The position numbers and the translations under genes are program-made. From positions 124,001 through 188,000 of the forward strand of contig NZ_JQMV01000003.1 in assembly GCF_000744885.1 (NCBI RefSeq): a stretch of 64,000 nt of DNA, given 5' to 3'. Under the pieces are notes generated by a model. That model made no database searches. It was given only the letters and a program-made list of their open reading frames with translations, and was not told where the DNA came from. This document shows positions 1 to 64,000 of this stretch, in pieces (positions within the stretch are counted from its first letter, which is position 1; every line of letters begins with the position of its first letter). Source of the stretch: Thermus amyloliquefaciens (lineage in GTDB: Bacteria > Deinococcota > Deinococci > Deinococcales > Thermaceae).

Positions 1-366
1 CTCCTTGAGGTTTTGAGGGGTACCGAAACGGTAGGCCCGGTAGTAGGTTTTGCCGGGCTGGGGCTCGGGGAGGAGGGGTTCGGAAAGGAGCTTGGCCTCC
101 ACCACCCAAAGCTTTAGGGTGTAGGCCGCCCGCTCCTCCACCCCAAAGGCCACGGGCTGGAGAACCTCCACGAGGGAGCCCAGCTTCTCCCGGCCCACCC
201 GTAAAGCCCCTTCCTCCACCCCCTCCCTTTCCTCCAGGCTTACGGCGGGAAGACCCCAGGCGCCCCCGAACTCGGGGTCCTCCTCGGGGCGCTTCACCAA
301 TAGGAGCCCCTTATCGGACCAGGCGGCCAGGGCCACCGCGCGCTTGAGGGGCTTGGCCGTCAGCAC
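1..366 (-). CDS. Nudix-like hydrolase, 3' part cut by the window edge
   Basis: The reading frame runs from a GTG at 366 off the left edge, giving 122 visible residues. The segment KRPEEDPEFGGAWGLPA followed by an REKLG stretch fits a Nudix fold: the FGGAWGLP part is typical. The canonical REUXEEXGU box is weak, because the paired glutamates before the final glycine are not obvious, so catalysis and substrate are uncertain. A TACCCT hexamer lies 6 nt upstream of the GTG (373-378), consistent with a leaderless transcript. The C-terminus is missing from the window. Confidence 0.6.
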   Translation of the reverse strand, partial: MLTAKPLKRAVALAAWSDKGLLLVKRPEEDPEFGGAWGLPAVSLEEREGVEEGALRVGREKLGSLVEVLQPVAFGVEERAAYTLKLWVVEAKLLSEPLLPEPQPGKTYYRAYRFGTPQNLKE

Positions 367-402
367 CTAACCAGGGTAGCAAAACCGTGGCCCAGGTTCC
401 AG

Positions 403-2412
403 TCAGGCCAGGCGAAGGGGCTCCACCTCCACCGGGGTGGAGTGGAAGGTGCTTCCGCCCCCTAGGTCGGTGAGCCTTTCCGCGGTGAGGTGGTTGATGC
501 CCTTGCCATCCGGGGCCCACTTTTCCCACCAGGTGCCCTCGAGGACCACCGTCCCCGGCATGGGGGCCTCCGTCACCTTGGCCTTGCGCACCACCCTCCC
601 TTGGGGGGAGCGGATGTGGACCAGCATGCCCTCGGCGATGCCCCGGGCCTCGGCGTCCTGGGGATGGATGAGGAGGCGGGGCTCGCCGCCTTCCGCCTCC
701 ACCAGGGCCCGGACGTTCCCGTAGGTGGTGTTGAGGAAGCGGTGGGCAGGAGGGGTGAGGAGGATCAGGGGGTAGCCCGGCAGGGGTTCCGTGGGGATGA
801 CCTCCGGGGGTGGGCTGAAGCGCACCGGGCCCTGGGCGAAGGGGAGGAAGGGCTTGGGGAGGTGGAGCTTTACGAAGCCCTCCCGCTTGAGCCTTTCCAG
901 GGTGATGCCCTCCAGGTAGGGATGGTCGGTGTCCAGGAGACTTCGGGCCACCTCCTCTGCGGTCCAGTAGAGGGTGGGTTCCTGCAGGCCGAGCCTCTTG
1001 GCCAGTTCCCGGAAGACCCAGGTGTTGGGCCTTGCCTCCCCCTCGGGCTCGGCTAGGGGCTCGTTCCAGGAGAGGTAGTAGTGCCCATAGCTGGTGTAGA
1101 GGTCGGGGTGCTCGTAGAAGAAGGTGGCGGGGAGGAGGTAGTCGGCGTAAAGGGCGGTCTCCGTCATCACCTGCTCCAGCACCACGGTGAAGAGGTCCTC
1201 CCGCGAAAGCCCCTCCTTGACCCTTCCCGTGTTGGGGGCCACCACCAGGGGGTTGGAGTTGAAGACGAAAAGGGCCCTTATGGGGGGCTCGAGGCGGGTG
1301 AGGGCGCTTCCCAGCTCGTTCATGTTGACCCGGCGCACCCTGGGGTTGGGGCGGAAGTAGCCCTCGTGGGGGTGCTCCCCCTCCAGGAGGTGCCTGCCCC
1401 CCAGGAAGCGCTTATTCAGGGGGAAGGCCCCGCTGGTGGAAAGCATGGCCCCGCACCCTGGGTAGCGCCAAGCCCCCAGGAGGGCGGGAAGGAGAATCAC
1501 GGCCCGCAGGGCGTTGCCTCCCCCCGGGTGGCGGGTCATGCCGTAGCCCACCCTTACGAAGACCCGCTTCGCCTCCCCCATCTCCCGGGCCAGCCGCTCG
1601 ATGGCCTCCTTCGGCACCCCGGTCAGGGCCTCGGCCCTGGCTGGGGTCCAGTCCTCGGCTTTCCTTTGGTACTTCTCAACCCCGGTGGCGGCTTCCCTCA
1701 GGTACGCCCAGTCCACCAGGCCCTCCCGGAAGAGGACGTGGGCCAAGGCGTAGGCCAAGGCGGCGTCCGTGCCGGGGCGGAGCTTGAGGTGCTCATCGGC
1801 GAAGCGGCTCGTGGGGTTCTCGTAGGGGTCAATGTGCACCACCTTGGCCCCCCGCTTCCTCGCCTCCTTGAGGAAGGGGGTGAGGTGGCTGTTGGTGGAG
1901 AGGCTGTTGATGCCCCAAAGGAGGATGTAGCGGGCCTGGGGGACCTCCTCGGGGTCTGGGGCCAGGCGGGGCCCGTAGGTCATCTCCCAGGCGGCGCCCC
2001 CCGCGCTGGCGCAGATGGTCTCCAGAAGTTCGCTGGCCCCGATGGCCCGGAAGAAGGCCAAGGGGTGCTGGTTTTCCACGAGGCCCATGGTGCCCGCGTA
2101 GTGGTAGGGGAGGACGGCCTCCCCCCCGTGGGCGTCCAGGACGGCCTTGAGCCTTTCCGCAATCTCCCCCAGGGCCTCCTCCCAGGAGACCCGCTGGAAG
2201 CGGCCCTCCCCCTTCCTCCCCACCCGGCGCAGGGGGTGGAGGAGGCGTTCCCTTACCCTTTCGGGATACCGGTAGGTTTTGGCGCAGGCGAAACCCCGGG
2301 TGACGGGGTGGCGGGGGTCGCCCTCCACCCCCACGAGCCTTCCCTCCCTAAAGGTGAGGAGGAGGCTACAGGCGTCCGGGCAGTCCAGGGGGCAGGTGGC
2401 GCGGGGTTTCAT
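403..2412 (-). CDS. molybdopterin-dependent oxidoreductase with N-terminal Fe-S motif
   Basis: This 669-residue protein belongs to the DMSO reductase/formate dehydrogenase superfamily. Residues 5-50 hold a CPLDCPDAC motif plus a fourth Cys (FACAK), the usual N-terminal [4Fe-4S] site. The body has the LWGINS segment of the molybdopterin domain, and the last 120 residues look like the C-terminal dinucleotide-binding domain. No Tat or Sec signal is visible, so it should be cytoplasmic. The ATG at 2412 is preferred over the upstream GTG at 2451 because the cysteine motif follows at once and a TACTAT hexamer sits 7 nt upstream. The substrate cannot be told. It starts 5 nt after the carboxylesterase stop. 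Confidence 0.85.
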   Translation of the reverse strand: MKPRATCPLDCPDACSLLLTFREGRLVGVEGDPRHPVTRGFACAKTYRYPERVRERLLHPLRRVGRKGEGRFQRVSWEEALGEIAERLKAVLDAHGGEAVLPYHYAGTMGLVENQHPLAFFRAIGASELLETICASAGGAAWEMTYGPRLAPDPEEVPQARYILLWGINSLSTNSHLTPFLKEARKRGAKVVHIDPYENPTSRFADEHLKLRPGTDAALAYALAHVLFREGLVDWAYLREAATGVEKYQRKAEDWTPARAEALTGVPKEAIERLAREMGEAKRVFVRVGYGMTRHPGGGNALRAVILLPALLGAWRYPGCGAMLSTSGAFPLNKRFLGGRHLLEGEHPHEGYFRPNPRVRRVNMNELGSALTRLEPPIRALFVFNSNPLVVAPNTGRVKEGLSREDLFTVVLEQVMTETALYADYLLPATFFYEHPDLYTSYGHYYLSWNEPLAEPEGEARPNTWVFRELAKRLGLQEPTLYWTAEEVARSLLDTDHPYLEGITLERLKREGFVKLHLPKPFLPFAQGPVRFSPPPEVIPTEPLPGYPLILLTPPAHRFLNTTYGNVRALVEAEGGEPRLLIHPQDAEARGIAEGMLVHIRSPQGRVVRKAKVTEAPMPGTVVLEGTWWEKWAPDGKGINHLTAERLTDLGGGSTFHSTPVEVEPLRLA

Positions 2413-2417
2413 GCCCC

Positions 2418-3962
2418 CTATAGTAGCCCCAGGGCCTCGAGGACACCACACCTTTCCCCAAAGGGATCCGGGAGGAGGCGTGGGGGCTCGTCCAAAAGGA
2501 GGAGGTGGCCCTCCTCGTAGGTGGGCCAGCGGGGCCAGCCCCGGGGCTTCCCCTCCCGGGCGAAACCCACCCAGTAGCGGCGCATGCGTTTCCCCAGGGC
2601 CTCGGCCTTTTCCTGGGCCTCGGCGCTGAGGAAGAGGGGCAGAAAGGGCATCTCCCCTAGATTTCCAAAAAGGGGAGCGAGCTCCAGGCCGTGGAAGGCC
2701 CCCAGGCCCTCAAAGCCGGGGACGCGGAAGGCGAAGAGGTAGGCGTAGGTGGGGGCGAAGGGGGCCTGAAGCCTGGCCGCCTTCAGGGAGGGGCAGAGGA
2801 GAAGGAGGTCCGTCTGGGCCACTCCCCAGGCCTGGGCGGGATCAGGGAAACGCTTTTGGTAGGCCTCCTGCAGGGTCTCCCGCTTCCTGGGGGGTATGCC
2901 TTGGGAGGCCAGCCTTTGGCCGAACTCCTCCCAGGTCCTGGGACCCAAAAGCCAGGAGAGGCCGGGGAAGGTGAGTTCCTCCAGGTTGGCCCCCACCAGC
3001 AAGGGGATATCCCGGGCTTGCCCCTTCCGGAGGGCCTCGAGGGGGCTTTCCGGAAGCAGGGCCCCCAGGTGGGGTTTGAAGGGGGAGTTGGGGAAGCCCA
3101 GTACGGCGGCGTTGACGTCGGGAAGGGCTTCCCTTTCCTCAGGAAAGAGGCGGGAAAGGGGAAGGCGGCGGAGACAGGCCAGGTCCTCGGGAGGGCAGCC
3201 CAGGGTCTTGGCCCACCCTTCCCCGAAGGAAAAGTCCCCTTTCAAAGGGCGCACCTGGTGGCAACCCCCCGACTGGAGGATGGCCTTGTGGAAAAGCCCC
3301 CGGGCCTCGGGGGTGGCCAACAGGGTGCAGACCAGCATGCCCCCAGCGGACTCCCCGAAGAGGGTCACGTTCTGGGGATCGCCGCCGAAGTAGGGGATAT
3401 AGCGCTGGACGAAGCGTAGCGCCTCTATCGCGTCCAAAAGGCCATAGTTGCCCACCGCCCTGGGATCTTCCCTTTCCAGGGCGGGAAGGGCCAGAAACCC
3501 CAAGGGGCCGAGGCGGTAGTTTGCCGTGACCACCACCACCCCCTCCTGGGCCAGGCGGTGCCCCCCGTAGATGGGCTCGGCGGCGCTTCCCGAGGTGAAG
3601 CCACCCCCGTGCAGGTAGACCATCACGGGGAAGCCCCCTGGGGGCGGGGGCCTTAGGGGGAGGAAGAGGTTGGCCACCAGGCACTCTTCCCTTTGGGGGG
3701 GGATGAACCCCCCTAGCCGGGCCGTGGTCCCGGGGACTTGCGGACAGGCCACCCGTTCCCTTCCCGCCCCTGGGGGCCAGGAGGCCACCGGCCTGGGAGC
3801 TTGGAAGCGGCCAGCCTCCGCATAAGGGAGCCCATAGAAGGCCATAACCCCCTTTTCCACCTGGCCCAGGGCCAGGCCGAGGGGGGTTTCCACGGGGATC
3901 TCCTGGCCCAGGGCCAGGCCAAGGGCGAGCCCCAAAAGCCCCACTTTTGGAAAGGGGTTCAT
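2418..3962 (-). CDS. type B carboxylesterase, exported
   Basis: A 514-residue alpha/beta-hydrolase of the carboxylesterase type B/para-nitrobenzyl esterase family. The nucleophile serine is in GESAGG (about residue 200), the oxyanion-hole GGGF is in YLHGGGF, and the catalytic histidine is probably in GAFHGLEL. The first 20 residues are a hydrophobic signal peptide ending near ALGQE, so the enzyme is likely secreted or periplasmic. TATAGT lies 6 nt before the ATG (3969-3974 on the minus strand), a leaderless promoter arrangement. It is divergent from rnhB. Substrate range is not predictable. Confidence 0.9.
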   Translation of the reverse strand: MNPFPKVGLLGLALGLALGQEIPVETPLGLALGQVEKGVMAFYGLPYAEAGRFQAPRPVASWPPGAGRERVACPQVPGTTARLGGFIPPQREECLVANLFLPLRPPPPGGFPVMVYLHGGGFTSGSAAEPIYGGHRLAQEGVVVVTANYRLGPLGFLALPALEREDPRAVGNYGLLDAIEALRFVQRYIPYFGGDPQNVTLFGESAGGMLVCTLLATPEARGLFHKAILQSGGCHQVRPLKGDFSFGEGWAKTLGCPPEDLACLRRLPLSRLFPEEREALPDVNAAVLGFPNSPFKPHLGALLPESPLEALRKGQARDIPLLVGANLEELTFPGLSWLLGPRTWEEFGQRLASQGIPPRKRETLQEAYQKRFPDPAQAWGVAQTDLLLLCPSLKAARLQAPFAPTYAYLFAFRVPGFEGLGAFHGLELAPLFGNLGEMPFLPLFLSAEAQEKAEALGKRMRRYWVGFAREGKPRGWPRWPTYEEGHLLLLDEPPRLLPDPFGERCGVLEALGLL

Positions 3963-4019
3963 GGGGAAACTATATCCAGATCTCCTCCGGGGGCGTCAAC
4001 GGGGGCATAATGCCAAGGG

Positions 4020-4636
4020 ATGGCGGGGGTGGAAGGTCCCCTCGAGGCTCCCTTCTGGTCCTTGGGCCTCCGGGTGGCCGGGGTGGACGAGGCCGGCCGG
4101 GGGCCTGGGCGGGGCCCATCGTGGTGGGGGCGGTGATCCTGCCTCCCGGGCGTTACCCTTTTCGGGACTCCAAGCTCCTAAGCCCAAGGGAGCGGGAGCG
4201 CCTGGCCGAGGAGGTGCGTCGGGTGGCCCTGGCCCATGCCCTGGGGGTGGCGGAGGTGGCGGAGGTGGACCGGCTGGGGCCCCTTCGGGCCACCCTGCTT
4301 GCGGCGGAGCGGGCTTTGGCCGGGCTGGATCCTCCTCCCGAGGCCTTGGTCACCGACTACCTCCAGGTGGCCACCGCCTTGCCCCTGCTCGCCCCTCCTA
4401 AGGCGGACCAACATAGCCCCAGCGTGGCCGCGGCCAGCATCCTGGCCAAGGTGCACCGGGACGGGCTCATGGAGGAGCTGGACCGCCTTTACCCTGGCTA
4501 TGGCTTTGCCCGGCACAAGGGCTACGGCACCCCGGAGCACCAGGAGGCCCTGGCCCGTTTGGGGCCTTCGCCGGTCCACCGCAGGCGCTACGCCCCCGTG
4601 GCCCAGGCGGCCTTAAGGTTTCCTGAAGGGCCTTAG
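4020..4636 (+). pseudogene. rnhB: ribonuclease HII, frame broken by one missing G
   Basis: RNase HII cleaves the RNA strand of RNA-DNA hybrids and removes misincorporated ribonucleotides. From the ATG at 4020 the frame reads GLRVAGVDEAGRG, the family's N-terminal active-site motif, up to about 4103. The rest (AWAGPIVVGAVIL, VTDYLQ, HSPSVAAASILAKVHRD, GYGFARHKGYGT) is in a different frame. Adding one G to the G5 run at 4099-4103 restores a continuous enzyme of about 205 residues. As it stands, the longest single frame (229 codons from 3947) replaces the catalytic Asp-Glu pair with unrelated sequence. The cause may be a sequencing indel, a real mutation or slippage. Confidence 0.88.
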
Positions 4637-4672
4637 GCCGCCTTTGGGCTAGGCTGGAAGGTGGAGGTGTCC

Positions 4673-5143
4673 ATGCGGCTTCTTTTCCCCCTCCTGGCGG
4701 GCTTGCTCTCGGCCTGCACCGTGACCCTCGAGGGGTTTACGTTAAGCTACCGTTGGGACTTTACCCCGGTCATCCTGCGCTTTGAGCCGGACCGGGGGGC
4801 GGGGGCCACCTACTACGTGGGGGAGGAGGTCCGGTTCTTCCTCACCCTGGCGGACCCCGGCTGGATAAGCCTGGTGGCCATCGATCCCGATGGGCGCACC
4901 TACGAGCTGGACCGCTTGTACCTGGGCCGCGGCACCCACGTGCTCCCTCCCGGGGCCTATAGCTACACCCTCACGCCCCCGAGGGGGCTCCAGCGGGTGC
5001 GGGCCATCTACATGGATGGCCCGCCTGGGAGCCTGCGCCTGGAAGGGGTATATACCGACTGGGACGCCCGGCTCAGGGTGTACCTGGAGGCCTCGGGAGC
5101 CCGCCACTACCAGGTGGTGGAAACCTACTTCTACGTCCGCTGA
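4673..5143 (+). CDS. DUF4384-type lipoprotein
   Basis: A 156-residue protein with a lipoprotein signal: a hydrophobic stretch ending in LAGLLSAC, with the Cys near residue 15 as the lipidation site. The rest is beta-rich (TYYVGEEVRFFLTLADPGWISLVAIDPDG), resembling DUF4384 domains found in Thermus/Deinococcus surface proteins. The ATG at 4673 is chosen because GGAGGTG lies just upstream. A GTG at 4661 is possible but would add four residues before the signal. It likely sits in the cell envelope; no function is assigned. Confidence 0.75.
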   Translation: MRLLFPLLAGLLSACTVTLEGFTLSYRWDFTPVILRFEPDRGAGATYYVGEEVRFFLTLADPGWISLVAIDPDGRTYELDRLYLGRGTHVLPPGAYSYTLTPPRGLQRVRAIYMDGPPGSLRLEGVYTDWDARLRVYLEASGARHYQVVETYFYVR

Positions 5144-5165
5144 CTGCATGAACTTGCAAAGGGGC

Positions 5166-5196
5166 TTGCCCTTTCCGCCCCCAGGTGGGGTATAAT
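5166..5196 (+). promoter_or_regulatory. promoter of first TRAP binding-protein gene
   Basis: TTGCCC (5166-5171) and a perfect TATAAT (5191-5196) are 19 nt apart. An AAGGAGG ribosome-binding site (5211-5217) and an ATG at 5224 follow. The perfect -10 suggests strong expression. Confidence 0.7.
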
Positions 5197-5223
5197 CCCC
5201 CTGGACCGCTAAGGAGGTCAAAA

Positions 5224-6303
5224 ATGAAGCGGCGTGACTTCTTGAAAAAGACAGGTATCGGCGTGGCGGCCAGCGCGGCGTTTGGCCCAGTCTTTGCCCA
5301 GGCCCAGCCCACCCTAAGGTGGCGCCTCACCAGTAGCTTTCCCAAAAGCCTAGACACGCTTTTCGGCGGGGCTGAGGAATTTGCCCAGAGGGTGGCGGAG
5401 CTCACGGGAGGCAAGCTGCAGATCCGCGTCTACCAGGCGGGGGAGATCGTGCCCGGGCTACAGGTGCTGGATGCGGTGCAGCAGGGCACCGTGGAGATGG
5501 GCCAGACCGCCAGCTACTACTACGTGGGCAAAAGCCAGGCTTTGGCCTTTGATGCGGGGGTGCCCTTCGGCCTCACCTACCGCCAGCAAAACGCCTGGAT
5601 GTACCACGGGGGCGGCATCGGTCTCTTCCGTTCCATCTTCGCGGACTTCGGCATCATCCAGTTCCCCGCAGGAAACACGGGCGTGCAGATGGGCGGCTGG
5701 TTCCGTAGGGAGATCAAGGGCTTGGCGGATCTAAAGGGGCTTAAGATGCGCATCCCTGGTCCTGGGGGCCAGGTGATGAGCCGGCTTGGGGTGGTGCCCC
5801 AGGTGTTGGCGGGCGGCGACATCTATCCCGCTCTAGAGCGCGGTGCCATTGACGCCACCGAGTGGGTTGGCCCCTACGACGATGAAAAGCTGGGCTTCTA
5901 TAAGGTGGCCAAGTACTACTACTACCCCGGCTGGCACGAGCCTGGGACCCAGCTCACCCTTTACGTGAACCTGAAGGAGTGGCAGAAGCTTCCCAAGGAG
6001 TATCAGCAGGCCATTGAGGTGGCGGCCTCGGAGGTGAACCTCACCATGCAGGCCAAGTACGACCAGCTGAACGCCGCAGCCCTCCAGCGCCTCATCAAGA
6101 ACGGTGTTCGCCTCCGGAAGTGGCCTGCTGAGATTCTAAAGGCGGCTCAGAAGGCGGCCTTTGAGTGGTTTGAGGAAGAATCCGCCAAAGACGCTACCTA
6201 CAGGAAGGTCTACACCGCCTGGAAGAAGTTCCGCGAGGAGCAGTACCGCTGGTTCGGGGTGGCGGAGCTGGGCTACGAGCAGTTCGCCTTCCCCGCCGTC
6301 TGA
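5224..6303 (+). CDS. TRAP transporter substrate-binding protein, DctP/TakP type (copy 1)
   Basis: A 359-residue periplasmic binding protein of the DctP family. It begins with a twin-arginine signal (MKRRDFLKKTGIG, then a hydrophobic run and AQA), so it should be exported folded. ATEWVGPYDDEKLGFYKVAKYYYYP resembles the ligand pocket of the TakP-like branch, which binds alpha-keto acids or lactate with a metal ion; this assignment is by family. No DctQ or DctM membrane partner is in the window. The ATG at 5224 follows AAGGAGG; an upstream in-frame start at 5185 overlaps the promoter and is unlikely. Copy 2 follows directly. Confidence 0.9.
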   Translation: MKRRDFLKKTGIGVAASAAFGPVFAQAQPTLRWRLTSSFPKSLDTLFGGAEEFAQRVAELTGGKLQIRVYQAGEIVPGLQVLDAVQQGTVEMGQTASYYYVGKSQALAFDAGVPFGLTYRQQNAWMYHGGGIGLFRSIFADFGIIQFPAGNTGVQMGGWFRREIKGLADLKGLKMRIPGPGGQVMSRLGVVPQVLAGGDIYPALERGAIDATEWVGPYDDEKLGFYKVAKYYYYPGWHEPGTQLTLYVNLKEWQKLPKEYQQAIEVAASEVNLTMQAKYDQLNAAALQRLIKNGVRLRKWPAEILKAAQKAAFEWFEEESAKDATYRKVYTAWKKFREEQYRWFGVAELGYEQFAFPAV

Positions 6304-6318
6304 GCCTTGCCCTCTACT

Positions 6319-6340
6319 CCGGGGGCCCGGCGGCCCCCGG
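6319..6340 (+). terminator. GC hairpin after TRAP copy 1
   Basis: CCGGGGGCC (6319-6327) pairs with GGCCCCCGG (6332-6340) over a 4-nt loop, 16 nt after the stop codon. There is no U-run after it, so it may act as a 3' stabiliser or a weak terminator before the next promoter. Confidence 0.5.
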
Positions 6341-6346
6341 GATGTC

Positions 6347-6376
6347 TTGCATACGTTATCCACTCCTCGGTATAAT
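6347..6376 (+). promoter_or_regulatory. promoter of second TRAP binding-protein gene
   Basis: TTGCAT (6347-6352) and a perfect TATAAT (6371-6376) are 18 nt apart, upstream of GAGGAGG and the ATG at 6419. The second copy therefore has its own promoter. Confidence 0.75.
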
Positions 6377-6418
6377 CCACCCCGAACCAACCCTGAACAT
6401 GGGTGGTGAGGAGGTAGC

Positions 6419-7498
6419 ATGAAAAGACGGGATTTTTTGAAGAAGGCAGGTATCGGCGTAGCGGCCAGCGCGGCCTTCGGCCCAGTCTTTGCCCAGGCCC
6501 AGCCCACGGTGAGGTGGCGGCTAGCCTCGAGCTTCCCTAAGAGCCTGGACACCATTTATGGGGCAGCGGAGGTGTTGGCGGAGCGGGTTTCCACCCTCAC
6601 CGGCGGCCGCTTCCAGATCCGCCCCTACCAGGCGGGGGAGATCGTGCCCGGGCTACAGGTGCTGGACGCGGTGCAGCAAGGTACCGTGGAGGTGGGTCAC
6701 ACCGCCAGCTACTACTACGTGGGTAAGAACTCCGCCTTTGCCTTTGACACCGCCTTGCCCTTCGGCTTCACCGCCCGCCAGCAGAACGCCTGGTTCTACC
6801 ATGGTGGGGGCATTGAGGCTACCCGGCCCCTGTATGCGGACTTCGGCCTGATTCAGTTTCCTGGGGGAAACACCGGTGCCCAGATGGGAGGCTGGTTCCG
6901 CAAGGAGATTAAGAGCGTGGACGACCTCAAGGGCCTCAAGATGCGCATCCCCGGCCTGGGCGGAGTGGTGATGAGCCGGCTTGGGGTGGTGCCCCAGACC
7001 TTGGCCGGCGGCGACATCTATCCCGCCTTGGAACGGGGCACCGTGGACGCCGCGGAGTGGGTGGGCCCCTACGACGACCTGAAGCTGGGCTTCTACAAGG
7101 TGGCCAAGTACTATTATTACCCCGGCTGGTGGGAGCCCGGTCCCGCCCTGGTCTTCATCGTCAACCTCAAGGAGTGGCAGAAGCTCCCCAAGGAGTACCA
7201 GCAGGCCTTTGAGGTGGCTGCCGCCGAGGCCAACCTAAGCATGGTCGCCCGCTACGACGCCCAAAACCCCAAGGCGCTCCAGACCCTATTGCAAAGGGGG
7301 GTGCGGTTGAGGAAGTTCCCTAACGATGTCCTCAAAGCTGCCCAGAAAGCCGCGTTTGAGCTCTTTGAGGAGGAGGCGGCCAAGAACCCGCTTTACAAGA
7401 AGGTCTATACCGCCTGGAAGAAGTTCCGCGAGGAGCAGTACCGCTGGTTTGGGGTGGCAGAGCTGGGCTACGAGCAGTTCGCCTTCCCTTCCGTCTAG
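6419..7498 (+). CDS. TRAP transporter substrate-binding protein, DctP/TakP type (copy 2)
   Basis: A 359-residue paralogue of the preceding gene with the same length, an almost identical Tat signal (MKRRDFLKKAGIG) and long identical blocks (RIPGLGG/RIPGPGG, QEW-type pocket, EEQYRWFGVAELGYEQFAFP at the C-terminus). I estimate that roughly three quarters of residues match. Differences include EATRPLYADFG in place of GLFRSIFADFG and AEWVGPYDDLK in place of TEWVGPYDDEK, near the presumed ligand site, so specificity may have diverged. It has its own promoter, and a terminator follows at 7516. No TRAP permease is adjacent. Confidence 0.9.
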   Translation: MKRRDFLKKAGIGVAASAAFGPVFAQAQPTVRWRLASSFPKSLDTIYGAAEVLAERVSTLTGGRFQIRPYQAGEIVPGLQVLDAVQQGTVEVGHTASYYYVGKNSAFAFDTALPFGFTARQQNAWFYHGGGIEATRPLYADFGLIQFPGGNTGAQMGGWFRKEIKSVDDLKGLKMRIPGLGGVVMSRLGVVPQTLAGGDIYPALERGTVDAAEWVGPYDDLKLGFYKVAKYYYYPGWWEPGPALVFIVNLKEWQKLPKEYQQAFEVAAAEANLSMVARYDAQNPKALQTLLQRGVRLRKFPNDVLKAAQKAAFELFEEEAAKNPLYKKVYTAWKKFREEQYRWFGVAELGYEQFAFPSV

Positions 7499-7515
7499 GG
7501 TTCGTGGAGGTGGCT

Positions 7516-7540
7516 GCCCCGGGGTATTCCCCGGGGCTTT
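7516..7540 (+). terminator. rho-independent terminator after TRAP copy 2
   Basis: GCCCCGGGG (7516-7524) and CCCCGGGGC (7529-7537) form a 9-bp stem with a TATT loop, followed by TTT and a further T-rich stretch. Confidence 0.75.
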
Positions 7541-7568
7541 GCCTTTTGGGAGCTGGGTTTCCCCGGGC

Positions 7569-7598
7569 TTGACAGGGGGGGAGGACCGGGTTTAAAAT
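7569..7598 (+). promoter_or_regulatory. promoter of malE operon
   Basis: A perfect TTGACA (7569-7574) and TAAAAT (7593-7598) are 18 nt apart, ending about 30 nt before the malE start. No clear operator palindrome was seen. Confidence 0.7.
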
Positions 7599-7628
7599 TG
7601 CCCTGGAAAAGCTTCCATGGGGGTGTGT

Positions 7629-8918
7629 ATGAGGCGTAGAGAGTTTCTCAAGAAGGCAGGGGTTGGGCTGGTTGCCAGCGCCCTTTGGGGGCCGGCCTTG
7701 GTGCGGGCCCAAGCGGGCCCGGTCATCCGTGTGGCTGGGGACTCCACCGCGGTGGGCGAGGGTGGCCGCTGGATGAAGGAGATGGTGGAGGCCTGGGGCA
7801 AGAAGACGGGCACCCGGGTGGAGTACATAGACTCCCCGGCGGATACCAACGACCGCTTGGCCCTCTACCAGCAGTACTGGGCGGCCAGGAGCCCGGATGT
7901 GGACGTTTACATGATCGACGTGATCTGGCCGGGCATCGTGGCTCCCCATGCCCTTGACCTGAAGCCGTACTTCTCGGAGAACGAGCTCAAGGAGTTCTTC
8001 CCCCGCATTGTCCAGAACAACACCATCCGCGGTAAGCTCACCTCCATTCCCTTCTTTACAGATGCGGGCATCCTCTATTACCGCAAAGACCTTCTGGAAA
8101 AGTACGGGTTCAAGAACCCGCCCCGCACCTGGGCAGAGCTGGAGCAGATGGCCAAGAAGGTCATGGAGGGAGAGCGCAAGGCGGGCAACCGCGACTTCTG
8201 GGGCTTTGTCTTCCAAGGCAAGGCCTACGAGGGCCTCACCTGCGACGCCTTGGAGTGGATCTACTCCCATAAGGGCGGGCGCATCATCGAGCCGGATGGC
8301 ACCGTCAGCATCAACAATGGCCGCGCCGCTTTAGCCCTCAACACCATCCGCCGCTTCGTGGGCACCATTGCCCCTTCTGGGGTCACCAGCTACGCGGAAG
8401 AGGAGGCTAGGAACGTCTGGCAACAGGGCAATAGCCTCTTCATGCGCAACTGGCCCTACGCCTACGCCCTGGGCCAGGCGGAGGGAAGCCCCATCCGCGG
8501 CAAGTTTGGGGTCACGGTGCTTCCCAAGGGCGGAGCCGATGCGCCCAACGCCGCTACCCTGGGTGGTTGGCAGCTCATGGTTTCCGCCTACAGCCGCTAC
8601 CCCAAGGAGTCGGCCGATCTGGTGAGGTACCTGGCCTCCTACGAGGTGCAAAAGGACAACGCCGTGCGGCTTTCCCGCCTGCCCACCCGGCCGGCCCTCT
8701 ACACCGACCGGGACGTCCTGGGCAGGAACCCTTGGTTCCGCGACCTTCTCCCCGTCTTCCAGAACGCGGTTTCCCGGCCTTCTGATGTGGCTGGCGCCAA
8801 GTACAACCAGGTGTCCGAGGCCATCTGGACCGAGGTGCACAGCGTGCTAACCGGGAAGAAGACCGGGGAGGTGGCGGTGCGGGACCTCGAGGGCCGCTTG
8901 CGCCGTATCCTGCGCTAA
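7629..8918 (+). CDS. malE: ABC sugar-binding protein (trehalose/maltose type)
   Basis: A 429-residue extracellular solute-binding protein, family 1. It resembles the Thermus trehalose/maltose/sucrose-binding protein and is followed by two permeases in MalF-MalG order. The N-terminus [13 protein letters not shown] is a twin-arginine signal with a cleavage site near VRAQA. The pocket probably includes the [16 protein letters not shown] and [12 protein letters not shown] regions. The ATG at 7629 is preferred, with GGGGGTG just upstream; an ATG at 7617 would place four residues before the twin arginines. Substrate is inferred from the family. A hairpin after the gene probably raises its level above the permeases. 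Confidence 0.88.
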
Positions 8919-8929
8919 CCCTCCTCTTA

Positions 8930-8954
8930 CCCCGGGGGCCCTCCCCCGGGGTTT
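8930..8954 (+). terminator. hairpin between malE and malF, possible partial terminator
   Basis: CCCCGGGGG (8930-8938) pairs with CCCCCGGGG (8943-8951), followed by a short TTTAT. It lies inside the operon, so incomplete termination or 3' protection of the malE message is the likely role. Confidence 0.6.
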
Positions 8955-8967
8955 ATCCTTAAAGAGC

Positions 8968-9843
8968 ATGCTGACCCAACGGCAGGTGCGTTTGGCCTGG
9001 GCCCTGGTCCTTCCCACCCTATTGGTGGTGGTGTTGGTGGCGGGGTACCCCCTGGCCCAGGTCTTTTACTGGTCTTTGTTCCGGGCGGATATCGCCTTTG
9101 TGGAGCCTCCGGAGTTCGTGGGTTTAAAGAACTACCTTTACCTTCTCCAGGACCCCGATTTCCGCCAGGCCCTATGGAACACGGTGAAGTTCACGGTGAT
9201 CTCCGTCAGCCTGGAAACCCTTTTGGGATTGGCCATTGCCTTGGTCATCCATTCCAACTTCAAGGGCCGGGGCTTGGTGCGCACCGCCATCCTCATTCCC
9301 TGGGCCATCCCCACGGTGGTTTCCGCCAAGATGTGGCAGTGGATGCTCCACGATGTCTACGGGGTGATCAACATCCTGGGGGTGAAGCTGGGCATCCTGT
9401 CGCAGAAGGTGGCCTTCCTGGCTCGCCCCGAGCTGGTGCTTCCCGCCATCATCGCCGTGGATGTATGGAAGACCACCCCCTTCATGGCCCTTCTTCTCCT
9501 GGCCGGCCTTCAGCTGATTCCTGAGGAGCTTTACGAGGCCGCCAGCATCGACGGGGCCACCCGTTGGCAGCAGTTTTGGACCATTACCCTTCCCCTTCTT
9601 ACCCCCGCCTTGGTGGTGGCCCTCATCTTCCGTACCCTGGATGCCTTACGGGTGTTCGACGTGATCTTCGTGATGAGTGGGGTCAATCCGGCTACCCGCA
9701 CCCTGGCCGTCTACAACCGTCAGACCTTGATAGATTTCCAGGACCTGGGGTATGGGTCGGCCATAAGCGTGGCGATCCTGGTCTTAATTTTCCTTTTCGT
9801 GGTGGCCTACATGCGCACCCTGGGTAGGGAGGCTTTGCGATGA
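8968..9843 (+). CDS. malF: ABC sugar transporter permease MalF-type
   Basis: A 291-residue inner-membrane permease with six predicted membrane segments and the EAA-type loop (YEAASIDGATRWQQFWTITLPLL) that docks to the ATPase. It works with malE and malG to import disaccharides. The stop overlaps the malG start (ATGA at 9840-9843), indicating translational coupling. No malK-type ATPase gene is in the window, so a shared ATPase encoded elsewhere is likely. Confidence 0.9.
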   Translation: MLTQRQVRLAWALVLPTLLVVVLVAGYPLAQVFYWSLFRADIAFVEPPEFVGLKNYLYLLQDPDFRQALWNTVKFTVISVSLETLLGLAIALVIHSNFKGRGLVRTAILIPWAIPTVVSAKMWQWMLHDVYGVINILGVKLGILSQKVAFLARPELVLPAIIAVDVWKTTPFMALLLLAGLQLIPEELYEAASIDGATRWQQFWTITLPLLTPALVVALIFRTLDALRVFDVIFVMSGVNPATRTLAVYNRQTLIDFQDLGYGSAISVAILVLIFLFVVAYMRTLGREALR

Positions 9844-10682
9844 GGACCTGGCTTCGCCTTGGAAATCGCCTGCTCTTTTACCTGCTGGTGGCCTTCGTGG
9901 TGGTGTATAGCGTCTTTCCCTTTTACTGGGCGGTGATCTCCAGCTTCAAGCCCTCCGACGCCCTTTTCGCCAGCAACCCCAGCTTTTTGCCGCTGCCCTT
10001 CACCCTGGAGCACTATAAGAACGTGTTTCTCCAGGCCAACTTTGGCCGCAATCTGCTGAACTCCTTGGTGGTGGCCGGCGGGGCCACCCTCCTTTCCCTG
10101 GTCCTTGGGGTGCTGGCCGCCTACGCTTTGGGTAGGTTGCCCTTCCCCCCCAGGAACGCCGTGCTCTACCTGGTGCTGGCCATGACCATGTTCCCCCAGA
10201 TCTCCGTCCTGGGAGGGCTTTTCATGCTGCTCCGCCAGACGGGCTTATTCAACACCCATTTGGGCCTTATCCTCAGCTATCTCCTTTTCACCCTCCCTTT
10301 TACCGTCTGGGTCCTGGTGGGTTATTTCAAGGGTTTGCCCCGGGAGCTGGAGGAGGCGGCTTATGTGGACGGAGCCACCCCTTTGCAGACCTTGGTGCGC
10401 ATCATGCTTCCCCTTACGGGCCCGGGTCTAGTGACCACGGGGCTTCTGGCTTTTATCGCCGCTTGGAACGAGTACCTCTTCGCCCTCACCTTCACCGTGG
10501 GCGATGAGGTTAAGACGGTCCCTCCAGCCATCGCCAGCTTTGGGGGAGCCACGCCCTTTGAGATCCCCTGGGGCTCCATCATGGCGGCCAGCGTGGTGGT
10601 GACCGTGCCCCTGGTGGTGCTGGTATTGATCTTCCAGCACCGCATCGTGGCGGGGCTAACCGCTGGCGCCGTCAAGGGGTAG
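9840..10682 (+). CDS. malG: ABC sugar transporter permease MalG-type
   Basis: A 280-residue partner permease with about six membrane segments and the EAA loop (LEEAAYVDGATPLQTLVRIMLP). It completes the membrane channel with malF. It is the last gene of the operon; four nt separate its stop from the converging phosphoglucomutase gene, and no terminator is visible between them. The substrate class follows malE. Confidence 0.9.
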   Translation: MRTWLRLGNRLLFYLLVAFVVVYSVFPFYWAVISSFKPSDALFASNPSFLPLPFTLEHYKNVFLQANFGRNLLNSLVVAGGATLLSLVLGVLAAYALGRLPFPPRNAVLYLVLAMTMFPQISVLGGLFMLLRQTGLFNTHLGLILSYLLFTLPFTVWVLVGYFKGLPRELEEAAYVDGATPLQTLVRIMLPLTGPGLVTTGLLAFIAAWNEYLFALTFTVGDEVKTVPPAIASFGGATPFEIPWGSIMAASVVVTVPLVVLVLIFQHRIVAGLTAGAVKG

Positions 10683-10686
10683 GGGG

Positions 10687-12261
10687 TTAGCCAAGGGTCT
10701 TGCGCACCAGTTCCATGGCGGTTTCCAGGACCTCTTTAAGGTGCCCCTCCCCTTTGAAGCTTTCCGCGTACACCTTGGCCACGTCCTCGGTGCCGCTGGG
10801 CCGGGCGGCGAACCAGGCGTTTTCCGTCACCACCTTGAGGCCCCCCAGGGGCTCCCCGTTTCCTGGGGCGCGGGTGAGGATGGCCAGGATGGGCTCCTCT
10901 GCCAGCTCCTTTGCCTCCACGTCCTCGGGGGAGAGGCGGGCCAACCTGGCCTTGGCCTCGGGGGAGATGGGGAGGTCCTTGCGGGCGTAGAAGGGCCGGC
11001 CTAGGCTTTGGGCCAGTTCCTCGTAGAGTTCATCGGGAGCCTTCTTCCGCTTGGCCAGGATCTCCGCCGCCAAAAGCCCGAGGAGGATGCCGTCCTTATC
11101 GGTGGAGAAGGGCCTGCCGTCAAAGCGGAGGAAGCTTGCTCCGGCGCTCTCTTCGCCCCCGAAGCCGAGCCAGCCTTCTAAAAGCCCCTCCACGAAGTAT
11201 TTGAAGCCCACCGGGGTCTCGTACACCTCCCGGCCCAACGCCCTGGCCACCCGGTCCAGAAGGGCGCTGGTCACCGCCGTTTTGCCCACCTTGGCCCCCC
11301 GCCAGGTGCGGGTGGTGTAGAGGTGGAAGACGGCGGCGGCCAGGTAGTGGTTGGGGTTCATGAGGCCCCTTGGGGTCACGATCCCGTGGCGGTCGGCGTC
11401 GGGGTCGTTGCCGACGGCCAGGTCATAGCGTTCCTTCAGGGCCAGAAGACCCGCCATGGCGTAGGGGCTGGAGCAGTCCATGCGGATCTTGCCGTCGTGG
11501 TCCTTGGGCATGAAGCGGAAGGTGGGATCTAGGGTGGGGTTCACCACCTCCAGGTTTAGCCGGTAGGCCTCGGCCAGCCGTTCCCACACCCTTAGGCTTG
11601 CACCCCCCAAAGGGTCCACCCCCAGGCGCAGGCCGGAGGCCCGGATGGCCTCGAGGTCCACCGCCTCCCCCACATTTTCCACGTAGAGCCCGGTGTAGTC
11701 AAAAGGCCTGGCTACCTTTAGGGCTTCCCTGAAGGGCAGGCGCTTCACCCCCTTTAGCCCTTCCCCAAGGAGGGCGTTGGCCCTTTCCTCTATGGCCTTG
11801 GTGGTGCGGGTATCCGCGGGGCCGCCCGTGGGGGGGTTGTACTTGAAGCCGCCGTCCTCTGGGGGGTTGTGGCTGGGGGTGAGGAGGACCCCATCGGCCT
11901 TGGCCTCGTGGTGGGCGTTGTGCTCCAGGATGGCCAGGGAGACCAGGGGGGTGGGGGTGGGGCCTCCGTCCGCGGCGATGCGCACCTCGAGGCCGTTGGC
12001 GGCGAAGACCGCCAGGGCGGTGGCCCAGGCGGGTTCGGAGAGGGCGTGGGTGTCCTTGGCCAGGAAGAGGGGCCCGGTGGCTCCAAAGGAGGCCCGAAGG
12101 TCGGCGATGGCCTGGGCGATGGCCAGCACATGGGCCTCGGTGAAGGTGCCCTTGAGGCTGGTGCCCCGGTGGCCACTGGTGCCGAAGGCCACCCGTTGGA
12201 GGGGGTTTTGGGGGTCCGGGCGCTCTTCGTAGTAAAGGGTGAGGAGCTTGGGAAGGTCCAT
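10687..12261 (-). CDS. pgm: phosphoglucomutase (alpha-D-glucose-specific)
   Basis: A 524-residue enzyme interconverting glucose-1-phosphate and glucose-6-phosphate. It shows the phosphoserine loop ([17 protein letters not shown]), the metal-binding loop (NDPDADRHG), the sugar-binding GEESAG and the C-terminal phosphate-binding ARPSGTED. Early residues contain GTSGHRG, diagnostic of the family. Its place beside a disaccharide importer suggests a link between sugar uptake and glycogen or glycolysis, though it lies on the opposite strand. Confidence 0.95.
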
Positions 12262-12270
12262 GCCCCCATT

Positions 12271-12309
12271 TTAAAAACCGGGGAGGCCCAAGGCGCCTTG
12301 GGCCTCCCC
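12271..12309 (-). terminator. terminator of the PpiC-domain gene
   Basis: A perfect 30-nt palindrome (12280-12309) forms a 13-15 bp hairpin. Read on the minus strand it is followed by CCGGTTTTTAAAA, a good U-tract. It lies between the foldase gene and pgm. Confidence 0.8.
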
Positions 12310-12313
12310 AAAA

Positions 12314-12362
12314 CTCCGTGCCCCGTGGTAGCTTGTGGCCACCCCCGGGCAGGGACACTTAG
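12314..12362. repeat. degraded, internally deleted copy of the 40562 element
   Basis: The left end (12316-12335) matches 16 of 20 positions of 40564-40583, including CCCCGTGGT and GCTTG. The right end GACACTTAG (12354-12362) matches GGCACTTAG of the other copy in 8 of 9. The middle is missing. The stop codon of the downstream-facing PpiC gene lies inside the right end. Confidence 0.45.
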
Positions 12363-14176
12363 GGCTTGGAAGGGGACTCCTTAGGGGCCTCCTCCGTGGG
12401 GGCTTTCTCCGGCTCCTGGGTTTTGGGGGTCAGCTCCGCCAGCACCTGGCTCAAGCGGTTTTCTATTTTGGCCGCCTTACGCAGCTCCTGGATAAGGGCC
12501 TGGGCCCGCTGTTGCCGCTTGCGGTTGATGACCCCCTCCTTGGCCTGGTCCTCCACCTCCGCGAAGGGTTTGAGCACCTCCGGCTTGCGGTTGCGGATGA
12601 CGAGAACCGCAAAGGTGCCGTCTTCCAGCTTGACCACCTCGCTGACCTCGCCCAAGGGGCCCTTGGGGAAGGTTTCCTTTACCTTGAAGACCAGGCGGTC
12701 CAGCACGGCGGGGAGCTCGTTGGGGTTCACGGTGCCGTACTCGGTGACCGTGCCCTCCTGGGCCTTGGCCAGGGCCTCTAGGTCCCCACCCCTCAGGGCG
12801 GCTTCCCGGAAGGCCTTGGCCTTGGCCTCGGCCTTGAAGACCACCCCCGTCACCTCGGCGCTGGCGGGCACGGTGAAAAGGCCCGGGTTCTCCGCATAGA
12901 ACCTGCGGGCCTCCTCCTCGGTGGCGGTGAGGCCCCGGGTTTCGTAAAGGAGGTAGGCCTGGGCGATCTGGTCCTTGGAGCCGATAAAGGGCTTGCCGCT
13001 CTTCTTGGCGGCTTCCACCAGGAGCTCGCGGTCGATGAGGCTTTCCAGGGTCTGGGGCAGGAAGAACTGCACCGCCAGCTCGCCCAGGCCCTGCTGGATG
13101 AGGGCCGCGGTCTGCTGGTTGGCGAAAACCGGCTGGAGGACCTCGCTCAGCAGGATCTCCCTCTCGCCCACCTCGGCCACGGGAGGGTTCTTGTAGCTGT
13201 AGGGGCTGTCCTCGGCGAAGCGCACCTGGGCCTTGCGGCGAAGCTCCTCCAGGTAGGCCTCGAGGGCCCCGTTCCCCTTGGCTTCCTGGGCGTCCTTCTC
13301 CACCTGCTCCTTGACCTCCTCAAAGGAGGGCGCCTTGGGGGGGAGGTACTCCTCCACCTGCACCAGGTAGTACCGCCCCCCCGCCTCTATGGGCCCCACC
13401 AGGCCCGGCCCCTTCTGGGCGAAGACCGCCTCCGCCACCTTTTCGGGGAAGACCACCTTGGTCACGGGCTTGGGCTCGCTGGTCCCCGGTGCCGCCCCCA
13501 GGGCCCCCCCTTGCTCGGCGCCCACCTTGGAGTGCTGCTTGGCCAAGGCGGCGAAGTCCTCCCCAGCCTTCGCCTTAGCCAGAAGCTCTGCCGCCAGCTT
13601 GGCGTCGTCCACCACGATCTGGCGGGCCTTCACCCGGGCCTCGCCCTTGTAGTCCTCCTGGTGGACCTCAAAGTAGAACCGCACCTCTTCCGGGGTGGGT
13701 TTGGCCGCGGAGCGGATCTGCTCGAGGCGCTTTTGGATCTGCAGCTGGGTTTTTACCTCGTTCCTGAGCTGGGCATCCGTGTACCCCACCTGGTTGAGGA
13801 ACTGGTCGTAGGCCTTCTTGTCCTTTAGGCCAAACTGCTCCTTGATGCGGTCCACCTCCTTGCGCACCTCGGCGCTGCCCACCCGGATCCGGGCAGCGTC
13901 CTGCTTGAGGGCCTCGGTGAGGATGACCTGCTCCAGGAAGTGGGTGTCCACCAGGGACTTAAGAAGCCCCTGGGGGTTTGCGGCATAAAGAGGGTCGTTG
14001 CCCTGGAGCCTGAGGAGATCCAGCTCGTAGACCGCCTTCCCGTTCACCCACAGCACGGGCTTGCCCCGCGCCTGCTGTCCCGCTTGGGGGGTGAAAAGGA
14101 GGATGGCCCCCACGGCAAAGGCCAAGGCCAGAAGACCGAAAAGGATGGTGATGGCTTTCTTGCTGATACCGAACAC
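12359..14176 (-). CDS. SurA/PpiC-type peptidyl-prolyl isomerase, membrane-anchored
   Basis: A 605-residue envelope foldase. Residues 5-28 are one hydrophobic segment (ITILFGLLALAFAVGAILLF) that anchors it or acts as signal. A SurA-like N-terminal chaperone region follows, then a PpiC/parvulin domain near residues 170-270 (ARQIVVDD, FAALAKQHS, GGALG), and then a second SurA-N-like and weaker parvulin-like module. The last 25 residues are rich in Pro, Glu and Lys. The GTG at 14176 follows GGAGGAGG at good spacing; upstream frame continues through the tRNA and is not coding. Its stop lies inside a repeat remnant. Confidence 0.85.
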   Translation of the reverse strand: MFGISKKAITILFGLLALAFAVGAILLFTPQAGQQARGKPVLWVNGKAVYELDLLRLQGNDPLYAANPQGLLKSLVDTHFLEQVILTEALKQDAARIRVGSAEVRKEVDRIKEQFGLKDKKAYDQFLNQVGYTDAQLRNEVKTQLQIQKRLEQIRSAAKPTPEEVRFYFEVHQEDYKGEARVKARQIVVDDAKLAAELLAKAKAGEDFAALAKQHSKVGAEQGGALGAAPGTSEPKPVTKVVFPEKVAEAVFAQKGPGLVGPIEAGGRYYLVQVEEYLPPKAPSFEEVKEQVEKDAQEAKGNGALEAYLEELRRKAQVRFAEDSPYSYKNPPVAEVGEREILLSEVLQPVFANQQTAALIQQGLGELAVQFFLPQTLESLIDRELLVEAAKKSGKPFIGSKDQIAQAYLLYETRGLTATEEEARRFYAENPGLFTVPASAEVTGVVFKAEAKAKAFREAALRGGDLEALAKAQEGTVTEYGTVNPNELPAVLDRLVFKVKETFPKGPLGEVSEVVKLEDGTFAVLVIRNRKPEVLKPFAEVEDQAKEGVINRKRQQRAQALIQELRKAAKIENRLSQVLAELTPKTQEPEKAPTEEAPKESPSKP

Positions 14177-14206
14177 TTGACCGCCTCCTCCTGAGCGTGC
14201 TAGGAT
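14177..14206 (+). promoter_or_regulatory. promoter of tRNA-Arg
   Basis: TTGACC (14177-14182) and TAGGAT (14201-14206) with an 18-nt spacer, 14 nt before the tRNA. It overlaps the ribosome-binding region of the divergent PpiC gene. Confidence 0.6.
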
Positions 14207-14220
14207 ATTTCCCGCTGAGT

Positions 14221-14297
<77 letters not shown>

Positions 14298-14386
14298 TTT
14301 TTCTTTTTCCCCCGCCAACCGGAAAGCCCACAAGCACGAAGGAATTGTAACACACCCCCCATGAGAAAGGGGTTTAGCATGGGAGG

Positions 14387-15529
14387 GTGCTGCCCCTTCT
14401 CTTGGCCTGGCTCCACACCGTCAACGACCTCTTCTCCAACTTTCTCACCCCCCTTTTGCCCAAGCTGATGGCCCATTTTGGCGTAGGGCTGGGGACGGTG
14501 GGGCTTTTGGTTTCCGTTTACTCCCTGACCGGAAGCCTGCTTCAGCCCTTGGCGGGCCTTATGGCGGACCGCCTGGACCGGAGGGTGTTGGCGGCCTTGG
14601 GTCCGGTCTTGGTGGCCCTGGGTATGGGCTCTTTGGGCCTTTGGCCCCGGTTTGAGGTCCTCCTTTTGATCCTGGGGCTTGCCGGCCTGGGGTCGGCCCT
14701 TTTTCACGCCTCGGGGGCTAGCCTGGTGGGGGAGTTCGCCCCCAAGGAGCGGAGGGGGTTTTGGCTTTCCTTTTTCGGTTCGGCGGGGTATCTGGGCCTC
14801 TCCTTGGGGCCGGTGGTGGCCCTTTTGGCGGTGGAGGCCTGGGGGCTTAAGGGCCTTTTCTGGCTGACCCCTTTGGCCCTGCTTCCCGCCCTGCTGCTTT
14901 TGCGCCTTCCCCCGGTGCGGCGGCAGGGGAGGCCTGCAGGCTTTGGGGATTTCCTGAGGGTGTTTCGCGGGGATGTGGCCCGGCTATGGGGGATGGCCAC
15001 CTTAAGGAGCCTGGTGTTTATGAGCTTCTCCACCACCTTGCCCTACTGGTTTACCCAGAAGGGCCTTTCCGATGCCTACACTGCCCTAAGCCTCTCCACC
15101 TACAGTTTCTCCGCCACCTTGGGCGCCTTCCTGGGGGGGACCCTTTCCGACCGCCTGGGGCGGAAGGCGGTGTTGCTGGGGACCTTGACCTTCGGGTTGC
15201 CCCTGTACCTGGGCCTCCTTTTCCTGCCCCCAGGAGGCGTGTCCTACCTGGCGCTTTTGGCCCTGACCGGGGCCTTGATGAACGCGGGCATCCCGGTGGC
15301 CGTGGCCTTGGCCCAGGAGCTGGAACCCGGCCAAACGGCCACGGTTTCGGGTCTTCTCATGGGCTTCACCTGGGGTTTTGCCGGACTTTTCTACGCCCCC
15401 ATAGGGCACCTGATAGAGGTGTTTGGCGTGATGCCGGTTCTCCTGGCCCTAGGGGTCCTGATCCTGCCCGCCTGGGTCCTGGCCCAAGGGGTGAGGGAGC
15501 CGGGCCCAGCTCAGGGCGAGGGGCGTTAA
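14387..15529 (+). CDS. MFS transporter (fosmidomycin-resistance-like)
   Basis: A 380-residue protein with about 12 membrane segments. The start AWLHTVNDLFSNFLTPLLP and the GLMADRLDRR loop resemble the Fsr-type drug/proton antiporter branch of the major facilitator superfamily. A second conserved loop is GGTLSDRLGRK. The GTG at 14387 is preceded by a GGGAGG-type site. The exported substrate is unknown. The universal stress gene begins 9 nt after its stop. Confidence 0.85.
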   Translation: MLPLLLAWLHTVNDLFSNFLTPLLPKLMAHFGVGLGTVGLLVSVYSLTGSLLQPLAGLMADRLDRRVLAALGPVLVALGMGSLGLWPRFEVLLLILGLAGLGSALFHASGASLVGEFAPKERRGFWLSFFGSAGYLGLSLGPVVALLAVEAWGLKGLFWLTPLALLPALLLLRLPPVRRQGRPAGFGDFLRVFRGDVARLWGMATLRSLVFMSFSTTLPYWFTQKGLSDAYTALSLSTYSFSATLGAFLGGTLSDRLGRKAVLLGTLTFGLPLYLGLLFLPPGGVSYLALLALTGALMNAGIPVAVALAQELEPGQTATVSGLLMGFTWGFAGLFYAPIGHLIEVFGVMPVLLALGVLILPAWVLAQGVREPGPAQGEGR

Positions 15530-15538
15530 GATGGTCCC

Positions 15539-16345
15539 ATGAGGATTCTCCTGGCCACGGACGGCTCTCCCCAGGCCCGGGGGGCGGAGGTGCTGGCGGA
15601 GTGGCTTTGCTACAAGCTTTCCGCCAAGCTGGTGGCCCTGTATGTGCGGGACGCCCGCCTCGTCCGGGCCCTGGAGCTCCTGGACTTCGGCGCCCTCACC
15701 GTTCCCGTGCCGGCCCATCGGGAAGGGCTGGAAAAGGCCCTTTCCGCCTACGGCGAGGCGCTATTGGAGCGCATCCGTAAAAGCGCCGAGGAGGCGGGGC
15801 TTCAGGTGGAGGTCCACATGGAAACCGGGGTGCCCCACGAGGTGATCCTGCGCCACGCCCGCACCGCGGACCTTCTGGTCATGGGCCGGAGCGGGGAAGC
15901 CCACGGGGGGAGCTTCACGGGCCTGGGGAGCACCGTGGACAGGGTCCTGAGGACCTCGTCCACGCCGGTTCTGGTAGCCCCCACCGACCACGTGGAGATC
16001 GAGGGGGCCATCCTGGGCTACAACGCTTCGGAAAGCGCGGTGCGGGCCTTGCACATCCTGGCCCCTTTGGCCAAATCCCTGGGGCTTCCGGTCCGGGTGG
16101 TGAGCGTGCACGATGACCCCGTGCAGGCCGGGGCTTGGGCCCTCGAGGCCCAGACCTACCTCCAGGACCAAGGGATCCGGGTGGAACCCTTAGCCTTCTC
16201 GGGCGATCCCGCGGAGCACCTTTTGTCCTTGCAAACCCCTTCGGATCTCCTGGCCTTGGGGGCGCCGGTGCGCCGCCTGGTGCTGGGAAGCACCGCCGAA
16301 CACGTGGTGCGCCACGCGGTGGGGCCAGTGCTCACCGTGCGATAA
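15539..16345 (+). CDS. universal stress protein, tandem UspA domains
   Basis: A 268-residue protein with two UspA folds. The first (1-145) has the ATP-binding signature GRSGEAHGGSFTGLGST and a typical start MRILLATDGS. The second (about 150-268) retains a shorter version (GAPVRRLVLGST). A TAAGAT hexamer (15527-15532) lies 6 nt before the ATG, so a leaderless transcript from inside the MFS gene's end is possible. Role: probably nucleotide-binding stress protein. Confidence 0.9.
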   Translation: MRILLATDGSPQARGAEVLAEWLCYKLSAKLVALYVRDARLVRALELLDFGALTVPVPAHREGLEKALSAYGEALLERIRKSAEEAGLQVEVHMETGVPHEVILRHARTADLLVMGRSGEAHGGSFTGLGSTVDRVLRTSSTPVLVAPTDHVEIEGAILGYNASESAVRALHILAPLAKSLGLPVRVVSVHDDPVQAGAWALEAQTYLQDQGIRVEPLAFSGDPAEHLLSLQTPSDLLALGAPVRRLVLGSTAEHVVRHAVGPVLTVR

Positions 16346-16362
16346 GTGTCCTCGCGGTCTGG

Positions 16363-16368
16363 TATAAT
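16363..16368 (+). promoter_or_regulatory. extended -10 promoter of CBS gene
   Basis: TGG-TATAAT forms an extended -10 element, perfect in the hexamer, 25 nt before the ATG. No good -35 is visible. Confidence 0.6.
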
Positions 16369-16393
16369 GAACCCCTAAAGGAAAGGGGGTTGT

Positions 16394-16825
16394 ATGACCG
16401 TTCGCCAGGTCCTGTTGCGCAAGGGGGTAGGGGCTTATAGCGTCCACCCCCAGGCCACGGTGTTGGAGGCCCTCAAGAAGCTGGCCGAGCACGACATCGG
16501 GGCCCTTTTGGTCATGGAGGGGGATAGGCTTCTTGGCGTCTTCTCCGAGCGGGACTATGCCCGCAAGCTGGTCCTCCTGGGCCGGTTTTCCAAGGACACC
16601 CGGGTGGAGGAGGTCATGAGCCGTGAGGTGGTGACCGTGACCCCCGAGACCTCCTTGGAGGAGGCCATGCGCCTGATGACCGAGCACCGGGTGCGCCACC
16701 TGCCGGTCCTGGAGGGGGGCAGGGTGGTCGGGGTGATCTCCATCGGGGATGCGGTCAAGGCCATCATCACCCAGCAGGAGGTCCTGATCGAGGAGCTTTC
16801 CCGCTACGTGATGGAAAACCGCTAA
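16394..16825 (+). CDS. CBS-domain protein
   Basis: A 143-residue protein made of two CBS motifs: residues 10-65 (VHPQATVLEALKKLAEHDIG) and 75-130 (VTPETSLEEAMRLMTEHRV, with GVISIGDAVK). Such stand-alone pairs bind adenosine nucleotides and act as sensors. It follows the universal stress gene, with its own promoter, and overlaps the convergent membrane-protein gene by 4 nt. The partner protein is unknown. Confidence 0.9.
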   Translation: MTVRQVLLRKGVGAYSVHPQATVLEALKKLAEHDIGALLVMEGDRLLGVFSERDYARKLVLLGRFSKDTRVEEVMSREVVTVTPETSLEEAMRLMTEHRVRHLPVLEGGRVVGVISIGDAVKAIITQQEVLIEELSRYVMENR

Positions 16826-17169
16826 TCCCGCAACAGCCAGGTAAGGAAAAGGCTCACCAGGGATAGGATCAGGGCTCCAACCAGGGCTCCGGCGAACCCG
16901 TGCACCTCGAGGGCGGTGGCCTGGGCCACCAGGTAGAGCACCATCCCGTTAACCACCAAGGTGAAAAGCCCCAGGGTCAAAAGGTTGAGGGGTAGGGTCA
17001 GGAAAAGGAGGAGGGGTCGGAGCAGGGCGTTGGCCAGCCCCCACACGGCCCCCGCCACCAGGTAGTCCAGAAGCCCCGCTTCCCGGGCGAAGGAAACCCC
17101 TGGGTATACCAGGCTCACCGTCCAAAGGGCCAGGGTGTTTAGGAAAAGCCTAGCCAATAGGCCACGCAC
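16822..17169 (-). CDS. phage holin family 4-type small membrane protein
   Basis: A 115-residue protein with four hydrophobic segments, of the kind annotated as phage holin superfamily IV (YvlD-like): N-terminal LLARLFLNTLALW, then GLANALLRPLLLFLTLPLN. Members are common in bacterial chromosomes and are not evidence for a prophage; no phage genes are nearby. Function unknown. Confidence 0.8.
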   Translation of the reverse strand: MRGLLARLFLNTLALWTVSLVYPGVSFAREAGLLDYLVAGAVWGLANALLRPLLLFLTLPLNLLTLGLFTLVVNGMVLYLVAQATALEVHGFAGALVGALILSLVSLFLTWLLRD

Positions 17170-17204
17170 GGCCTTAGCTTACCCCAAGACCCCGCCCACC
17201 CCCC

Positions 17205-17233
17205 TTGACAGTGGTGCTCGGGTCTGGTAGTTT
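17205..17233 (+). promoter_or_regulatory. rRNA promoter
   Basis: A perfect TTGACA (17205-17210) is followed after 17 nt by TAGTTT (17228-17233), about 90 nt before the 23S 5' end. TGG precedes the -10, as in an extended element. Confidence 0.65.
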
Positions 17234-17323
17234 TTTCTTTGCGCTGCCTGATGGGGCGGCGGGGGATCTTGAAAGCTGGGGTGGAGGAATAGGTGAGTTA
17301 AGGCCGCGCGAGCGGTCTTGTAG

Positions 17324-20198
<2,875 letters not shown>

Positions 20199-20277
20199 TT
20201 TTTGCCCTGATGTCCACCCCAGCCAAGCTCCCCCGCCCCCCAAGGGTGGCGTGGAATTTTGAAAGGCAAAACACGAG

Positions 20278-20401
20278 AATCCCCCGTGCCCATAGCGGCG
20301 TGGAACCACCCGTTCCCATTCCGAACACGGAAGTGAAACGCGCCAGCGCCGATGGTACTGGGACCGCAGGGTCCTGGGAGAGTAGGTCGGTGCGGGGGAT
20401 T
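20278..20401 (+). rRNA. rrf: 5S ribosomal RNA
   Basis: About 124 nt with terminal helix AATCCCCCG/CGGGGGATT and the conserved CCCATTCCGAACACGGAAG segment. It lies 79 nt after the 23S end, with tRNA-Gly 8 nt downstream. Confidence 0.96.
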
Positions 20402-20409
20402 TTTTCCAT

Positions 20410-20485
<76 letters not shown>

Positions 20486-20488
20486 AGG

Positions 20489-20515
20489 AACCCCGGGTTA
20501 GCCCGGGGTTTTTTA
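20489..20515 (+). terminator. terminator of the 23S-5S-tRNA-Gly unit
   Basis: AACCCCGGG, a TTAG loop and CCCGGGGTT, followed by TTTT. The end abuts the convergent phosphatase gene. Confidence 0.85.
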
Positions 20516-21142
20516 TTTGACGCTTTCGTCGGAAAGCCAGTCCGCCCAGGTTTCCAGGTGGGCGCTATCGGAGACCGCGAGGACCTCCCGTTCGGGGAGG
20601 AGGATGCGGGTGATGGAGGTGTTGGGGATGTGGAAGCGCCTCCAGGCATCGCCTTCCAGGTCCAAGGCCATTTTCAGGGCCGCGCGGATGACGCCCCCGT
20701 GGGTCACCAGGAGGTGACGGCCGGGTGGGAGCGTCTCGAGGAAGGCCTCCAGGCGCCGGGCCAGGTCCGCCATGCTTTCCCCACCGGGGCGGGCGGTGTG
20801 CCAGGGGTCCTCGCGGGCGGCTTGCACGAACTCGGGGTACTGCGCCTCCGCCTCCTCCCGGCTCAGCCCGGCGAGTGCGCCCACGTCGATTTCCCGTAGA
20901 AGGGGTGTGGTCTTCAGGGGTAGGCCCAGCACCGCCGCCAGGGGCTCGGCGGTTTCCCGGGCCCGGCGGAGATCGGAGGAGAAGAGCCCAGCAAAGGAGA
21001 GTTGGCTTCGCAAAAGCCGCTGGGCCAGGCGGAAGGCCTGCCCGATCCCCGCGGGGGACAGGGGGACGTCCAGGTGGCCTTGAAAGCGCTTCTTGACGTT
21101 CCACTCGGTTTCCCCGTGGCGGATGAGCCAGAGCTCCTTCAT
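20513..21142 (-). CDS. histidine phosphatase family protein
   Basis: A 209-residue member of the phosphoglycerate mutase-like family with the catalytic RHGETEWN near the N-terminus, second motif SSDLRRARETAE and LLVTHGGV near residue 145. Family members include alpha-ribazole phosphatase, phosphoserine phosphatase and broad acid phosphatases; sequence alone does not separate them. The ATG at 21142 overlaps the purM stop as ATGA, so it is chosen over an ATG two codons upstream. Confidence 0.88.
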   Translation of the reverse strand: MKELWLIRHGETEWNVKKRFQGHLDVPLSPAGIGQAFRLAQRLLRSQLSFAGLFSSDLRRARETAEPLAAVLGLPLKTTPLLREIDVGALAGLSREEAEAQYPEFVQAAREDPWHTARPGGESMADLARRLEAFLETLPPGRHLLVTHGGVIRAALKMALDLEGDAWRRFHIPNTSITRILLPEREVLAVSDSAHLETWADWLSDESVK

Positions 21143-22140
21143 ACCCATCGGATCCCCGTGCCTGGCACCACCCGTCCGATGGGGAAGCCTTCCAACAGGG
21201 CCTGGGCCCTCTGCGCATCCCCCTCCGGCAGGACGAGGATCAGGCCCAGGCCCATGTTGAAGACCCGGTACATCTCCTCCTCCGGTATGTTTCCCCTCCG
21301 TTGCAGGTAGGGGAAGATGGGGGGGATGGGCCAGCTTCCCTTGCGGATTTCCGCCCCTAGGCCCTCGGGGAGGGCCCGGGGGAGGTTTTCCGGAAGGCCG
21401 CCCCCGGTGATGTGGGCGATGGCGTGGATCTCTACGCCCGCTTCCCTAAGCGTGAGGAACTCCTCCAGGTAGGCCCGGTGGGGACGGAGGAGGGCCGCCT
21501 TTAGGCTTTCCCCCAGCTCCGGCACGGGCGCCTCCAGGTCCAGGCCCTCCACCACCTTGCGGATGAGGGAGTACCCGTTGGTGTGAGGGCCGGAGGAGGG
21601 GAGGGCCAGGAGGACGTCCCCTTCTTGGACCCGCTCGGGGCCTAGGATGGCCTCCTTCTCCACCACCCCCACCAGGGTGCCGGCCACATCCCAGGCCCCT
21701 TCCCGGTAGACCCCGGGCATCTCGGCGGTTTCCCCTCCCAGGAGGGGGATGCCCAGGGCCTTACAGGCCCCGGCCAAGGAGGCGAGGAGTGCGGCCAGAA
21801 CGCCCTCTTCTAGGCGGCTCGCCGCCAGGTAGTCCATGAAGAAAAGGGGGGTGGCCCCTTGGCAAAGGAGGTCGTTCACCGAGTGGTTCACCAGGTCAAA
21901 GCCCAGGCCGGACACATCCCCCGCCTCGAGGGCCAGGAGGGTCTTGGTGCCCACCCCGTCCGTGGTGGCCACCAGGACGGGGTGGCGCATCCCCGTGAGG
22001 GCCTTGGCGTCAAAAAGCCCCCCAAAGGCCCCAAGCCCCCGTAGCACCTCCTTCGTGTAGGTGGCGGCGATGGCCTCCTTGGCCCGCCTCAGGGCCTCGG
22101 CCTTGGCTTCGATGTGGACCCCGGCCTCCTCGTAGCGCAT
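21139..22140 (-). CDS. purM: phosphoribosylformylglycinamidine cyclo-ligase
   Basis: A 333-residue AIR synthetase, fifth step of purine synthesis: ATP-dependent ring closure of FGAM. Recognisable segments are ATTDGVGTK, VNDLLCQGATPLFF, GGETAEMPG and HITGGGLPENLPR. A TAGGAT hexamer lies 7 nt before the ATG, just after the gatB stop, so a leaderless start is possible in addition to read-through from gatB. Its stop overlaps the downstream phosphatase start. Confidence 0.96.
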   Translation of the reverse strand: MRYEEAGVHIEAKAEALRRAKEAIAATYTKEVLRGLGAFGGLFDAKALTGMRHPVLVATTDGVGTKTLLALEAGDVSGLGFDLVNHSVNDLLCQGATPLFFMDYLAASRLEEGVLAALLASLAGACKALGIPLLGGETAEMPGVYREGAWDVAGTLVGVVEKEAILGPERVQEGDVLLALPSSGPHTNGYSLIRKVVEGLDLEAPVPELGESLKAALLRPHRAYLEEFLTLREAGVEIHAIAHITGGGLPENLPRALPEGLGAEIRKGSWPIPPIFPYLQRRGNIPEEEMYRVFNMGLGLILVLPEGDAQRAQALLEGFPIGRVVPGTGIRWV

Positions 22141-22145
22141 CGCCC

Positions 22146-23555
22146 CTATCCTACCCCAAGGGCCTCGAGGAGGAGCCTGCGCACCAGGTCGGGCTTGGCT
22201 TGGCCCTTGGTCCTCCGCATCACCTGGCCCAAAAGGGCGTCCAGGGCCTTGAGCTTCCCCTGGCGCACGCTCTCGGCGGCTTCCGGCATGGCCTGGAGGA
22301 CCTCCCCCACCACCGCCCTTAGGGCGGCCTCGTCCGCCACCACCCTTAGCCCCCGCTCCCGCACCAGGGCCTCGGGGTCCAGCCCCTCCAGGACCTCGGG
22401 CAGGAGGGCCTTGGCCACCCGGCTGGTGATCTCCCCCCGCTCAAAAAGGGCCACCAGCCGGGAAAGGCCTTCCGGGGTGAGGCGGGTCTCTTCCAGGGAT
22501 AGGCCCCGTTCGTTTAAAAGCCCGGCCACGTCCGCCAAAAGCCAGTTGGCCAGGGCCTGAGGGGAGGCGAGCCCCAGTTCCAGCGCCCGGTCCAGGAAGC
22601 GGGCGAGGGCGGGGGTGTAGGCCAGGACCTCGGCGTCTTGGGCCTTGATCCCCAGGGCCAGGTAGCGCCTTTCCTTCTCCCAGGGAAGCTCGGGGAGGTC
22701 TTTCCGGATGGCCTCGAGCCATTCCCGGGAGATGGGCACCGGGGGGAGGTCGGGCTCGGGGAAGTAGCGGTAGTCGGCCTCCTCCTCCTTGGTGCGCATG
22801 GGGTAGGTCTTGCCGCTTCCCTCCTCAAAGCCCATGGTGGCCTGCTTGACCCTCTCCCCCCGCCTTAGGATCTCGGTCTGGCGGCGGATCTCGTACTCCA
22901 GGGCCCTCTGCACGCTCTTGAAGGAGTTCAGGTTCTTGATCTCCACCTTGGTGCCCAAGGGTTCTCCCGCGCGGCGCACAGAGACGTTCACGTCGGCCCG
23001 GAGCTTGCCCTCCTCGGGGCTGGCCTCGGAGATGCCCAGGGTCTGGACCAGGGCCTGGATGCGCTGGAGGAAGAGCCGGGCCTCCTCAGGGGTTTTTAGG
23101 TCGGGCTCGGTGACCAGCTCGATCAGGGGGCTTCCCGCCCGGTTCAGGTCCAGGAGGGTTCGGTCCTCCAGGTGGAGGCTCTTCCCGGCATCCTCCTCCA
23201 GGTGGAGGCGCTTGATGCGCACGCTTCTTTCCCCTAAGGGGAGGCTTCCCCCCTGGCCCAGGGGCAGGTCGTACTGGCTGATCTGGTAGTTCTTGGGCAG
23301 GTCGGGGTAGAAGTAGTTCTTGCGGTGGAAGAGAAGCCTTTCCGGCACCCGGCTGCCCAGGGCCAGGGCCAGCCTCAGGCCGAACTCCACCGCCTTCTGG
23401 TTGGGCACGGGAAGGGCCCCGGGAAGACCCAGGCAGACGGGGCAGGTGTGGGTGTTGGGGGGGGCGCCGAAGTAGTCCGCCTTGCAGCCGCAGAAGGCCT
23501 TGGTCCGGGTCTTGAGGTGCAGGTGGACCTCGAGGCCGATCACCGCCTCGTACAT
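22146..23555 (-). CDS. gatB: aspartyl/glutamyl-tRNA amidotransferase subunit B
   Basis: A 469-residue subunit of the GatCAB complex that converts Asp-tRNA(Asn) or Glu-tRNA(Gln) to the amide form. It shows IGLEVHLHLKTRTKAFC near the start, the paired cysteines CGC and CPVC of the zinc site, LEDAGKS (in EEDAGKSLH), and the C-terminal YqeY-like tail domain. gatA and gatC are not in the window. Confidence 0.95.
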   Translation of the reverse strand: MYEAVIGLEVHLHLKTRTKAFCGCKADYFGAPPNTHTCPVCLGLPGALPVPNQKAVEFGLRLALALGSRVPERLLFHRKNYFYPDLPKNYQISQYDLPLGQGGSLPLGERSVRIKRLHLEEDAGKSLHLEDRTLLDLNRAGSPLIELVTEPDLKTPEEARLFLQRIQALVQTLGISEASPEEGKLRADVNVSVRRAGEPLGTKVEIKNLNSFKSVQRALEYEIRRQTEILRRGERVKQATMGFEEGSGKTYPMRTKEEEADYRYFPEPDLPPVPISREWLEAIRKDLPELPWEKERRYLALGIKAQDAEVLAYTPALARFLDRALELGLASPQALANWLLADVAGLLNERGLSLEETRLTPEGLSRLVALFERGEITSRVAKALLPEVLEGLDPEALVRERGLRVVADEAALRAVVGEVLQAMPEAAESVRQGKLKALDALLGQVMRRTKGQAKPDLVRRLLLEALGVG

Positions 23556-23615
23556 GGCCTAAAGTTTACCAAGCCCCCGGGGGCGAGGGGGCCTAAGGCT
23601 TTCGCCGGGGTGGCC

Positions 23616-24704
<1,089 letters not shown>

Positions 24705-24715
24705 GGCTCACTCCT

Positions 24716-27382
24716 TTACTCAATGGTACGCGCCAGGACCTCCTCGAGGGTGGTGATCCCCTGGAGGGCCTTGTAGATGCCGTCTTCCCGCAGGGTCTTC
24801 ATCCCCTTCCTCCTGGCGATCTCCTTGATCTCCGTGGCCGACTTGCCGGCCACGATGGCGTGGCGGATCTCGTCGTCCACCACCAAGAGCTCGTGGATGG
24901 CGTAGCGTCCCTTGTAGCCGGTTCCCCCGCAGCGCTCGCACCCCATGCCCTTGTAGAGCTTGGCCCCTTGGATCTCCTCCGGGGAAAGGCCCAGGCGCCG
25001 CAGGACCTCCGGGTCGGGCTTCACCTCCACCTTGCAGTGGTCGCAGACCTTCCGCACCAGGCGCTGGGAGAGAACGCCGATGAGGGCGGCGGAGATGTTG
25101 AAGAGCTCCACCCCCATCTCGTCCAGGCGGGTGATGGCCTGGGCGGCGTCGTTGGTGTGCAGGGTGGCGATCACCAGGTGCCCGGTGAGGGCGGCCTCGG
25201 TGGCGATCTTGGCGGTTTCCGAGTCCCGGATCTCCCCCACCATGATGATGTCCGGGTCCTGCCGGAGGAAGGCCCTGAGGGCCCGGGCGAAGGTGAGGCC
25301 AGCCTGGGGGTTCACCTGGGTCTGGTTGATGCCGGGGATCTCGTACTCCACGGGATCCTCAATGGTCTGGGTGTTTTTGTCGGGGGTGGCGATGCGCTTG
25401 AGGATGGAGAAGGTGGTGAAGCTCTTGCCGCTTCCCGTGGGCCCGGTGATGAGGAAGATGCCGTAGGGCTTGTGGATCACCTCCTGGAAGCGCTCAAAGA
25501 CCCCCGGGGCGAAGCCCAACCCCTCGATCTCGGGTATGTCCGCGGCCTTTTTCAGGAGGCGCATCACCGCCTTTTCCCCGTAGACCGTGGGCAGGGTGGA
25601 AAGGCGCAGGTCCAGGTCGATGGAACCTTCCCGGTAGCGCACCCGCCCGTCCTGGGGCAGGCGTCTTTCGGCGATGTTGAGGCCCCCCATGATCTTGACC
25701 ACGCTGATGATGGGGTTTAGGGCCCCTTTGGGCAGCGTGGTGTACTGGCGCAAGGCGCCGTCGATGCGCAGGCGCACCAGGACATCGGCCTGCCGGGGTT
25801 CGATGTGGATGTCGGAGGCCTCCTGGAGATAGGCTTCCCGGATCACCTGCTTGACGAACTTCTGGGCGGCGCTTTCGTCCAGCTCGGGGGTAATGGCTTC
25901 CTCTTCCTGATAGCCCTTGGAGAGCTCCTTGGCGATCTCCCCCAGCTCCTCCTTGCCATAGAAGCGCTCGATGAGCTTGGTGATGGCCCCTTCCGTGGCC
26001 ACGGCGGGGACCACCTCGTAGGCCAGGCCCTTGCGCTTCAAGGCCAGGCGCACGTCGTCCAGGGCCAGGATGTTCCTGGGGTCCTTCATGAGGAGGACCA
26101 GGGCCTTGCCCTCCAGGTGGTGGGGGAAGACCCCGTACCGCCGGGCCAGGTCCTCGGGGATGAGGAGGGCGACCCCGGGGTCTGGGGGGTTCTCCTCGGG
26201 GTTGATGTAGGCGTAGCCCAGCTGGGCGGCCACCGCCTGGGCCAGGGCCTCGGGCTTGAGCTTGCCTGAGGCCACCAGGGTGTCCTCGAGGCGCCCTCCC
26301 CCCTGGCGTTGCTTTTTCAAGGCCTCCTCCACGTCCTCGGGCCGGGCCAGGCCGAGCTCCACCAGGATCTCCCCCAGGGGCTTGGCCTTGGGCAGGCGCT
26401 TTTGCACCTCCAAAGCCTCCCGTAGCCCCTCGCGGCTCAGGCGGCCTTCCTGGACCAGGACCTCCCCCAGGCGGCTTTTCTCGGGATAGGCCCGGTGGAA
26501 AAGGGATTCCCACTCCTTGGGTAGGGTGAGGAGGAAACGGGCGGGCTGGCCCAAAAGCTCCGCCACCGCTTCCCGGTGCCGGGGGTCGGCGAGGACCACC
26601 TCCACCTCCCCGTTTTTGAACCCCACGGGTACGGCGCTATAGCGCAGGGCATCGGAGCGGAGGAGCAGGTTGGCGGCGGCGGGGTCGGGGGAGAGGCCTT
26701 GGGTGGTGGGGAGGAACTCCATGCCCCGTTGCTCCGCCAAAACCCGGTAGAGGGCTTCCTCGGGCACCCCCTTTCGCACCAGAATGCGGCCCAGGAGATC
26801 CCCGGTCTTTTCCTGCTCCACCAGGGCCTCCTCCAAGAGGCTCCGGTCCAAAAGGCCCTTTCGCACCAGGAGCTCGCCCACCTTCAACTCCTCCCGGCTG
26901 GGGCCACTGGGGGGAGGGGGTAGGGGTAGGCCGAGCTCCGGGTAGTTCTTGGCCAAGGCATAGAGGAAGGCGCTCTTGGTGGCCTGGTAGGGCTCCACCA
27001 CCATCCCGGTGAGGTCCTCCACCTCCTCCAGGCTCAAGGTGTCCAGGGGGTTCACAAAGGCCACCCGCACCACCCCCGCCTCCTCGTCCAGGGCGAAGGG
27101 GATGGCCTGGAGCTCCTTGGCCTTTTCCGCCGGCAGAAGGGCCTTCACCTTGGGAGGGATATCCAGGGTGTGCAGTTCCACCAGGGGGATGCCGAAGTGG
27201 TCCTCGATGGCCTGGGCGATCCGCCTTTCCGAAAGGAGCCCCGAGTCCACGATGACCTCCGCCAAGGAACCCCCCACCTCCCGATGCTTTTCCAGGGCCA
27301 TCTGGAGCTCCTCGTCGGTGAGGAGGCCGGCATCCAGCAGGATGGCCCCTAGCCGTTTGTCCCCTATGGTCAGCACGCTCAT
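24716..27382 (-). CDS. pilF: type IV pilus assembly ATPase PilF (PilB family)
   Basis: An 888-residue extension motor for type IV pili and DNA uptake. The N-terminal half carries three GspE-N-like modules: about 5-150, 160-300 and 310-480 (LGAILLDAGLLT, VGELLVRKGLLD, LGEVLVQEGRLS, LGEILVELGLA), as in the T. thermophilus protein, which is reported to bind c-di-GMP through this region. The ATPase half has Walker A GPTGSGKS, PDIIMVGEIRD and TLHTND. A four-cysteine zinc site is formed by CDHC and CERC near residue 790-820. It overlaps the upstream HAD gene by 4 nt. Confidence 0.96.
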   Translation of the reverse strand: MSVLTIGDKRLGAILLDAGLLTDEELQMALEKHREVGGSLAEVIVDSGLLSERRIAQAIEDHFGIPLVELHTLDIPPKVKALLPAEKAKELQAIPFALDEEAGVVRVAFVNPLDTLSLEEVEDLTGMVVEPYQATKSAFLYALAKNYPELGLPLPPPPSGPSREELKVGELLVRKGLLDRSLLEEALVEQEKTGDLLGRILVRKGVPEEALYRVLAEQRGMEFLPTTQGLSPDPAAANLLLRSDALRYSAVPVGFKNGEVEVVLADPRHREAVAELLGQPARFLLTLPKEWESLFHRAYPEKSRLGEVLVQEGRLSREGLREALEVQKRLPKAKPLGEILVELGLARPEDVEEALKKQRQGGGRLEDTLVASGKLKPEALAQAVAAQLGYAYINPEENPPDPGVALLIPEDLARRYGVFPHHLEGKALVLLMKDPRNILALDDVRLALKRKGLAYEVVPAVATEGAITKLIERFYGKEELGEIAKELSKGYQEEEAITPELDESAAQKFVKQVIREAYLQEASDIHIEPRQADVLVRLRIDGALRQYTTLPKGALNPIISVVKIMGGLNIAERRLPQDGRVRYREGSIDLDLRLSTLPTVYGEKAVMRLLKKAADIPEIEGLGFAPGVFERFQEVIHKPYGIFLITGPTGSGKSFTTFSILKRIATPDKNTQTIEDPVEYEIPGINQTQVNPQAGLTFARALRAFLRQDPDIIMVGEIRDSETAKIATEAALTGHLVIATLHTNDAAQAITRLDEMGVELFNISAALIGVLSQRLVRKVCDHCKVEVKPDPEVLRRLGLSPEEIQGAKLYKGMGCERCGGTGYKGRYAIHELLVVDDEIRHAIVAGKSATEIKEIARRKGMKTLREDGIYKALQGITTLEEVLARTIE

Positions 27383-27861
27383 TCCAGTCCTCCCCGCGGT
27401 CTTCTAAATGGAGCTTCCAACGCCCGTATGAAACGGGTGTAAAAGAATTCCTTTTCCCGCAAGGGGGGCACCAAAACCGTGTAGGCCCCCACCAGGTTGC
27501 CCCCAAGGACATCGGTGAACACCTGATCCCCCACCACCGCCACTTCCCGGGCGGGCAGCCCCAGGGCTTCCAGGGCCCTCCTAAACCCAAGCCAGGGTTT
27601 GAGGGCTGGGGCGTGGCCGGGGAGGCCAAGCCTTCCTCGGATCCGGGCGAAGCGCTCGGGTAGGGCGTTGGAGAGGAGGTAGATGGGCACCTTGGCCCTT
27701 AAGGCCTCCAACCAGGCTTGGTGTTCCGGTAAGGGTTCCTCCTCCCCGTAGGGCAAGAGGGTGTTGTCCAGGTCCAGGATGACCCCCTTAAGGCCCCGTT
27801 CCTCGAGCCACCCGGGGGTTAGGTGAAGGAGAGAGGGAAGGACCGCCCGCGGGAAGAGCAT
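27379..27861 (-). CDS. YqeG family HAD phosphatase
   Basis: A 160-residue HAD superfamily IIIA protein with motif I DLDNTLLP, motif II LLSNA, a lysine in LKPWLGF and motif IV GDQVFTDVLGGN, all fitting the YqeG/PGP-like family. Its stop overlaps the pilF start (27379-27382), so it may lead the pilF-pilT operon. Substrate unknown. Confidence 0.88.
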   Translation of the reverse strand: MLFPRAVLPSLLHLTPGWLEERGLKGVILDLDNTLLPYGEEEPLPEHQAWLEALRAKVPIYLLSNALPERFARIRGRLGLPGHAPALKPWLGFRRALEALGLPAREVAVVGDQVFTDVLGGNLVGAYTVLVPPLREKEFFYTRFIRALEAPFRRPRGGLE

Positions 27862-27895
27862 AGCCTTATTGTGGCACAGGCGGGTGAACGGCCCC

Positions 27896-28621
27896 TTAAC
27901 GGGGGAGCATCACCAACCCCCACATCCGCCCCGTCTTTCCCTGGTCCCGGCGGTGGGAGAAGAGGGTGGGTTCGCAGTGGGTGCATAGGCCCACCCGGTA
28001 GATGCGCTCTTCCTTCAGCCCCGCCCGCTTGGCCTGAAGGAGAAGGGCCTTCTCCAGGTCCAGAAGGTACTTGCCAGGGGCCTTGGGATCGGGGGTGAAG
28101 GTGGGCAGGCCGGCCTGTTGGAAGACCTCTGCCACCTCCTCCCCCACCTGGTAGCACCCCCCTCCGATGCCCGGACCGATGGCCAGGTGGGCTTCCTTTG
28201 GGTCCAGGCCCAGGCCCTCCAGGAGGGCCAGGGCTTTGGGCAGGATGCCCCCCACCACCCCCCGCCAGCCGGCATGCAGGGCCGCCACCGCCCCTGCCGG
28301 GTGGTACAGCAAAAGGGGGTAGCAGTCCGCCACCCCCACCCGCAGGAGGAGGCCGGGGGTCTGGGTGAGGAGGCCATCCCCTTCCCAAACCCCAGGGCCT
28401 TCCACCAGGTGGACCTCCGTTCCGTGCACCTGCCTAAGCCCGGCCACCGGTGGGTGGCCGAAGAGGGACAGGACCCGCCTCTGGTTCTCGGCCACCCTTT
28501 CGGGGTCGTCCCCGGTGGCCGCGGAGAGGTTGAGGCTTGCGAAGGGGCCTTCCGAAATCCCGCCCAGGCGGGTGGTGAAGCCATGGGGTACCGGTAGCGG
28601 GGTGGTGAGGAGGGGGAGCAT
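27896..28621 (-). CDS. pgeF: peptidoglycan editing factor / purine nucleoside phosphorylase PgeF
   Basis: A 241-residue protein of the laccase-domain (DUF152/YfiH) family. Metal-site segments are visible: RQVHGTEV, VADCYPLLL, AALHAGWRG and, near the C-terminus, LCTHCEPTLFSHRRD. Members have purine nucleoside phosphorylase/adenosine deaminase activity and one edits peptidoglycan. A CACAAT hexamer is 6 nt before the ATG. Confidence 0.9.
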   Translation of the reverse strand: MLPLLTTPLPVPHGFTTRLGGISEGPFASLNLSAATGDDPERVAENQRRVLSLFGHPPVAGLRQVHGTEVHLVEGPGVWEGDGLLTQTPGLLLRVGVADCYPLLLYHPAGAVAALHAGWRGVVGGILPKALALLEGLGLDPKEAHLAIGPGIGGGCYQVGEEVAEVFQQAGLPTFTPDPKAPGKYLLDLEKALLLQAKRAGLKEERIYRVGLCTHCEPTLFSHRRDQGKTGRMWGLVMLPR

Positions 28622-28691
28622 GTTCCTATTGTGCCCTGGGATGCCGCCGCCTTACCCCTATCCTTTACAGGCTCAGGTGTATACTGGGCCC

Positions 28692-29096
28692 ATGAGGACG
28701 GACCGGAACCAGCTCCGTTTCAACCAGGTGCTTCTCACCCTCCTTCTGCCCCTGGCGGCGCTTCTGGATCTACCCCTTTTGGTCTATCTCCTTTTCCTCC
28801 TCATGGTGAGCCAGCACACCCCTTGGGACCTGATGGTGGCCCTGAAGCGGGTCCTGGGTCTCCCCCCTAGGCTGGTGGAGGAGGACCCCAGGCCCCACCG
28901 CTTCGCCCGCACCCTGGGGGCGGTGTTTTTGGGGCTTGCCTCCTTTTGCCTCCTCCTGGGCCTCAAAGGGGTGGGGTACGCCCTGGCCTTGTTGGTGGCC
29001 CTTTTGGCCTTCGTCAACCTGGCCTTCGGCTTCTGCCTGGGGTGCTTCCTCTACCTGCACCTGCGCTACGCCCGGGCGCTTTTTACCGGGAAATAG
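28692..29096 (+). CDS. DUF4395 family membrane protein
   Basis: A 134-residue protein with four hydrophobic stretches and the FGFCLGCFLYL segment near the C-terminus, typical of DUF4395, where two cysteines spaced CxxC are conserved (here CLGC). The ATG at 28692 has TATACT 6 nt upstream (28680-28685), suggesting a leaderless message. The gene overlaps the convergent ribH by 14 nt. A redox role has been supposed for the CxxC, but function is unknown. Confidence 0.8.
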   Translation: MRTDRNQLRFNQVLLTLLLPLAALLDLPLLVYLLFLLMVSQHTPWDLMVALKRVLGLPPRLVEEDPRPHRFARTLGAVFLGLASFCLLLGLKGVGYALALLVALLAFVNLAFGFCLGCFLYLHLRYARALFTGK

Positions 29097-29556
29097 CCTC
29101 CAGAAGGCGCACCATCTCGATGGCGGTAAAGACCGCCTCGGCCCCTTTGTTCCCCGCCTTGCCCCCGGCCCTTTCCTGGGCCTCCTCCGGGGTGTTGGTG
29201 GTGAGGACGCCGAAGACGATGGGTTTTTCCGTCTGGAGCATGGCCTGCATGAGGCCGCTGGCGGCCTGGGCGGCCACGTACTCAAAATGGGGAGTTTCCC
29301 CCCGTACCACCGCCCCCAGGGCCACCACCGCGTCCACATCGGGGCGCAGGGCCAGGCGCTTGGCCACCAGGGGAAGCTCAAAGGAGCCGGGCACCCAGGC
29401 CACCAGCACCTCGGCGGGGTCCCCGCCCAGGCGGGCGTAGGCCTCCAGGGCCCCTTCCAGGAGCATCTTGGTCACCCGTTCGTTGAACCGGCCCACGGCG
29501 ATGGCCAGGCGCACCCCCTTGGCGGTGAGGATGGGGGAGAGGGTCTTGGGCTTCAT
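29083..29556 (-). CDS. ribH: 6,7-dimethyl-8-ribityllumazine synthase
   Basis: A 157-residue enzyme of the penultimate riboflavin step, condensing ArP with 3,4-dihydroxybutanone phosphate; the family forms 60-mer or pentamer shells. Signature segments are RFNERVTKMLLEGA, WVPGSFELP, ALGAVVRGETPHF and FGVLTTNTPEEA. No other rib genes are here. The start is 6 nt from a TATATT hexamer that overlaps the crcB -10 on the other strand. Confidence 0.95.
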   Translation of the reverse strand: MKPKTLSPILTAKGVRLAIAVGRFNERVTKMLLEGALEAYARLGGDPAEVLVAWVPGSFELPLVAKRLALRPDVDAVVALGAVVRGETPHFEYVAAQAASGLMQAMLQTEKPIVFGVLTTNTPEEAQERAGGKAGNKGAEAVFTAIEMVRLLEAISR

Positions 29557-29562
29557 GGCCCC

Positions 29563-29570
29563 AATATACT
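29563..29570. promoter_or_regulatory. overlapping divergent -10 elements for ribH and crcB
   Basis: The 8-bp AATATACT contains TATACT on the plus strand (29565-29570), 6 nt before the crcB GTG at 29577. On the minus strand it contains TATATT (29568-29563), 6 nt before the ribH ATG at 29556. The two hexamers share four bases, so RNA polymerase could melt only one promoter at a time. Confidence 0.6.
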
Positions 29571-29576
29571 TTGGGG

Positions 29577-29954
29577 GTGGAGCGGTATCTCCTGGTGGCC
29601 TTGGGGGGAGCCTTGGGCTCCCTCTTGCGCTACGGGCTTGGGGCCTGGGTGCAGGCCCTCACCGGGCCCAGCTTTCCCTACAGCACCCTTCTGATCAACG
29701 CCCTGGGTAGCCTCCTGATCGGCCTGGTGATCCGTCTTTCCCTGGAGGGGGCCCTTTCCGGGGAGGGGCGGATCTTCCTGGCGGTGGGGGTGCTGGGGGG
29801 GTTCACCACCTTCTCCACCTTTAGCTACGAGACCCTGGCCCTCCTCCAGGACGGCGAGGTGTGGCGGGCCTTGGTGTACGTTCTTGCCAGCGTCGTCCTG
29901 GGCCTTTTTCTGGTGTTGCTGGGCTACCGCCTGGGTGGGGCCCTGGTAGCCTAG
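29577..29954 (+). CDS. crcB: fluoride exporter CrcB/Fluc
   Basis: A 125-residue membrane protein with four helices; Fluc channels export F- as dual-topology dimers. Visible signature: GGALGSLLRYGLG near the start, TLLINALGSLLIG and GGFTTFSTFSYE, which carries the Phe-rich pore and Na+ site. GTG 29577 is preferred over TTG 29571 because it is 6 nt from the -10. A single gene rather than the heteromeric pair is present, followed by a DUF190 gene, a common partner. No fluoride riboswitch fits upstream. Confidence 0.9.
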   Translation: MERYLLVALGGALGSLLRYGLGAWVQALTGPSFPYSTLLINALGSLLIGLVIRLSLEGALSGEGRIFLAVGVLGGFTTFSTFSYETLALLQDGEVWRALVYVLASVVLGLFLVLLGYRLGGALVA

Positions 29955-29958
29955 GGGT

Positions 29959-30291
29959 ATGAGGCTGGAAGGGGAGGCCAAGCTCCTGCGCATCTTCGTG
30001 GGGGAGTCGGACCGGCATGGGGGAAGGCCTCTTTATGAGGCCATCGTCCTCGAGGCCAAGCGCCGGGGACTGGCGGGGGCCACGGTGTTCAAGGGCTTCA
30101 TGGGCTTTGGCGCCCACTCCCGCATCCACACCGCCAAGGTGCTCCAGCTTTCCGAGGACCTGCCGGTGATGGTGGAGATCGTGGACACCGAGGAGAAGAT
30201 CCGGGCCTTCCTGCCCGTGCTGGACGAGATGGTCAAGGAGGGCTTGGTCACCTTGGAGAAGGTGGAGGTGATCCGCTACCAGAGCCGGTGA
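29959..30291 (+). CDS. DUF190 (PII-like) protein
   Basis: A 110-residue protein of the DUF190 family, whose fold resembles the PII signalling trimer. Seen: KLLRIFVGESD, GLAGATVFKGFMGFG, LPVMVEIVD. It lies 4 nt after crcB, the usual neighbour of this family, so it probably modulates or accompanies fluoride export. Role not established. Confidence 0.88.
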   Translation: MRLEGEAKLLRIFVGESDRHGGRPLYEAIVLEAKRRGLAGATVFKGFMGFGAHSRIHTAKVLQLSEDLPVMVEIVDTEEKIRAFLPVLDEMVKEGLVTLEKVEVIRYQSR

Positions 30292-30335
30292 TCCAGGGCG
30301 CTTTTTCTCCCCCAAGGCCGGTCTAGCCTGGGGGT

Positions 30336-30971
30336 ATGGAGAGGATCCCCCCAGGCCAAGTGGTCACGGAGCGCTTCCCCATCCTCACCTACGGGGAGGA
30401 ACCCCGGGTTTCCCCCGAGGGGTGGCGGTTTTCCCTCTTCGGCTTGGTGGAGGCGCCCTTCACCCTTACCTACGCCGACCTCCTGGCCCTGCCCCAGGTG
30501 GAGGTAACCCGGGACTTCCACTGCGTGACCCGCTGGAGCCGCCTGGACGTGGCCTGGCGGGGGGTGCGGGTGAAGGATCTTTTGTGGAGGGCCAGGCCCA
30601 AGCCCCAGGCGGTGGCGGCCCTGGTCCACTGCTACGGGGGTTACACCACCAACCTCTTCCTGGAGGACCTCCTGCGGGAGGACGTGCTCCTGGCCCACAC
30701 CCTTTTCGGCAAGCCCCTGCCCCCTGAAAGGGGCGGCCCGGTGCGCCTTCTGGTGCCCCACCTCTACGCCTGGAAAAGCGCCAAGTGGGTGAGGGGCATA
30801 GAGCTTTTGGACCACCTGGAGCTGGGCTTTTGGGAGAAGTTGGGCTACCACTTCCGGGGCGACCCCTGGCGGGAGGAGCGCTTCCAGGAAGGCCCTATCC
30901 CTGCGGCCAGCCTGAGGTTTCAAAGCCGGAAAGGAGGGAAGGATGACGGCTCTGGAAGGGGCTCGCCTTGA
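30336..30971 (+). CDS. sulfite-oxidase-like molybdopterin protein (YedY/MsrP-like)
   Basis: A 211-residue single-domain member of the sulfite oxidase molybdenum-binding family. The Mo-ligand cysteine is in DFHCVTRWSRLDVAWRGV; other conserved segments are YGGYTTNLFLED and RLLVPHLYAWKSAKWVRGI. There is no signal peptide or haem domain, so it is a compact cytoplasmic form. Partner and substrate unknown. A TAGCCT hexamer is 6 nt upstream of the ATG. The C-terminus overlaps the next gene by 29 nt. Confidence 0.88.
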   Translation: MERIPPGQVVTERFPILTYGEEPRVSPEGWRFSLFGLVEAPFTLTYADLLALPQVEVTRDFHCVTRWSRLDVAWRGVRVKDLLWRARPKPQAVAALVHCYGGYTTNLFLEDLLREDVLLAHTLFGKPLPPERGGPVRLLVPHLYAWKSAKWVRGIELLDHLELGFWEKLGYHFRGDPWREERFQEGPIPAASLRFQSRKGGKDDGSGRGSP

Positions 30972-31212
30972 GGTGGAGGAGGCCTTGCGCCGCTACTGGG
31001 AGTGCGTGAAGGCAGAGGAGGAGGAGTACGCGGAGGACTACGATCGGGTCACCTTTATGGAGTACGAGGCCCCTGCTCCCGATCCCTGCGCCGAGGCCTT
31101 TTCCCGGTTGGTGGCGGCGGTGAGGGCCTACGAGAAGGCCTCGGGAAGCCGGGATGACCTGGACCTGGGCGCCCTGAGGAACCGGGTCTACGAGGCCCTG
31201 GACAGGGGATAG
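30943..31212 (+). CDS. small acidic protein of unknown function
   Basis: An 89-residue, mostly helical protein rich in Glu (AEEEEYAEDYDRV) with two cysteines. GGAGGGAAGG immediately precedes the ATG, inside the end of the YedY-like gene, so translation is likely coupled. Its end overlaps the convergent histidinol phosphatase gene by 25 nt. I recognise no family. Confidence 0.65.
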   Translation: MTALEGARLEVEEALRRYWECVKAEEEEYAEDYDRVTFMEYEAPAPDPCAEAFSRLVAAVRAYEKASGSRDDLDLGALRNRVYEALDRG

Positions 31213-31991
31213 GTTTGCGCTTTTCCTCCTCGGAAGTAATGGGCCTCCCGGTATCCCAGCTCCAGGAGGAGGTCCACCGCTTCCCTAAAGGCGTACCCCA
31301 CCTGGTGGGGTTGGTGGGCATCGGAGCCCAGGACCACCCCGATCCCGAGCTCCCGGGCCCGCCTTAGGAGGGCGGGGGCCGGGTAGATCTCCTTGGCCGG
31401 GTTCCTTAGCCCGGCGGTGTTCACGTCCAGGCAAAGCCCCTCCTCCGCCACGGCCCTCAGGGCGGGTTCGGCCAGTTCCACCAGGGCTTCCTCCGGCAGG
31501 CGGTGGCCGAACTTTTTGGGGAGGTCCAGGTGGCCGATGGCGTGGAAGAGACCGCTTCGCGCCGCTTTTTCCACCTCTTGAAAGTAGGCTTGGAAGATCC
31601 CCTTCAGCTCCCGCCAGGTGTACTCCTCCTGGTGGTCGGGATGGTCCAGGGGCCAGGCCCCCAGGTAGTGGACGCTGCCGATCACGTAGTCAAAGGGGTA
31701 GCCCCGAAGCAGGGTCTGCACGAATTCCTCCGTGCCCTGGTGGAAGTCGGCCTCGAGGCCAATCCCCACGTAGAGGTCCGGGTGCTCCTCCCGGACCCTT
31801 TCCAGGGCCAGGAGGTAGAAGGGGAGGGCCTCGAGGCGCATGCGGCTTTGGGGGTCGTACCAGGGGGGCATGGGGCTGTGGTCGGTGAAGACCAGGCCCT
31901 TTAGCCCTGCTTTTTGGGCGTGAAACAGGTACTCCCCTGGGGTCCCCTGGGCATGGCCGCAAAGAGGGGTGTGGACGTGGCTATCCAGCAC
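31188..31991 (-). CDS. hisK: histidinol-phosphatase, PHP family
   Basis: A 267-residue metal-dependent PHP phosphatase that makes histidinol. The metal ligands are visible: DSHVHTPLCGHA at the start, FTDHSPM, GLEADF, GSVHYL, GHLDL, DVNTAG and LGSDAHQP. This is the Bacillus/Thermus type (HisJ/HisK), not the HisB HAD type. The start overlaps the end of the upstream hypothetical gene by 11 nt. Confidence 0.93.
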   Translation of the reverse strand: MLDSHVHTPLCGHAQGTPGEYLFHAQKAGLKGLVFTDHSPMPPWYDPQSRMRLEALPFYLLALERVREEHPDLYVGIGLEADFHQGTEEFVQTLLRGYPFDYVIGSVHYLGAWPLDHPDHQEEYTWRELKGIFQAYFQEVEKAARSGLFHAIGHLDLPKKFGHRLPEEALVELAEPALRAVAEEGLCLDVNTAGLRNPAKEIYPAPALLRRARELGIGVVLGSDAHQPHQVGYAFREAVDLLLELGYREAHYFRGGKAQTYPLSRAS

Positions 31992-32595
31992 TTGACGATT
32001 CTACCCGAAGGAGGACCCCTTCCCAGGTGTAGGCGATCACCCTTTGCCCCAAGGCCTGGGAAAGGTCCAGGGAAAGGAAGGGGTCCTCCAGGAGCCCCCC
32101 TTCGGGCGGGGGGAGGGTGGGCACCTCCTGCACCAGGACGGGCAGGGATGGGGGGAAAAGGGTGGGGTAGCGTTCCAAGAGGGCTTCCACCCGGAAGGCC
32201 TCCGCCCAAAGCCGCTTCAGGGCGAAAAGGGCCTCCTTTGGGGTCTGGGCCGGGCGGTAGACTCCCTCCCCTGCCCGCCGCACGAGGAAGGGCCCCCTGC
32301 CTCCAAGGGCTTCCAGGAAGGTCTCCGCCCGCTCGGGGAGGAGATAGCTTTCCCGCACGGCCCGTTCCGCTTCTTCCGCCGCCAGAAGGAGCCTATCCTC
32401 GTCTATGCGCACGCCAAAGACCCCCTGAAAAAGCCTTCCGATGCGCTCGGCAAGGTTGTTGAGGCGGGCGAACTCCTCCCAAAGCTCCACCACCCAGGTT
32501 TCTCCCACGGGGAAGCCCAGGTCTTGGGCCTGCCGCAGGAGAAGGACCTCCCCTGGGGCTTCCGCCTGGACCAAGGGGGTTAATCCCGGGTTCGC
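31981..32595 (-). CDS. hypothetical protein, possible remnant of a PEP-synthase-like ATP-grasp domain
   Basis: A 204-residue protein. Segments look like the N-terminal ATP-binding domain of pyruvate phosphate dikinase/PEP synthase: LLLRQAQDLGFPVGETWVV resembles the opening (a leucine-rich helix, then G-(F/L)-PVPPGFV), and PFLVRRAGEGVY, an Ala-Leu-rich helix with LWAEAF, then PVLVQEVP follow the family order. The family's RSSAxxED loop reads VRRAGEG, so catalysis is doubtful. No second or third PPDK domain exists. Start ATG 32595 or GTG 32607. Coupled to the downstream histidinol phosphatase by overlap. The assignment is inference. Confidence 0.6.
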   Translation of the reverse strand, partial: ANPGLTPLVQAEAPGEVLLLRQAQDLGFPVGETWVVELWEEFARLNNLAERIGRLFQGVFGVRIDEDRLLLAAEEAERAVRESYLLPERAETFLEALGGRGPFLVRRAGEGVYRPAQTPKEALFALKRLWAEAFRVEALLERYPTLFPPSLPVLVQEVPTLPPPEGGLLEDPFLSLDLSQALGQRVIAYTWEGVLLRVESSSAG

Positions 32596-32751
32596 CATGG
32601 GTACCAAGCCGGGCGGCCACGCCAGGCCCCGCCAAGGGCGGGAAGCGCCGGGGTTTTCCCGCCCAAGGGGCCCTGGGCTTTAAGGCGTGGCCCCAGATCC
32701 CCCATGGGAAAGGCCTCGGAGCGCCTCAGGCCCAGCACGGAGGCCGGGGGT

Positions 32752-33342
32752 TCAAACAAAGCGCACCCCTTCGGCCCGGGTGACCTTGCCCTGGTAGAGG
32801 AAGGTGATCTGGCGCAGGGCGGCCTGGAGGTCAAAGGGGGTGAGGGCGCTGGTGGCGTCCTCGGGAAGGACCACCCGGTACCAGCGAAGGGCGGCGGAGC
32901 CCGCGGTGTGCAGGACGCAGATGTTGGCCACGGTGCCCGTGACCACCACGTTCTTCACCCCCCAAAGGTGCAGGTAGTGGTCCAAGGAGGTGCCGTAGAA
33001 GCCGTCGTAGCGCACCTTCTGGACGACCAGGTCCCCCGGTTCGGGGCGGAGCTCCTCCAGGATCTCCGCCCCCCAGGTGCCGGCCACCGCGTGCCGGGGC
33101 CAGATCTGGAACTCGGGATCGTCCTCCCGGTGCCAGTCCTGGGTGTAGACCACCCTTGCCCCCGCCTGCCGTGCCCTTTCCAGAAGGAGCCGGATGGCGG
33201 GGACGCTTTTGGGGGCGTCCGGTACGAAAAGGGCCCCTTGGGGATGGGCGAAGTCGTTCTGCATGTCCACCACGATTAGGGCGGTCTCCTTGGCGGGGAG
33301 TTCCAGGCTTTCCACCTTGGGGATTTCCGGAACCTCTACCAT
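32752..33342 (-). CDS. cysteine hydrolase (isochorismatase/nicotinamidase family)
   Basis: A 196-residue enzyme with the Asp-Lys-Cys triad in IVVDMQNDF, VQKVRYDGFYGT and VANICVLHTA. The metal-site-like D-W-H in YTQDWHREDDPEF favours a nicotinamidase, which would feed NAD salvage, but other amidases share this fold. A CAGAAT hexamer lies 6 nt before the ATG. Confidence 0.88.
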   Translation of the reverse strand: MVEVPEIPKVESLELPAKETALIVVDMQNDFAHPQGALFVPDAPKSVPAIRLLLERARQAGARVVYTQDWHREDDPEFQIWPRHAVAGTWGAEILEELRPEPGDLVVQKVRYDGFYGTSLDHYLHLWGVKNVVVTGTVANICVLHTAGSAALRWYRVVLPEDATSALTPFDLQAALRQITFLYQGKVTRAEGVRFV

Positions 33343-33395
33343 ACCCCCATTCTGCCACCTTGACCGGGGGGAGGGGAGGGGCTACACTCTAGCGC

Positions 33396-34277
33396 ATGAA
33401 AATACGGGACCTCCTTAAGGCGCGCAAGGGGCCCCTTTTCTCCTTTGAGTTCTTCCCCCCCAAGACCCCGGAGGGGGAGGAGGCCCTTTTCCGCTCCATA
33501 AGGGAGCTTAAGGGCTTCCAGCCCGCCTTCGTCTCCATCACCTACGGGGCCATGGGGAGCACCAGGGAGCGGAGCGTCCTTTGGGCCAGGCGCATCCTGG
33601 AGATGGATCTGAATGCCCTTGCCCACCTCACCGTGGCCGGGCAGAGCCGGGAGGAGGTGGCGGAGGTCCTGGACCGCTTCCTGGAGGTGGGGGTGGAGAA
33701 CATCCTGGCCCTTCGGGGGGATCCCCCGCAAGGGGAAAGGGTCTTTAGACCCCATCCGGAGGGGTTCCGTTACGCCTCGGAGTTGGTGGCCTTTATCCGG
33801 GAGCGGTACGGGGAAGGGGTCTCCGTGGGCGGGGCCGCCTACCCCGAGGGGCATCCGGAAAGCGCGAGCCTCGAGGCCGACCTCCTCCACTTCAAGGCCA
33901 AGGTGGAGGCGGGGTTGGACTTCGCCATCACCCAGCTTTTCTTCAACAACGCCCACTATTTTGGCTTCCTGGAAAGGGCGAGGCGCATGGGCATAGGAAT
34001 CCCCATCCTTCCCGGCATCATGCCCATCACCAGCTACGCCCAGCTTCGCCGCTTCACCGAGGTCTGCGGGGCCAGCATTCCCGGCCCCCTCCTCTCCCAG
34101 CTGGAGAGGCACCAGGATGACCCCAAGGCCGTCCTGGAGATCGGGGTGGAGCACGCCACCCGTCAGGTGGCGGAGCTTTTGCGGGCTGGGGTGGAGGGGG
34201 TGCACTTTTACACCCTCAACAAAAGCCCCGCCACCCGCATGGTCCTGGAGCGGCTGGGCCTTAAGCCGAGGCCTTAG
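33396..34277 (+). CDS. metF: methylenetetrahydrofolate reductase
   Basis: A 293-residue flavoprotein that reduces 5,10-methylene-THF to 5-methyl-THF for methionine synthesis. Visible: FSFEFFPPKT with the catalytic Glu, FVSITYGAMGS, ALRGDPP and FITQLFF-type FAITQLFFNN, PGIMPI. TACACT lies 7 nt before the ATG. Its stop overlaps the convergent MBL gene by 4 nt. Confidence 0.95.
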   Translation: MKIRDLLKARKGPLFSFEFFPPKTPEGEEALFRSIRELKGFQPAFVSITYGAMGSTRERSVLWARRILEMDLNALAHLTVAGQSREEVAEVLDRFLEVGVENILALRGDPPQGERVFRPHPEGFRYASELVAFIRERYGEGVSVGGAAYPEGHPESASLEADLLHFKAKVEAGLDFAITQLFFNNAHYFGFLERARRMGIGIPILPGIMPITSYAQLRRFTEVCGASIPGPLLSQLERHQDDPKAVLEIGVEHATRQVAELLRAGVEGVHFYTLNKSPATRMVLERLGLKPRP

Positions 34278-35569
34278 ACCTCCATGGCCTCTCCGAAGGC
34301 GGCCAGGTGGGCGGCCTGGCCCCGCTGGCTCAGAAGCCCCTGAAGCTCGCGAAGCTTCTCCTCCTCCCCGTGCACCAGGGCCACCCGGGACTGATCCTGA
34401 AGCCATTCCAGAAGCTCGTCCTGCCCCGCGTGCCCGGAGAAGCCGCCCAGGGTGTGGACGCTGGCCCTTAGGGGCACCTCCTGCCCCAGGATCCGGATGC
34501 GCTCGGGCCTTTGGAGGATCTCGGCGCCCAGGCCGCCTCGAGGCTGGTAGCCCACAAAGACCAGGGCGTTTTTCGGATCGGAAAGGCCGTGCTTCAGGTG
34601 GTGGAGGATCCGCCCCCCGGTGAGCATGCCGCTTCCTGCGATGATGACCATGGGGCCGGGCTCGCGGTTCAAGGCCTTGGACTCCTCCCTGGTTTCCACC
34701 ACCCGGAGCCCCCGGGGGCGGAAGGGGTTCCTCCCCGCCAGGAAGTGGGCCCGCACCTCCTCGCTGAAGTAGCGCACCAGCCTGGGGTAGAGGTCCAGGA
34801 CCTCCTCGGCCATGGGGGAGTCCAGGTAGATGGGGGCCTCGGGCAGGCGGTGGCCGTTCTCATGGAGGAGGAATAGGATCTCCTGGGCGCGCTCCACGGC
34901 AAAGGAGGGGATGAAGACCTTGCCCCCTTGGCCCAGGGTGCCTTCTAAAATCGCCAAAAACTCCTCCACCGTGGCGGCGAAGGAGCGGTGGGGCCGGTCC
35001 CCATAGGTGCCCTCGCAGAGGACCAGGTCCGCCTTGGGGGGTGGGGAGGGGTCGGGGAGAACGGTCTTTTGCCGGTTGCCCAGGTCCCCGCTGTAGACCA
35101 GGGTCTTCCCTTCCCCCTGGGCCACCACGAAGGCGCTTCCCGGAAGGTGCCCCGCCTGGCCAAAGGCCAGGGTCAAATCCCCCAGGCGGAGCCACTCCCC
35201 GTACTCCAGGGGGCGGGTGTGGCGGAAGACCGCTTCCACGTCCCCCTCCTGGAAGAAGGGCGGCTCCATGACCTTCAAGGCGTCCTCGAGGACGATCCGC
35301 ATCAGCGAAAGGGTGGCCTGGGTGGCGTAGACCGGCCCCCGGTAGCCCTCGCGGAAGAGCTTGGGTAGACGGCCCACGTGGTCCAGGTGGGCATGGGTGA
35401 GGACCACCGCGTCCACCGCCTTGGGGTCAAAGCCAAAAGGGGCGTGGTTCCTCTCTTCCCCCTGCCCCTGGAACATGCCGCAGTCCAGGAGGATCCGCCT
35501 GCCCTCGGCCAAGAGGAGGTGGCAGCTTCCCGTGACCTCCCGTGCGGCCCCAAAAGGTACGATGCGCAT
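34274..35569 (-). CDS. MBL-fold RNA-processing exonuclease (beta-CASP family)
   Basis: A 431-residue metallo-beta-lactamase/beta-CASP ribonuclease similar to Thermus TTHA0252 and the CPSF-73 family. The zinc motif is LTHAHLDHVGRLP; further motifs are GQAGHLPGSAFV, YSGDLGN, the beta-CASP insert with VIIAGSGMLTGGRI, and the C-terminal FSGHAGQDELLEW. Expected role: RNA degradation or maturation in the cytoplasm. Confidence 0.93.
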   Translation of the reverse strand: MRIVPFGAAREVTGSCHLLLAEGRRILLDCGMFQGQGEERNHAPFGFDPKAVDAVVLTHAHLDHVGRLPKLFREGYRGPVYATQATLSLMRIVLEDALKVMEPPFFQEGDVEAVFRHTRPLEYGEWLRLGDLTLAFGQAGHLPGSAFVVAQGEGKTLVYSGDLGNRQKTVLPDPSPPPKADLVLCEGTYGDRPHRSFAATVEEFLAILEGTLGQGGKVFIPSFAVERAQEILFLLHENGHRLPEAPIYLDSPMAEEVLDLYPRLVRYFSEEVRAHFLAGRNPFRPRGLRVVETREESKALNREPGPMVIIAGSGMLTGGRILHHLKHGLSDPKNALVFVGYQPRGGLGAEILQRPERIRILGQEVPLRASVHTLGGFSGHAGQDELLEWLQDQSRVALVHGEEEKLRELQGLLSQRGQAAHLAAFGEAMEV

Positions 35570-35578
35570 GCCTTTATC

Positions 35579-35607
35579 TTGACACTGGCCTTAGGGTGTG
35601 TTAGCCT
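35579..35607 (+). promoter_or_regulatory. promoter of the tRNA-tuf operon
   Basis: Perfect TTGACA (35579-35584) and TAGCCT (35602-35607), 17-nt spacer, 32 nt before the first tRNA. TG precedes the -10. Confidence 0.65.
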
Positions 35608-35639
35608 ATTCCCTCGGACAGGGTCCTATCCCCCGTCCT

Positions 35640-35715
35640 GCCACCCTAGCTCAACTGGCAGAGCACCCGACTTGTAATCGGGGGGTTGGGGGTTCAACTC
35701 CCCTGGGTGGCTCCA
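35640..35715 (+). tRNA. tRNA-Thr(TGT)
   Basis: 76 nt, acceptor GCCACCC/GGGTGGC, anticodon loop CTTGTAA, encoded CCA. First of four tRNAs ahead of tuf. Confidence 0.96.
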
Positions 35716-35724
35716 AGCGGGCGT

Positions 35725-35810
35725 GGGCAGGTGCCCGAGCGGCCAAAGGGGACGGTCTGTAAAACCGTTGGCGTATGCCTTCGCTGGTTCGAATCCAGCC
35801 CTGCCCACCA
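35725..35810 (+). tRNA. tRNA-Tyr(GTA)
   Basis: 86 nt with a long variable arm as expected for bacterial tRNA-Tyr; acceptor GGGCAGG/CCTGCCC, anticodon loop CTGTAAA, encoded CCA. Confidence 0.96.
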
Positions 35811-35833
35811 AAGGTGTGCCCAGCACACCCCAT

Positions 35834-35909
35834 GCGGGAGTAGCTCAGTTGGTAGAGCATCGGCTTCCCAAGCCGAGGGTCGCGGGTTCGAGTCCCGTCT
35901 CCCGCTCCA
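35834..35909 (+). tRNA. tRNA-Gly(CCC)
   Basis: 76 nt; acceptor GCGGGAG/CTCCCGC, anticodon loop TTCCCAA, encoded CCA. It shares its acceptor and T-arm with tRNA-Gly(GCC) at 20410. The matching position of the E. coli tufB operon has tRNA-Gly(TCC). Confidence 0.96.
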
Positions 35910-35912
35910 CGA

Positions 35913-35988
35913 GCTCGCGTAGCTCAGCAGGTAGAGCACACCCTTGGTAAGGGTGAGGTCGCCGGTTCGAGCCCGGCCGCGAGCTCCA
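35913..35988 (+). tRNA. tRNA-Thr(GGT)
   Basis: 76 nt; acceptor GCTCGCG/CGCGAGC, anticodon loop TTGGTAA, encoded CCA, only 3 nt after the preceding tRNA. Confidence 0.96.
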
Positions 35989-35999
35989 TCTTTTTGTCT

Positions 36000-36024
36000 G
36001 CCCTGGGCGTAGGGCCCCCAGGGC
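36000..36024 (+). promoter_or_regulatory. hairpin in the tRNA-tuf spacer
   Basis: GCCCTGGG (36000-36007) pairs with CCCAGGGC (36017-36024). A short T-run (CTTTTG) follows. It could be a processing site or partial terminator separating tRNAs from tuf. Confidence 0.5.
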
Positions 36025-36055
36025 GGCTTTTGCGTGCAAGAAAGAAGGAGGAACC

Positions 36056-37276
36056 ATGGCCAAGGGCGAGTTTATCCGTACGAAGCCTCACGTGAACGTG
36101 GGGACGATTGGGCACGTGGACCACGGGAAGACGACGTTGACGGCGGCGCTGACGTTTGTAGCGGCGGCGGAGAACCCGAACGTGGAGGTGAAGGACTACG
36201 GGGAGATTGACAAGGCGCCGGAGGAGCGTGCGCGGGGGATTACCATCAACACGGCGCACGTGGAGTACGAGACGGCGAAGCGGCACTATTCGCACGTGGA
36301 CTGCCCGGGTCACGCGGACTACATCAAGAACATGATCACGGGTGCGGCCCAGATGGACGGGGCGATTTTGGTGGTATCGGCGGCGGACGGGCCGATGCCC
36401 CAGACGCGGGAGCACATTTTGCTGGCCCGCCAGGTGGGGGTGCCGTACATCGTGGTGTTCATGAACAAGGTGGACATGGTGGACGACCCGGAACTTTTGG
36501 ACCTGGTGGAGATGGAGGTGCGGGACCTCCTGAACCAGTACGAATTTCCTGGGGACGAGGTTCCGGTGATTCGCGGGAGCGCGCTTTTGGCGCTGGAGCA
36601 GATGCACAAGAATCCCCAGACGAAGCGTGGGGAGAACGAGTGGGTGGATAAGATTTGGGAGTTGTTGGACGCCATTGACGAGTACATACCCACGCCGGTG
36701 CGGGACGTGGACAAGCCGTTCTTGATGCCGGTGGAGGACGTGTTTACGATCACGGGTCGTGGGACGGTGGCCACGGGTCGTATTGAGCGTGGGAAGGTGA
36801 AGGTTGGGGACGAGGTGGAGATTGTGGGTTTGGCTCCTGAGACGCGGAAGACGGTGGTGACGGGTGTGGAGATGCACCGTAAGACGCTGCAGGAGGGGAT
36901 TGCTGGGGACAACGTAGGTTTGTTGCTCCGGGGTGTAAGCCGGGAGGAAGTGGAGCGGGGCCAGGTGCTGGCGAAGCCCGGGAGCATTACGCCGCACACG
37001 AAGTTTGAGGCCTCGGTGTACATCTTGAAGAAGGAGGAGGGGGGCCGGCACACGGGGTTTTTTTCTGGGTACCGTCCGCAGTTTTACTTTCGGACGACGG
37101 ATGTGACGGGGGTGGTGGAGTTGCCCTCGGGGGTGGAGATGGTGATGCCGGGGGACAACGTGACGTTTACGGTGGAGCTGATCAAGCCGGTGGCGTTGGA
37201 GGAGGGATTGCGGTTTGCCATTCGTGAGGGTGGGCGGACCGTGGGCGCCGGCGTGGTCACCAAGATCCTGGAGTAA
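36056..37276 (+). CDS. tuf: elongation factor Tu
   Basis: A 406-residue GTPase that brings aminoacyl-tRNA to the ribosome. G-motifs: [21 protein letters not shown] (MNKVDMV), GSAL. The Thermus-type insert with [11 protein letters not shown] is present near residue 180-200. AAGGAGG precedes the ATG. Codon choice is unlike its neighbours: ACG, GCG, GGG and TTG dominate where adjacent genes use ACC, GCC, GGC and CTC/CTG. First protein gene of the secE-nusG-rpl operon; T. thermophilus has a second tuf elsewhere. Confidence 0.98.
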
Positions 37277-37319
37277 GCTTGGGGGCGGCTAGCCGCCCCT
37301 CGAGGAAAGGAGGTGAACC

Positions 37320-37484
37320 ATGGCCAGCGAAGTCCGCATCAAAATCCTCCTGGAGTGCACCGAATGCAAGCGCCGCAACTACGCCACCGAGAAGAACAAG
37401 CGCAACACCACCACCAAGCTGGAGCTGAAGAAGTACTGCCCCTGGTGCGATAAGCACACGGTGCACAAGGAAGTGAAAGTCTGA
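37320..37484 (+). CDS. rpmG: 50S ribosomal protein L33
   Basis: A 54-residue zinc-binding large-subunit protein, below common ORF cut-offs. It reads [20 protein letters not shown] and ends with CPWCDKHT, so two CxxC pairs (CTEC, CPWC) are kept. AAAGGAGGTG precedes the ATG. The TGA shares its last base with the secE ATG. Confidence 0.96.
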
Positions 37485-37666
37485 TGTTTACCCGGATTGT
37501 TCGCTACTTCCAGGAAGCCCGGGCCGAGCTCGCCCGGGTTACCTGGCCCACGCGGGAGCAGATCGTGGAGGGTACCCAGGCCATCCTGGTCTTCACCGTG
37601 GTGGCCATGGTGATCTTGGGATTCTACGATCTTGTCTTCCGGTTCCTGATAGGGCTTGTGCGATGA
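37484..37666 (+). CDS. secE: preprotein translocase subunit SecE
   Basis: A 60-residue single-span SecE, the short bacterial form: amphipathic [19 protein letters not shown] followed by one membrane helix ([18 protein letters not shown]). It clamps SecY. It overlaps rpmG upstream and nusG downstream, the standard gene order. Confidence 0.95.
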
Positions 37667-38217
37667 GCATTGAATGGTACGCGGTCCACACCTACGTGGG
37701 GCAGGAGGAGAAGGCCAAGGCCAACCTGGAGAAGCGGGTTAAGGCCTTCGGCATGGAGGATAAGATCTTCCAGGTGCTCATTCCCACGGAGGAGGTGGTG
37801 GAACTCCGCGAGGGGGGCAAGAAGGAGGTCGTCAAGAAGAAGCTCTTCCCCGGCTATCTTTTTGTGCAGATGGACCTGGGGGATGAGGAGGAACCCAACG
37901 AGGCCTGGGAGGTGGTGCGGGGTACCCCGGGCATCACCGGCTTCGTGGGGGCAGGGCATAAGCCGGTGCCCCTTTCCCCCGACGAGGTGCGGCACATCCT
38001 GGAGGTGTCGGGGCTTTTGGGGAGGAAGGAGGCCCCCAAGGCCCAGGTGGCCTTTCGGGAGGGGGATCAGGTCCGGGTGGTTTCCGGCCCCTTTGCGGAC
38101 TTTACCGGCACCGTGACCGAGATCAACCCGGAAAAGGGCAAGGTCAAGGTCATGGTCACCATCTTCGGGCGCGAGACCCCGGTGGAGCTGGATTTCTCCC
38201 AGGTGGTCAAGGCTTAG
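37663..38217 (+). CDS. nusG: transcription elongation/antitermination factor NusG
   Basis: A 184-residue factor: NGN domain (1-110, [30 protein letters not shown]) and a C-terminal KOW domain ([19 protein letters not shown]). It binds RNA polymerase and couples to ribosome or Rho. The start overlaps the secE stop by 4 nt. Confidence 0.97.
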
Positions 38218-38261
38218 GAGGCGCTTGCACCCCCAACTTGGGGGGAGCCTAGGAGGGAAAA

Positions 38262-38697
38262 ATGAAGAAAGTCGTTGCTGTGGTGAAGCTTCAGTTGCCG
38301 GCTGGCAAGGCCACGCCAGCACCCCCGGTGGGCCCGGCCTTGGGCCAACACGGGGCCAACATCATGGAGTTCGTGAAGGCCTTCAATGCGGCCACCGCCA
38401 ACATGGGCGACGCCATCGTCCCCGTGGAGATCACCATCTACGCCGACCGTTCCTTCACCTTCATCACCAAGACCCCGCCCGCCAGCTACCTGATCCGCAA
38501 GGCGGCGGGGCTGGAGAAGGGGGCCCAGAAGCCCGGTCGGGAAAAGGTGGGCCGCATCACCTGGCAGCAGGTTCTGGAGATCGCCAAGCAGAAGATGCCC
38601 GACATGAACACCACCGACCTCGAGGCCGCTGCCCGCATGATCGCAGGCTCAGCCCGCTCCATGGGGGTGGAGGTGGTGGGCGCGCCGGAGGTGAAGG

Positions 38698-38705
<8 letters not shown>
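38262..38705 (+). CDS. rplK: 50S ribosomal protein L11
   Basis: A 147-residue protein of the GTPase-associated centre. Proline-rich N-domain with the [15 protein letters not shown] segment, then the RNA-binding C-domain ([20 protein letters not shown]). It follows an AGGAGG site and overlaps rplA by 8 nt. Confidence 0.97.
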
Positions 38706-39387
<682 letters not shown>

Positions 39388-39402
39388 GGGCCCTGAGGGT
39401 CA

Positions 39403-39435
39403 GGGCCAGGGGCCAGCTTGACCCCTGGCCCTTTT
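39403..39435 (+). terminator. terminator after rplA
   Basis: GGGCCAGGGG (39403-39412) pairs with CCCCTGGCCC (39422-39431), followed by TTTT. The rplJ promoter -35 lies inside the hairpin loop and arm. Confidence 0.8.
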
Positions 39436-39446
39436 CCCTTTACACT
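39418..39446 (+). promoter_or_regulatory. candidate rplJL promoter embedded in the terminator
   Basis: TTGACC (39418-39423) and TACACT (39441-39446) with a 17-nt spacer. The -35 sits in the loop and right arm of the upstream terminator. Confidence 0.55.
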
Positions 39447-39597
39447 TTCCTATGGCACCCCGGGCGCTCTTGCGCCCAGGCCAAAGACAGCGGGGGGCTA
39501 GAGGCCTTAAACATCCCGCCGAGGCGCTTGAGGGGGAGCGTTTCGCAGAAATCCCGAAAATTCGGCTGGGGTTCCCCTGCCCCAAAGGGAGGAAGGC
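39447..39597 (+). promoter_or_regulatory. rplJ leader, probable L10 autoregulatory RNA
   Basis: About 150 nt of untranslated, structured sequence ahead of rplJ, with hairpin GGGCGC-TCTT-GCGCCC (39462-39477) and further GC stems before GGGAGGAAGG. Bacterial rplJ messages often carry an L10-L12-binding leader; assignment here is from position and structure only. Confidence 0.45.
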
Positions 39598-40119
39598 GTG
39601 CCCAATAAGCGCAACGTTGAGCTTCTTGCCGCCCTCAAGGAGAACCTTGAGCGGGCCCGTGGCTCCTTCTTCCTGGTGAACTACCAGGGGCTCTCCGCCA
39701 AGGAAACCCACGCCCTGCGCCAGGCCCTGAAGGAGAAGGGGGCCAGGCTCTTCGTGGCCAAGAACACCCTGATCCGCATCGCCCTAAAGGAGCTTGGCCT
39801 GCCCGAGCTGGATGGCCTAGAGGGCCCGAGCGCCGTGGTCTTCTACGAGGACCCGGTGGCGGCGGCCAAGGCCCTTGCGGAGTTCGCCAAAAAGAACCCC
39901 AAGGGCATCCCCGAGGCCAAGGGCGGGCTCTTGCAGGGCCAGGTGCTCTCGGCCAAGGACGTGGCGGCTTTGGCGGAGCTTCCCACCATGGACGAGCTCC
40001 GGGCGGAGCTTGTGGGCGTGTTGCAGGCCCCCATGGCGGAGCTGGTGGGGATCTTGGGCGGTGTGGCCCGCGAGCTGGTAGGCATCCTGGAAGCGTACGC
40101 GGAGAAGAAGGCGGCGTAG
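39598..40119 (+). CDS. rplJ: 50S ribosomal protein L10
   Basis: A 173-residue stalk-base protein that carries L7/L12 dimers on its C-terminal helix. Starts GTG at 39598 ([16 protein letters not shown]) after GGGAGGAAGG. The N-domain shows [14 protein letters not shown] and [11 protein letters not shown]; the long helical tail ([19 protein letters not shown]) in Thermus can bind three L12 dimers. 10 nt before rplL. Confidence 0.96.
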
Positions 40120-40129
40120 GAGGTGGAAG

Positions 40130-40507
40130 ATGGCTTTGGACATCGAACGCATCAAGGAAGAGCTTTCTCAGGCTACGGTTTTGGAACTCAAGCAGCTCAT
40201 TGACGTGCTGAAGGAGGCCTGGGGTGTGACCGCGGCGGCTCCCGTGGCCGTGGCCGCGGCCCCTGCGGCGGCGGCGGCCGCTGCCCCCGTGGAGGAGAAG
40301 ACCGAGTTTGACGTGATCCTCAAGGACGCGGGGGCCAAGAAGCTGGAGGTCATCAAGGAGCTTCGCGCCATCACCGGCTTGGGCCTCAAGGAGGCCAAGG
40401 ACCTGGCGGAGAAGGGCGGCCCCGTCAAGGAGGGGATCCCCAAGGCCGAGGCCGAGGAGATCAAGAAGAAGCTCGAGGCCGTGGGCGCGGTGGTGGAGCT
40501 CAAGTAA
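40130..40507 (+). CDS. rplL: 50S ribosomal protein L7/L12
   Basis: A 125-residue stalk protein that recruits translation GTPases. N-terminal dimerisation helices ([20 protein letters not shown]), an Ala-rich hinge (about 34-52) and the C-terminal domain ([35 protein letters not shown]). AGGAGGTGG precedes the ATG. Terminator follows. Confidence 0.97.
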
Positions 40508-40529
40508 CCCTCCGCTTCCACGGGGTGCC

Positions 40530-40558
40530 CCCCAGGCCTAGAGGGCCTGGGGTTTTGG
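40530..40558 (+). terminator. terminator after rplL
   Basis: CCCCAGGCC (40530-40538) and GGCCTGGGG (40544-40552) with a short loop, then TTTT and more T-rich sequence. Confidence 0.85.
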
Positions 40559-40561
40559 TTT

Positions 40562-40656
40562 CTAAGTACCCCGTGGTGGCTTGCGCCACGACGGGGACCC
40601 CGGAAAGACCTTGGGCATTGCGCCCATTGCGGCAACCTCCATGCCTCGGCACTTAG
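40562..40656. repeat. 95-bp element with terminal inverted repeats (MITE/REP-like)
   Basis: CTAAGTACC (40562-40570) is inverted as GGCACTTAG (40648-40656), 8 of 9 pairing. Inside is an imperfect hairpin (CCCCGTGGTGGC ... GCCACGACGGGG, 40569-40596). It carries no ORF and lies in a gap between a terminator and the next gene. A shortened copy with matching ends is at 12314-12362. Confidence 0.5.
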
Positions 40657-40683
40657 GGCCAGGGGATGGGGATTGGGAATACC

Positions 40684-41262
40684 ATGGGAGCCATGGCGGA
40701 GCTTCCCCGGGTGGTGGTGGGGTTGACGGGGGCTAGCGGCATGCCCTACGCCCTGGACTTGCTGAGCACCCTAAAGGACCTTGCCGAGGTGCACCTGGTC
40801 TTGAGCCAGGGGGCCAAGCGGGTCCTTTGGGAGGAGATGGGCCTAAGCCCCAAGGACCTTTACCCCCTGGCCCACCGGGTCTACAAGGACGGCGACCTTG
40901 GTGCCCCCATCGCCTCGGGCTCCTTCCGAACCCAGGGGATGGTGGTGGTCCCCTGCTCCGCGAGCACCCTCAGCAAGGTGGCCCTGGGCCTGGCGGACAC
41001 CCTCCTCACCCGGGCGGCCTACGTGCACCTTAAGGAGAAACGGCCCCTGGTCCTGGTGCCCCGGGAAACCCCCTTGCCCCTTCCCACCCTGAGGGCCATG
41101 GTGCAGGCGGCGGAGGCCGGGGCCTTGATCCTGCCGGCAAGCCCCGGCTTCTACCACCGGCCTAAGGAGATCCAGGACCTTTTGGGCTTCATCACCCAGC
41201 GCATCCTGGACCACCTGGGCCTAAGCGCCCAGCGGGCTCCCCGCTGGGGGGAGGGGGGCTAA
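40684..41262 (+). CDS. ubiX: UbiX-family flavin prenyltransferase
   Basis: A 192-residue flavoprotein of the UbiX/Pad1 family, which makes prenylated FMN for UbiD-type decarboxylases. Visible: VVVGLTGASGMPYALDLL (FMN loop), GAPIASGSFRTQGMVVVPCSASTLSKVALG and the C-terminal LVLVPRETPL with MVQAAEAGALILPASPGFY. ATG 40684 has a purine-rich GGGGAT upstream; ATG 40693 (MAELPRVV) is an equally good residue start. A UbiD partner is not in the window. Confidence 0.9.
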   Translation: MGAMAELPRVVVGLTGASGMPYALDLLSTLKDLAEVHLVLSQGAKRVLWEEMGLSPKDLYPLAHRVYKDGDLGAPIASGSFRTQGMVVVPCSASTLSKVALGLADTLLTRAAYVHLKEKRPLVLVPRETPLPLPTLRAMVQAAEAGALILPASPGFYHRPKEIQDLLGFITQRILDHLGLSAQRAPRWGEGG

Positions 41263-41358
41263 ACCCCAGAAGGACCTGGGCCACCCCGCAGGACGGAAGG
41301 GGCGGCGGAGGGGGTTTGGGTTGTGTATGACGTTTTCTTGCATGCCTGCAGTGTTACG

Positions 41359-42486
41359 ATGGAAAAGATGGTGACCACCCCGGAACAGAAGCTGGTGCTG
41401 GACACGGTGCGCCAGGTGGCCAAGGAGGTCCTGTACCCCTTGGCCCCGGAGTACGACCGCACGGGGGAATACCCCTGGCCCCAGCTAAAGGCCCTGGCCG
41501 AGCTGGGCTTTCTGGGCATGGCCACCCCGGAGGAGTGGGGCGGGGCGGGTTTGGACTCGGTCACCTGGGCCTTGGCCCTAGAGGAGATCGCCGCCGCCGA
41601 CCCCAGCGTGGCGGTGATCGTTTCCGTGACCAGCGGGCTTCCCCAGTACATGCTCCTGCGCTTCGGCACCGAGGCGCAAAAAAGGAGATACCTCCTCCCC
41701 CTGGCCCGGGGGGAGTGGATCGGGGCCTTCTGCCTCACCGAGCCCCAGGCGGGTTCCGATGCCGCAAGCCTCCGCACGGAGGCCAGGAGGGTGCCCGGGG
41801 GCTATGTGCTGAACGGCACCAAAAGCTGGATCACCTCCGCCGGCCAGGCCCATCTCTATGTGGTCATGGCCAGGGGCGAAAAGGGCATCAGCGCCTTTTT
41901 GGTGGAGAAGGATACCCCGGGCCTCTCCTTTGGCCCCCCTGAGGCGAAGATGGGCCTCCACGCCGCCCACACCGCCGAGGTGCGCTTGGAGGAGGTTTTC
42001 GTCCCCGAGGAGAACCTCCTGGGGGAGGAGGGGCGGGGCCTGGCCTACGCCCTGGCGGGCCTGGACTCCGGCAGGGTCGGGGTGGCGGCCCAGGCGGTGG
42101 GCATCGCCCGGGGGGCCTTTGAGATCGCCAAGGCCTACGCGGACCAAAGGGAGCAGTTCGGCAAGAGGCTAAGGGAGCACCAGGCCATCGCCTTCAAGAT
42201 TGCCGACATGCACGTGAAAATCGCCGCCGCCAGGGCCTTGGTGCTGGAGGCCGCCAGGAAGAAGGACTCCGGGGAGCGGTTCACCCTCGAGGCCAGCGCC
42301 GCCAAGCTCTTCGCCAGCAGCGCGGCGGTGGAGGTGACCCGGGAGGCGGTGCAGGTCCTGGGGGGATACGGCTACCACCGGGACTACCGGGTGGAGCGCT
42401 ACTACCGGGACGCCAAGGTCACGGAGATCTACGAGGGCACCTCGGAGATCCAGCGCCACATCATCGCCCGGGAGCTTTACCGGTAG
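41359..42486 (+). CDS. acyl-CoA dehydrogenase
   Basis: A 375-residue FAD enzyme of fatty acid or branched-chain acyl-CoA oxidation. Signatures: [52 protein letters not shown], and the C-terminal [22 protein letters not shown] with YEGTSEIQ. The catalytic base is probably the Glu of YEGTSE, as in butyryl-CoA dehydrogenases. ATG 41359 is chosen; ATG 41368 is also possible. Electron transfer flavoprotein genes are not adjacent. Confidence 0.93.
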
Positions 42487-42537
42487 CCCGCCCCGGCCCT
42501 TCCCTTTCTCATCCTCCCGTCTTAGGGTGGGAAGGGT

Positions 42538-43329
42538 ATGGTCCGCCGCCTCCTTTCCCTGTCCCGGCCCCTCTACTGGCTCTACGAAAAGCGCCTCCTT
42601 CAGGAGGTGAAAGGAGGCCCGCTTCCCAAGCACCTGGGCCTCATCCTGGATGGGAACCGCCGCTACGCCAAGGCCTTGGGCTTGGCCCCGGTGAAGGGGC
42701 ACGAGTTTGGGGTCCAGAAGGCCTACGAGGTCCTGGAATGGTGCCTGGAGATGGGCATCCGGACGGTGACGGTCTGGGTCTTCTCCACGGATAACTTCCG
42801 GCGCCCGCCCGAGGAGGTGGAGGAGCTCATGCGCCTTTTCGTGCGGGAGGCGGAAAGGATGGCGGAGGATCACCGCATCCTGGAGCACCAGGTGCAGGTG
42901 CGCTTCATCGGGCGGCGGGAGGGGTTTTCCCAGGAGGTGCTAAGGGCCCTGGAGCGCCTCGAGGCCAAGACCCGGCACCACCAGGGCATGGTGTTGAACA
43001 TCGCCTTGGGCTACGGGGGGAGGGAGGAGATCGTGGATGCGGTGAAAAGGCTTCTTTTGGAGGCGGATCAAAGGGGCCTTTCCCCCAAGGAGGTGGCGGA
43101 AGGGCTTACCCCTGAGGCGATCGCCCGCCACCTCTACACCGCAGGCCTGCCCGACCCGGACTTCATCATCCGCACCTCGGGGGAGATTAGGCTTTCCGGC
43201 TTCCTCCTTTGGCAGTCCGCTTACTCCGAGTTCTACTTCGCCGACGTGCTTTGGCCGGAGTTCCGGAAGATCGATTTCTTGAGGGCCCTCCGCAGCTACC
43301 AGGCCCGCGAGCGCCGGTTTGGCCGTTGA
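42538..43329 (+). CDS. uppS: cis-prenyltransferase (undecaprenyl diphosphate synthase family)
   Basis: A 263-residue enzyme that extends FPP with IPP to make the lipid carrier for cell-wall synthesis. Visible: LGLILDGNRRYAKALG (catalytic Asp), TVWVFSTDNFRRP, NIALGYGGREEI and the C-terminal PDFIIRTSGEIRLSGFLLWQ with SEFYF. Chain length cannot be read off. Its stop overlaps the lysine operon -35. Confidence 0.92.
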   Translation: MVRRLLSLSRPLYWLYEKRLLQEVKGGPLPKHLGLILDGNRRYAKALGLAPVKGHEFGVQKAYEVLEWCLEMGIRTVTVWVFSTDNFRRPPEEVEELMRLFVREAERMAEDHRILEHQVQVRFIGRREGFSQEVLRALERLEAKTRHHQGMVLNIALGYGGREEIVDAVKRLLLEADQRGLSPKEVAEGLTPEAIARHLYTAGLPDPDFIIRTSGEIRLSGFLLWQSAYSEFYFADVLWPEFRKIDFLRALRSYQARERRFGR

Positions 43330-43352
43330 CAAAAGAGGAGGTTTCGTATACC
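43326..43352 (+). promoter_or_regulatory. promoter of the lysine operon
   Basis: Perfect TTGACA (43326-43331), overlapping the uppS stop, and TATACC (43347-43352) with a 15-nt spacer, short for a standard promoter. It is 13 nt upstream of the leader peptide. Confidence 0.6.
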
Positions 43353-43364
43353 CTTACAGGCAAG

Positions 43365-44602
<1,238 letters not shown>

Positions 44603-44604
44603 GG

Positions 44605-44742
44605 CTAAAGGTCCCGGAACTCCCCCTCGGTGAGGCCGGCTTGCCTCGGGATGGTGCCCTTGGGAAGCCCTTCCCTATGGAAGGGCATCACCACGATCCG
44701 GCCATCGGGGTGGGTGTAAAGCCGATGCCCCCCTTTGGCCAT
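44605..44742 (-). pseudogene. hicA: HicA-like toxin, N-terminus lost or frameshifted
   Basis: The frame contains [12 protein letters not shown], then [30 protein letters not shown] and [10 protein letters not shown], which follow the HicA order (helix, GSH motif, VPxH, GTL, AGLS-EEF). The catalytic His is kept in GGH (family GSH). The full-length frame begins after a TAG at 44800 with no start codon; the first ATG (44742), with GAGGAG just upstream, makes only 45 residues and lacks the first helix. Probably inactive, or truncated toxin. Confidence 0.6.
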
Positions 44743-44749
44743 GCGCTCC

Positions 44750-45031
44750 TCAAACCCCAGGCGCTGAGGCTTTCTGGCAACCTCCTCGGGTATAGGCTTC
44801 TATCCCCACCTGCACCGTGCGGACATCTGGGGGAAGAGGGCGGCCTGTTTCCTTCAGGTAGGCCAGCGCCAACTCCAAGGCTTCTTTGGCGTGGGCCAAG
44901 GCTTCCTCGAGGGTTCGGCCAAAGGAGTGGGCCTCGAGGATGGCAGGGAACTCGGCGATCCAGGTTCCCGGGGTTTCAGGGTCATAGACGAGAGCCGTGT
45001 GGGTCCTACCCTCAGTATAGGAGGCGGGCAT
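44750..45031 (-). CDS. hicB: HicB-like antitoxin
   Basis: A 93-residue protein with the HicB fold signature: [16 protein letters not shown], then [32 protein letters not shown]. HicB normally binds HicA and represses the operon. The final 12 residues ([11 protein letters not shown] region) do not look family-like and may arise from a frame change where hicA should begin. It lies antisense in the lys20-lysT gap; its start overlaps the lysT start. ATG 45031 or 45037. Confidence 0.65.
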
Positions 45032-46289
45032 GGGCATGACCTTGGCGGAAAAGATCCTTTCCAGGAAGGCGGGAAGAGAGGTGAGGGCCGGGGAGCTTTT
45101 GGTGGTGGAGGTGGACCAGGTGATGGTGGTGGACTCCATCGCCGGGAGTTTCTTCAAGCGGCTGGAGTACCTGAACGCCACCCCCCGCTACCCGGAACGG
45201 GTTTCCATCGTCATCGACCACGTGGCCCCGGCGGCGAACCTCGAGGTGGCCAAGGCCCAGAAGGAGATCCGCGAGTGGGGGCATAAGCACGGCATCCGCG
45301 TCTTTGACGTGGGCCGGGGGGTCTGCCACCAGGTGCTCGTGGAGGAGGGCCTGGCCCAGCCGGGATGGGTGGTGGTGGGTTCGGACTCCCACTCCACCAC
45401 CTACGGGGCCGTGGGGGCCTTCGGCACGGGCATGGGGGCCACGGACATCGCCTTGGCCGCCGCCAGCGGGCGCACCTGGCTCCGGGTGCCGGAAAGCGTC
45501 AAGGTGGTCTTCCGGGGGAGGCCTCCTAAAGGGGTCACCGCCAAGGACGCCGCCTTGGAGATGGTGCGCCTCCTCACCGCGGAAGGGGCCACCTACATGG
45601 CGGTGGAGATCCACCTGGTGGACGGGGCGGAAACCTTGAGCCGGGGCGAGCGCATGACCCTCGCCAACCTCACGGTGGAGGCGGGGGCCAAGGCGGGGCT
45701 GGTGGTGCCCTCGGGGGAGATCCTGGAGCTTTACCGGGTGCCCGATTGGCTCTACCCCGACCCCGATGCCCGGTACGTGCGGGAGGTGGAGATTGACCTT
45801 TCCACCCTCACCCCCCGGGTCTCCGTCCCCTTCTATGTGGACAACGTGCAGGAGGTGGCCGCCGTGCGGGGCAAGCGGGTGGACCAGGTCTTCATCGGCA
45901 CCTGCACCAACGGGCGCATAGAGGACCTAAGGGCCGCCGCCGAGGTGCTAAGGGGGCGGAGGGTGGCCCCGGGGGTGCGCCTTCTGGTGATCCCCGCCAG
46001 CTCCCAAGTCCTGGAGGAGGCCGCCCGGGACGGCACCCTCCTCACCCTCTTGGAGGCGGGGGCCACCCTCGGCACCCCCGGGTGCGGCCCCTGCATGGGG
46101 CGGCACATGGGGGTCCTGGCCCCGGGGGAGGTGTGCGTGTCCACCAGCAACCGCAACTTCCGGGGGCGGATGGGGGCGCCCGACGCCGAGATCTACCTGG
46201 CAAGCCCTCGGGTGGCGGCGGCCAGCGCCGTGGCCGGGTATATCGCCACCCCCGAGGACCTTCTCCCTTTGGAGGAAGCCCATGCCTAG
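45030..46289 (+). CDS. lysT: homoaconitate hydratase large subunit
   Basis: A 419-residue aconitase-family subunit that converts homocitrate to homoisocitrate with LysU. [4Fe-4S] cysteines are in IGTCTNGR and GCGPCMG; other motifs: VGSDSHSTTYGAVGAFGTGMG, NRNFRGRMG. TAGGAGGCGGGC precedes the ATG. It is separated from lys20 by the HicBA remnant and ends with a 8-nt overlap into lysU. Confidence 0.95.
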   Translation: MGMTLAEKILSRKAGREVRAGELLVVEVDQVMVVDSIAGSFFKRLEYLNATPRYPERVSIVIDHVAPAANLEVAKAQKEIREWGHKHGIRVFDVGRGVCHQVLVEEGLAQPGWVVVGSDSHSTTYGAVGAFGTGMGATDIALAAASGRTWLRVPESVKVVFRGRPPKGVTAKDAALEMVRLLTAEGATYMAVEIHLVDGAETLSRGERMTLANLTVEAGAKAGLVVPSGEILELYRVPDWLYPDPDARYVREVEIDLSTLTPRVSVPFYVDNVQEVAAVRGKRVDQVFIGTCTNGRIEDLRAAAEVLRGRRVAPGVRLLVIPASSQVLEEAARDGTLLTLLEAGATLGTPGCGPCMGRHMGVLAPGEVCVSTSNRNFRGRMGAPDAEIYLASPRVAAASAVAGYIATPEDLLPLEEAHA

Positions 46290-46773
46290 GGTTTGGAAGT
46301 TTGGCGACCAGATCAACACCGACGACATCCTTCCCGGCAAGTACGCCCCCTTCATGGTGGGCGAGGACCGCTTCCACACCTTCGCCTTCGCCCACCTGCG
46401 GCCTGGGTTCGCCCAGGAGGTGAGGCCCGGGGACATCCTGGTTTTCGGAAGGAACGCCGGGCTTGGCAGTAGCCGGGAGTATGCCCCAGAGGCCCTGAAG
46501 CGCCTCGGCGTCCGGGCGGTGATCGCCAAGAGCTACGCCCGCATCTTCTTCCGCAACCTGGTGAACCTGGGGATCGTTCCCTTTGAGTCGGAGGAGGTGG
46601 TGGATGCGCTAGAGGACGGGGATGAGGTGGAGCTGGATCTGGAAACGGGGGTGCTGGTGCGGGGAGGGGAACGCTTCGCCCTTCGTCCCCCGCCGCCTTT
46701 TTTGCTGGAGGCCCTGAGGGAAGGGTCGCTCTTGGACTACTACAAGAAGCACGGCCGCTTCCCGGGGGAGTAG
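46282..46773 (+). CDS. lysU: homoaconitate hydratase small subunit
   Basis: A 163-residue swivel subunit: GDQINTDDILPGKY, GRNAGLGSSREYAPEALKRLG with the substrate-contacting Arg, and SYARIFFRNLVNLGI. It pairs with LysT. Overlaps lysT and precedes the double-ribbon gene by 9 nt. Confidence 0.94.
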   Translation: MPRVWKFGDQINTDDILPGKYAPFMVGEDRFHTFAFAHLRPGFAQEVRPGDILVFGRNAGLGSSREYAPEALKRLGVRAVIAKSYARIFFRNLVNLGIVPFESEEVVDALEDGDEVELDLETGVLVRGGERFALRPPPPFLLEALREGSLLDYYKKHGRFPGE

Positions 46774-46782
46774 ACTGGACGC

Positions 46783-47097
46783 ATGGAGGACCTGGAGATC
46801 ACCTGCCCGGTGTGCGGCGAGGCCAGCCTGGTGCTGGCCGAGGACCTGGAGACCCTCGAGGTGGGGGACGTTCTGGAGTGCGAGGCCTGCGGGGCCTTCC
46901 TGGAGGTGGTCTCCCTGGACCCCCTGGAGGTGGAGGTGACGGAGGAGGGCTTGGAGGGCTTCTTCGTGGACTGCCCCCGTTGCGGCTACACCCTGGAGGT
47001 GTCCGAGGAGGACCAAGGCCAAGAGGTGGAGTGCCCGGAGTGCGGCTTCCGGTTTGTCCCTGACTGGAGCGAGGTTGAGGAGGACGAGGAATGGTAG
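46783..47097 (+). CDS. LysW-like double zinc-ribbon protein
   Basis: A 104-residue acidic protein with two zinc ribbons: CPVC...CEAC (about 8-37) and CPRC...CPEC (about 66-86). The first matches LysW closely (TCPxCG, CGAFLEVVSLDPLEVE against CGAELEVVGLDPLRLE). Its end is EVEEDEEW rather than the EDWGE tail whose terminal Glu carries the biosynthetic intermediate, so it is not an obvious carrier. It overlaps lysW by 7 nt. Likely a duplication-fusion of lysW; role unknown, perhaps a scaffold or metal donor. Confidence 0.85.
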   Translation: MEDLEITCPVCGEASLVLAEDLETLEVGDVLECEACGAFLEVVSLDPLEVEVTEEGLEGFFVDCPRCGYTLEVSEEDQGQEVECPECGFRFVPDWSEVEEDEEW

Positions 47098-47255
47098 CCA
47101 CTTGCCCTGAGTGCGGTGCGGAACTTACCTTGGAAAACCCCGAGCTTGGCGAGCTGATCGTCTGCGAGGACTGCGGCGCGGAGTTGGAGGTGGTGGGGCT
47201 AGACCCCTTGCGCCTGGAGCCCGCCCCGGAGGAGGCCGAGGACTGGGGGGAGTGA
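47091..47255 (+). CDS. lysW: amino-group carrier protein LysW
   Basis: A 54-residue zinc-ribbon protein: TCPECGAELTLENPELGELI, then CEDCGAELEVVGLDPL, ending EDWGE. The gamma-carboxyl of the C-terminal Glu is amidated with alpha-aminoadipate by LysX, protecting the amino group through LysZ, LysY and later steps, and presenting an acidic face to their basic clefts. Too short for usual ORF cut-offs. A palindrome separates it from lysX. Confidence 0.95.
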   Translation: MVATCPECGAELTLENPELGELIVCEDCGAELEVVGLDPLRLEPAPEEAEDWGE

Positions 47256-47285
47256 GCCTAGGCCGGGCTTCCCAAGGGGCCTTTC

Positions 47286-47313
47286 CCCCGACCGGGCCCG
47301 GGCCCGGTCGGGG
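47286..47313 (+). promoter_or_regulatory. perfect 28-nt palindrome between lysW and lysX
   Basis: Each 14-nt half (CCCCGACCGGGCCC) is an exact inverted copy of the other. As RNA it would form a very stable hairpin, with no T-run after it. Possible roles: 3' protection of the lysW message, partial termination or a processing site adjusting LysW excess over LysX. Confidence 0.6.
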
Positions 47314-47333
47314 CGCCTAAGGGGAGAGGTGCC

Positions 47334-49206
<1,873 letters not shown>

Positions 49207-49216
49207 GGGGTGGGGC

Positions 49217-50026
49217 GTGATCGTGGTCAAGGTGGGTGGTGCCGAGGGCATTGATTACCGGGCGGTGGCCAAGGACGCCGCCGCGTTGTGGAAGGAGGGG
49301 GTGAGGCTCCTTTTGGTCCACGGGGGAAGCGCCCTCACCAACCAGGTGGCGGAGGCCTTGGGGCACCCGCCCCGCTTCCTCACCCATCCCGGGGGGCAGG
49401 TGAGCCGCCTCACCGATAGGAAGACCCTGGACATCTTCCTCATGGTCTACTGCGGCCTCACCAACAAGCGCCTGGTGGAGCTCCTCCAGCAGGAAGGGGC
49501 CAACGCCGTGGGGCTTTCCGGGGTGGACGGGAGGCTTCTGGAAGGGCGCAGGAAGACCGCGGTGAAGTACGTGGAGGACGGCAAGGTGAAGATCCACCGC
49601 GGGGACTACACGGGCACGGTGGAGCGGGTGAACCGGGCCCTTTTGGACCTCCTCCTCGAGGCGGGCTATTTGCCCGTGATCACCCCCCCGGCCATCAGCC
49701 ACGAGGGGGAGGCCATCAACACCGACGGGGACCAGGTGGCGGCCCTCCTCGCCACCGCCTATGGGGCCGAGGCCTTGGTCTACCTCTCCAACGTCCCGGG
49801 GCTTTTGGCGAACTACCCCGACGAGGCCAGCCTGGTGCGGGAGATCCCCGTGGAACAGGTGGAAAGCCCCGAGTACCTGGCCCTGGCCCAGGGGCGGATG
49901 AAGCGCAAGGTGATGGGGGCGGTGGAGGCGGTGAGGGGGGGAGTGAAGCGGGTGATCTTCGCCGATGCCCGGGTGGAAAACCCCATAAGGCGGGCCCTGG
50001 CCGGGGAGGGCACCGTGGTACGCTAG
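49217..50026 (+). CDS. lysZ: LysW-aminoadipate kinase
   Basis: A 269-residue amino-acid kinase of the ArgB family that phosphorylates the LysW-bound aminoadipate. Visible: [58 protein letters not shown] and [17 protein letters not shown] 49217 follows GGGGGTGGGGC. Last lys gene here; lysJ, lysK and the homoisocitrate dehydrogenase are elsewhere. Confidence 0.94.
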
Positions 50027-50030
50027 ACCC

Positions 50031-51611
50031 ATGGTGCGCTTTGCCCTGGTCCTCCACGCCCACCTCCCCTATGTGCGCTCCCACGGGATGTGGCCCTTTG
50101 GGGAGGAGACCCTTTACGAGGCTATGGCGGAAACCTATCTGCCCTTGGTGCGAGCCCTGGAAAGGCTTAACCAAGAGGGCGTGGAGGTCCGTTTCACCCT
50201 GGGCGTCACCCCCATCCTGGCGGAGCAGCTGGCCGATGGCCGCATCAAGGAGGGCTTCCGCGCCTACGCCCAGGACCGCCTGGAGAGGGCCCAAGGGGAC
50301 TACCTGCGCTACCAGGGGACGGACCTCGAGGCCAGCGCCCGCCACCAGGTGGCCTTCTGGGAGCTCACCCTGGACCATTTCCACCACCTGGGAGGGGACC
50401 TCCTCCAAGCCTTCCGCCGGGCCCAGGACCGGGGCCAGGTGGAGCTTCTCACCAGCAGCGCCACCCACGGCTACTCCCCCCTTCTGGGGTACGATGAGGC
50501 CCTTTGGGCCCAGATCAAGACGGGGGTGGCCACCTACCGCCGCCACTTTGCTCAGGACCCCACGGGCTACTGGCTCCCCGAGATGGCCTACCGGCCCCGG
50601 GGCCCGTGGAGGCCCCCCGTGGAAGGGGCCCCGGAAGGGATTAGGCCAGGGGTGGACGAGCTCCTCATGCGGGCGGGGATCCGCTACACCTTCGTGGACG
50701 CCCACCTGGTGCAGGGAGGGAAGGCCCTTTCCCCCTACGGGGAGGCCTCCTTGCGGGTGGCGAGCGCCGAGGCCACCTACCACGTCCACGAGCTGGAGTC
50801 GGGCCTGAGGGTGTTGGCCCGCAACCTGGAGACCTCCTTGCAGGTGTGGAGCGCCGACTACGGCTATCCCGGGGAGGGGCTTTACCGGGAGTTCCACCGC
50901 AAGGATCCCCTCTCCGGCCTCCACCACTGGCGGGTCACCCACCGCCAGGCCGACCTCTCCGCCAAGGCCCCCTACGACCCCGAGGCGGCCTTCCGCAAGG
51001 TGAGGGAGCACGCCGCCCACTTTGTGGATCTGGTGGAGCGCCTGGCCCGGGAGCACCCGGATGGGGTCATCCTCGCCCCCTATGACGCCGAGCTCTTCGG
51101 CCACTGGTGGTACGAGGGGGTGGCCTGGCTAGAGGAGGTGCTGCGGCGTCTTGCCCGCGCCAAGGGGGTGCGGGCGGTGACCGTCAAGGAGGCGGTGCAG
51201 GGCAAGGCGGTGCGCACCGCCTTGCCCGAGGGCTCCTGGGGCCGGGGTGGGGACCATAGGGTCTGGCTCAACGAGGCCACCTTGGACTACTGGCGCACCG
51301 TCTACCGGGCGGAAGGGGCCATGCGGGAGGTGGTGCGCCGCGGGAGCCTGCCCCCCCGGGTGCTGCAGCAGGCCATGCGGGAGCTTTTGCTCCTCGAGGC
51401 CTCCGACTGGCCCTTCCTCATCGACACCGGCCAGGCGGCGGCGTACGCCAAGGAGCGTTACCGGGGGCATGCGGAGGCCTTCTTTAGGCTTCTTAAGGGG
51501 GTCTCCCCGGAGGAGCTTGCGGCCTTGGAGGCACAGGATAACCCCTTCCCCGAGGCGGACCCCAGGCTTTACCTGGAGCCCAGCAGGACCCCGCACGGGA
51601 GTGTAGGTTAA
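50031..51611 (+). CDS. GH57 1,4-alpha-glucan branching enzyme
   Basis: A 526-residue cytoplasmic glycoside hydrolase family 57 enzyme, similar to the T. thermophilus branching enzyme TTHA1902. Early [16 protein letters not shown] is typical. The nucleophile Glu lies in [10 protein letters not shown] and the acid/base Asp in [13 protein letters not shown]. It makes alpha-1,6 branches in glycogen. A TACGCT hexamer lies 6 nt upstream, inside the end of lysZ, so it may be transcribed separately. Confidence 0.92.
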
Positions 51612-51616
51612 AGGCC

Positions 51617-52483
51617 GTGGTCCGGCACGCCATCCTTCAGTTCCGTCCGGAGAAGGCCAGGCTGAGGGAAAACCTGGCCCGCCTGGGGGAGCGCTTAAAG
51701 GCCCTGCGCCCCTATGCCCCCGAGGTGGTGGTCCTTCCCGAGGCGGCCTTAACCGGGTACTTCCTGCAGGGGGGGGTGAGGGAGCAGGCCCTTACCCGGT
51801 ATGAGCTTTTGGAGCTCCTTTCGGGGGTGCATAAGGAGGTGGGCTGGGAGGGGCTTTTGGACGTGGTGGTGGGCTTCTACGAGCGGGACGAGGGGGCCTA
51901 CTACAACAGCGCCGCCTACCTGGAGCTCCCCCACCGCGTGGTCCACGTGCACCGCAAGGTCTTCCTGCCCACCTACGGGGTCTTTGACGAGGAGCGCTAC
52001 CTGGCCCGGGGCCGGCGGGTGGAGGCCTTCAACACCCGCTTTGGCCGGGTGGCCATCCTCATCTGCGAGGACTTCTGGCACTCCATCACCGCGGCCATCG
52101 CCGCCTTGGACGGGGCGGAGGTCCTTTACGTGCCCGCGGCGAGCCCGGCCCGGGGCTTCGGGGGGGAACGCCCGGAGAACGTGGAGCGCTGGCGCACCCT
52201 GAGCCGGGCGGTGGCGGCGGAGCACGGGGTGTACGTGGTGCTCTCCAGCCTGGTGGGGTTTGAGGGGGGGAAGGGGATGAGCGGGGGGAGCCTGGCGGTG
52301 GGGCCCGAGGGGCGGATCCTGGCCGAGGCCCCCCTCTTTGAGGAGGCGGCCTTGCTCTTCGGGCTGGACCGGGGTCGGATACCCCCGGTGCGCTACGACA
52401 GCCCCCTGCTTTCCGACCTCCAGGCCGCCCTGCCCCTTCTCCTCCCAGATCTGGAAAGGGTTCTTGGAAAGGAGGCGGGATGA
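51617..52483 (+). CDS. nitrilase-superfamily glutaminase, probable NAD synthetase partner
   Basis: A 288-residue carbon-nitrogen hydrolase with the Glu-Lys-Cys triad in VVLPEAALTGY, HRKVFLPTYGVFDE and LICEDFWHS. YGVFDEERY and EDFW are features of the glutaminase domain of glutamine-dependent NAD synthetases. It overlaps nadE by ATGA, so the two are probably a split form of the usual fused enzyme, one releasing ammonia for the other. GTG start. Confidence 0.88.
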   Translation: MVRHAILQFRPEKARLRENLARLGERLKALRPYAPEVVVLPEAALTGYFLQGGVREQALTRYELLELLSGVHKEVGWEGLLDVVVGFYERDEGAYYNSAAYLELPHRVVHVHRKVFLPTYGVFDEERYLARGRRVEAFNTRFGRVAILICEDFWHSITAAIAALDGAEVLYVPAASPARGFGGERPENVERWRTLSRAVAAEHGVYVVLSSLVGFEGGKGMSGGSLAVGPEGRILAEAPLFEEAALLFGLDRGRIPPVRYDSPLLSDLQAALPLLLPDLERVLGKEAG

Positions 52484-53325
52484 GAATCCTTCAGGCCCCC
52501 AAAGCCCAGGAAAGCCTGGAGCTCAACTGGCCCCTGGTGGCGGACTTCCTCACCCGCTTCCTCCAGGAGGAGCTTGCCTGGAGGGGTTACGAGAAGGCCA
52601 TCGTGGCGGTATCTGGGGGGGTGGACTCCGCCACCACCCTGGCCCTGGCGGTGCGGGCCCTGGGGCCTAAAGGGGTGCACGCCCTCTTCCTGCCCCACCG
52701 GGAGAGTAGCCCCCTTTCCCGGGAACATGCCCACCTGGTGGCCGAGGCCTTCGGGGTGGAGCTGGAGGAGGTGGACATCACCCCCATGGTGGAGGGCTAC
52801 GCCGCGCAAACCCCGGACCTCACCCCCCACCGCAAGGGCAACCTCATGGCCCGGGCCCGGATGATGGTCCTCTTTGACAAGTCCCAGGCCTACCAGGCCC
52901 TGCCCCTGGGCACGGGCAACAAGACGGAGAGGCTTTTCGGCTACTTCACCTGGCACGGGGACGACACCCCCCCGGTGAACCCCCTGGGGGACCTTTACAA
53001 AACCCAGGTCTGGGGCTTGGCCCGCCACCTGGGGGTGCCGGAGGCGGTGGTGGCGAAGGCCCCCACCGCCGACCTCATCCCAGGCCAGACGGACGAGGCC
53101 GACCTGGGGGTGCGCTACCTGCGGGCGGACGTGATCCTGGAGCACTACCTGAAGGGCTACCCCGACGCCTACATCGAGAGCCTGGGCTACACCCCTGAGG
53201 AGATCGCCCGGGTCAAGGAGCGGGTGAACCGCACCCACTGGAAGCGGGCCTTGCCCACCGTGGCCCTCCTTTCCTCCACCGCCATTGGGGAGTTCTACCT
53301 GAGGCCCTTGGACTACCGGCCATGA
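52480..53325 (+). CDS. nadE: NAD+ synthetase
   Basis: A 281-residue ATP-pyrophosphatase that amidates nicotinic acid adenine dinucleotide. P-loop AVSGGVDSATTLALAV, PLGTGNKTERLFGYFTWHGDD and NPLGDLYKTQV are diagnostic. The downstream CoA-binding gene overlaps by ATGA. The glutaminase domain is supplied by the upstream gene. Confidence 0.95.
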   Translation: MRILQAPKAQESLELNWPLVADFLTRFLQEELAWRGYEKAIVAVSGGVDSATTLALAVRALGPKGVHALFLPHRESSPLSREHAHLVAEAFGVELEEVDITPMVEGYAAQTPDLTPHRKGNLMARARMMVLFDKSQAYQALPLGTGNKTERLFGYFTWHGDDTPPVNPLGDLYKTQVWGLARHLGVPEAVVAKAPTADLIPGQTDEADLGVRYLRADVILEHYLKGYPDAYIESLGYTPEEIARVKERVNRTHWKRALPTVALLSSTAIGEFYLRPLDYRP

Positions 53326-53735
53326 CCGACCAGGAGCTCAAGGCCCATCTGGAAAAGGCCCGGACCATCGCCGTCCTCGGGGCCCACAAGGACCCTTCCC
53401 GCCCTGCCCACTACGTGCCCCGATACCTTTGGGAGGAGGGCTACCGCATCCTGCCCGTGAACCCCCGCTTTGCCGGGGAGGAGCTTTTCGGAACCCAGGT
53501 GGTGGCGAGCCTGGGGGAGATCGCCGAGCCCGTGGACGTTCTGGACGTCTTCCGCCCCCCGGAGGCCCTCTTGGGCCACCTGGAGGAGGTCCTGGCCCTG
53601 CGCCCGGGGGTGGTCTGGCTCCAGTCGGGGATCCGCCACCCCGCCTTTGAGGCGGCCTTGAGGGAGGCGGGCCTCCTGGTGGTGGCGGACCGGTGCCTCA
53701 TGGTGGAGCACCGCCGGCTCTTCGCCGCCCCCTGA
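53322..53735 (+). CDS. CoA-binding protein (YccU-like)
   Basis: A 137-residue Rossmann-fold CoA-binding protein: IAVLGAHKDPSRPAHYVPRYLWEEGY, ILPVNPRFAGEELFG, DVLDVFRPPEAL, VWLQSGIRH and CLMVEHRRL near the C-terminus. The family resembles the first domain of succinyl-CoA synthetase alpha. Biological role not defined; the operon with nadE is coupled by overlap. Confidence 0.9.
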   Translation: MTDQELKAHLEKARTIAVLGAHKDPSRPAHYVPRYLWEEGYRILPVNPRFAGEELFGTQVVASLGEIAEPVDVLDVFRPPEALLGHLEEVLALRPGVVWLQSGIRHPAFEAALREAGLLVVADRCLMVEHRRLFAAP

Positions 53736-53749
53736 TCCCGCTTTTGCCC

Positions 53750-54751
53750 ATGTCCCGCCTGCAGGAGGCCCTCCTTGCCTGGTACCGGGTCCACGCCCGG
53801 GCCCTCCCCTGGCGGGGGGAGAAGGACCCCTACCGCATCCTGGTGGCCGAGGTCCTTCTCCAGCAGACCCGGGTGGAGCAGGCCATCCCTTACTACCACC
53901 GCTTCCTGGCCCGTTTCCCCAGCCTAAAGGCCCTGCGGGAGGCCCCTTTGGAGGAGGTCTTGAAGGCCTGGCAGGGGGCAGGCTACTACCGCAGGGCGGT
54001 GCACCTCCACCGCCTGGCCCAGGAGGTGGAGGCCCTGCCCCCAAGTTACGGCCAACTCCTGAAGCTTCCCGGCCTCGGCCCCTACACCGCGGCGGCGGTG
54101 GCCTCCTTGGCCTTTGGGGAACGGGTGGCGGCGGTGGACGGGAACGTGAGGCGGGTCCTCTGCCGGCTTTTCGCCCTGGAGGACCCCTCCCCCAAGGCCC
54201 TGCAGGACCTGGCGCAACGCCTTCTCCCCGAGGGGGAGGACCCCGGGGCCTGGAACCAGGCCCTGATGGACCTGGGGGCCACGGTCTGCCTGCCCAGGGT
54301 GCCCCGTTGCCCCGCCTGTCCCCTCGAGGCCCACTGCCGGGGCAAGGGGGCGCCGGGGCGCTACCCCAGGCCAAGGAGGCGCAACGTCCGGGAGGAGGTG
54401 CTGGCGGCTTTGGTCCTCCTGGGGCGGAAGGGGGTCCATCTGGAGCGGCTTTCCGGGCGCTTCTTTGGGCTTTATGGGGTGCCGCTTTTCCCCTTGGAGG
54501 AGCTTTCCCAAAGGGCGGAGGCCCTTGGGGTGAGGCCCCGTCCCGCCGGGGAGGTGCGCCACGCCCTCACCCACCGCCGCCTCAGGGTCCAGGTTTACCT
54601 GGCCCCCTGGGATGGGGAAGGGGAGGACCCCAGGGGGAGGCCCCTACCCAAGCTCATGGAGAAGGTGCTCCGCCAGGCGCAGGCCCTCTTGGCTCATGAG
54701 GGCATAGTCCCCTTCCCGCACGCAAAGCCCCACGGCGTAGAGCCCCCTTAG
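53750..54751 (+). CDS. mutY: A/G-specific adenine glycosylase
   Basis: A 333-residue base-excision enzyme removing A opposite 8-oxoG. HhH-GPD: VLLQQTRVEQ, LPGLGPYTAAAV and catalytic AVDGNVRRVL. The [4Fe-4S] cysteines are spaced C-x6-C-x2-C-x5-C in CLPRVPRCPACPLEAHC. A C-terminal MutT-like domain (from about 225) recognises 8-oxoG, with HALTHRRLRV. The last 108 nt are antisense to the MnmG-like gene. Confidence 0.94.
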   Translation: MSRLQEALLAWYRVHARALPWRGEKDPYRILVAEVLLQQTRVEQAIPYYHRFLARFPSLKALREAPLEEVLKAWQGAGYYRRAVHLHRLAQEVEALPPSYGQLLKLPGLGPYTAAAVASLAFGERVAAVDGNVRRVLCRLFALEDPSPKALQDLAQRLLPEGEDPGAWNQALMDLGATVCLPRVPRCPACPLEAHCRGKGAPGRYPRPRRRNVREEVLAALVLLGRKGVHLERLSGRFFGLYGVPLFPLEELSQRAEALGVRPRPAGEVRHALTHRRLRVQVYLAPWDGEGEDPRGRPLPKLMEKVLRQAQALLAHEGIVPFPHAKPHGVEPP

Positions 54752-55342
54752 CCGCTTGAGGCGGAAGCTGGCCTCCTCCCACTCCTCCGGGTGGAAGGCG
54801 TGGTAGCGCACCCGGTAGCCCGGGGTGGCGGGGGTTTCCGGCACCTCCCCTTCCCGTTCCAGGAAGCGGAAGCCCAGGGCCAGGAGGCTCTGGAAGAGGT
54901 CGGGGTAGCTGGCCTCGGAAAGCCTCCCCGCCTCCTCCTCCACCTCTCCTATGCGGAGCCTTGCCCCCAGGAAGCTTCCCACCGCCAAGACCACCCGCTC
55001 GGCCCGCACCGGGGGGCCTTCCCAGGTGCTCACCCCTTGGACCTGGTCCCCCTCCAGGAGGAGGCCCGTGGCCGTGGCCTGGAAGAGGTGCAGGTTCTTC
55101 TCGGCCTCCAAGAGGTACTTGGCCCGGGCGTGGAAGGCCCAAAGCCGGGGATCGTCCGGGTCGTAGGCCTTTTCCAGGAGGCTTCCTTGGGGAAAGGGGG
55201 GCTTTGGGGGTAAAAAGGGCATCATCACCGAGTCCAGGTTCTGGGTGAGGAGGCCCACCCGCACCCCCTCCTTGGCCAGCCGGTGGGCGGCCTCGCTTCC
55301 CGCGAAGCCCGCCCCCACGATGAGGACCCTGTAGCCGTCCAT
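54644..55342 (-). CDS. MnmG/GidA-related FAD-dependent protein
   Basis: A 232-residue Rossmann-fold flavoprotein: VLIVGAGFAGSEAAHRLAKEG, NLDSVMMPFLPP, and ERVVLAVGSFLGARL. It is a small GidA-type protein like TTHA1897, lacking the tRNA-binding C-terminus of MnmG, so tRNA modification is not implied. Start ATG 55342; the track continues upstream only through the tRNA-Trp region. Its 3' end overlaps mutY by 108 nt. Confidence 0.8.
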   Translation of the reverse strand: MDGYRVLIVGAGFAGSEAAHRLAKEGVRVGLLTQNLDSVMMPFLPPKPPFPQGSLLEKAYDPDDPRLWAFHARAKYLLEAEKNLHLFQATATGLLLEGDQVQGVSTWEGPPVRAERVVLAVGSFLGARLRIGEVEEEAGRLSEASYPDLFQSLLALGFRFLEREGEVPETPATPGYRVRYHAFHPEEWEEASFRLKRLRGLYAVGLCVREGDYALMSQEGLRLAEHLLHELG

Positions 55343-55369
55343 AACGAAAAAGGGCCCCGAAGGGCCGTT

Positions 55370-55445
55370 TGGCGGGCCGTGAAGGACTCGAACCTCCAAC
55401 CCCCGGTTTTGGAGACCGGTGCTCTGCCAATTGAGCTAACGGCCC
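55370..55445 (-). tRNA. tRNA-Trp(CCA)
   Basis: 76 nt on the minus strand: acceptor GGGCCGT/ACGGCCC, anticodon loop CTCCAAA (anticodon CCA), T-arm GAGGTTCGAGTCCTT and encoded CCA end. Confidence 0.95.
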
Positions 55446-55457
55446 CCGCCTTGAGGG

Positions 55458-55486
55458 ATTGTAGCACACCCTCGGGAAAAGGCCAA
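55458..55486 (-). promoter_or_regulatory. promoter of tRNA-Trp
   Basis: On the minus strand TTGGCC (55486-55481) and TACAAT (55463-55458) are 17 nt apart; the tRNA begins 12 nt later. Confidence 0.65.
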
Positions 55487-55515
55487 GGGGCGCCCTCCTT
55501 GGGTAGAATGTGCCC

Positions 55516-56411
55516 ATGCTCCGCGGCTGGGTCTTGCTGGCCTCGTGTTGGCTTTTACCCTGGGCCTTGGCCCAGGGGGGTTCCGGCCTGCCCCCAGGGG
55601 GCCCTTTGGCGGCCCCTGCCCTGGGGCACACCGTGGCCCGGGGGACACCCTCTTCGCCATCGCCCGGCGCTACGGCACCACGGTGGAGGAGCTCATGCGC
55701 CTCAATGGCCTGGAGACCTTCCTCATCCAACCGGGGCAGGTGCTTAGGCTTCCCCAAGGACGGGAGGGGATCCACGTGGTGGCCCCCGGGGATACCCTTT
55801 TCTCCCTGGCCCGGCGCTACGGCACCACCGTGGAGGAGCTCATGCGCCTCAACGGGCTTTCCACGCCAGGGCTTAAGGTGGGCCAGGTCCTAAGGGTCCC
55901 AACCCCCAAGGGGGAGGGCGGGTCCAAGGGCGGGGCCTCCTCCGAGGCCCCGCCTTCGCCCCGGGAGGAGGCCCGTGACCCGGGGCAGCCTCCCGGGGCT
56001 TTGGGTGAGGATTACGACCCGGAAAGCCCGCTTCTCAAGGCCGTGCTCCGCTACCTGGGGGTCCCCTACAAGTACGGGGCGAACTCCTCCCTCTCCCTGG
56101 ACTGCTCCGCCTTCGTGGCCCAGGTGTATGCGGAGCTGGGGGTGGCCCTGCCCCGCACCAGCCGGGAGCAGTACCAGGCCCTGCCCCCGGCGGACGCGCT
56201 CCGCCCGGGAGACCTGGTCTTCTTCAGCTTCGGGGGCCGGGAGGTGGATCACGTGGGGATCTACCTGGGCCGGGGGGTCTTCGCCCACGCCTCGAGCTAC
56301 GGGAGCCGGGTGGTGATCGAGAGCCTCGAGGCCCCCTTCTACCAGAAGGCCTACCGGGGGGCCCGGCGGGTGGTGCGGGAGGCGGGGAAACGAACCCACG
56401 GGGGGCCTTAG
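55516..56411 (+). pseudogene. LysM-NlpC/P60 cell-wall hydrolase, frame broken by one missing G
   Basis: The ATG frame at 55516 gives a signal peptide (MLRGWVLLASCWLLPWALAQ) and HTVARG, the start of a LysM repeat. It then shifts; the frame continuing the LysM domain (DTLFAIARRYGTTVEELMRLNG) is one base off. Restoring one G to the G5 run at 55640-55644 joins them. Then come a second LysM (GDTLFSLARRYG), a linker, and an NlpC/P60 domain with catalytic Cys in SLDCSAFVAQVY and His in VDHVGIYLG. About 298 residues when repaired. TAGAAT is 6 nt before the ATG. Confidence 0.85.
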
Positions 56412-57348
56412 GGCCAGTCCTTCATCTCCCCCCGGGCCTTCTTGAGGGCGGCGAGGAGGGCCTCCCCTGGCCTCCCCTCACCCCGGAAGGCCTCGCTTTC
56501 CCGCTCCAACCAAACCTCCCCTTCCCGGAAGAGCACCCCCCGGGCCTCCTTCAGGGCCTCTTCCAGGAGGGCCCCCAGGGAGTAGGCGGGGGCCCCCACC
56601 GGCAGGTCGGGGTCAAAGCCCTGGCGGGCGAGGGCTTGCCCGTAGGCCGGCTCCCGCGCCTCCATGGTCCCCCCTTGGGCGAAGTAGCGCGATAGCACCC
56701 TCCCCCAGTCCCCCACCCGGCTGTAGGGGGCCATGGCCTGGAAGGCGGCCTCGAGGTCCTCGGGCCCGTAAGGGCGGTAGCGGTTCTCGTGCACCACCAG
56801 GCCTCGGGGAAGCCGGGGCCTGGGGGGCCCGCCTCGTCCGGTACCCCCACCGCCAGCCCCACCACAGGGAAGACCCCAGGGGGGAGGCCCAGGAGGTCCA
56901 AAAGGGCTTCCGGCTGGTTCAGCACCCCGCCGATGAAGCAGGCCCCGTAGCCCAGGGCCTCGGCGGTGAGGGCCAGGTAGCCCGCGGCAAGCCCGGCGTC
57001 CAGGATGGCGAAGTGGAGGGCCGTCTTGGGCCAAGAGGCCATCCTCTTCCCCCGGTGGGCCAGGAGGCGTTCCAGGCGGTGGACGTCCGCCAGGAAGACG
57101 AAGAACTCCGCCGCCTGCCGGACGTGTTCCTGCTCCCCCGAAAGCCTGGCCACCTCCGCCCGCAGGCGGGGGTCGGTGATGCGGAGGGCGCTGTAGAGCT
57201 GGGCGCTGGCGTCGGTGGGGGCCCGTTGCAGGGCGAAGAGGAGCCTTTCCAGATCCCTTTCCGGGATGGGCTCGGGCTTGAAGTGCCGCACGCTCCGGCG
57301 CTGGGCGAGCACGTGCAAGAGGGCTTCGCCAAGGGCGGTTCCTTCCAC
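56408..57348 (-). pseudogene. NfsA-like nitroreductase/flavin reductase, frame broken by one missing base
   Basis: The GTG (57348 or 57357) frame encodes LAQRRSVRHFKPEPIPERDLERLL, an FMN-binding nitroreductase start, up to VVGLAVGVPDEAG. The C-terminal third (LVVHENRYRPYGPEDLEAAF, VLSRYFAQGG) is in another frame. Adding one base to the G6 run at 56822-56827 (C in the message sense) joins them to about 315 residues, typical of NfsA-like proteins. TATAGT lies 7 nt before GTG 57348. Reduces nitro groups or flavins with NAD(P)H. Confidence 0.8.
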
Positions 57349-57356
57349 GCCCCCCA

Positions 57357-58423
57357 CTATAGCCCGAGCCAGGCCAGATAGGCCCTAAAGAGGGCCTCCC
57401 CGAAGAAGAAGGCCACCGCCCCGCCCAGGGCCAGGTAGGGGCCGAAGGGGATCTTGCGCTGGCGGAGGAGAAGGCCCAGGAGGGCCCCGGCGAAGACCCC
57501 GAGGAAGAGCCCCAAGAAGGCGTAAAGCCCAAGCCAAGCCCCCAGGGCCCCCAGGAGCTTCACGTCCCCGTAGCCCATGGCCACGGGCTCCTCCTCCTCC
57601 CCTTCCGGGGTGGGCCGGAAGGCCCAGTAGAGCCCCCCGCCAGGGCCAGCCCCCCGGCGGAGAGGAGGGCCCCTTTCAGGGTGCCCAGGAAGTCCAAGCC
57701 CAGGGCGGGGGAGAGCAGGAGGGCCAGGGGCAAAAGGGGGAGGGTGAGCCGGTCGGGGAGGACCACGGGGCGTCCCACGCGAGCGGAAAGCCCCCAGGTG
57801 AGGAAGGCCAAGGCCATCCCCACCCCTGGGCCCAGGAGGGCCCCGAAGAGGGCCGCCATGTGGACCTGGTGGGGGCCCACGGGCACCTCCGCCCTCCCCT
57901 CCCGGAAGCGCCTCAGGAAAAGCCCCCCGTACCCGGCGATGAGCGCCAGGGCCCCGGCGGCCAGCAGAGCCCCGTCCAGGGCCTCGGGGAAGGGAAGGGG
58001 GAAGCCGAGGACAAGGGCAGAGAGGAGACCCAGGAAGAGGAGGCCGTAGGTGAGGGGGTCGGGAAGCTCGTAGGTGTCCAGGTCGATGAAGGAGAGGGCC
58101 ACCAAAAAGCCCAGGAAGGCGAAGACCAGGAGGGCCTCAGGGGAAGGGGGGTAGCGGAGGCTTGCCAGCAGAAAAAGCCCCCCGGTGAGGGCCTCCACCA
58201 GGGGGTAGCGCCCGCGGATGGGGCTATGGCAATAGCGGCACTTTCCCCTAAGGGCCAGGTAGGAGAGGACGGGCACCAGGTCGGCCGGGCCCAAGGGGTG
58301 GCCGCAATGGGGGCAACGGGAGGGGGGGTAGACCACGGACTCCCCCCTGGGCACGCGGTGGATGACCACGTTCAGGAAGGAGCCCACCAGGAGGCCTAAG
58401 ACCAGGGCGAAAAGGGGCCACAT
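57357..58423 (-). pseudogene. pilD: prepilin peptidase, frame broken by one missing base
   Basis: Inner-membrane leader peptidase for type IV pilins. The first 265 codons hold the N-terminal zinc module (CPHCGHPL, CRYCHSPI), GRYPLVEALTG and the catalytic Asp in SFIDLDTYELPDPL. The second Asp, in the GYGDVKLLGALGAWLG motif, is in another frame, in the ORF 57357-57584. Adding one base to the C6 run at 57633-57638 (G in message sense) joins them to about 355 residues. Without it the enzyme lacks an essential Asp. TAAAAT is 6 nt before the ATG. Confidence 0.87.
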
Positions 58424-58486
58424 GGGGCCATTTTATGGGAGGAAGGCTTTCACGGTCTTTTCGCGGGGTAGGAGTATGATCCCCCC

Positions 58487-60022
58487 GTGACGCCGGAAAC
58501 CGCTTATCAGCACCTTTTGGAGTTCCAGAGGGAAACGGCTTACCTGGCCTCTTTGGGCGCTTTGGCCGCCTGGGACCAGCGCACCATGATCCCCAAGAAG
58601 GGGCACGAGCACCGGGCGAGGCAGATGGCGGCCCTGGCCCGGCTTCTCCACCAGCGGGCCACCGACCCCAGGATCGGGGAGTGGCTTTCCGCGGTGGAGG
58701 GCTCCCACCTGGTGCAAGACCCCCTCTCCGACGCCGCGGTGAACGTGCGGGAGTGGCGGCAGGCCTACGAGCGGGCCAGGGCGATTCCCGAGCGGCTCAT
58801 GGTGGAGCTGGCCCAGGCGCAAAGCGAGGCGGAAAGCTACTGGGAAGAGGCCCGGCCCAAGGACGACTGGCGGGGCTTCCTGCCCTACCTGAAGCGCATC
58901 TTTGCCCTTACCCGGGAGAAGGCGGAGATCCTCTACGCCCTCCCCGTGGCCCCGGGGGACCCGCCTTATGGGGAGCTCTACGACGCCCTCCTGGACGGGT
59001 ACGAGCCGGGGATGCGTTCAGCGGAGCTCCTGCCCCTCTTCCAGGAGCTGAGGCAGGGGCTTCAGGGGCTTTTGGACCGCATCCTGGGAAGCGGAAGGCG
59101 GCCCGACACCGCCCTTCTCCACCGCCCCTACCCCAAGGAGGCCCAGAGGGCCTTTGCCCTGGAGCTCCTTGCCGCTTGCGGCTACGACCTCGAGGCGGGC
59201 CGCCTGGACCCCACCGCCCACCCCTTTGAGATCTCCATCGGCCCCGGGGACGTGCGCATCACCACCCGGTACTTTGAGAACTTCTTCAACGCCGGCATCT
59301 TCGGCACCCTGCACGAGATGGGCCATGCCCTCTACGAGCAGGGCCTGCCCAAGGAGCACTGGGGCACGCCCCGGGGGGAGGCGGTCTCCCTGGGGGTGCA
59401 CGAGTCGCAAAGCCGCACCTGGGAGAACCGGGTGGGCCGTTCCCTGGGCTTTTGGGAGCGCTTCTTCCCCCGGGCCCAGGAGCACTTCCCAAGCCTCCGC
59501 GACGTGTCCTTGGTGGACTTCCACCGGGCGGTGAACGCGGTGGAGCCCTCCCTCATCCGGGTGGAGGCGGATGAGGTCACCTACAACCTCCACATCCTGG
59601 TGCGCCTGGAGCTGGAGCTCGCCCTCTTCCGCGGGGAGCTTGCCCCGGAGGACCTCCCGGGGGCCTGGGCGGAGCGGTACCGGGCCTACCTGGGGGTGGC
59701 CCCCAAGGACTACAAGGACGGGGTGATGCAGGACGTGCACTGGTCCGGGGGGCTTTTCGGCTACTTCCCCACCTACACCCTGGGGAACCTCTACGCCGCC
59801 CAGTTCTTCGCCAAGGCCCAGGAGGAGCTTGGGGACCTCGAGGGCCTCTTCCGCCGGGGGGAGTTCGCGCCCTTTTTGGACTGGAGCCGGAGGAAGATCC
59901 ACGCCGAGGGGAGCCGCTTCCGCCCCAAGGCCCTGGTGGAGCGGGTAACCGGCGCCTCCCCCAGCGCCCGGCCCTTTTTGGCCTACCTGGAGGAGAAGTA
60001 CCGGGCCCTTTACGGCCTCTGA
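58487..60022 (+). CDS. carboxypeptidase Taq (M32 metallopeptidase)
   Basis: A 511-residue M32 family zinc carboxypeptidase, as first found in T. aquaticus. HEMGH (in [12 protein letters not shown]) is the HExxH motif with ligands; other conserved stretches are [15 protein letters not shown] and [18 protein letters not shown] start with a TATGAT hexamer 6 nt upstream (58475-58480), suggesting a leaderless message. Cytoplasmic, broad peptide trimming. Confidence 0.94.
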
Positions 60023-61083
60023 GGGGGCAGGAGGGGCAGGAGGGCCAGGAAGAGGAGGAGGCTCGCCGCCCAAAGCGCCCCCTCCCCTCGCCCCGCCATC
60101 TCCGCAAAGAACCCGGCCACGGTGGGCCCCACCGCCTGCCCCAGGGCGAAGGCCGCCGTGGAAAGCCCCATGGCCCGGGGCCAGGCGGAAGGGGGGAGGA
60201 GGGCGCGGAAGGCCTGGGTGAGGGCGGTGATCACCCCCAGGAAGGAGAGGCCGAAGAGGAGGGCGCTGAGGGCGGGAAGGCCTTGGGCCAGGGGTGGGAG
60301 GCTTCCCAGGAAGAGCACCAGGAGCACGTGGAGAAGCCCCCTCTTCCCCCCCACCCGCTCCACCCAGGGCCCCCAGACGGGGCCGGTGAGAAGGGCTCCC
60401 AGGCCCAGGAGGCTGAAGAGGACCAGGGAGTCCCCCACCACCGCCGCCACGAAGGTCATGTAGCCGATGTACCCTGCCCCGTAAAGGCCGTAGGCCAGGA
60501 GTAGGGGAAGGATGGGCCCCAGGCCCCCCTCGCCCCGGACGGGGGCTGGGGGTTCCTTCAGAAGAGGCCAGGCGAGGAGGGCGGGCAGGCTTAGCAGGAG
60601 GCTGTACAGGCCGAGCCTGGCCCAGGCCCCCGTGGGCTCGGCGGCTCCCCATAGGAGCCAGGGGGCCAGGAGAAGCCCCAGGCCCACGCCCCCGTAGTAG
60701 ATCCCCAGGGATCGCCCGGAACTGCCCAGGGCCATGAGGAGGGCCGCCCCGCCCACAAAAACCAGGGCGCCCAGAAAACCCTGGAGAAACCGCAGGCTGA
60801 AGACCAAGGGGAGGTTTTCCATCCCCGTGAGGGCCAGGAGGAATCCCTGCAGGAGGAGGGCCAGAAAGAACCCTTTCCGGTAGCCCATCCGGCCTAGGAG
60901 GCGGTGGCTGAAAAAGGCCCCCACCAGGTAGCCCAGGGTGTTGGCGCTTCCCAGGATCCCCGCTTGGGCGTAGGAAAGCCCCCAGGCGCTTTGCATGAGG
61001 GGCAGGACCAGGGCGTAGGCGAACCGCCCCAGCCCCAGGGCCAAGGCGGGCCCTAAGGCCAGGAGGAGGAGCCTAGTAGCCAT
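60010..61083 (-). CDS. MFS transporter (YbfB/YjiJ-like)
   Basis: A 357-residue protein with about 11-12 membrane segments. It shows [14 protein letters not shown], the YbfB/YjiJ family start, and [14 protein letters not shown], the usual loop. Substrate unknown. It overlaps the upstream ABC permease gene by 11 nt, so it may belong to the same transcript. The 3' end overlaps the convergent carboxypeptidase gene by 13 nt. Confidence 0.85.
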
Positions 61084-61825
61084 GGAGAAGCCCGCGCCGC
61101 TTGGCGAGGCGCACCGCGCGGTGGAAGAGGAATAGCCCCATCCCGAGGTAGGCGAGGCCGTTTAGGAAGCCGAAGAAGAGGGTGAGAGGGTCAAGGGGAG
61201 CCCCTTCCGCCAGCATCTTGCGGGCCAACGCTGCTCCCGGCGCCAGGGGCAGAAGGCGGAAGAGCCCTTCTCCAGGGGCCTGTAGGAGGAAGAGGAGGAG
61301 GAACTGGGAAAGGCCCAGGAGCTGGCCGATCCTTTTGTAAAGAAGGGCCAGGCTGCCCATGGCGAAGCCCAGGCCATAACCTCCCAGGAGGACGGCCAGG
61401 AAGGGGAGGAGGACCAGAGGGGTGAAGGAGAGCCGGGCACCGGTGAGGACCATCAGGACCAGAGCGATGAGGAAGACCAAAAGTCCCTGGGTAAAGAGGC
61501 CCGCCAGGTCCCGGACCAGATAGAGACGCGCCGGCCCGTAGGGGGTGAGAAAGACCTGTTCCAGGGTTCCCGTCTGGGCTTCCTCCATAAGGCCGTAGGA
61601 GAGACCGTTGTAGGCAGCAAGGGTGAAGGTCCAAAGCAGGTAGCCCACCAGCACGGCCTCGAGCCTCCCCCCGAACTCCACCCCGGGCCCCGCCAGGAAG
61701 CGGGCGCCCAGGAAGAGGAGGTAGAAGATCAGGCTAAGGGTGACCACCGCCCCCAGGAGCTCCATAGGGTAGCGGCGGAGCGCCAGAAGGCTCCTCCAGA
61801 TTTCCACCAGCAAGAGGTCAAGCAC
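61073..61825 (-). CDS. ABC-2 type export permease
   Basis: A 250-residue membrane subunit with six hydrophobic segments and GTLEQVFLTPYGPARLYLVRD, typical of drug/lipid exporter permeases of the ABC-2 family. It overlaps the ATPase gene upstream by 8 nt. Substrate unknown. Confidence 0.85.
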   Translation of the reverse strand: MLDLLLVEIWRSLLALRRYPMELLGAVVTLSLIFYLLFLGARFLAGPGVEFGGRLEAVLVGYLLWTFTLAAYNGLSYGLMEEAQTGTLEQVFLTPYGPARLYLVRDLAGLFTQGLLVFLIALVLMVLTGARLSFTPLVLLPFLAVLLGGYGLGFAMGSLALLYKRIGQLLGLSQFLLLFLLQAPGEGLFRLLPLAPGAALARKMLAEGAPLDPLTLFFGFLNGLAYLGMGLFLFHRAVRLAKRRGLLHGY

Positions 61826-62723
61826 GGTCCACCACCTTTAGGAAAACCTCCAGGAGGTCGGCTTCCGCCTTGGCCACCTTCTTGAGGGGCAGGGGCTTCA
61901 AGGCCTCCAGCACCTCCCAGAGTCCTTCCCCGCTTCCCCTCACCAGGAAGGGACCCTCGCCTTCCACCCCCAGGGTGCGGAGCCGGGCCAGGACCCCAGG
62001 GGGTGGTGGGGTTTCCAGCTCCAGGAGGTAGTGCTCCCCAGCGAAGCGGGCGAGGAGGGCTTCCTTGCTTTCCTCCAGCACCACCTCCCCCCGGTGGATG
62101 ATGGCCACCCGGTCGGCCAGGGCTTCGGCCACCTCCATCTGGTGGGTGGTGAGGAGGATGGCCTTGCCCCCCCTGGCCAGAGCGCGGATTTTGTCCTGCA
62201 TCAGCAAGGCGGTTTCCACGTCCAGGCCCAGGGTGGGCTCGTCCAGAAGGAGCACCTCAGGGTCGTGGATCAGGGCTTGCAGGAGGGCCAGTTTCTGCTG
62301 CATCCCCCGGGAGAGGTGGCGGACCTCCGTGTGGGCTTTTTCCAGGAGCGCATACTCCTCCAGGAGTTCCAAGGCCCGCTTCCTGGCGGCAACAGGGCGG
62401 AGGCCCCGGGCCACCCCGAAGTAGACCAGGTTTTCCAGGGGAGTAAGCCGCCAGTAGGTGTTGCGGTTGCCCTCCAAGACCGCCCCCAGGTGCTTCAAGG
62501 CCGCAGGCTCCCGAAAGGGATCTTTTCCCAAAAGGCGCACCTCTCCTCGGTCGGGGAGGAGGAGGCCCGAAAGCATCTTCACCGTGGTGCTCTTACCCGC
62601 ACCGTTTTTACCCAAGAAGGCCAGGATTTCCCCAGGGCGTAGGGAGAGGTGGACGTTTTTTACCGCCTCGAGGGTCCCGAAGCGCTTGTGCAGGCCCTGG
62701 GCCTCCAGGAAGGGGCGCGCCAC
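61818..62723 (-). CDS. ABC transporter ATP-binding protein
   Basis: A 301-residue ATPase of the drug/antibiotic exporter group. Walker A GKNGAGKSTTVKML, signature LSRGMQQKLALLQAL, Walker B VLLLDEPTLGLD, with the Q-loop near VLEGNRNTYWR. GTG start just after the MazG-like stop. Works with the overlapping permease. Confidence 0.93.
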   Translation of the reverse strand: MARPFLEAQGLHKRFGTLEAVKNVHLSLRPGEILAFLGKNGAGKSTTVKMLSGLLLPDRGEVRLLGKDPFREPAALKHLGAVLEGNRNTYWRLTPLENLVYFGVARGLRPVAARKRALELLEEYALLEKAHTEVRHLSRGMQQKLALLQALIHDPEVLLLDEPTLGLDVETALLMQDKIRALARGGKAILLTTHQMEVAEALADRVAIIHRGEVVLEESKEALLARFAGEHYLLELETPPPPGVLARLRTLGVEGEGPFLVRGSGEGLWEVLEALKPLPLKKVAKAEADLLEVFLKVVDRA

Positions 62724-62724
62724 C

Positions 62725-63054
62725 TTAGCCTCCCTTCTGGGTCCAACGGTTCTGGTCCCGTCCCCGGTACTTGGCCATGGCCTTGCGGAAGGCCGTTTCC
62801 AGATCTATGCCCTCCCGGTTGGCCAAGGAGATGAGGACGAAGAGGAGGTCGGCGAGCTCCTCCGCCAGGTCCCCTTCTGCCTCCCCCGGCTTGGGCTTCT
62901 TCCCGTGGCGGTGGGCCAGCACCCGGGCCACCTCCCCAAGCTCCTCCGCCAGGCGGGCCAGCATGAGGAGGGGGGGGAAGTACCCCTCCTGGAACTGGCC
63001 GATCCAGGCATCCACCTCCTTCTGGGCTTCCTTGAAGGTGAGGGGCGTCTCCAT
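62725..63054 (-). CDS. MazG-like nucleotide pyrophosphohydrolase
   Basis: A 109-residue all-helical protein with the MazG Glu cluster: LMLARLAEELGEVARVL, then GDLAEELADLLFVLISLAN. Such single-domain forms hydrolyse non-canonical NTPs. The ATG follows GGAGGAGCC. Together with the following ABC genes it may share a transcript. Confidence 0.88.
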   Translation of the reverse strand: METPLTFKEAQKEVDAWIGQFQEGYFPPLLMLARLAEELGEVARVLAHRHGKKPKPGEAEGDLAEELADLLFVLISLANREGIDLETAFRKAMAKYRGRDQNRWTQKGG

Positions 63055-63178
63055 GGCTCCTCCTTAGGAGAGGGCTTCTAGGAAAACCCCGCGGGCTTCC
63101 TCCGCAAACCCTGTGGAAAGGGTTGCCCAAAACTCCAGGTCGGGCGCGTGGTCCATGGGAAAAGCTTACAATGCCCCC

Positions 63179-63556
63179 ATGAAGGCCTTGGCCCTCATCG
63201 CTCACGATGCCAAGAAGGGGGAGATGGTGGCCTTCTGCCAACGGCACCGGGCCCTCCTTGCCCGCTTCCCCCTCCTGGCCACGGGCACCACGGGGGAGCG
63301 CATCGCCGAGGCCACGGGGCTTCCCGTGGAGCGGGTGCTCTCGGGGCCTTTGGGGGGGGACCAGCAGATCGGGGCCCGGGTGGCGGAGGGCAGGGTGCTG
63401 GCGGTCCTCTTCTTCCAAGACCCCCTCACCCCCAAGCCCCACGAGCCCGACATCCAGGCCCTCATGCGGGTTTGCAACGTGCACGGGGTGCCCTTGGCCA
63501 GCAACCCCCAGGCGGCGGAGGCCCTGGTCCCCTGGCTCCAGGCCCAGGTGGGCTAA
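63179..63556 (+). CDS. mgsA: methylglyoxal synthase
   Basis: A 125-residue enzyme that converts dihydroxyacetone phosphate to methylglyoxal. Visible: [49 protein letters not shown] with the catalytic Asp, and [15 protein letters not shown]. The ATG at 63179 is 6 nt after TACAAT (63167-63172), a leaderless layout. Convergent with comM. Confidence 0.94.
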
Positions 63557-64000
63557 AGGTTCCTTCGGTAGGCCAGGGCCTCGGCCATGTGGTTTTCGTT
63601 CACCTCCTCCGAGCCCTGGAGATCGGCGATGGTGCGGGCCACCCGGAGGAGGCGGTCGTAGCTTCGGGCGGAAAGGAGCATCCGCTTGGCCGCGGCCTGC
63701 AGGAGGGCTTCCGCACCCGGGGCCAGGCGCACGTGCTCCCTCAGGGCCTTTCCCGCCAGTTCCCCGTTGGGCCTTCCCTGGCGGGAGAGCATCCGTTCCC
63801 GGGCCCTTAGGACCCGTTCCCGCACCGCCTCGGTGCTCTCCCCTTCGGGGGCGCGGGCCAACTCGGCCGGGGTTAAGCGGGGCACCTCCACCACCAGGTC
63901 AAACCGGTCCAAAAGAGGCCCGGAGATCTTCCCCGCGTAGCGCTGCCGGCTAGCAGGGGTGCAGGTGCAGGCCCTTTCGGGATCCCCGTACCAGCCGCAG
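63553..64000 (-). CDS. comM: ComM/YifB Mg-chelatase-like ATPase, N-terminal part outside window
   Basis: The frame is open to the right edge; 148 C-terminal codons are visible. [30 protein letters not shown], with the cysteine-rich CGWYG and CTC upstream, is the YifB/ComM signature. The C-terminal helix region ([21 protein letters not shown]) matches the family. In other bacteria ComM is a branch-migration helicase for natural transformation, which suits a competent Thermus. It overlaps mgsA by 4 nt. Confidence 0.92.

Follow-up and report, generated by a model that had tools for sequence, protein, structure and literature searches.

We focus here on four genes in a stretch of 64,000 nucleotides of the Thermus amyloliquefaciens genome (the window), each of which is interrupted at or beside a short run of G or C. 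These four breaks are very probably consensus errors in an assembly made from PacBio reads alone, a reading to which we give a probability of about 95%; the genes are most likely intact in the living organism. Systematic under-calling of homopolymers, the reading that the first-pass annotation had put first, is backed by a census of one-base losses across the genome, by breaks in essential genes too, and by published work showing that the assembly came from PacBio reads only.

Four genes with one base missing

First of all, rnhB (ribonuclease HII; 4041..4636, plus strand) changes frame at about 4098/4100, where the sequence reads as a G5 run (4099..4103), and is one base short relative to 31 homologous proteins, not all of them from distinct genomes. 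Second, the gene for a LysM-NlpC/P60 endopeptidase (55516..56411, plus strand) is broken near 55637-55644 (alignment break at about 55636/55641), around a G5 run at 55640..55644 that follows a short C run, and lacks one base relative to 7 proteins from at least three genomes. Third, a nitroreductase-family gene (56408..57357, minus strand) breaks at 56822..56827, a G6 on the plus strand and thus a C6 in the coding strand, with the frame change aligned at about 56832/56830 and one base lost relative to 38 proteins. Finally, the prepilin peptidase (A24) gene (57363..58423, minus strand) breaks at 57633..57638, a C6 on the plus strand and a G6 in the coding strand (about 57640/57633), one base short of 32 proteins. 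In each of the four the halves share a strand but are read in different frames, and the homology census described below calls every site a one-base loss (d=2).

The four G/C runs proposed earlier are where they were said to be, as read directly from the sequence, and the proposal of one lost base per gene stands. The placement of each loss inside a homopolymer holds in general; in the LysM gene the loss falls in a C/G tract, and on our reading of the alignment it would be better placed in the C part of this C-then-G tract than in the G5. Likewise, the pieces do match clear families (RNase_HII; LysM and NLPC_P60; Nitroreductase; A24_N_bact and Peptidase_A24, the last two over both pieces of the peptidase), with the exception of the C-terminal nitroreductase piece, which matches 0 Pfam families, the Nitroreductase match being confined to the N-terminal piece. 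A coding-frame model alone showed breaks in only two of the four genes, the nitroreductase and the peptidase, and called the short N-terminal parts of rnhB and of the LysM gene non-coding.

We searched 26 genomes of the same genus and counted those aligning at each site. One added base does restore the frame: the aligned Thermus sequences are a net one base longer in 24/24 genomes at rnhB, 22/22 at the LysM gene, 26/26 at the nitroreductase and 23/24 at the peptidase, the one exception being T. parvatiensis, in which the extra base is present at the site and another is missing some 15 bases further on. The relatives have a single unbroken frame at the same places; at all four sites the base is present in each genome that aligns. 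Split frames shared with close relatives, which would have spoken for something other than error or recent mutation, were thus looked for in this comparison with a negative outcome.

One-base losses across the genome

The census applied one homology procedure throughout and, for this genome, examined 464 kb, of which 262 kb were covered by homologues; it replaced an ab initio scan for frame changes, because too many of the flags in that scan were gene overlaps. Used as the sole evidence, the scan, which we rejected, found two of the four sites, passing over rnhB and the LysM gene; per 100 kb it raised 3.1 flags in the window, against 5.5 in the rest of this genome's stretches, 6.5 in genome G007, 23.5 in T. 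parvatiensis and 2.5 in T. thermophilus TMY.

In the covered 262 kb the census found nine one-base losses, four in the window and five in about 200 kb outside it. The outside rate is given separately, as the window was itself selected for holding four sites. A G/C run of at least 5 lies within the 21-base break interval in eight of the nine, against 16% expected for random intervals, and the G/C-run context of the losses thus exceeds chance; this interval test replaced automatic gap placement, which had set some losses beside the run. Two low-rate genomes gave one loss each (G022, 1 in 338 kb; TMY, 1 in 79 kb), neither of them with such a run. The five losses outside the window against these two in 417 kb give a one-sided binomial probability of about 0.04, calculated by hand, a modest contrast. 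Genome G007 has 12 losses in 200 kb, and this higher rate is counted against error.

The census total for this genome is 15 events, the nine losses and six others. Two events with d=1, in smc and ftsK (names taken from matches below the curated cut-off), consist of two one-base alignment gaps each; further events have d=-10 (smc again) and d=32 (L271:11578). Only one event is a net one-base gain; it sits in a PIN-domain gene (L271:19364), at a C7 run, rests on comparison with a single homologue and is also counted against error. An event at window position 2419 (d=4), considered as a one-base gain, was rejected as an artefact lying upstream of a gene.

The losses outside the window fall in fusA, secA, serA, paaZ and a gene for a DEAD-box RNA helicase, and so reach essential genes regardless of function. 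Elongation factor G, the product of fusA, is essential; here the gene is split over two ORFs by a lesion in mid-gene, and the next EF-G match that spans the greater part of it has an identity of only 35%.

Three of the four window sites do lie within 2 kb of each other, as was noted at the outset, and this is only weak evidence of clustering. Under uniform placement the probability of three in 2 kb is 0.01 for 4 losses in 64 kb, 0.035 for 12 in 262 kb and 0.32 for 100 in 2.16 Mb; over this range a special locus is unconvincing, and we rejected it as a candidate.

Origin of the assembly

The assembly of T. amyloliquefaciens YIM 77409T (2,160,855 bp in 6 scaffolds, with 74 pseudogenes) is reported to derive from PacBio RS reads only, assembled with HGAP 2.1.1 and with no short reads, under BioProject PRJNA234787 (PMC4769583). 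Its scaffold N50 is listed as 2,055,291 in PMC10989939, slightly unlike the 2,065,958 printed in PMC4769583. The nominal coverage, 384.9x (PMC4769583), would normally be enough for a good consensus, and we count it against error.

In the mechanism we propose, early PacBio chemistry with HGAP consensus would sometimes lose one base of a G or C run, and such bases would stay uncorrected where short reads are not used. The Thermus genome is GC-rich and full of G/C runs, and this abundance would result in about 2.5 to 3.5 apparent frameshifts for every 100 kb of coding sequence open to comparison. Long G/C runs are not depleted in the assembly (2.56 runs of at least 6 per kb, against 2.00 in G022), a further point against error. 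Between the two 23S copies no homopolymer length difference was found; this comparison is uninformative, because few differences are expected anyway.

There are two precedents within the genus. The PacBio-only version of the T. thermophilus TMY genome is described as having numerous frameshifted proteins, mostly through single-nucleotide deletions relative to hybrid re-sequencing (PMC8601142), and it was this abundance of deletions that led to re-sequencing with short reads, by which the errors were fixed. The likeness is one of genus, technology class and type of lesion; TMY is, on the other hand, another strain, its errors brought exclusion from RefSeq (PMC8601142), and it enters our census as the re-sequenced version. 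The second precedent, the genome of T. parvatiensis RL, was finished with PacBio RSII (PMC5529391). In the same census 33 of its 35 events are one-base losses (33 in 102 kb), and a G/C run of at least 5 accompanies 25 of these losses. This genome differs in having an older draft from 454 and Sanger reads (PMC5529391) and lesions about nine times as dense as those here, so that PacBio origin alone does not set the rate.

Mutation, slippage and switching as alternatives

Real recent mutation, either decay of non-essential genes or the shedding of homopolymer bases by a mismatch-repair-deficient lineage, is very improbable as the explanation of the losses, though a few real mutations could be present among the errors. 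The four window losses are private to this genome, as recent mutations would be, and mutL as assembled is read in two frames around a proline-rich linker, a defect that would make homopolymer indels more frequent if it is real. However, the same lesion sits in the middle of fusA, and secA and serA are affected too. Loss of repair should yield both gains and losses; the single net gain, at the C7 run, fits that expectation, and yet losses outnumber net gains by 9 to 1. Furthermore, mutS is open over 822 amino acids, and the mutL shift, +1 (or -2) in the C-rich linker, may be the same artefact. A strain that truly lacks mutL function, a homopolymer hypermutator whose broken genes, fusA included, are either restored by slippage or present in mixed form within the population, is a more improbable case still.

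We give very little credence to the idea that transcriptional slippage, raised by the first-pass annotation, or ribosomal frameshifting restores these frames. Slippage in Thermus dnaX is real, and that gene likewise shows frame ambiguity at a homopolymer (PMC1088944); in addition, one family of IS transposases has a split that recurs from genome to genome. In dnaX, however, slippage occurs on nine As and is functional, the shortened form making up 50% of the product (PMC1088944), whereas the runs here are of about 4 to 7 G or C and the split is present in one assembly only, the relatives, unlike the IS family, having unbroken frames at the same places.

Contingency (phase-variable) switching at the G/C runs, also raised earlier, is scarcely credible. 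In its favour, two of the genes, for the prepilin peptidase and the cell-wall endopeptidase, have surface-related products, like many phase-variable genes, and runs of at least 6 lie near the site in 16/24 relatives at rnhB and 20/24 at the peptidase. But a survey of phase variation counts runs of 7 or more (PMC3711429), and those in the window, at 5 to 6, fall short of this. Some relatives have interrupted runs: at rnhB the longest G run is 4 in 8/24 genomes, and at the nitroreductase it is 3 to 5 in 9/26. Moreover, every aligned relative has the base at all four sites, in a comparison across the genus, and the lesion also occurs in housekeeping genes elsewhere in the genome.

The preferred reading, consensus error, means that the breaks are probably not a real feature of the organism and belong to a known kind of sequencing artefact. 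Very roughly, we would expect about 54 one-base losses in 2.16 Mb at the outside-window rate and 74 when all losses are used, figures that derive from five and nine events, and some of the 74 pseudogenes that PMC4769583 lists for this genome are likely to be such errors. The artefact is an ordinary one, yet through it healthy genes, essential ones among them, appear dead. As the type-strain assembly represents its species in genome collections, the split fusA, secA, mutL, rnhB and prepilin peptidase genes can be misread as gene losses in comparative studies, of competence, pili or DNA repair in Thermus for instance.

Frame breaks at four G/C runs

The G/C runs and frame breaks proposed in the first-pass annotation are present in rnhB (G5, 4099-4103), the LysM-NlpC/P60 gene (G5, 55640-55644), the nitroreductase gene (G6, 56822-56827) and the prepilin peptidase gene (C6, 57633-57638), and a homology-based census agrees that each gene lacks one base relative to other Thermus. 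A coding-frame model that makes no use of homology flags two of the four breaks, those in the nitroreductase and the peptidase. We searched 26 genomes of the same genus and counted those aligned at each site: a net additional base occurs in 24/24 at rnhB (two unaligned), 22/22 at LysM-NlpC/P60 (four unaligned), 26/26 at the nitroreductase (none unaligned) and 23/24 at the peptidase (two unaligned). The sole exception, T. parvatiensis RL, has the base at the peptidase site and is missing another about 15 bases further on; the proposed comparison with related genomes thus finds no aligned relative lacking the base at any site. Among genomes given a handle here, single-frame proteins span the sites in 22, 3, 26 and 23 genomes, respectively, the low LysM count probably reflecting a divergent N-terminus. 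The gene pieces on either side of the breaks match the expected families, apart from the C-terminal nitroreductase piece, which has no Pfam match.

Sequencing platform and one-base losses genome-wide

We put at roughly 95% the probability that the four breaks are artefacts of a long-read-only assembly, which for single sites we infer rather than read from raw data. Homopolymer under-calling, the leading hypothesis of the annotation, is supported by the census, by the association of losses with G/C runs, by a broken fusA and by the platform. According to part of the genome report (PMC4769583), strain YIM 77409T was sequenced by PacBio RS only and assembled with HGAP 2.1.1 at 384.9x, giving 2,160,855 bp, 6 scaffolds and 74 pseudogenes, with N50 printed as 2,065,958; part of PMC10989939 gives a scaffold N50 of 2,055,291. 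The assembly holds 2,160,855 bases in 6 contigs, the window lying on that of 2,055,291. PMC10989939 also estimates completeness at 97.81% for YIM 77409T, 95.76% for T. parvatiensis RL and >99% for its other genomes; the two least complete are both PacBio-sequenced, the platform having been looked up for these two alone, and a separate database estimate for T. amyloliquefaciens is 99.88. T. parvatiensis RL was completed by PacBio RSII after a draft by 454 and Sanger, as part of PMC5529391 describes.

The census took in the window and 20 stretches of 20 kb from the main contig, with four other genomes treated identically; only about 56% of the sampled 464 kb was tested, because coverage depends on homologues that happened to be sampled. 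T. amyloliquefaciens shows 15 events, nine of them one-base losses, in 262 kb covered by homologues. The controls of known sequencing history are T. parvatiensis RL (35 events, 33 losses, 102 kb) and the hybrid re-sequenced T. thermophilus TMY, main contig 2,151,326 bp (one event, one loss, 79 kb); two further genomes are G007 (14 events, 12 losses, 200 kb) and G022 (four events, one loss, 338 kb). By best-match coverage only, four of the nine losses lie in the window (~57 kb) and five outside (~200 kb), so that the window, chosen for holding four, is about three times as dense as the rest. Comparing all nine with the two losses of the low-rate genomes, G022 and TMY, gives p 0.004; leaving out the window reduces this to a modest difference, with p about 0.04 by a hand calculation.

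A G/C run of at least 5 lies in the break interval of 8/9 losses in T. amyloliquefaciens, against a chance expectation of ~16% (one-sided binomial p about 3e-6), the ninth loss, in fusA, being at four consecutive Cs. The same holds for 11/12 losses in G007, 25/33 in T. parvatiensis and 0/2 in the low-rate genomes. In G007, too, LysM-NlpC/P60 and nitroreductase each lack one base, but at different G/C runs (L295:1737 and L295:2364).

Affected genes and alternative explanations

Named by NCBIfam on intact homologues, genes with one-base losses include fusA, secA (near its C-terminus), serA and paaZ, which pass curated cut-offs, and a DEAD-box RNA helicase, below the cut-off of its best model; smc and ftsK, both below cut-offs, carry larger or double shifts. 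fusA, preceded by an ORF that is presumably rpsG, is broken into ORFs of 465 and 393 aa, and elsewhere only one EF-G-like sequence matches most of the query, at 35% identity. Since living cells need EF-G, the lesion is either an error or bypassed.

The possibility that these are real mutations in a lineage deficient in repair needs serious consideration, since mutL as assembled lies in two frames around a proline-rich linker (449290-450586 of the main contig; L379:3897-5193) and one net gain occurs, at a C7 run. We nevertheless consider it very unlikely, as it accounts neither for the fusA lesion nor for losses outnumbering gains by 9 to 1, and the mutL break itself lies in C-rich sequence, like the other lesions. 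Separately, at window position 18998 the window's 23S copy differs from the genome's second copy as well as from four copies in three relatives, with a few further differences from the second copy in and near 23S.

Contingency switching at the G/C runs, which the annotation had also raised, is scarcely credible: runs of at least 6 lie near the site in 16/24 relatives at rnhB and 20/24 at the peptidase, but switching calls for longer runs of varying length, these are short and interrupted in the remaining relatives, and the base is present in every aligned relative at all four sites. The annotation's other suggestion, that dnaX-like slippage restores the frame, has a negligible chance of being right, as slippage of this kind needs either a long run of A or T or a split that is conserved (part of PMC1088944), whereas these are G/C runs in genes with no split conserved among relatives, unlike the DDE_Tnp_1_assoc transposase.

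A conserved split in an IS transposase

This transposase is split between two frames at a run of As followed by Gs (AAAG7 or A5G6), in 7/7 copies with both halves found (L268:11814-12913, L272:7672-8774, L272:11129-12231, L264:15185-16287, L310:1939-3041, L301:1310-2394 and L304:18001-19085), across T. amyloliquefaciens, T. parvatiensis and the hybrid-sequenced TMY. It is a candidate case of true programmed frameshifting or slippage and gives a real-looking contrast to the window genes.
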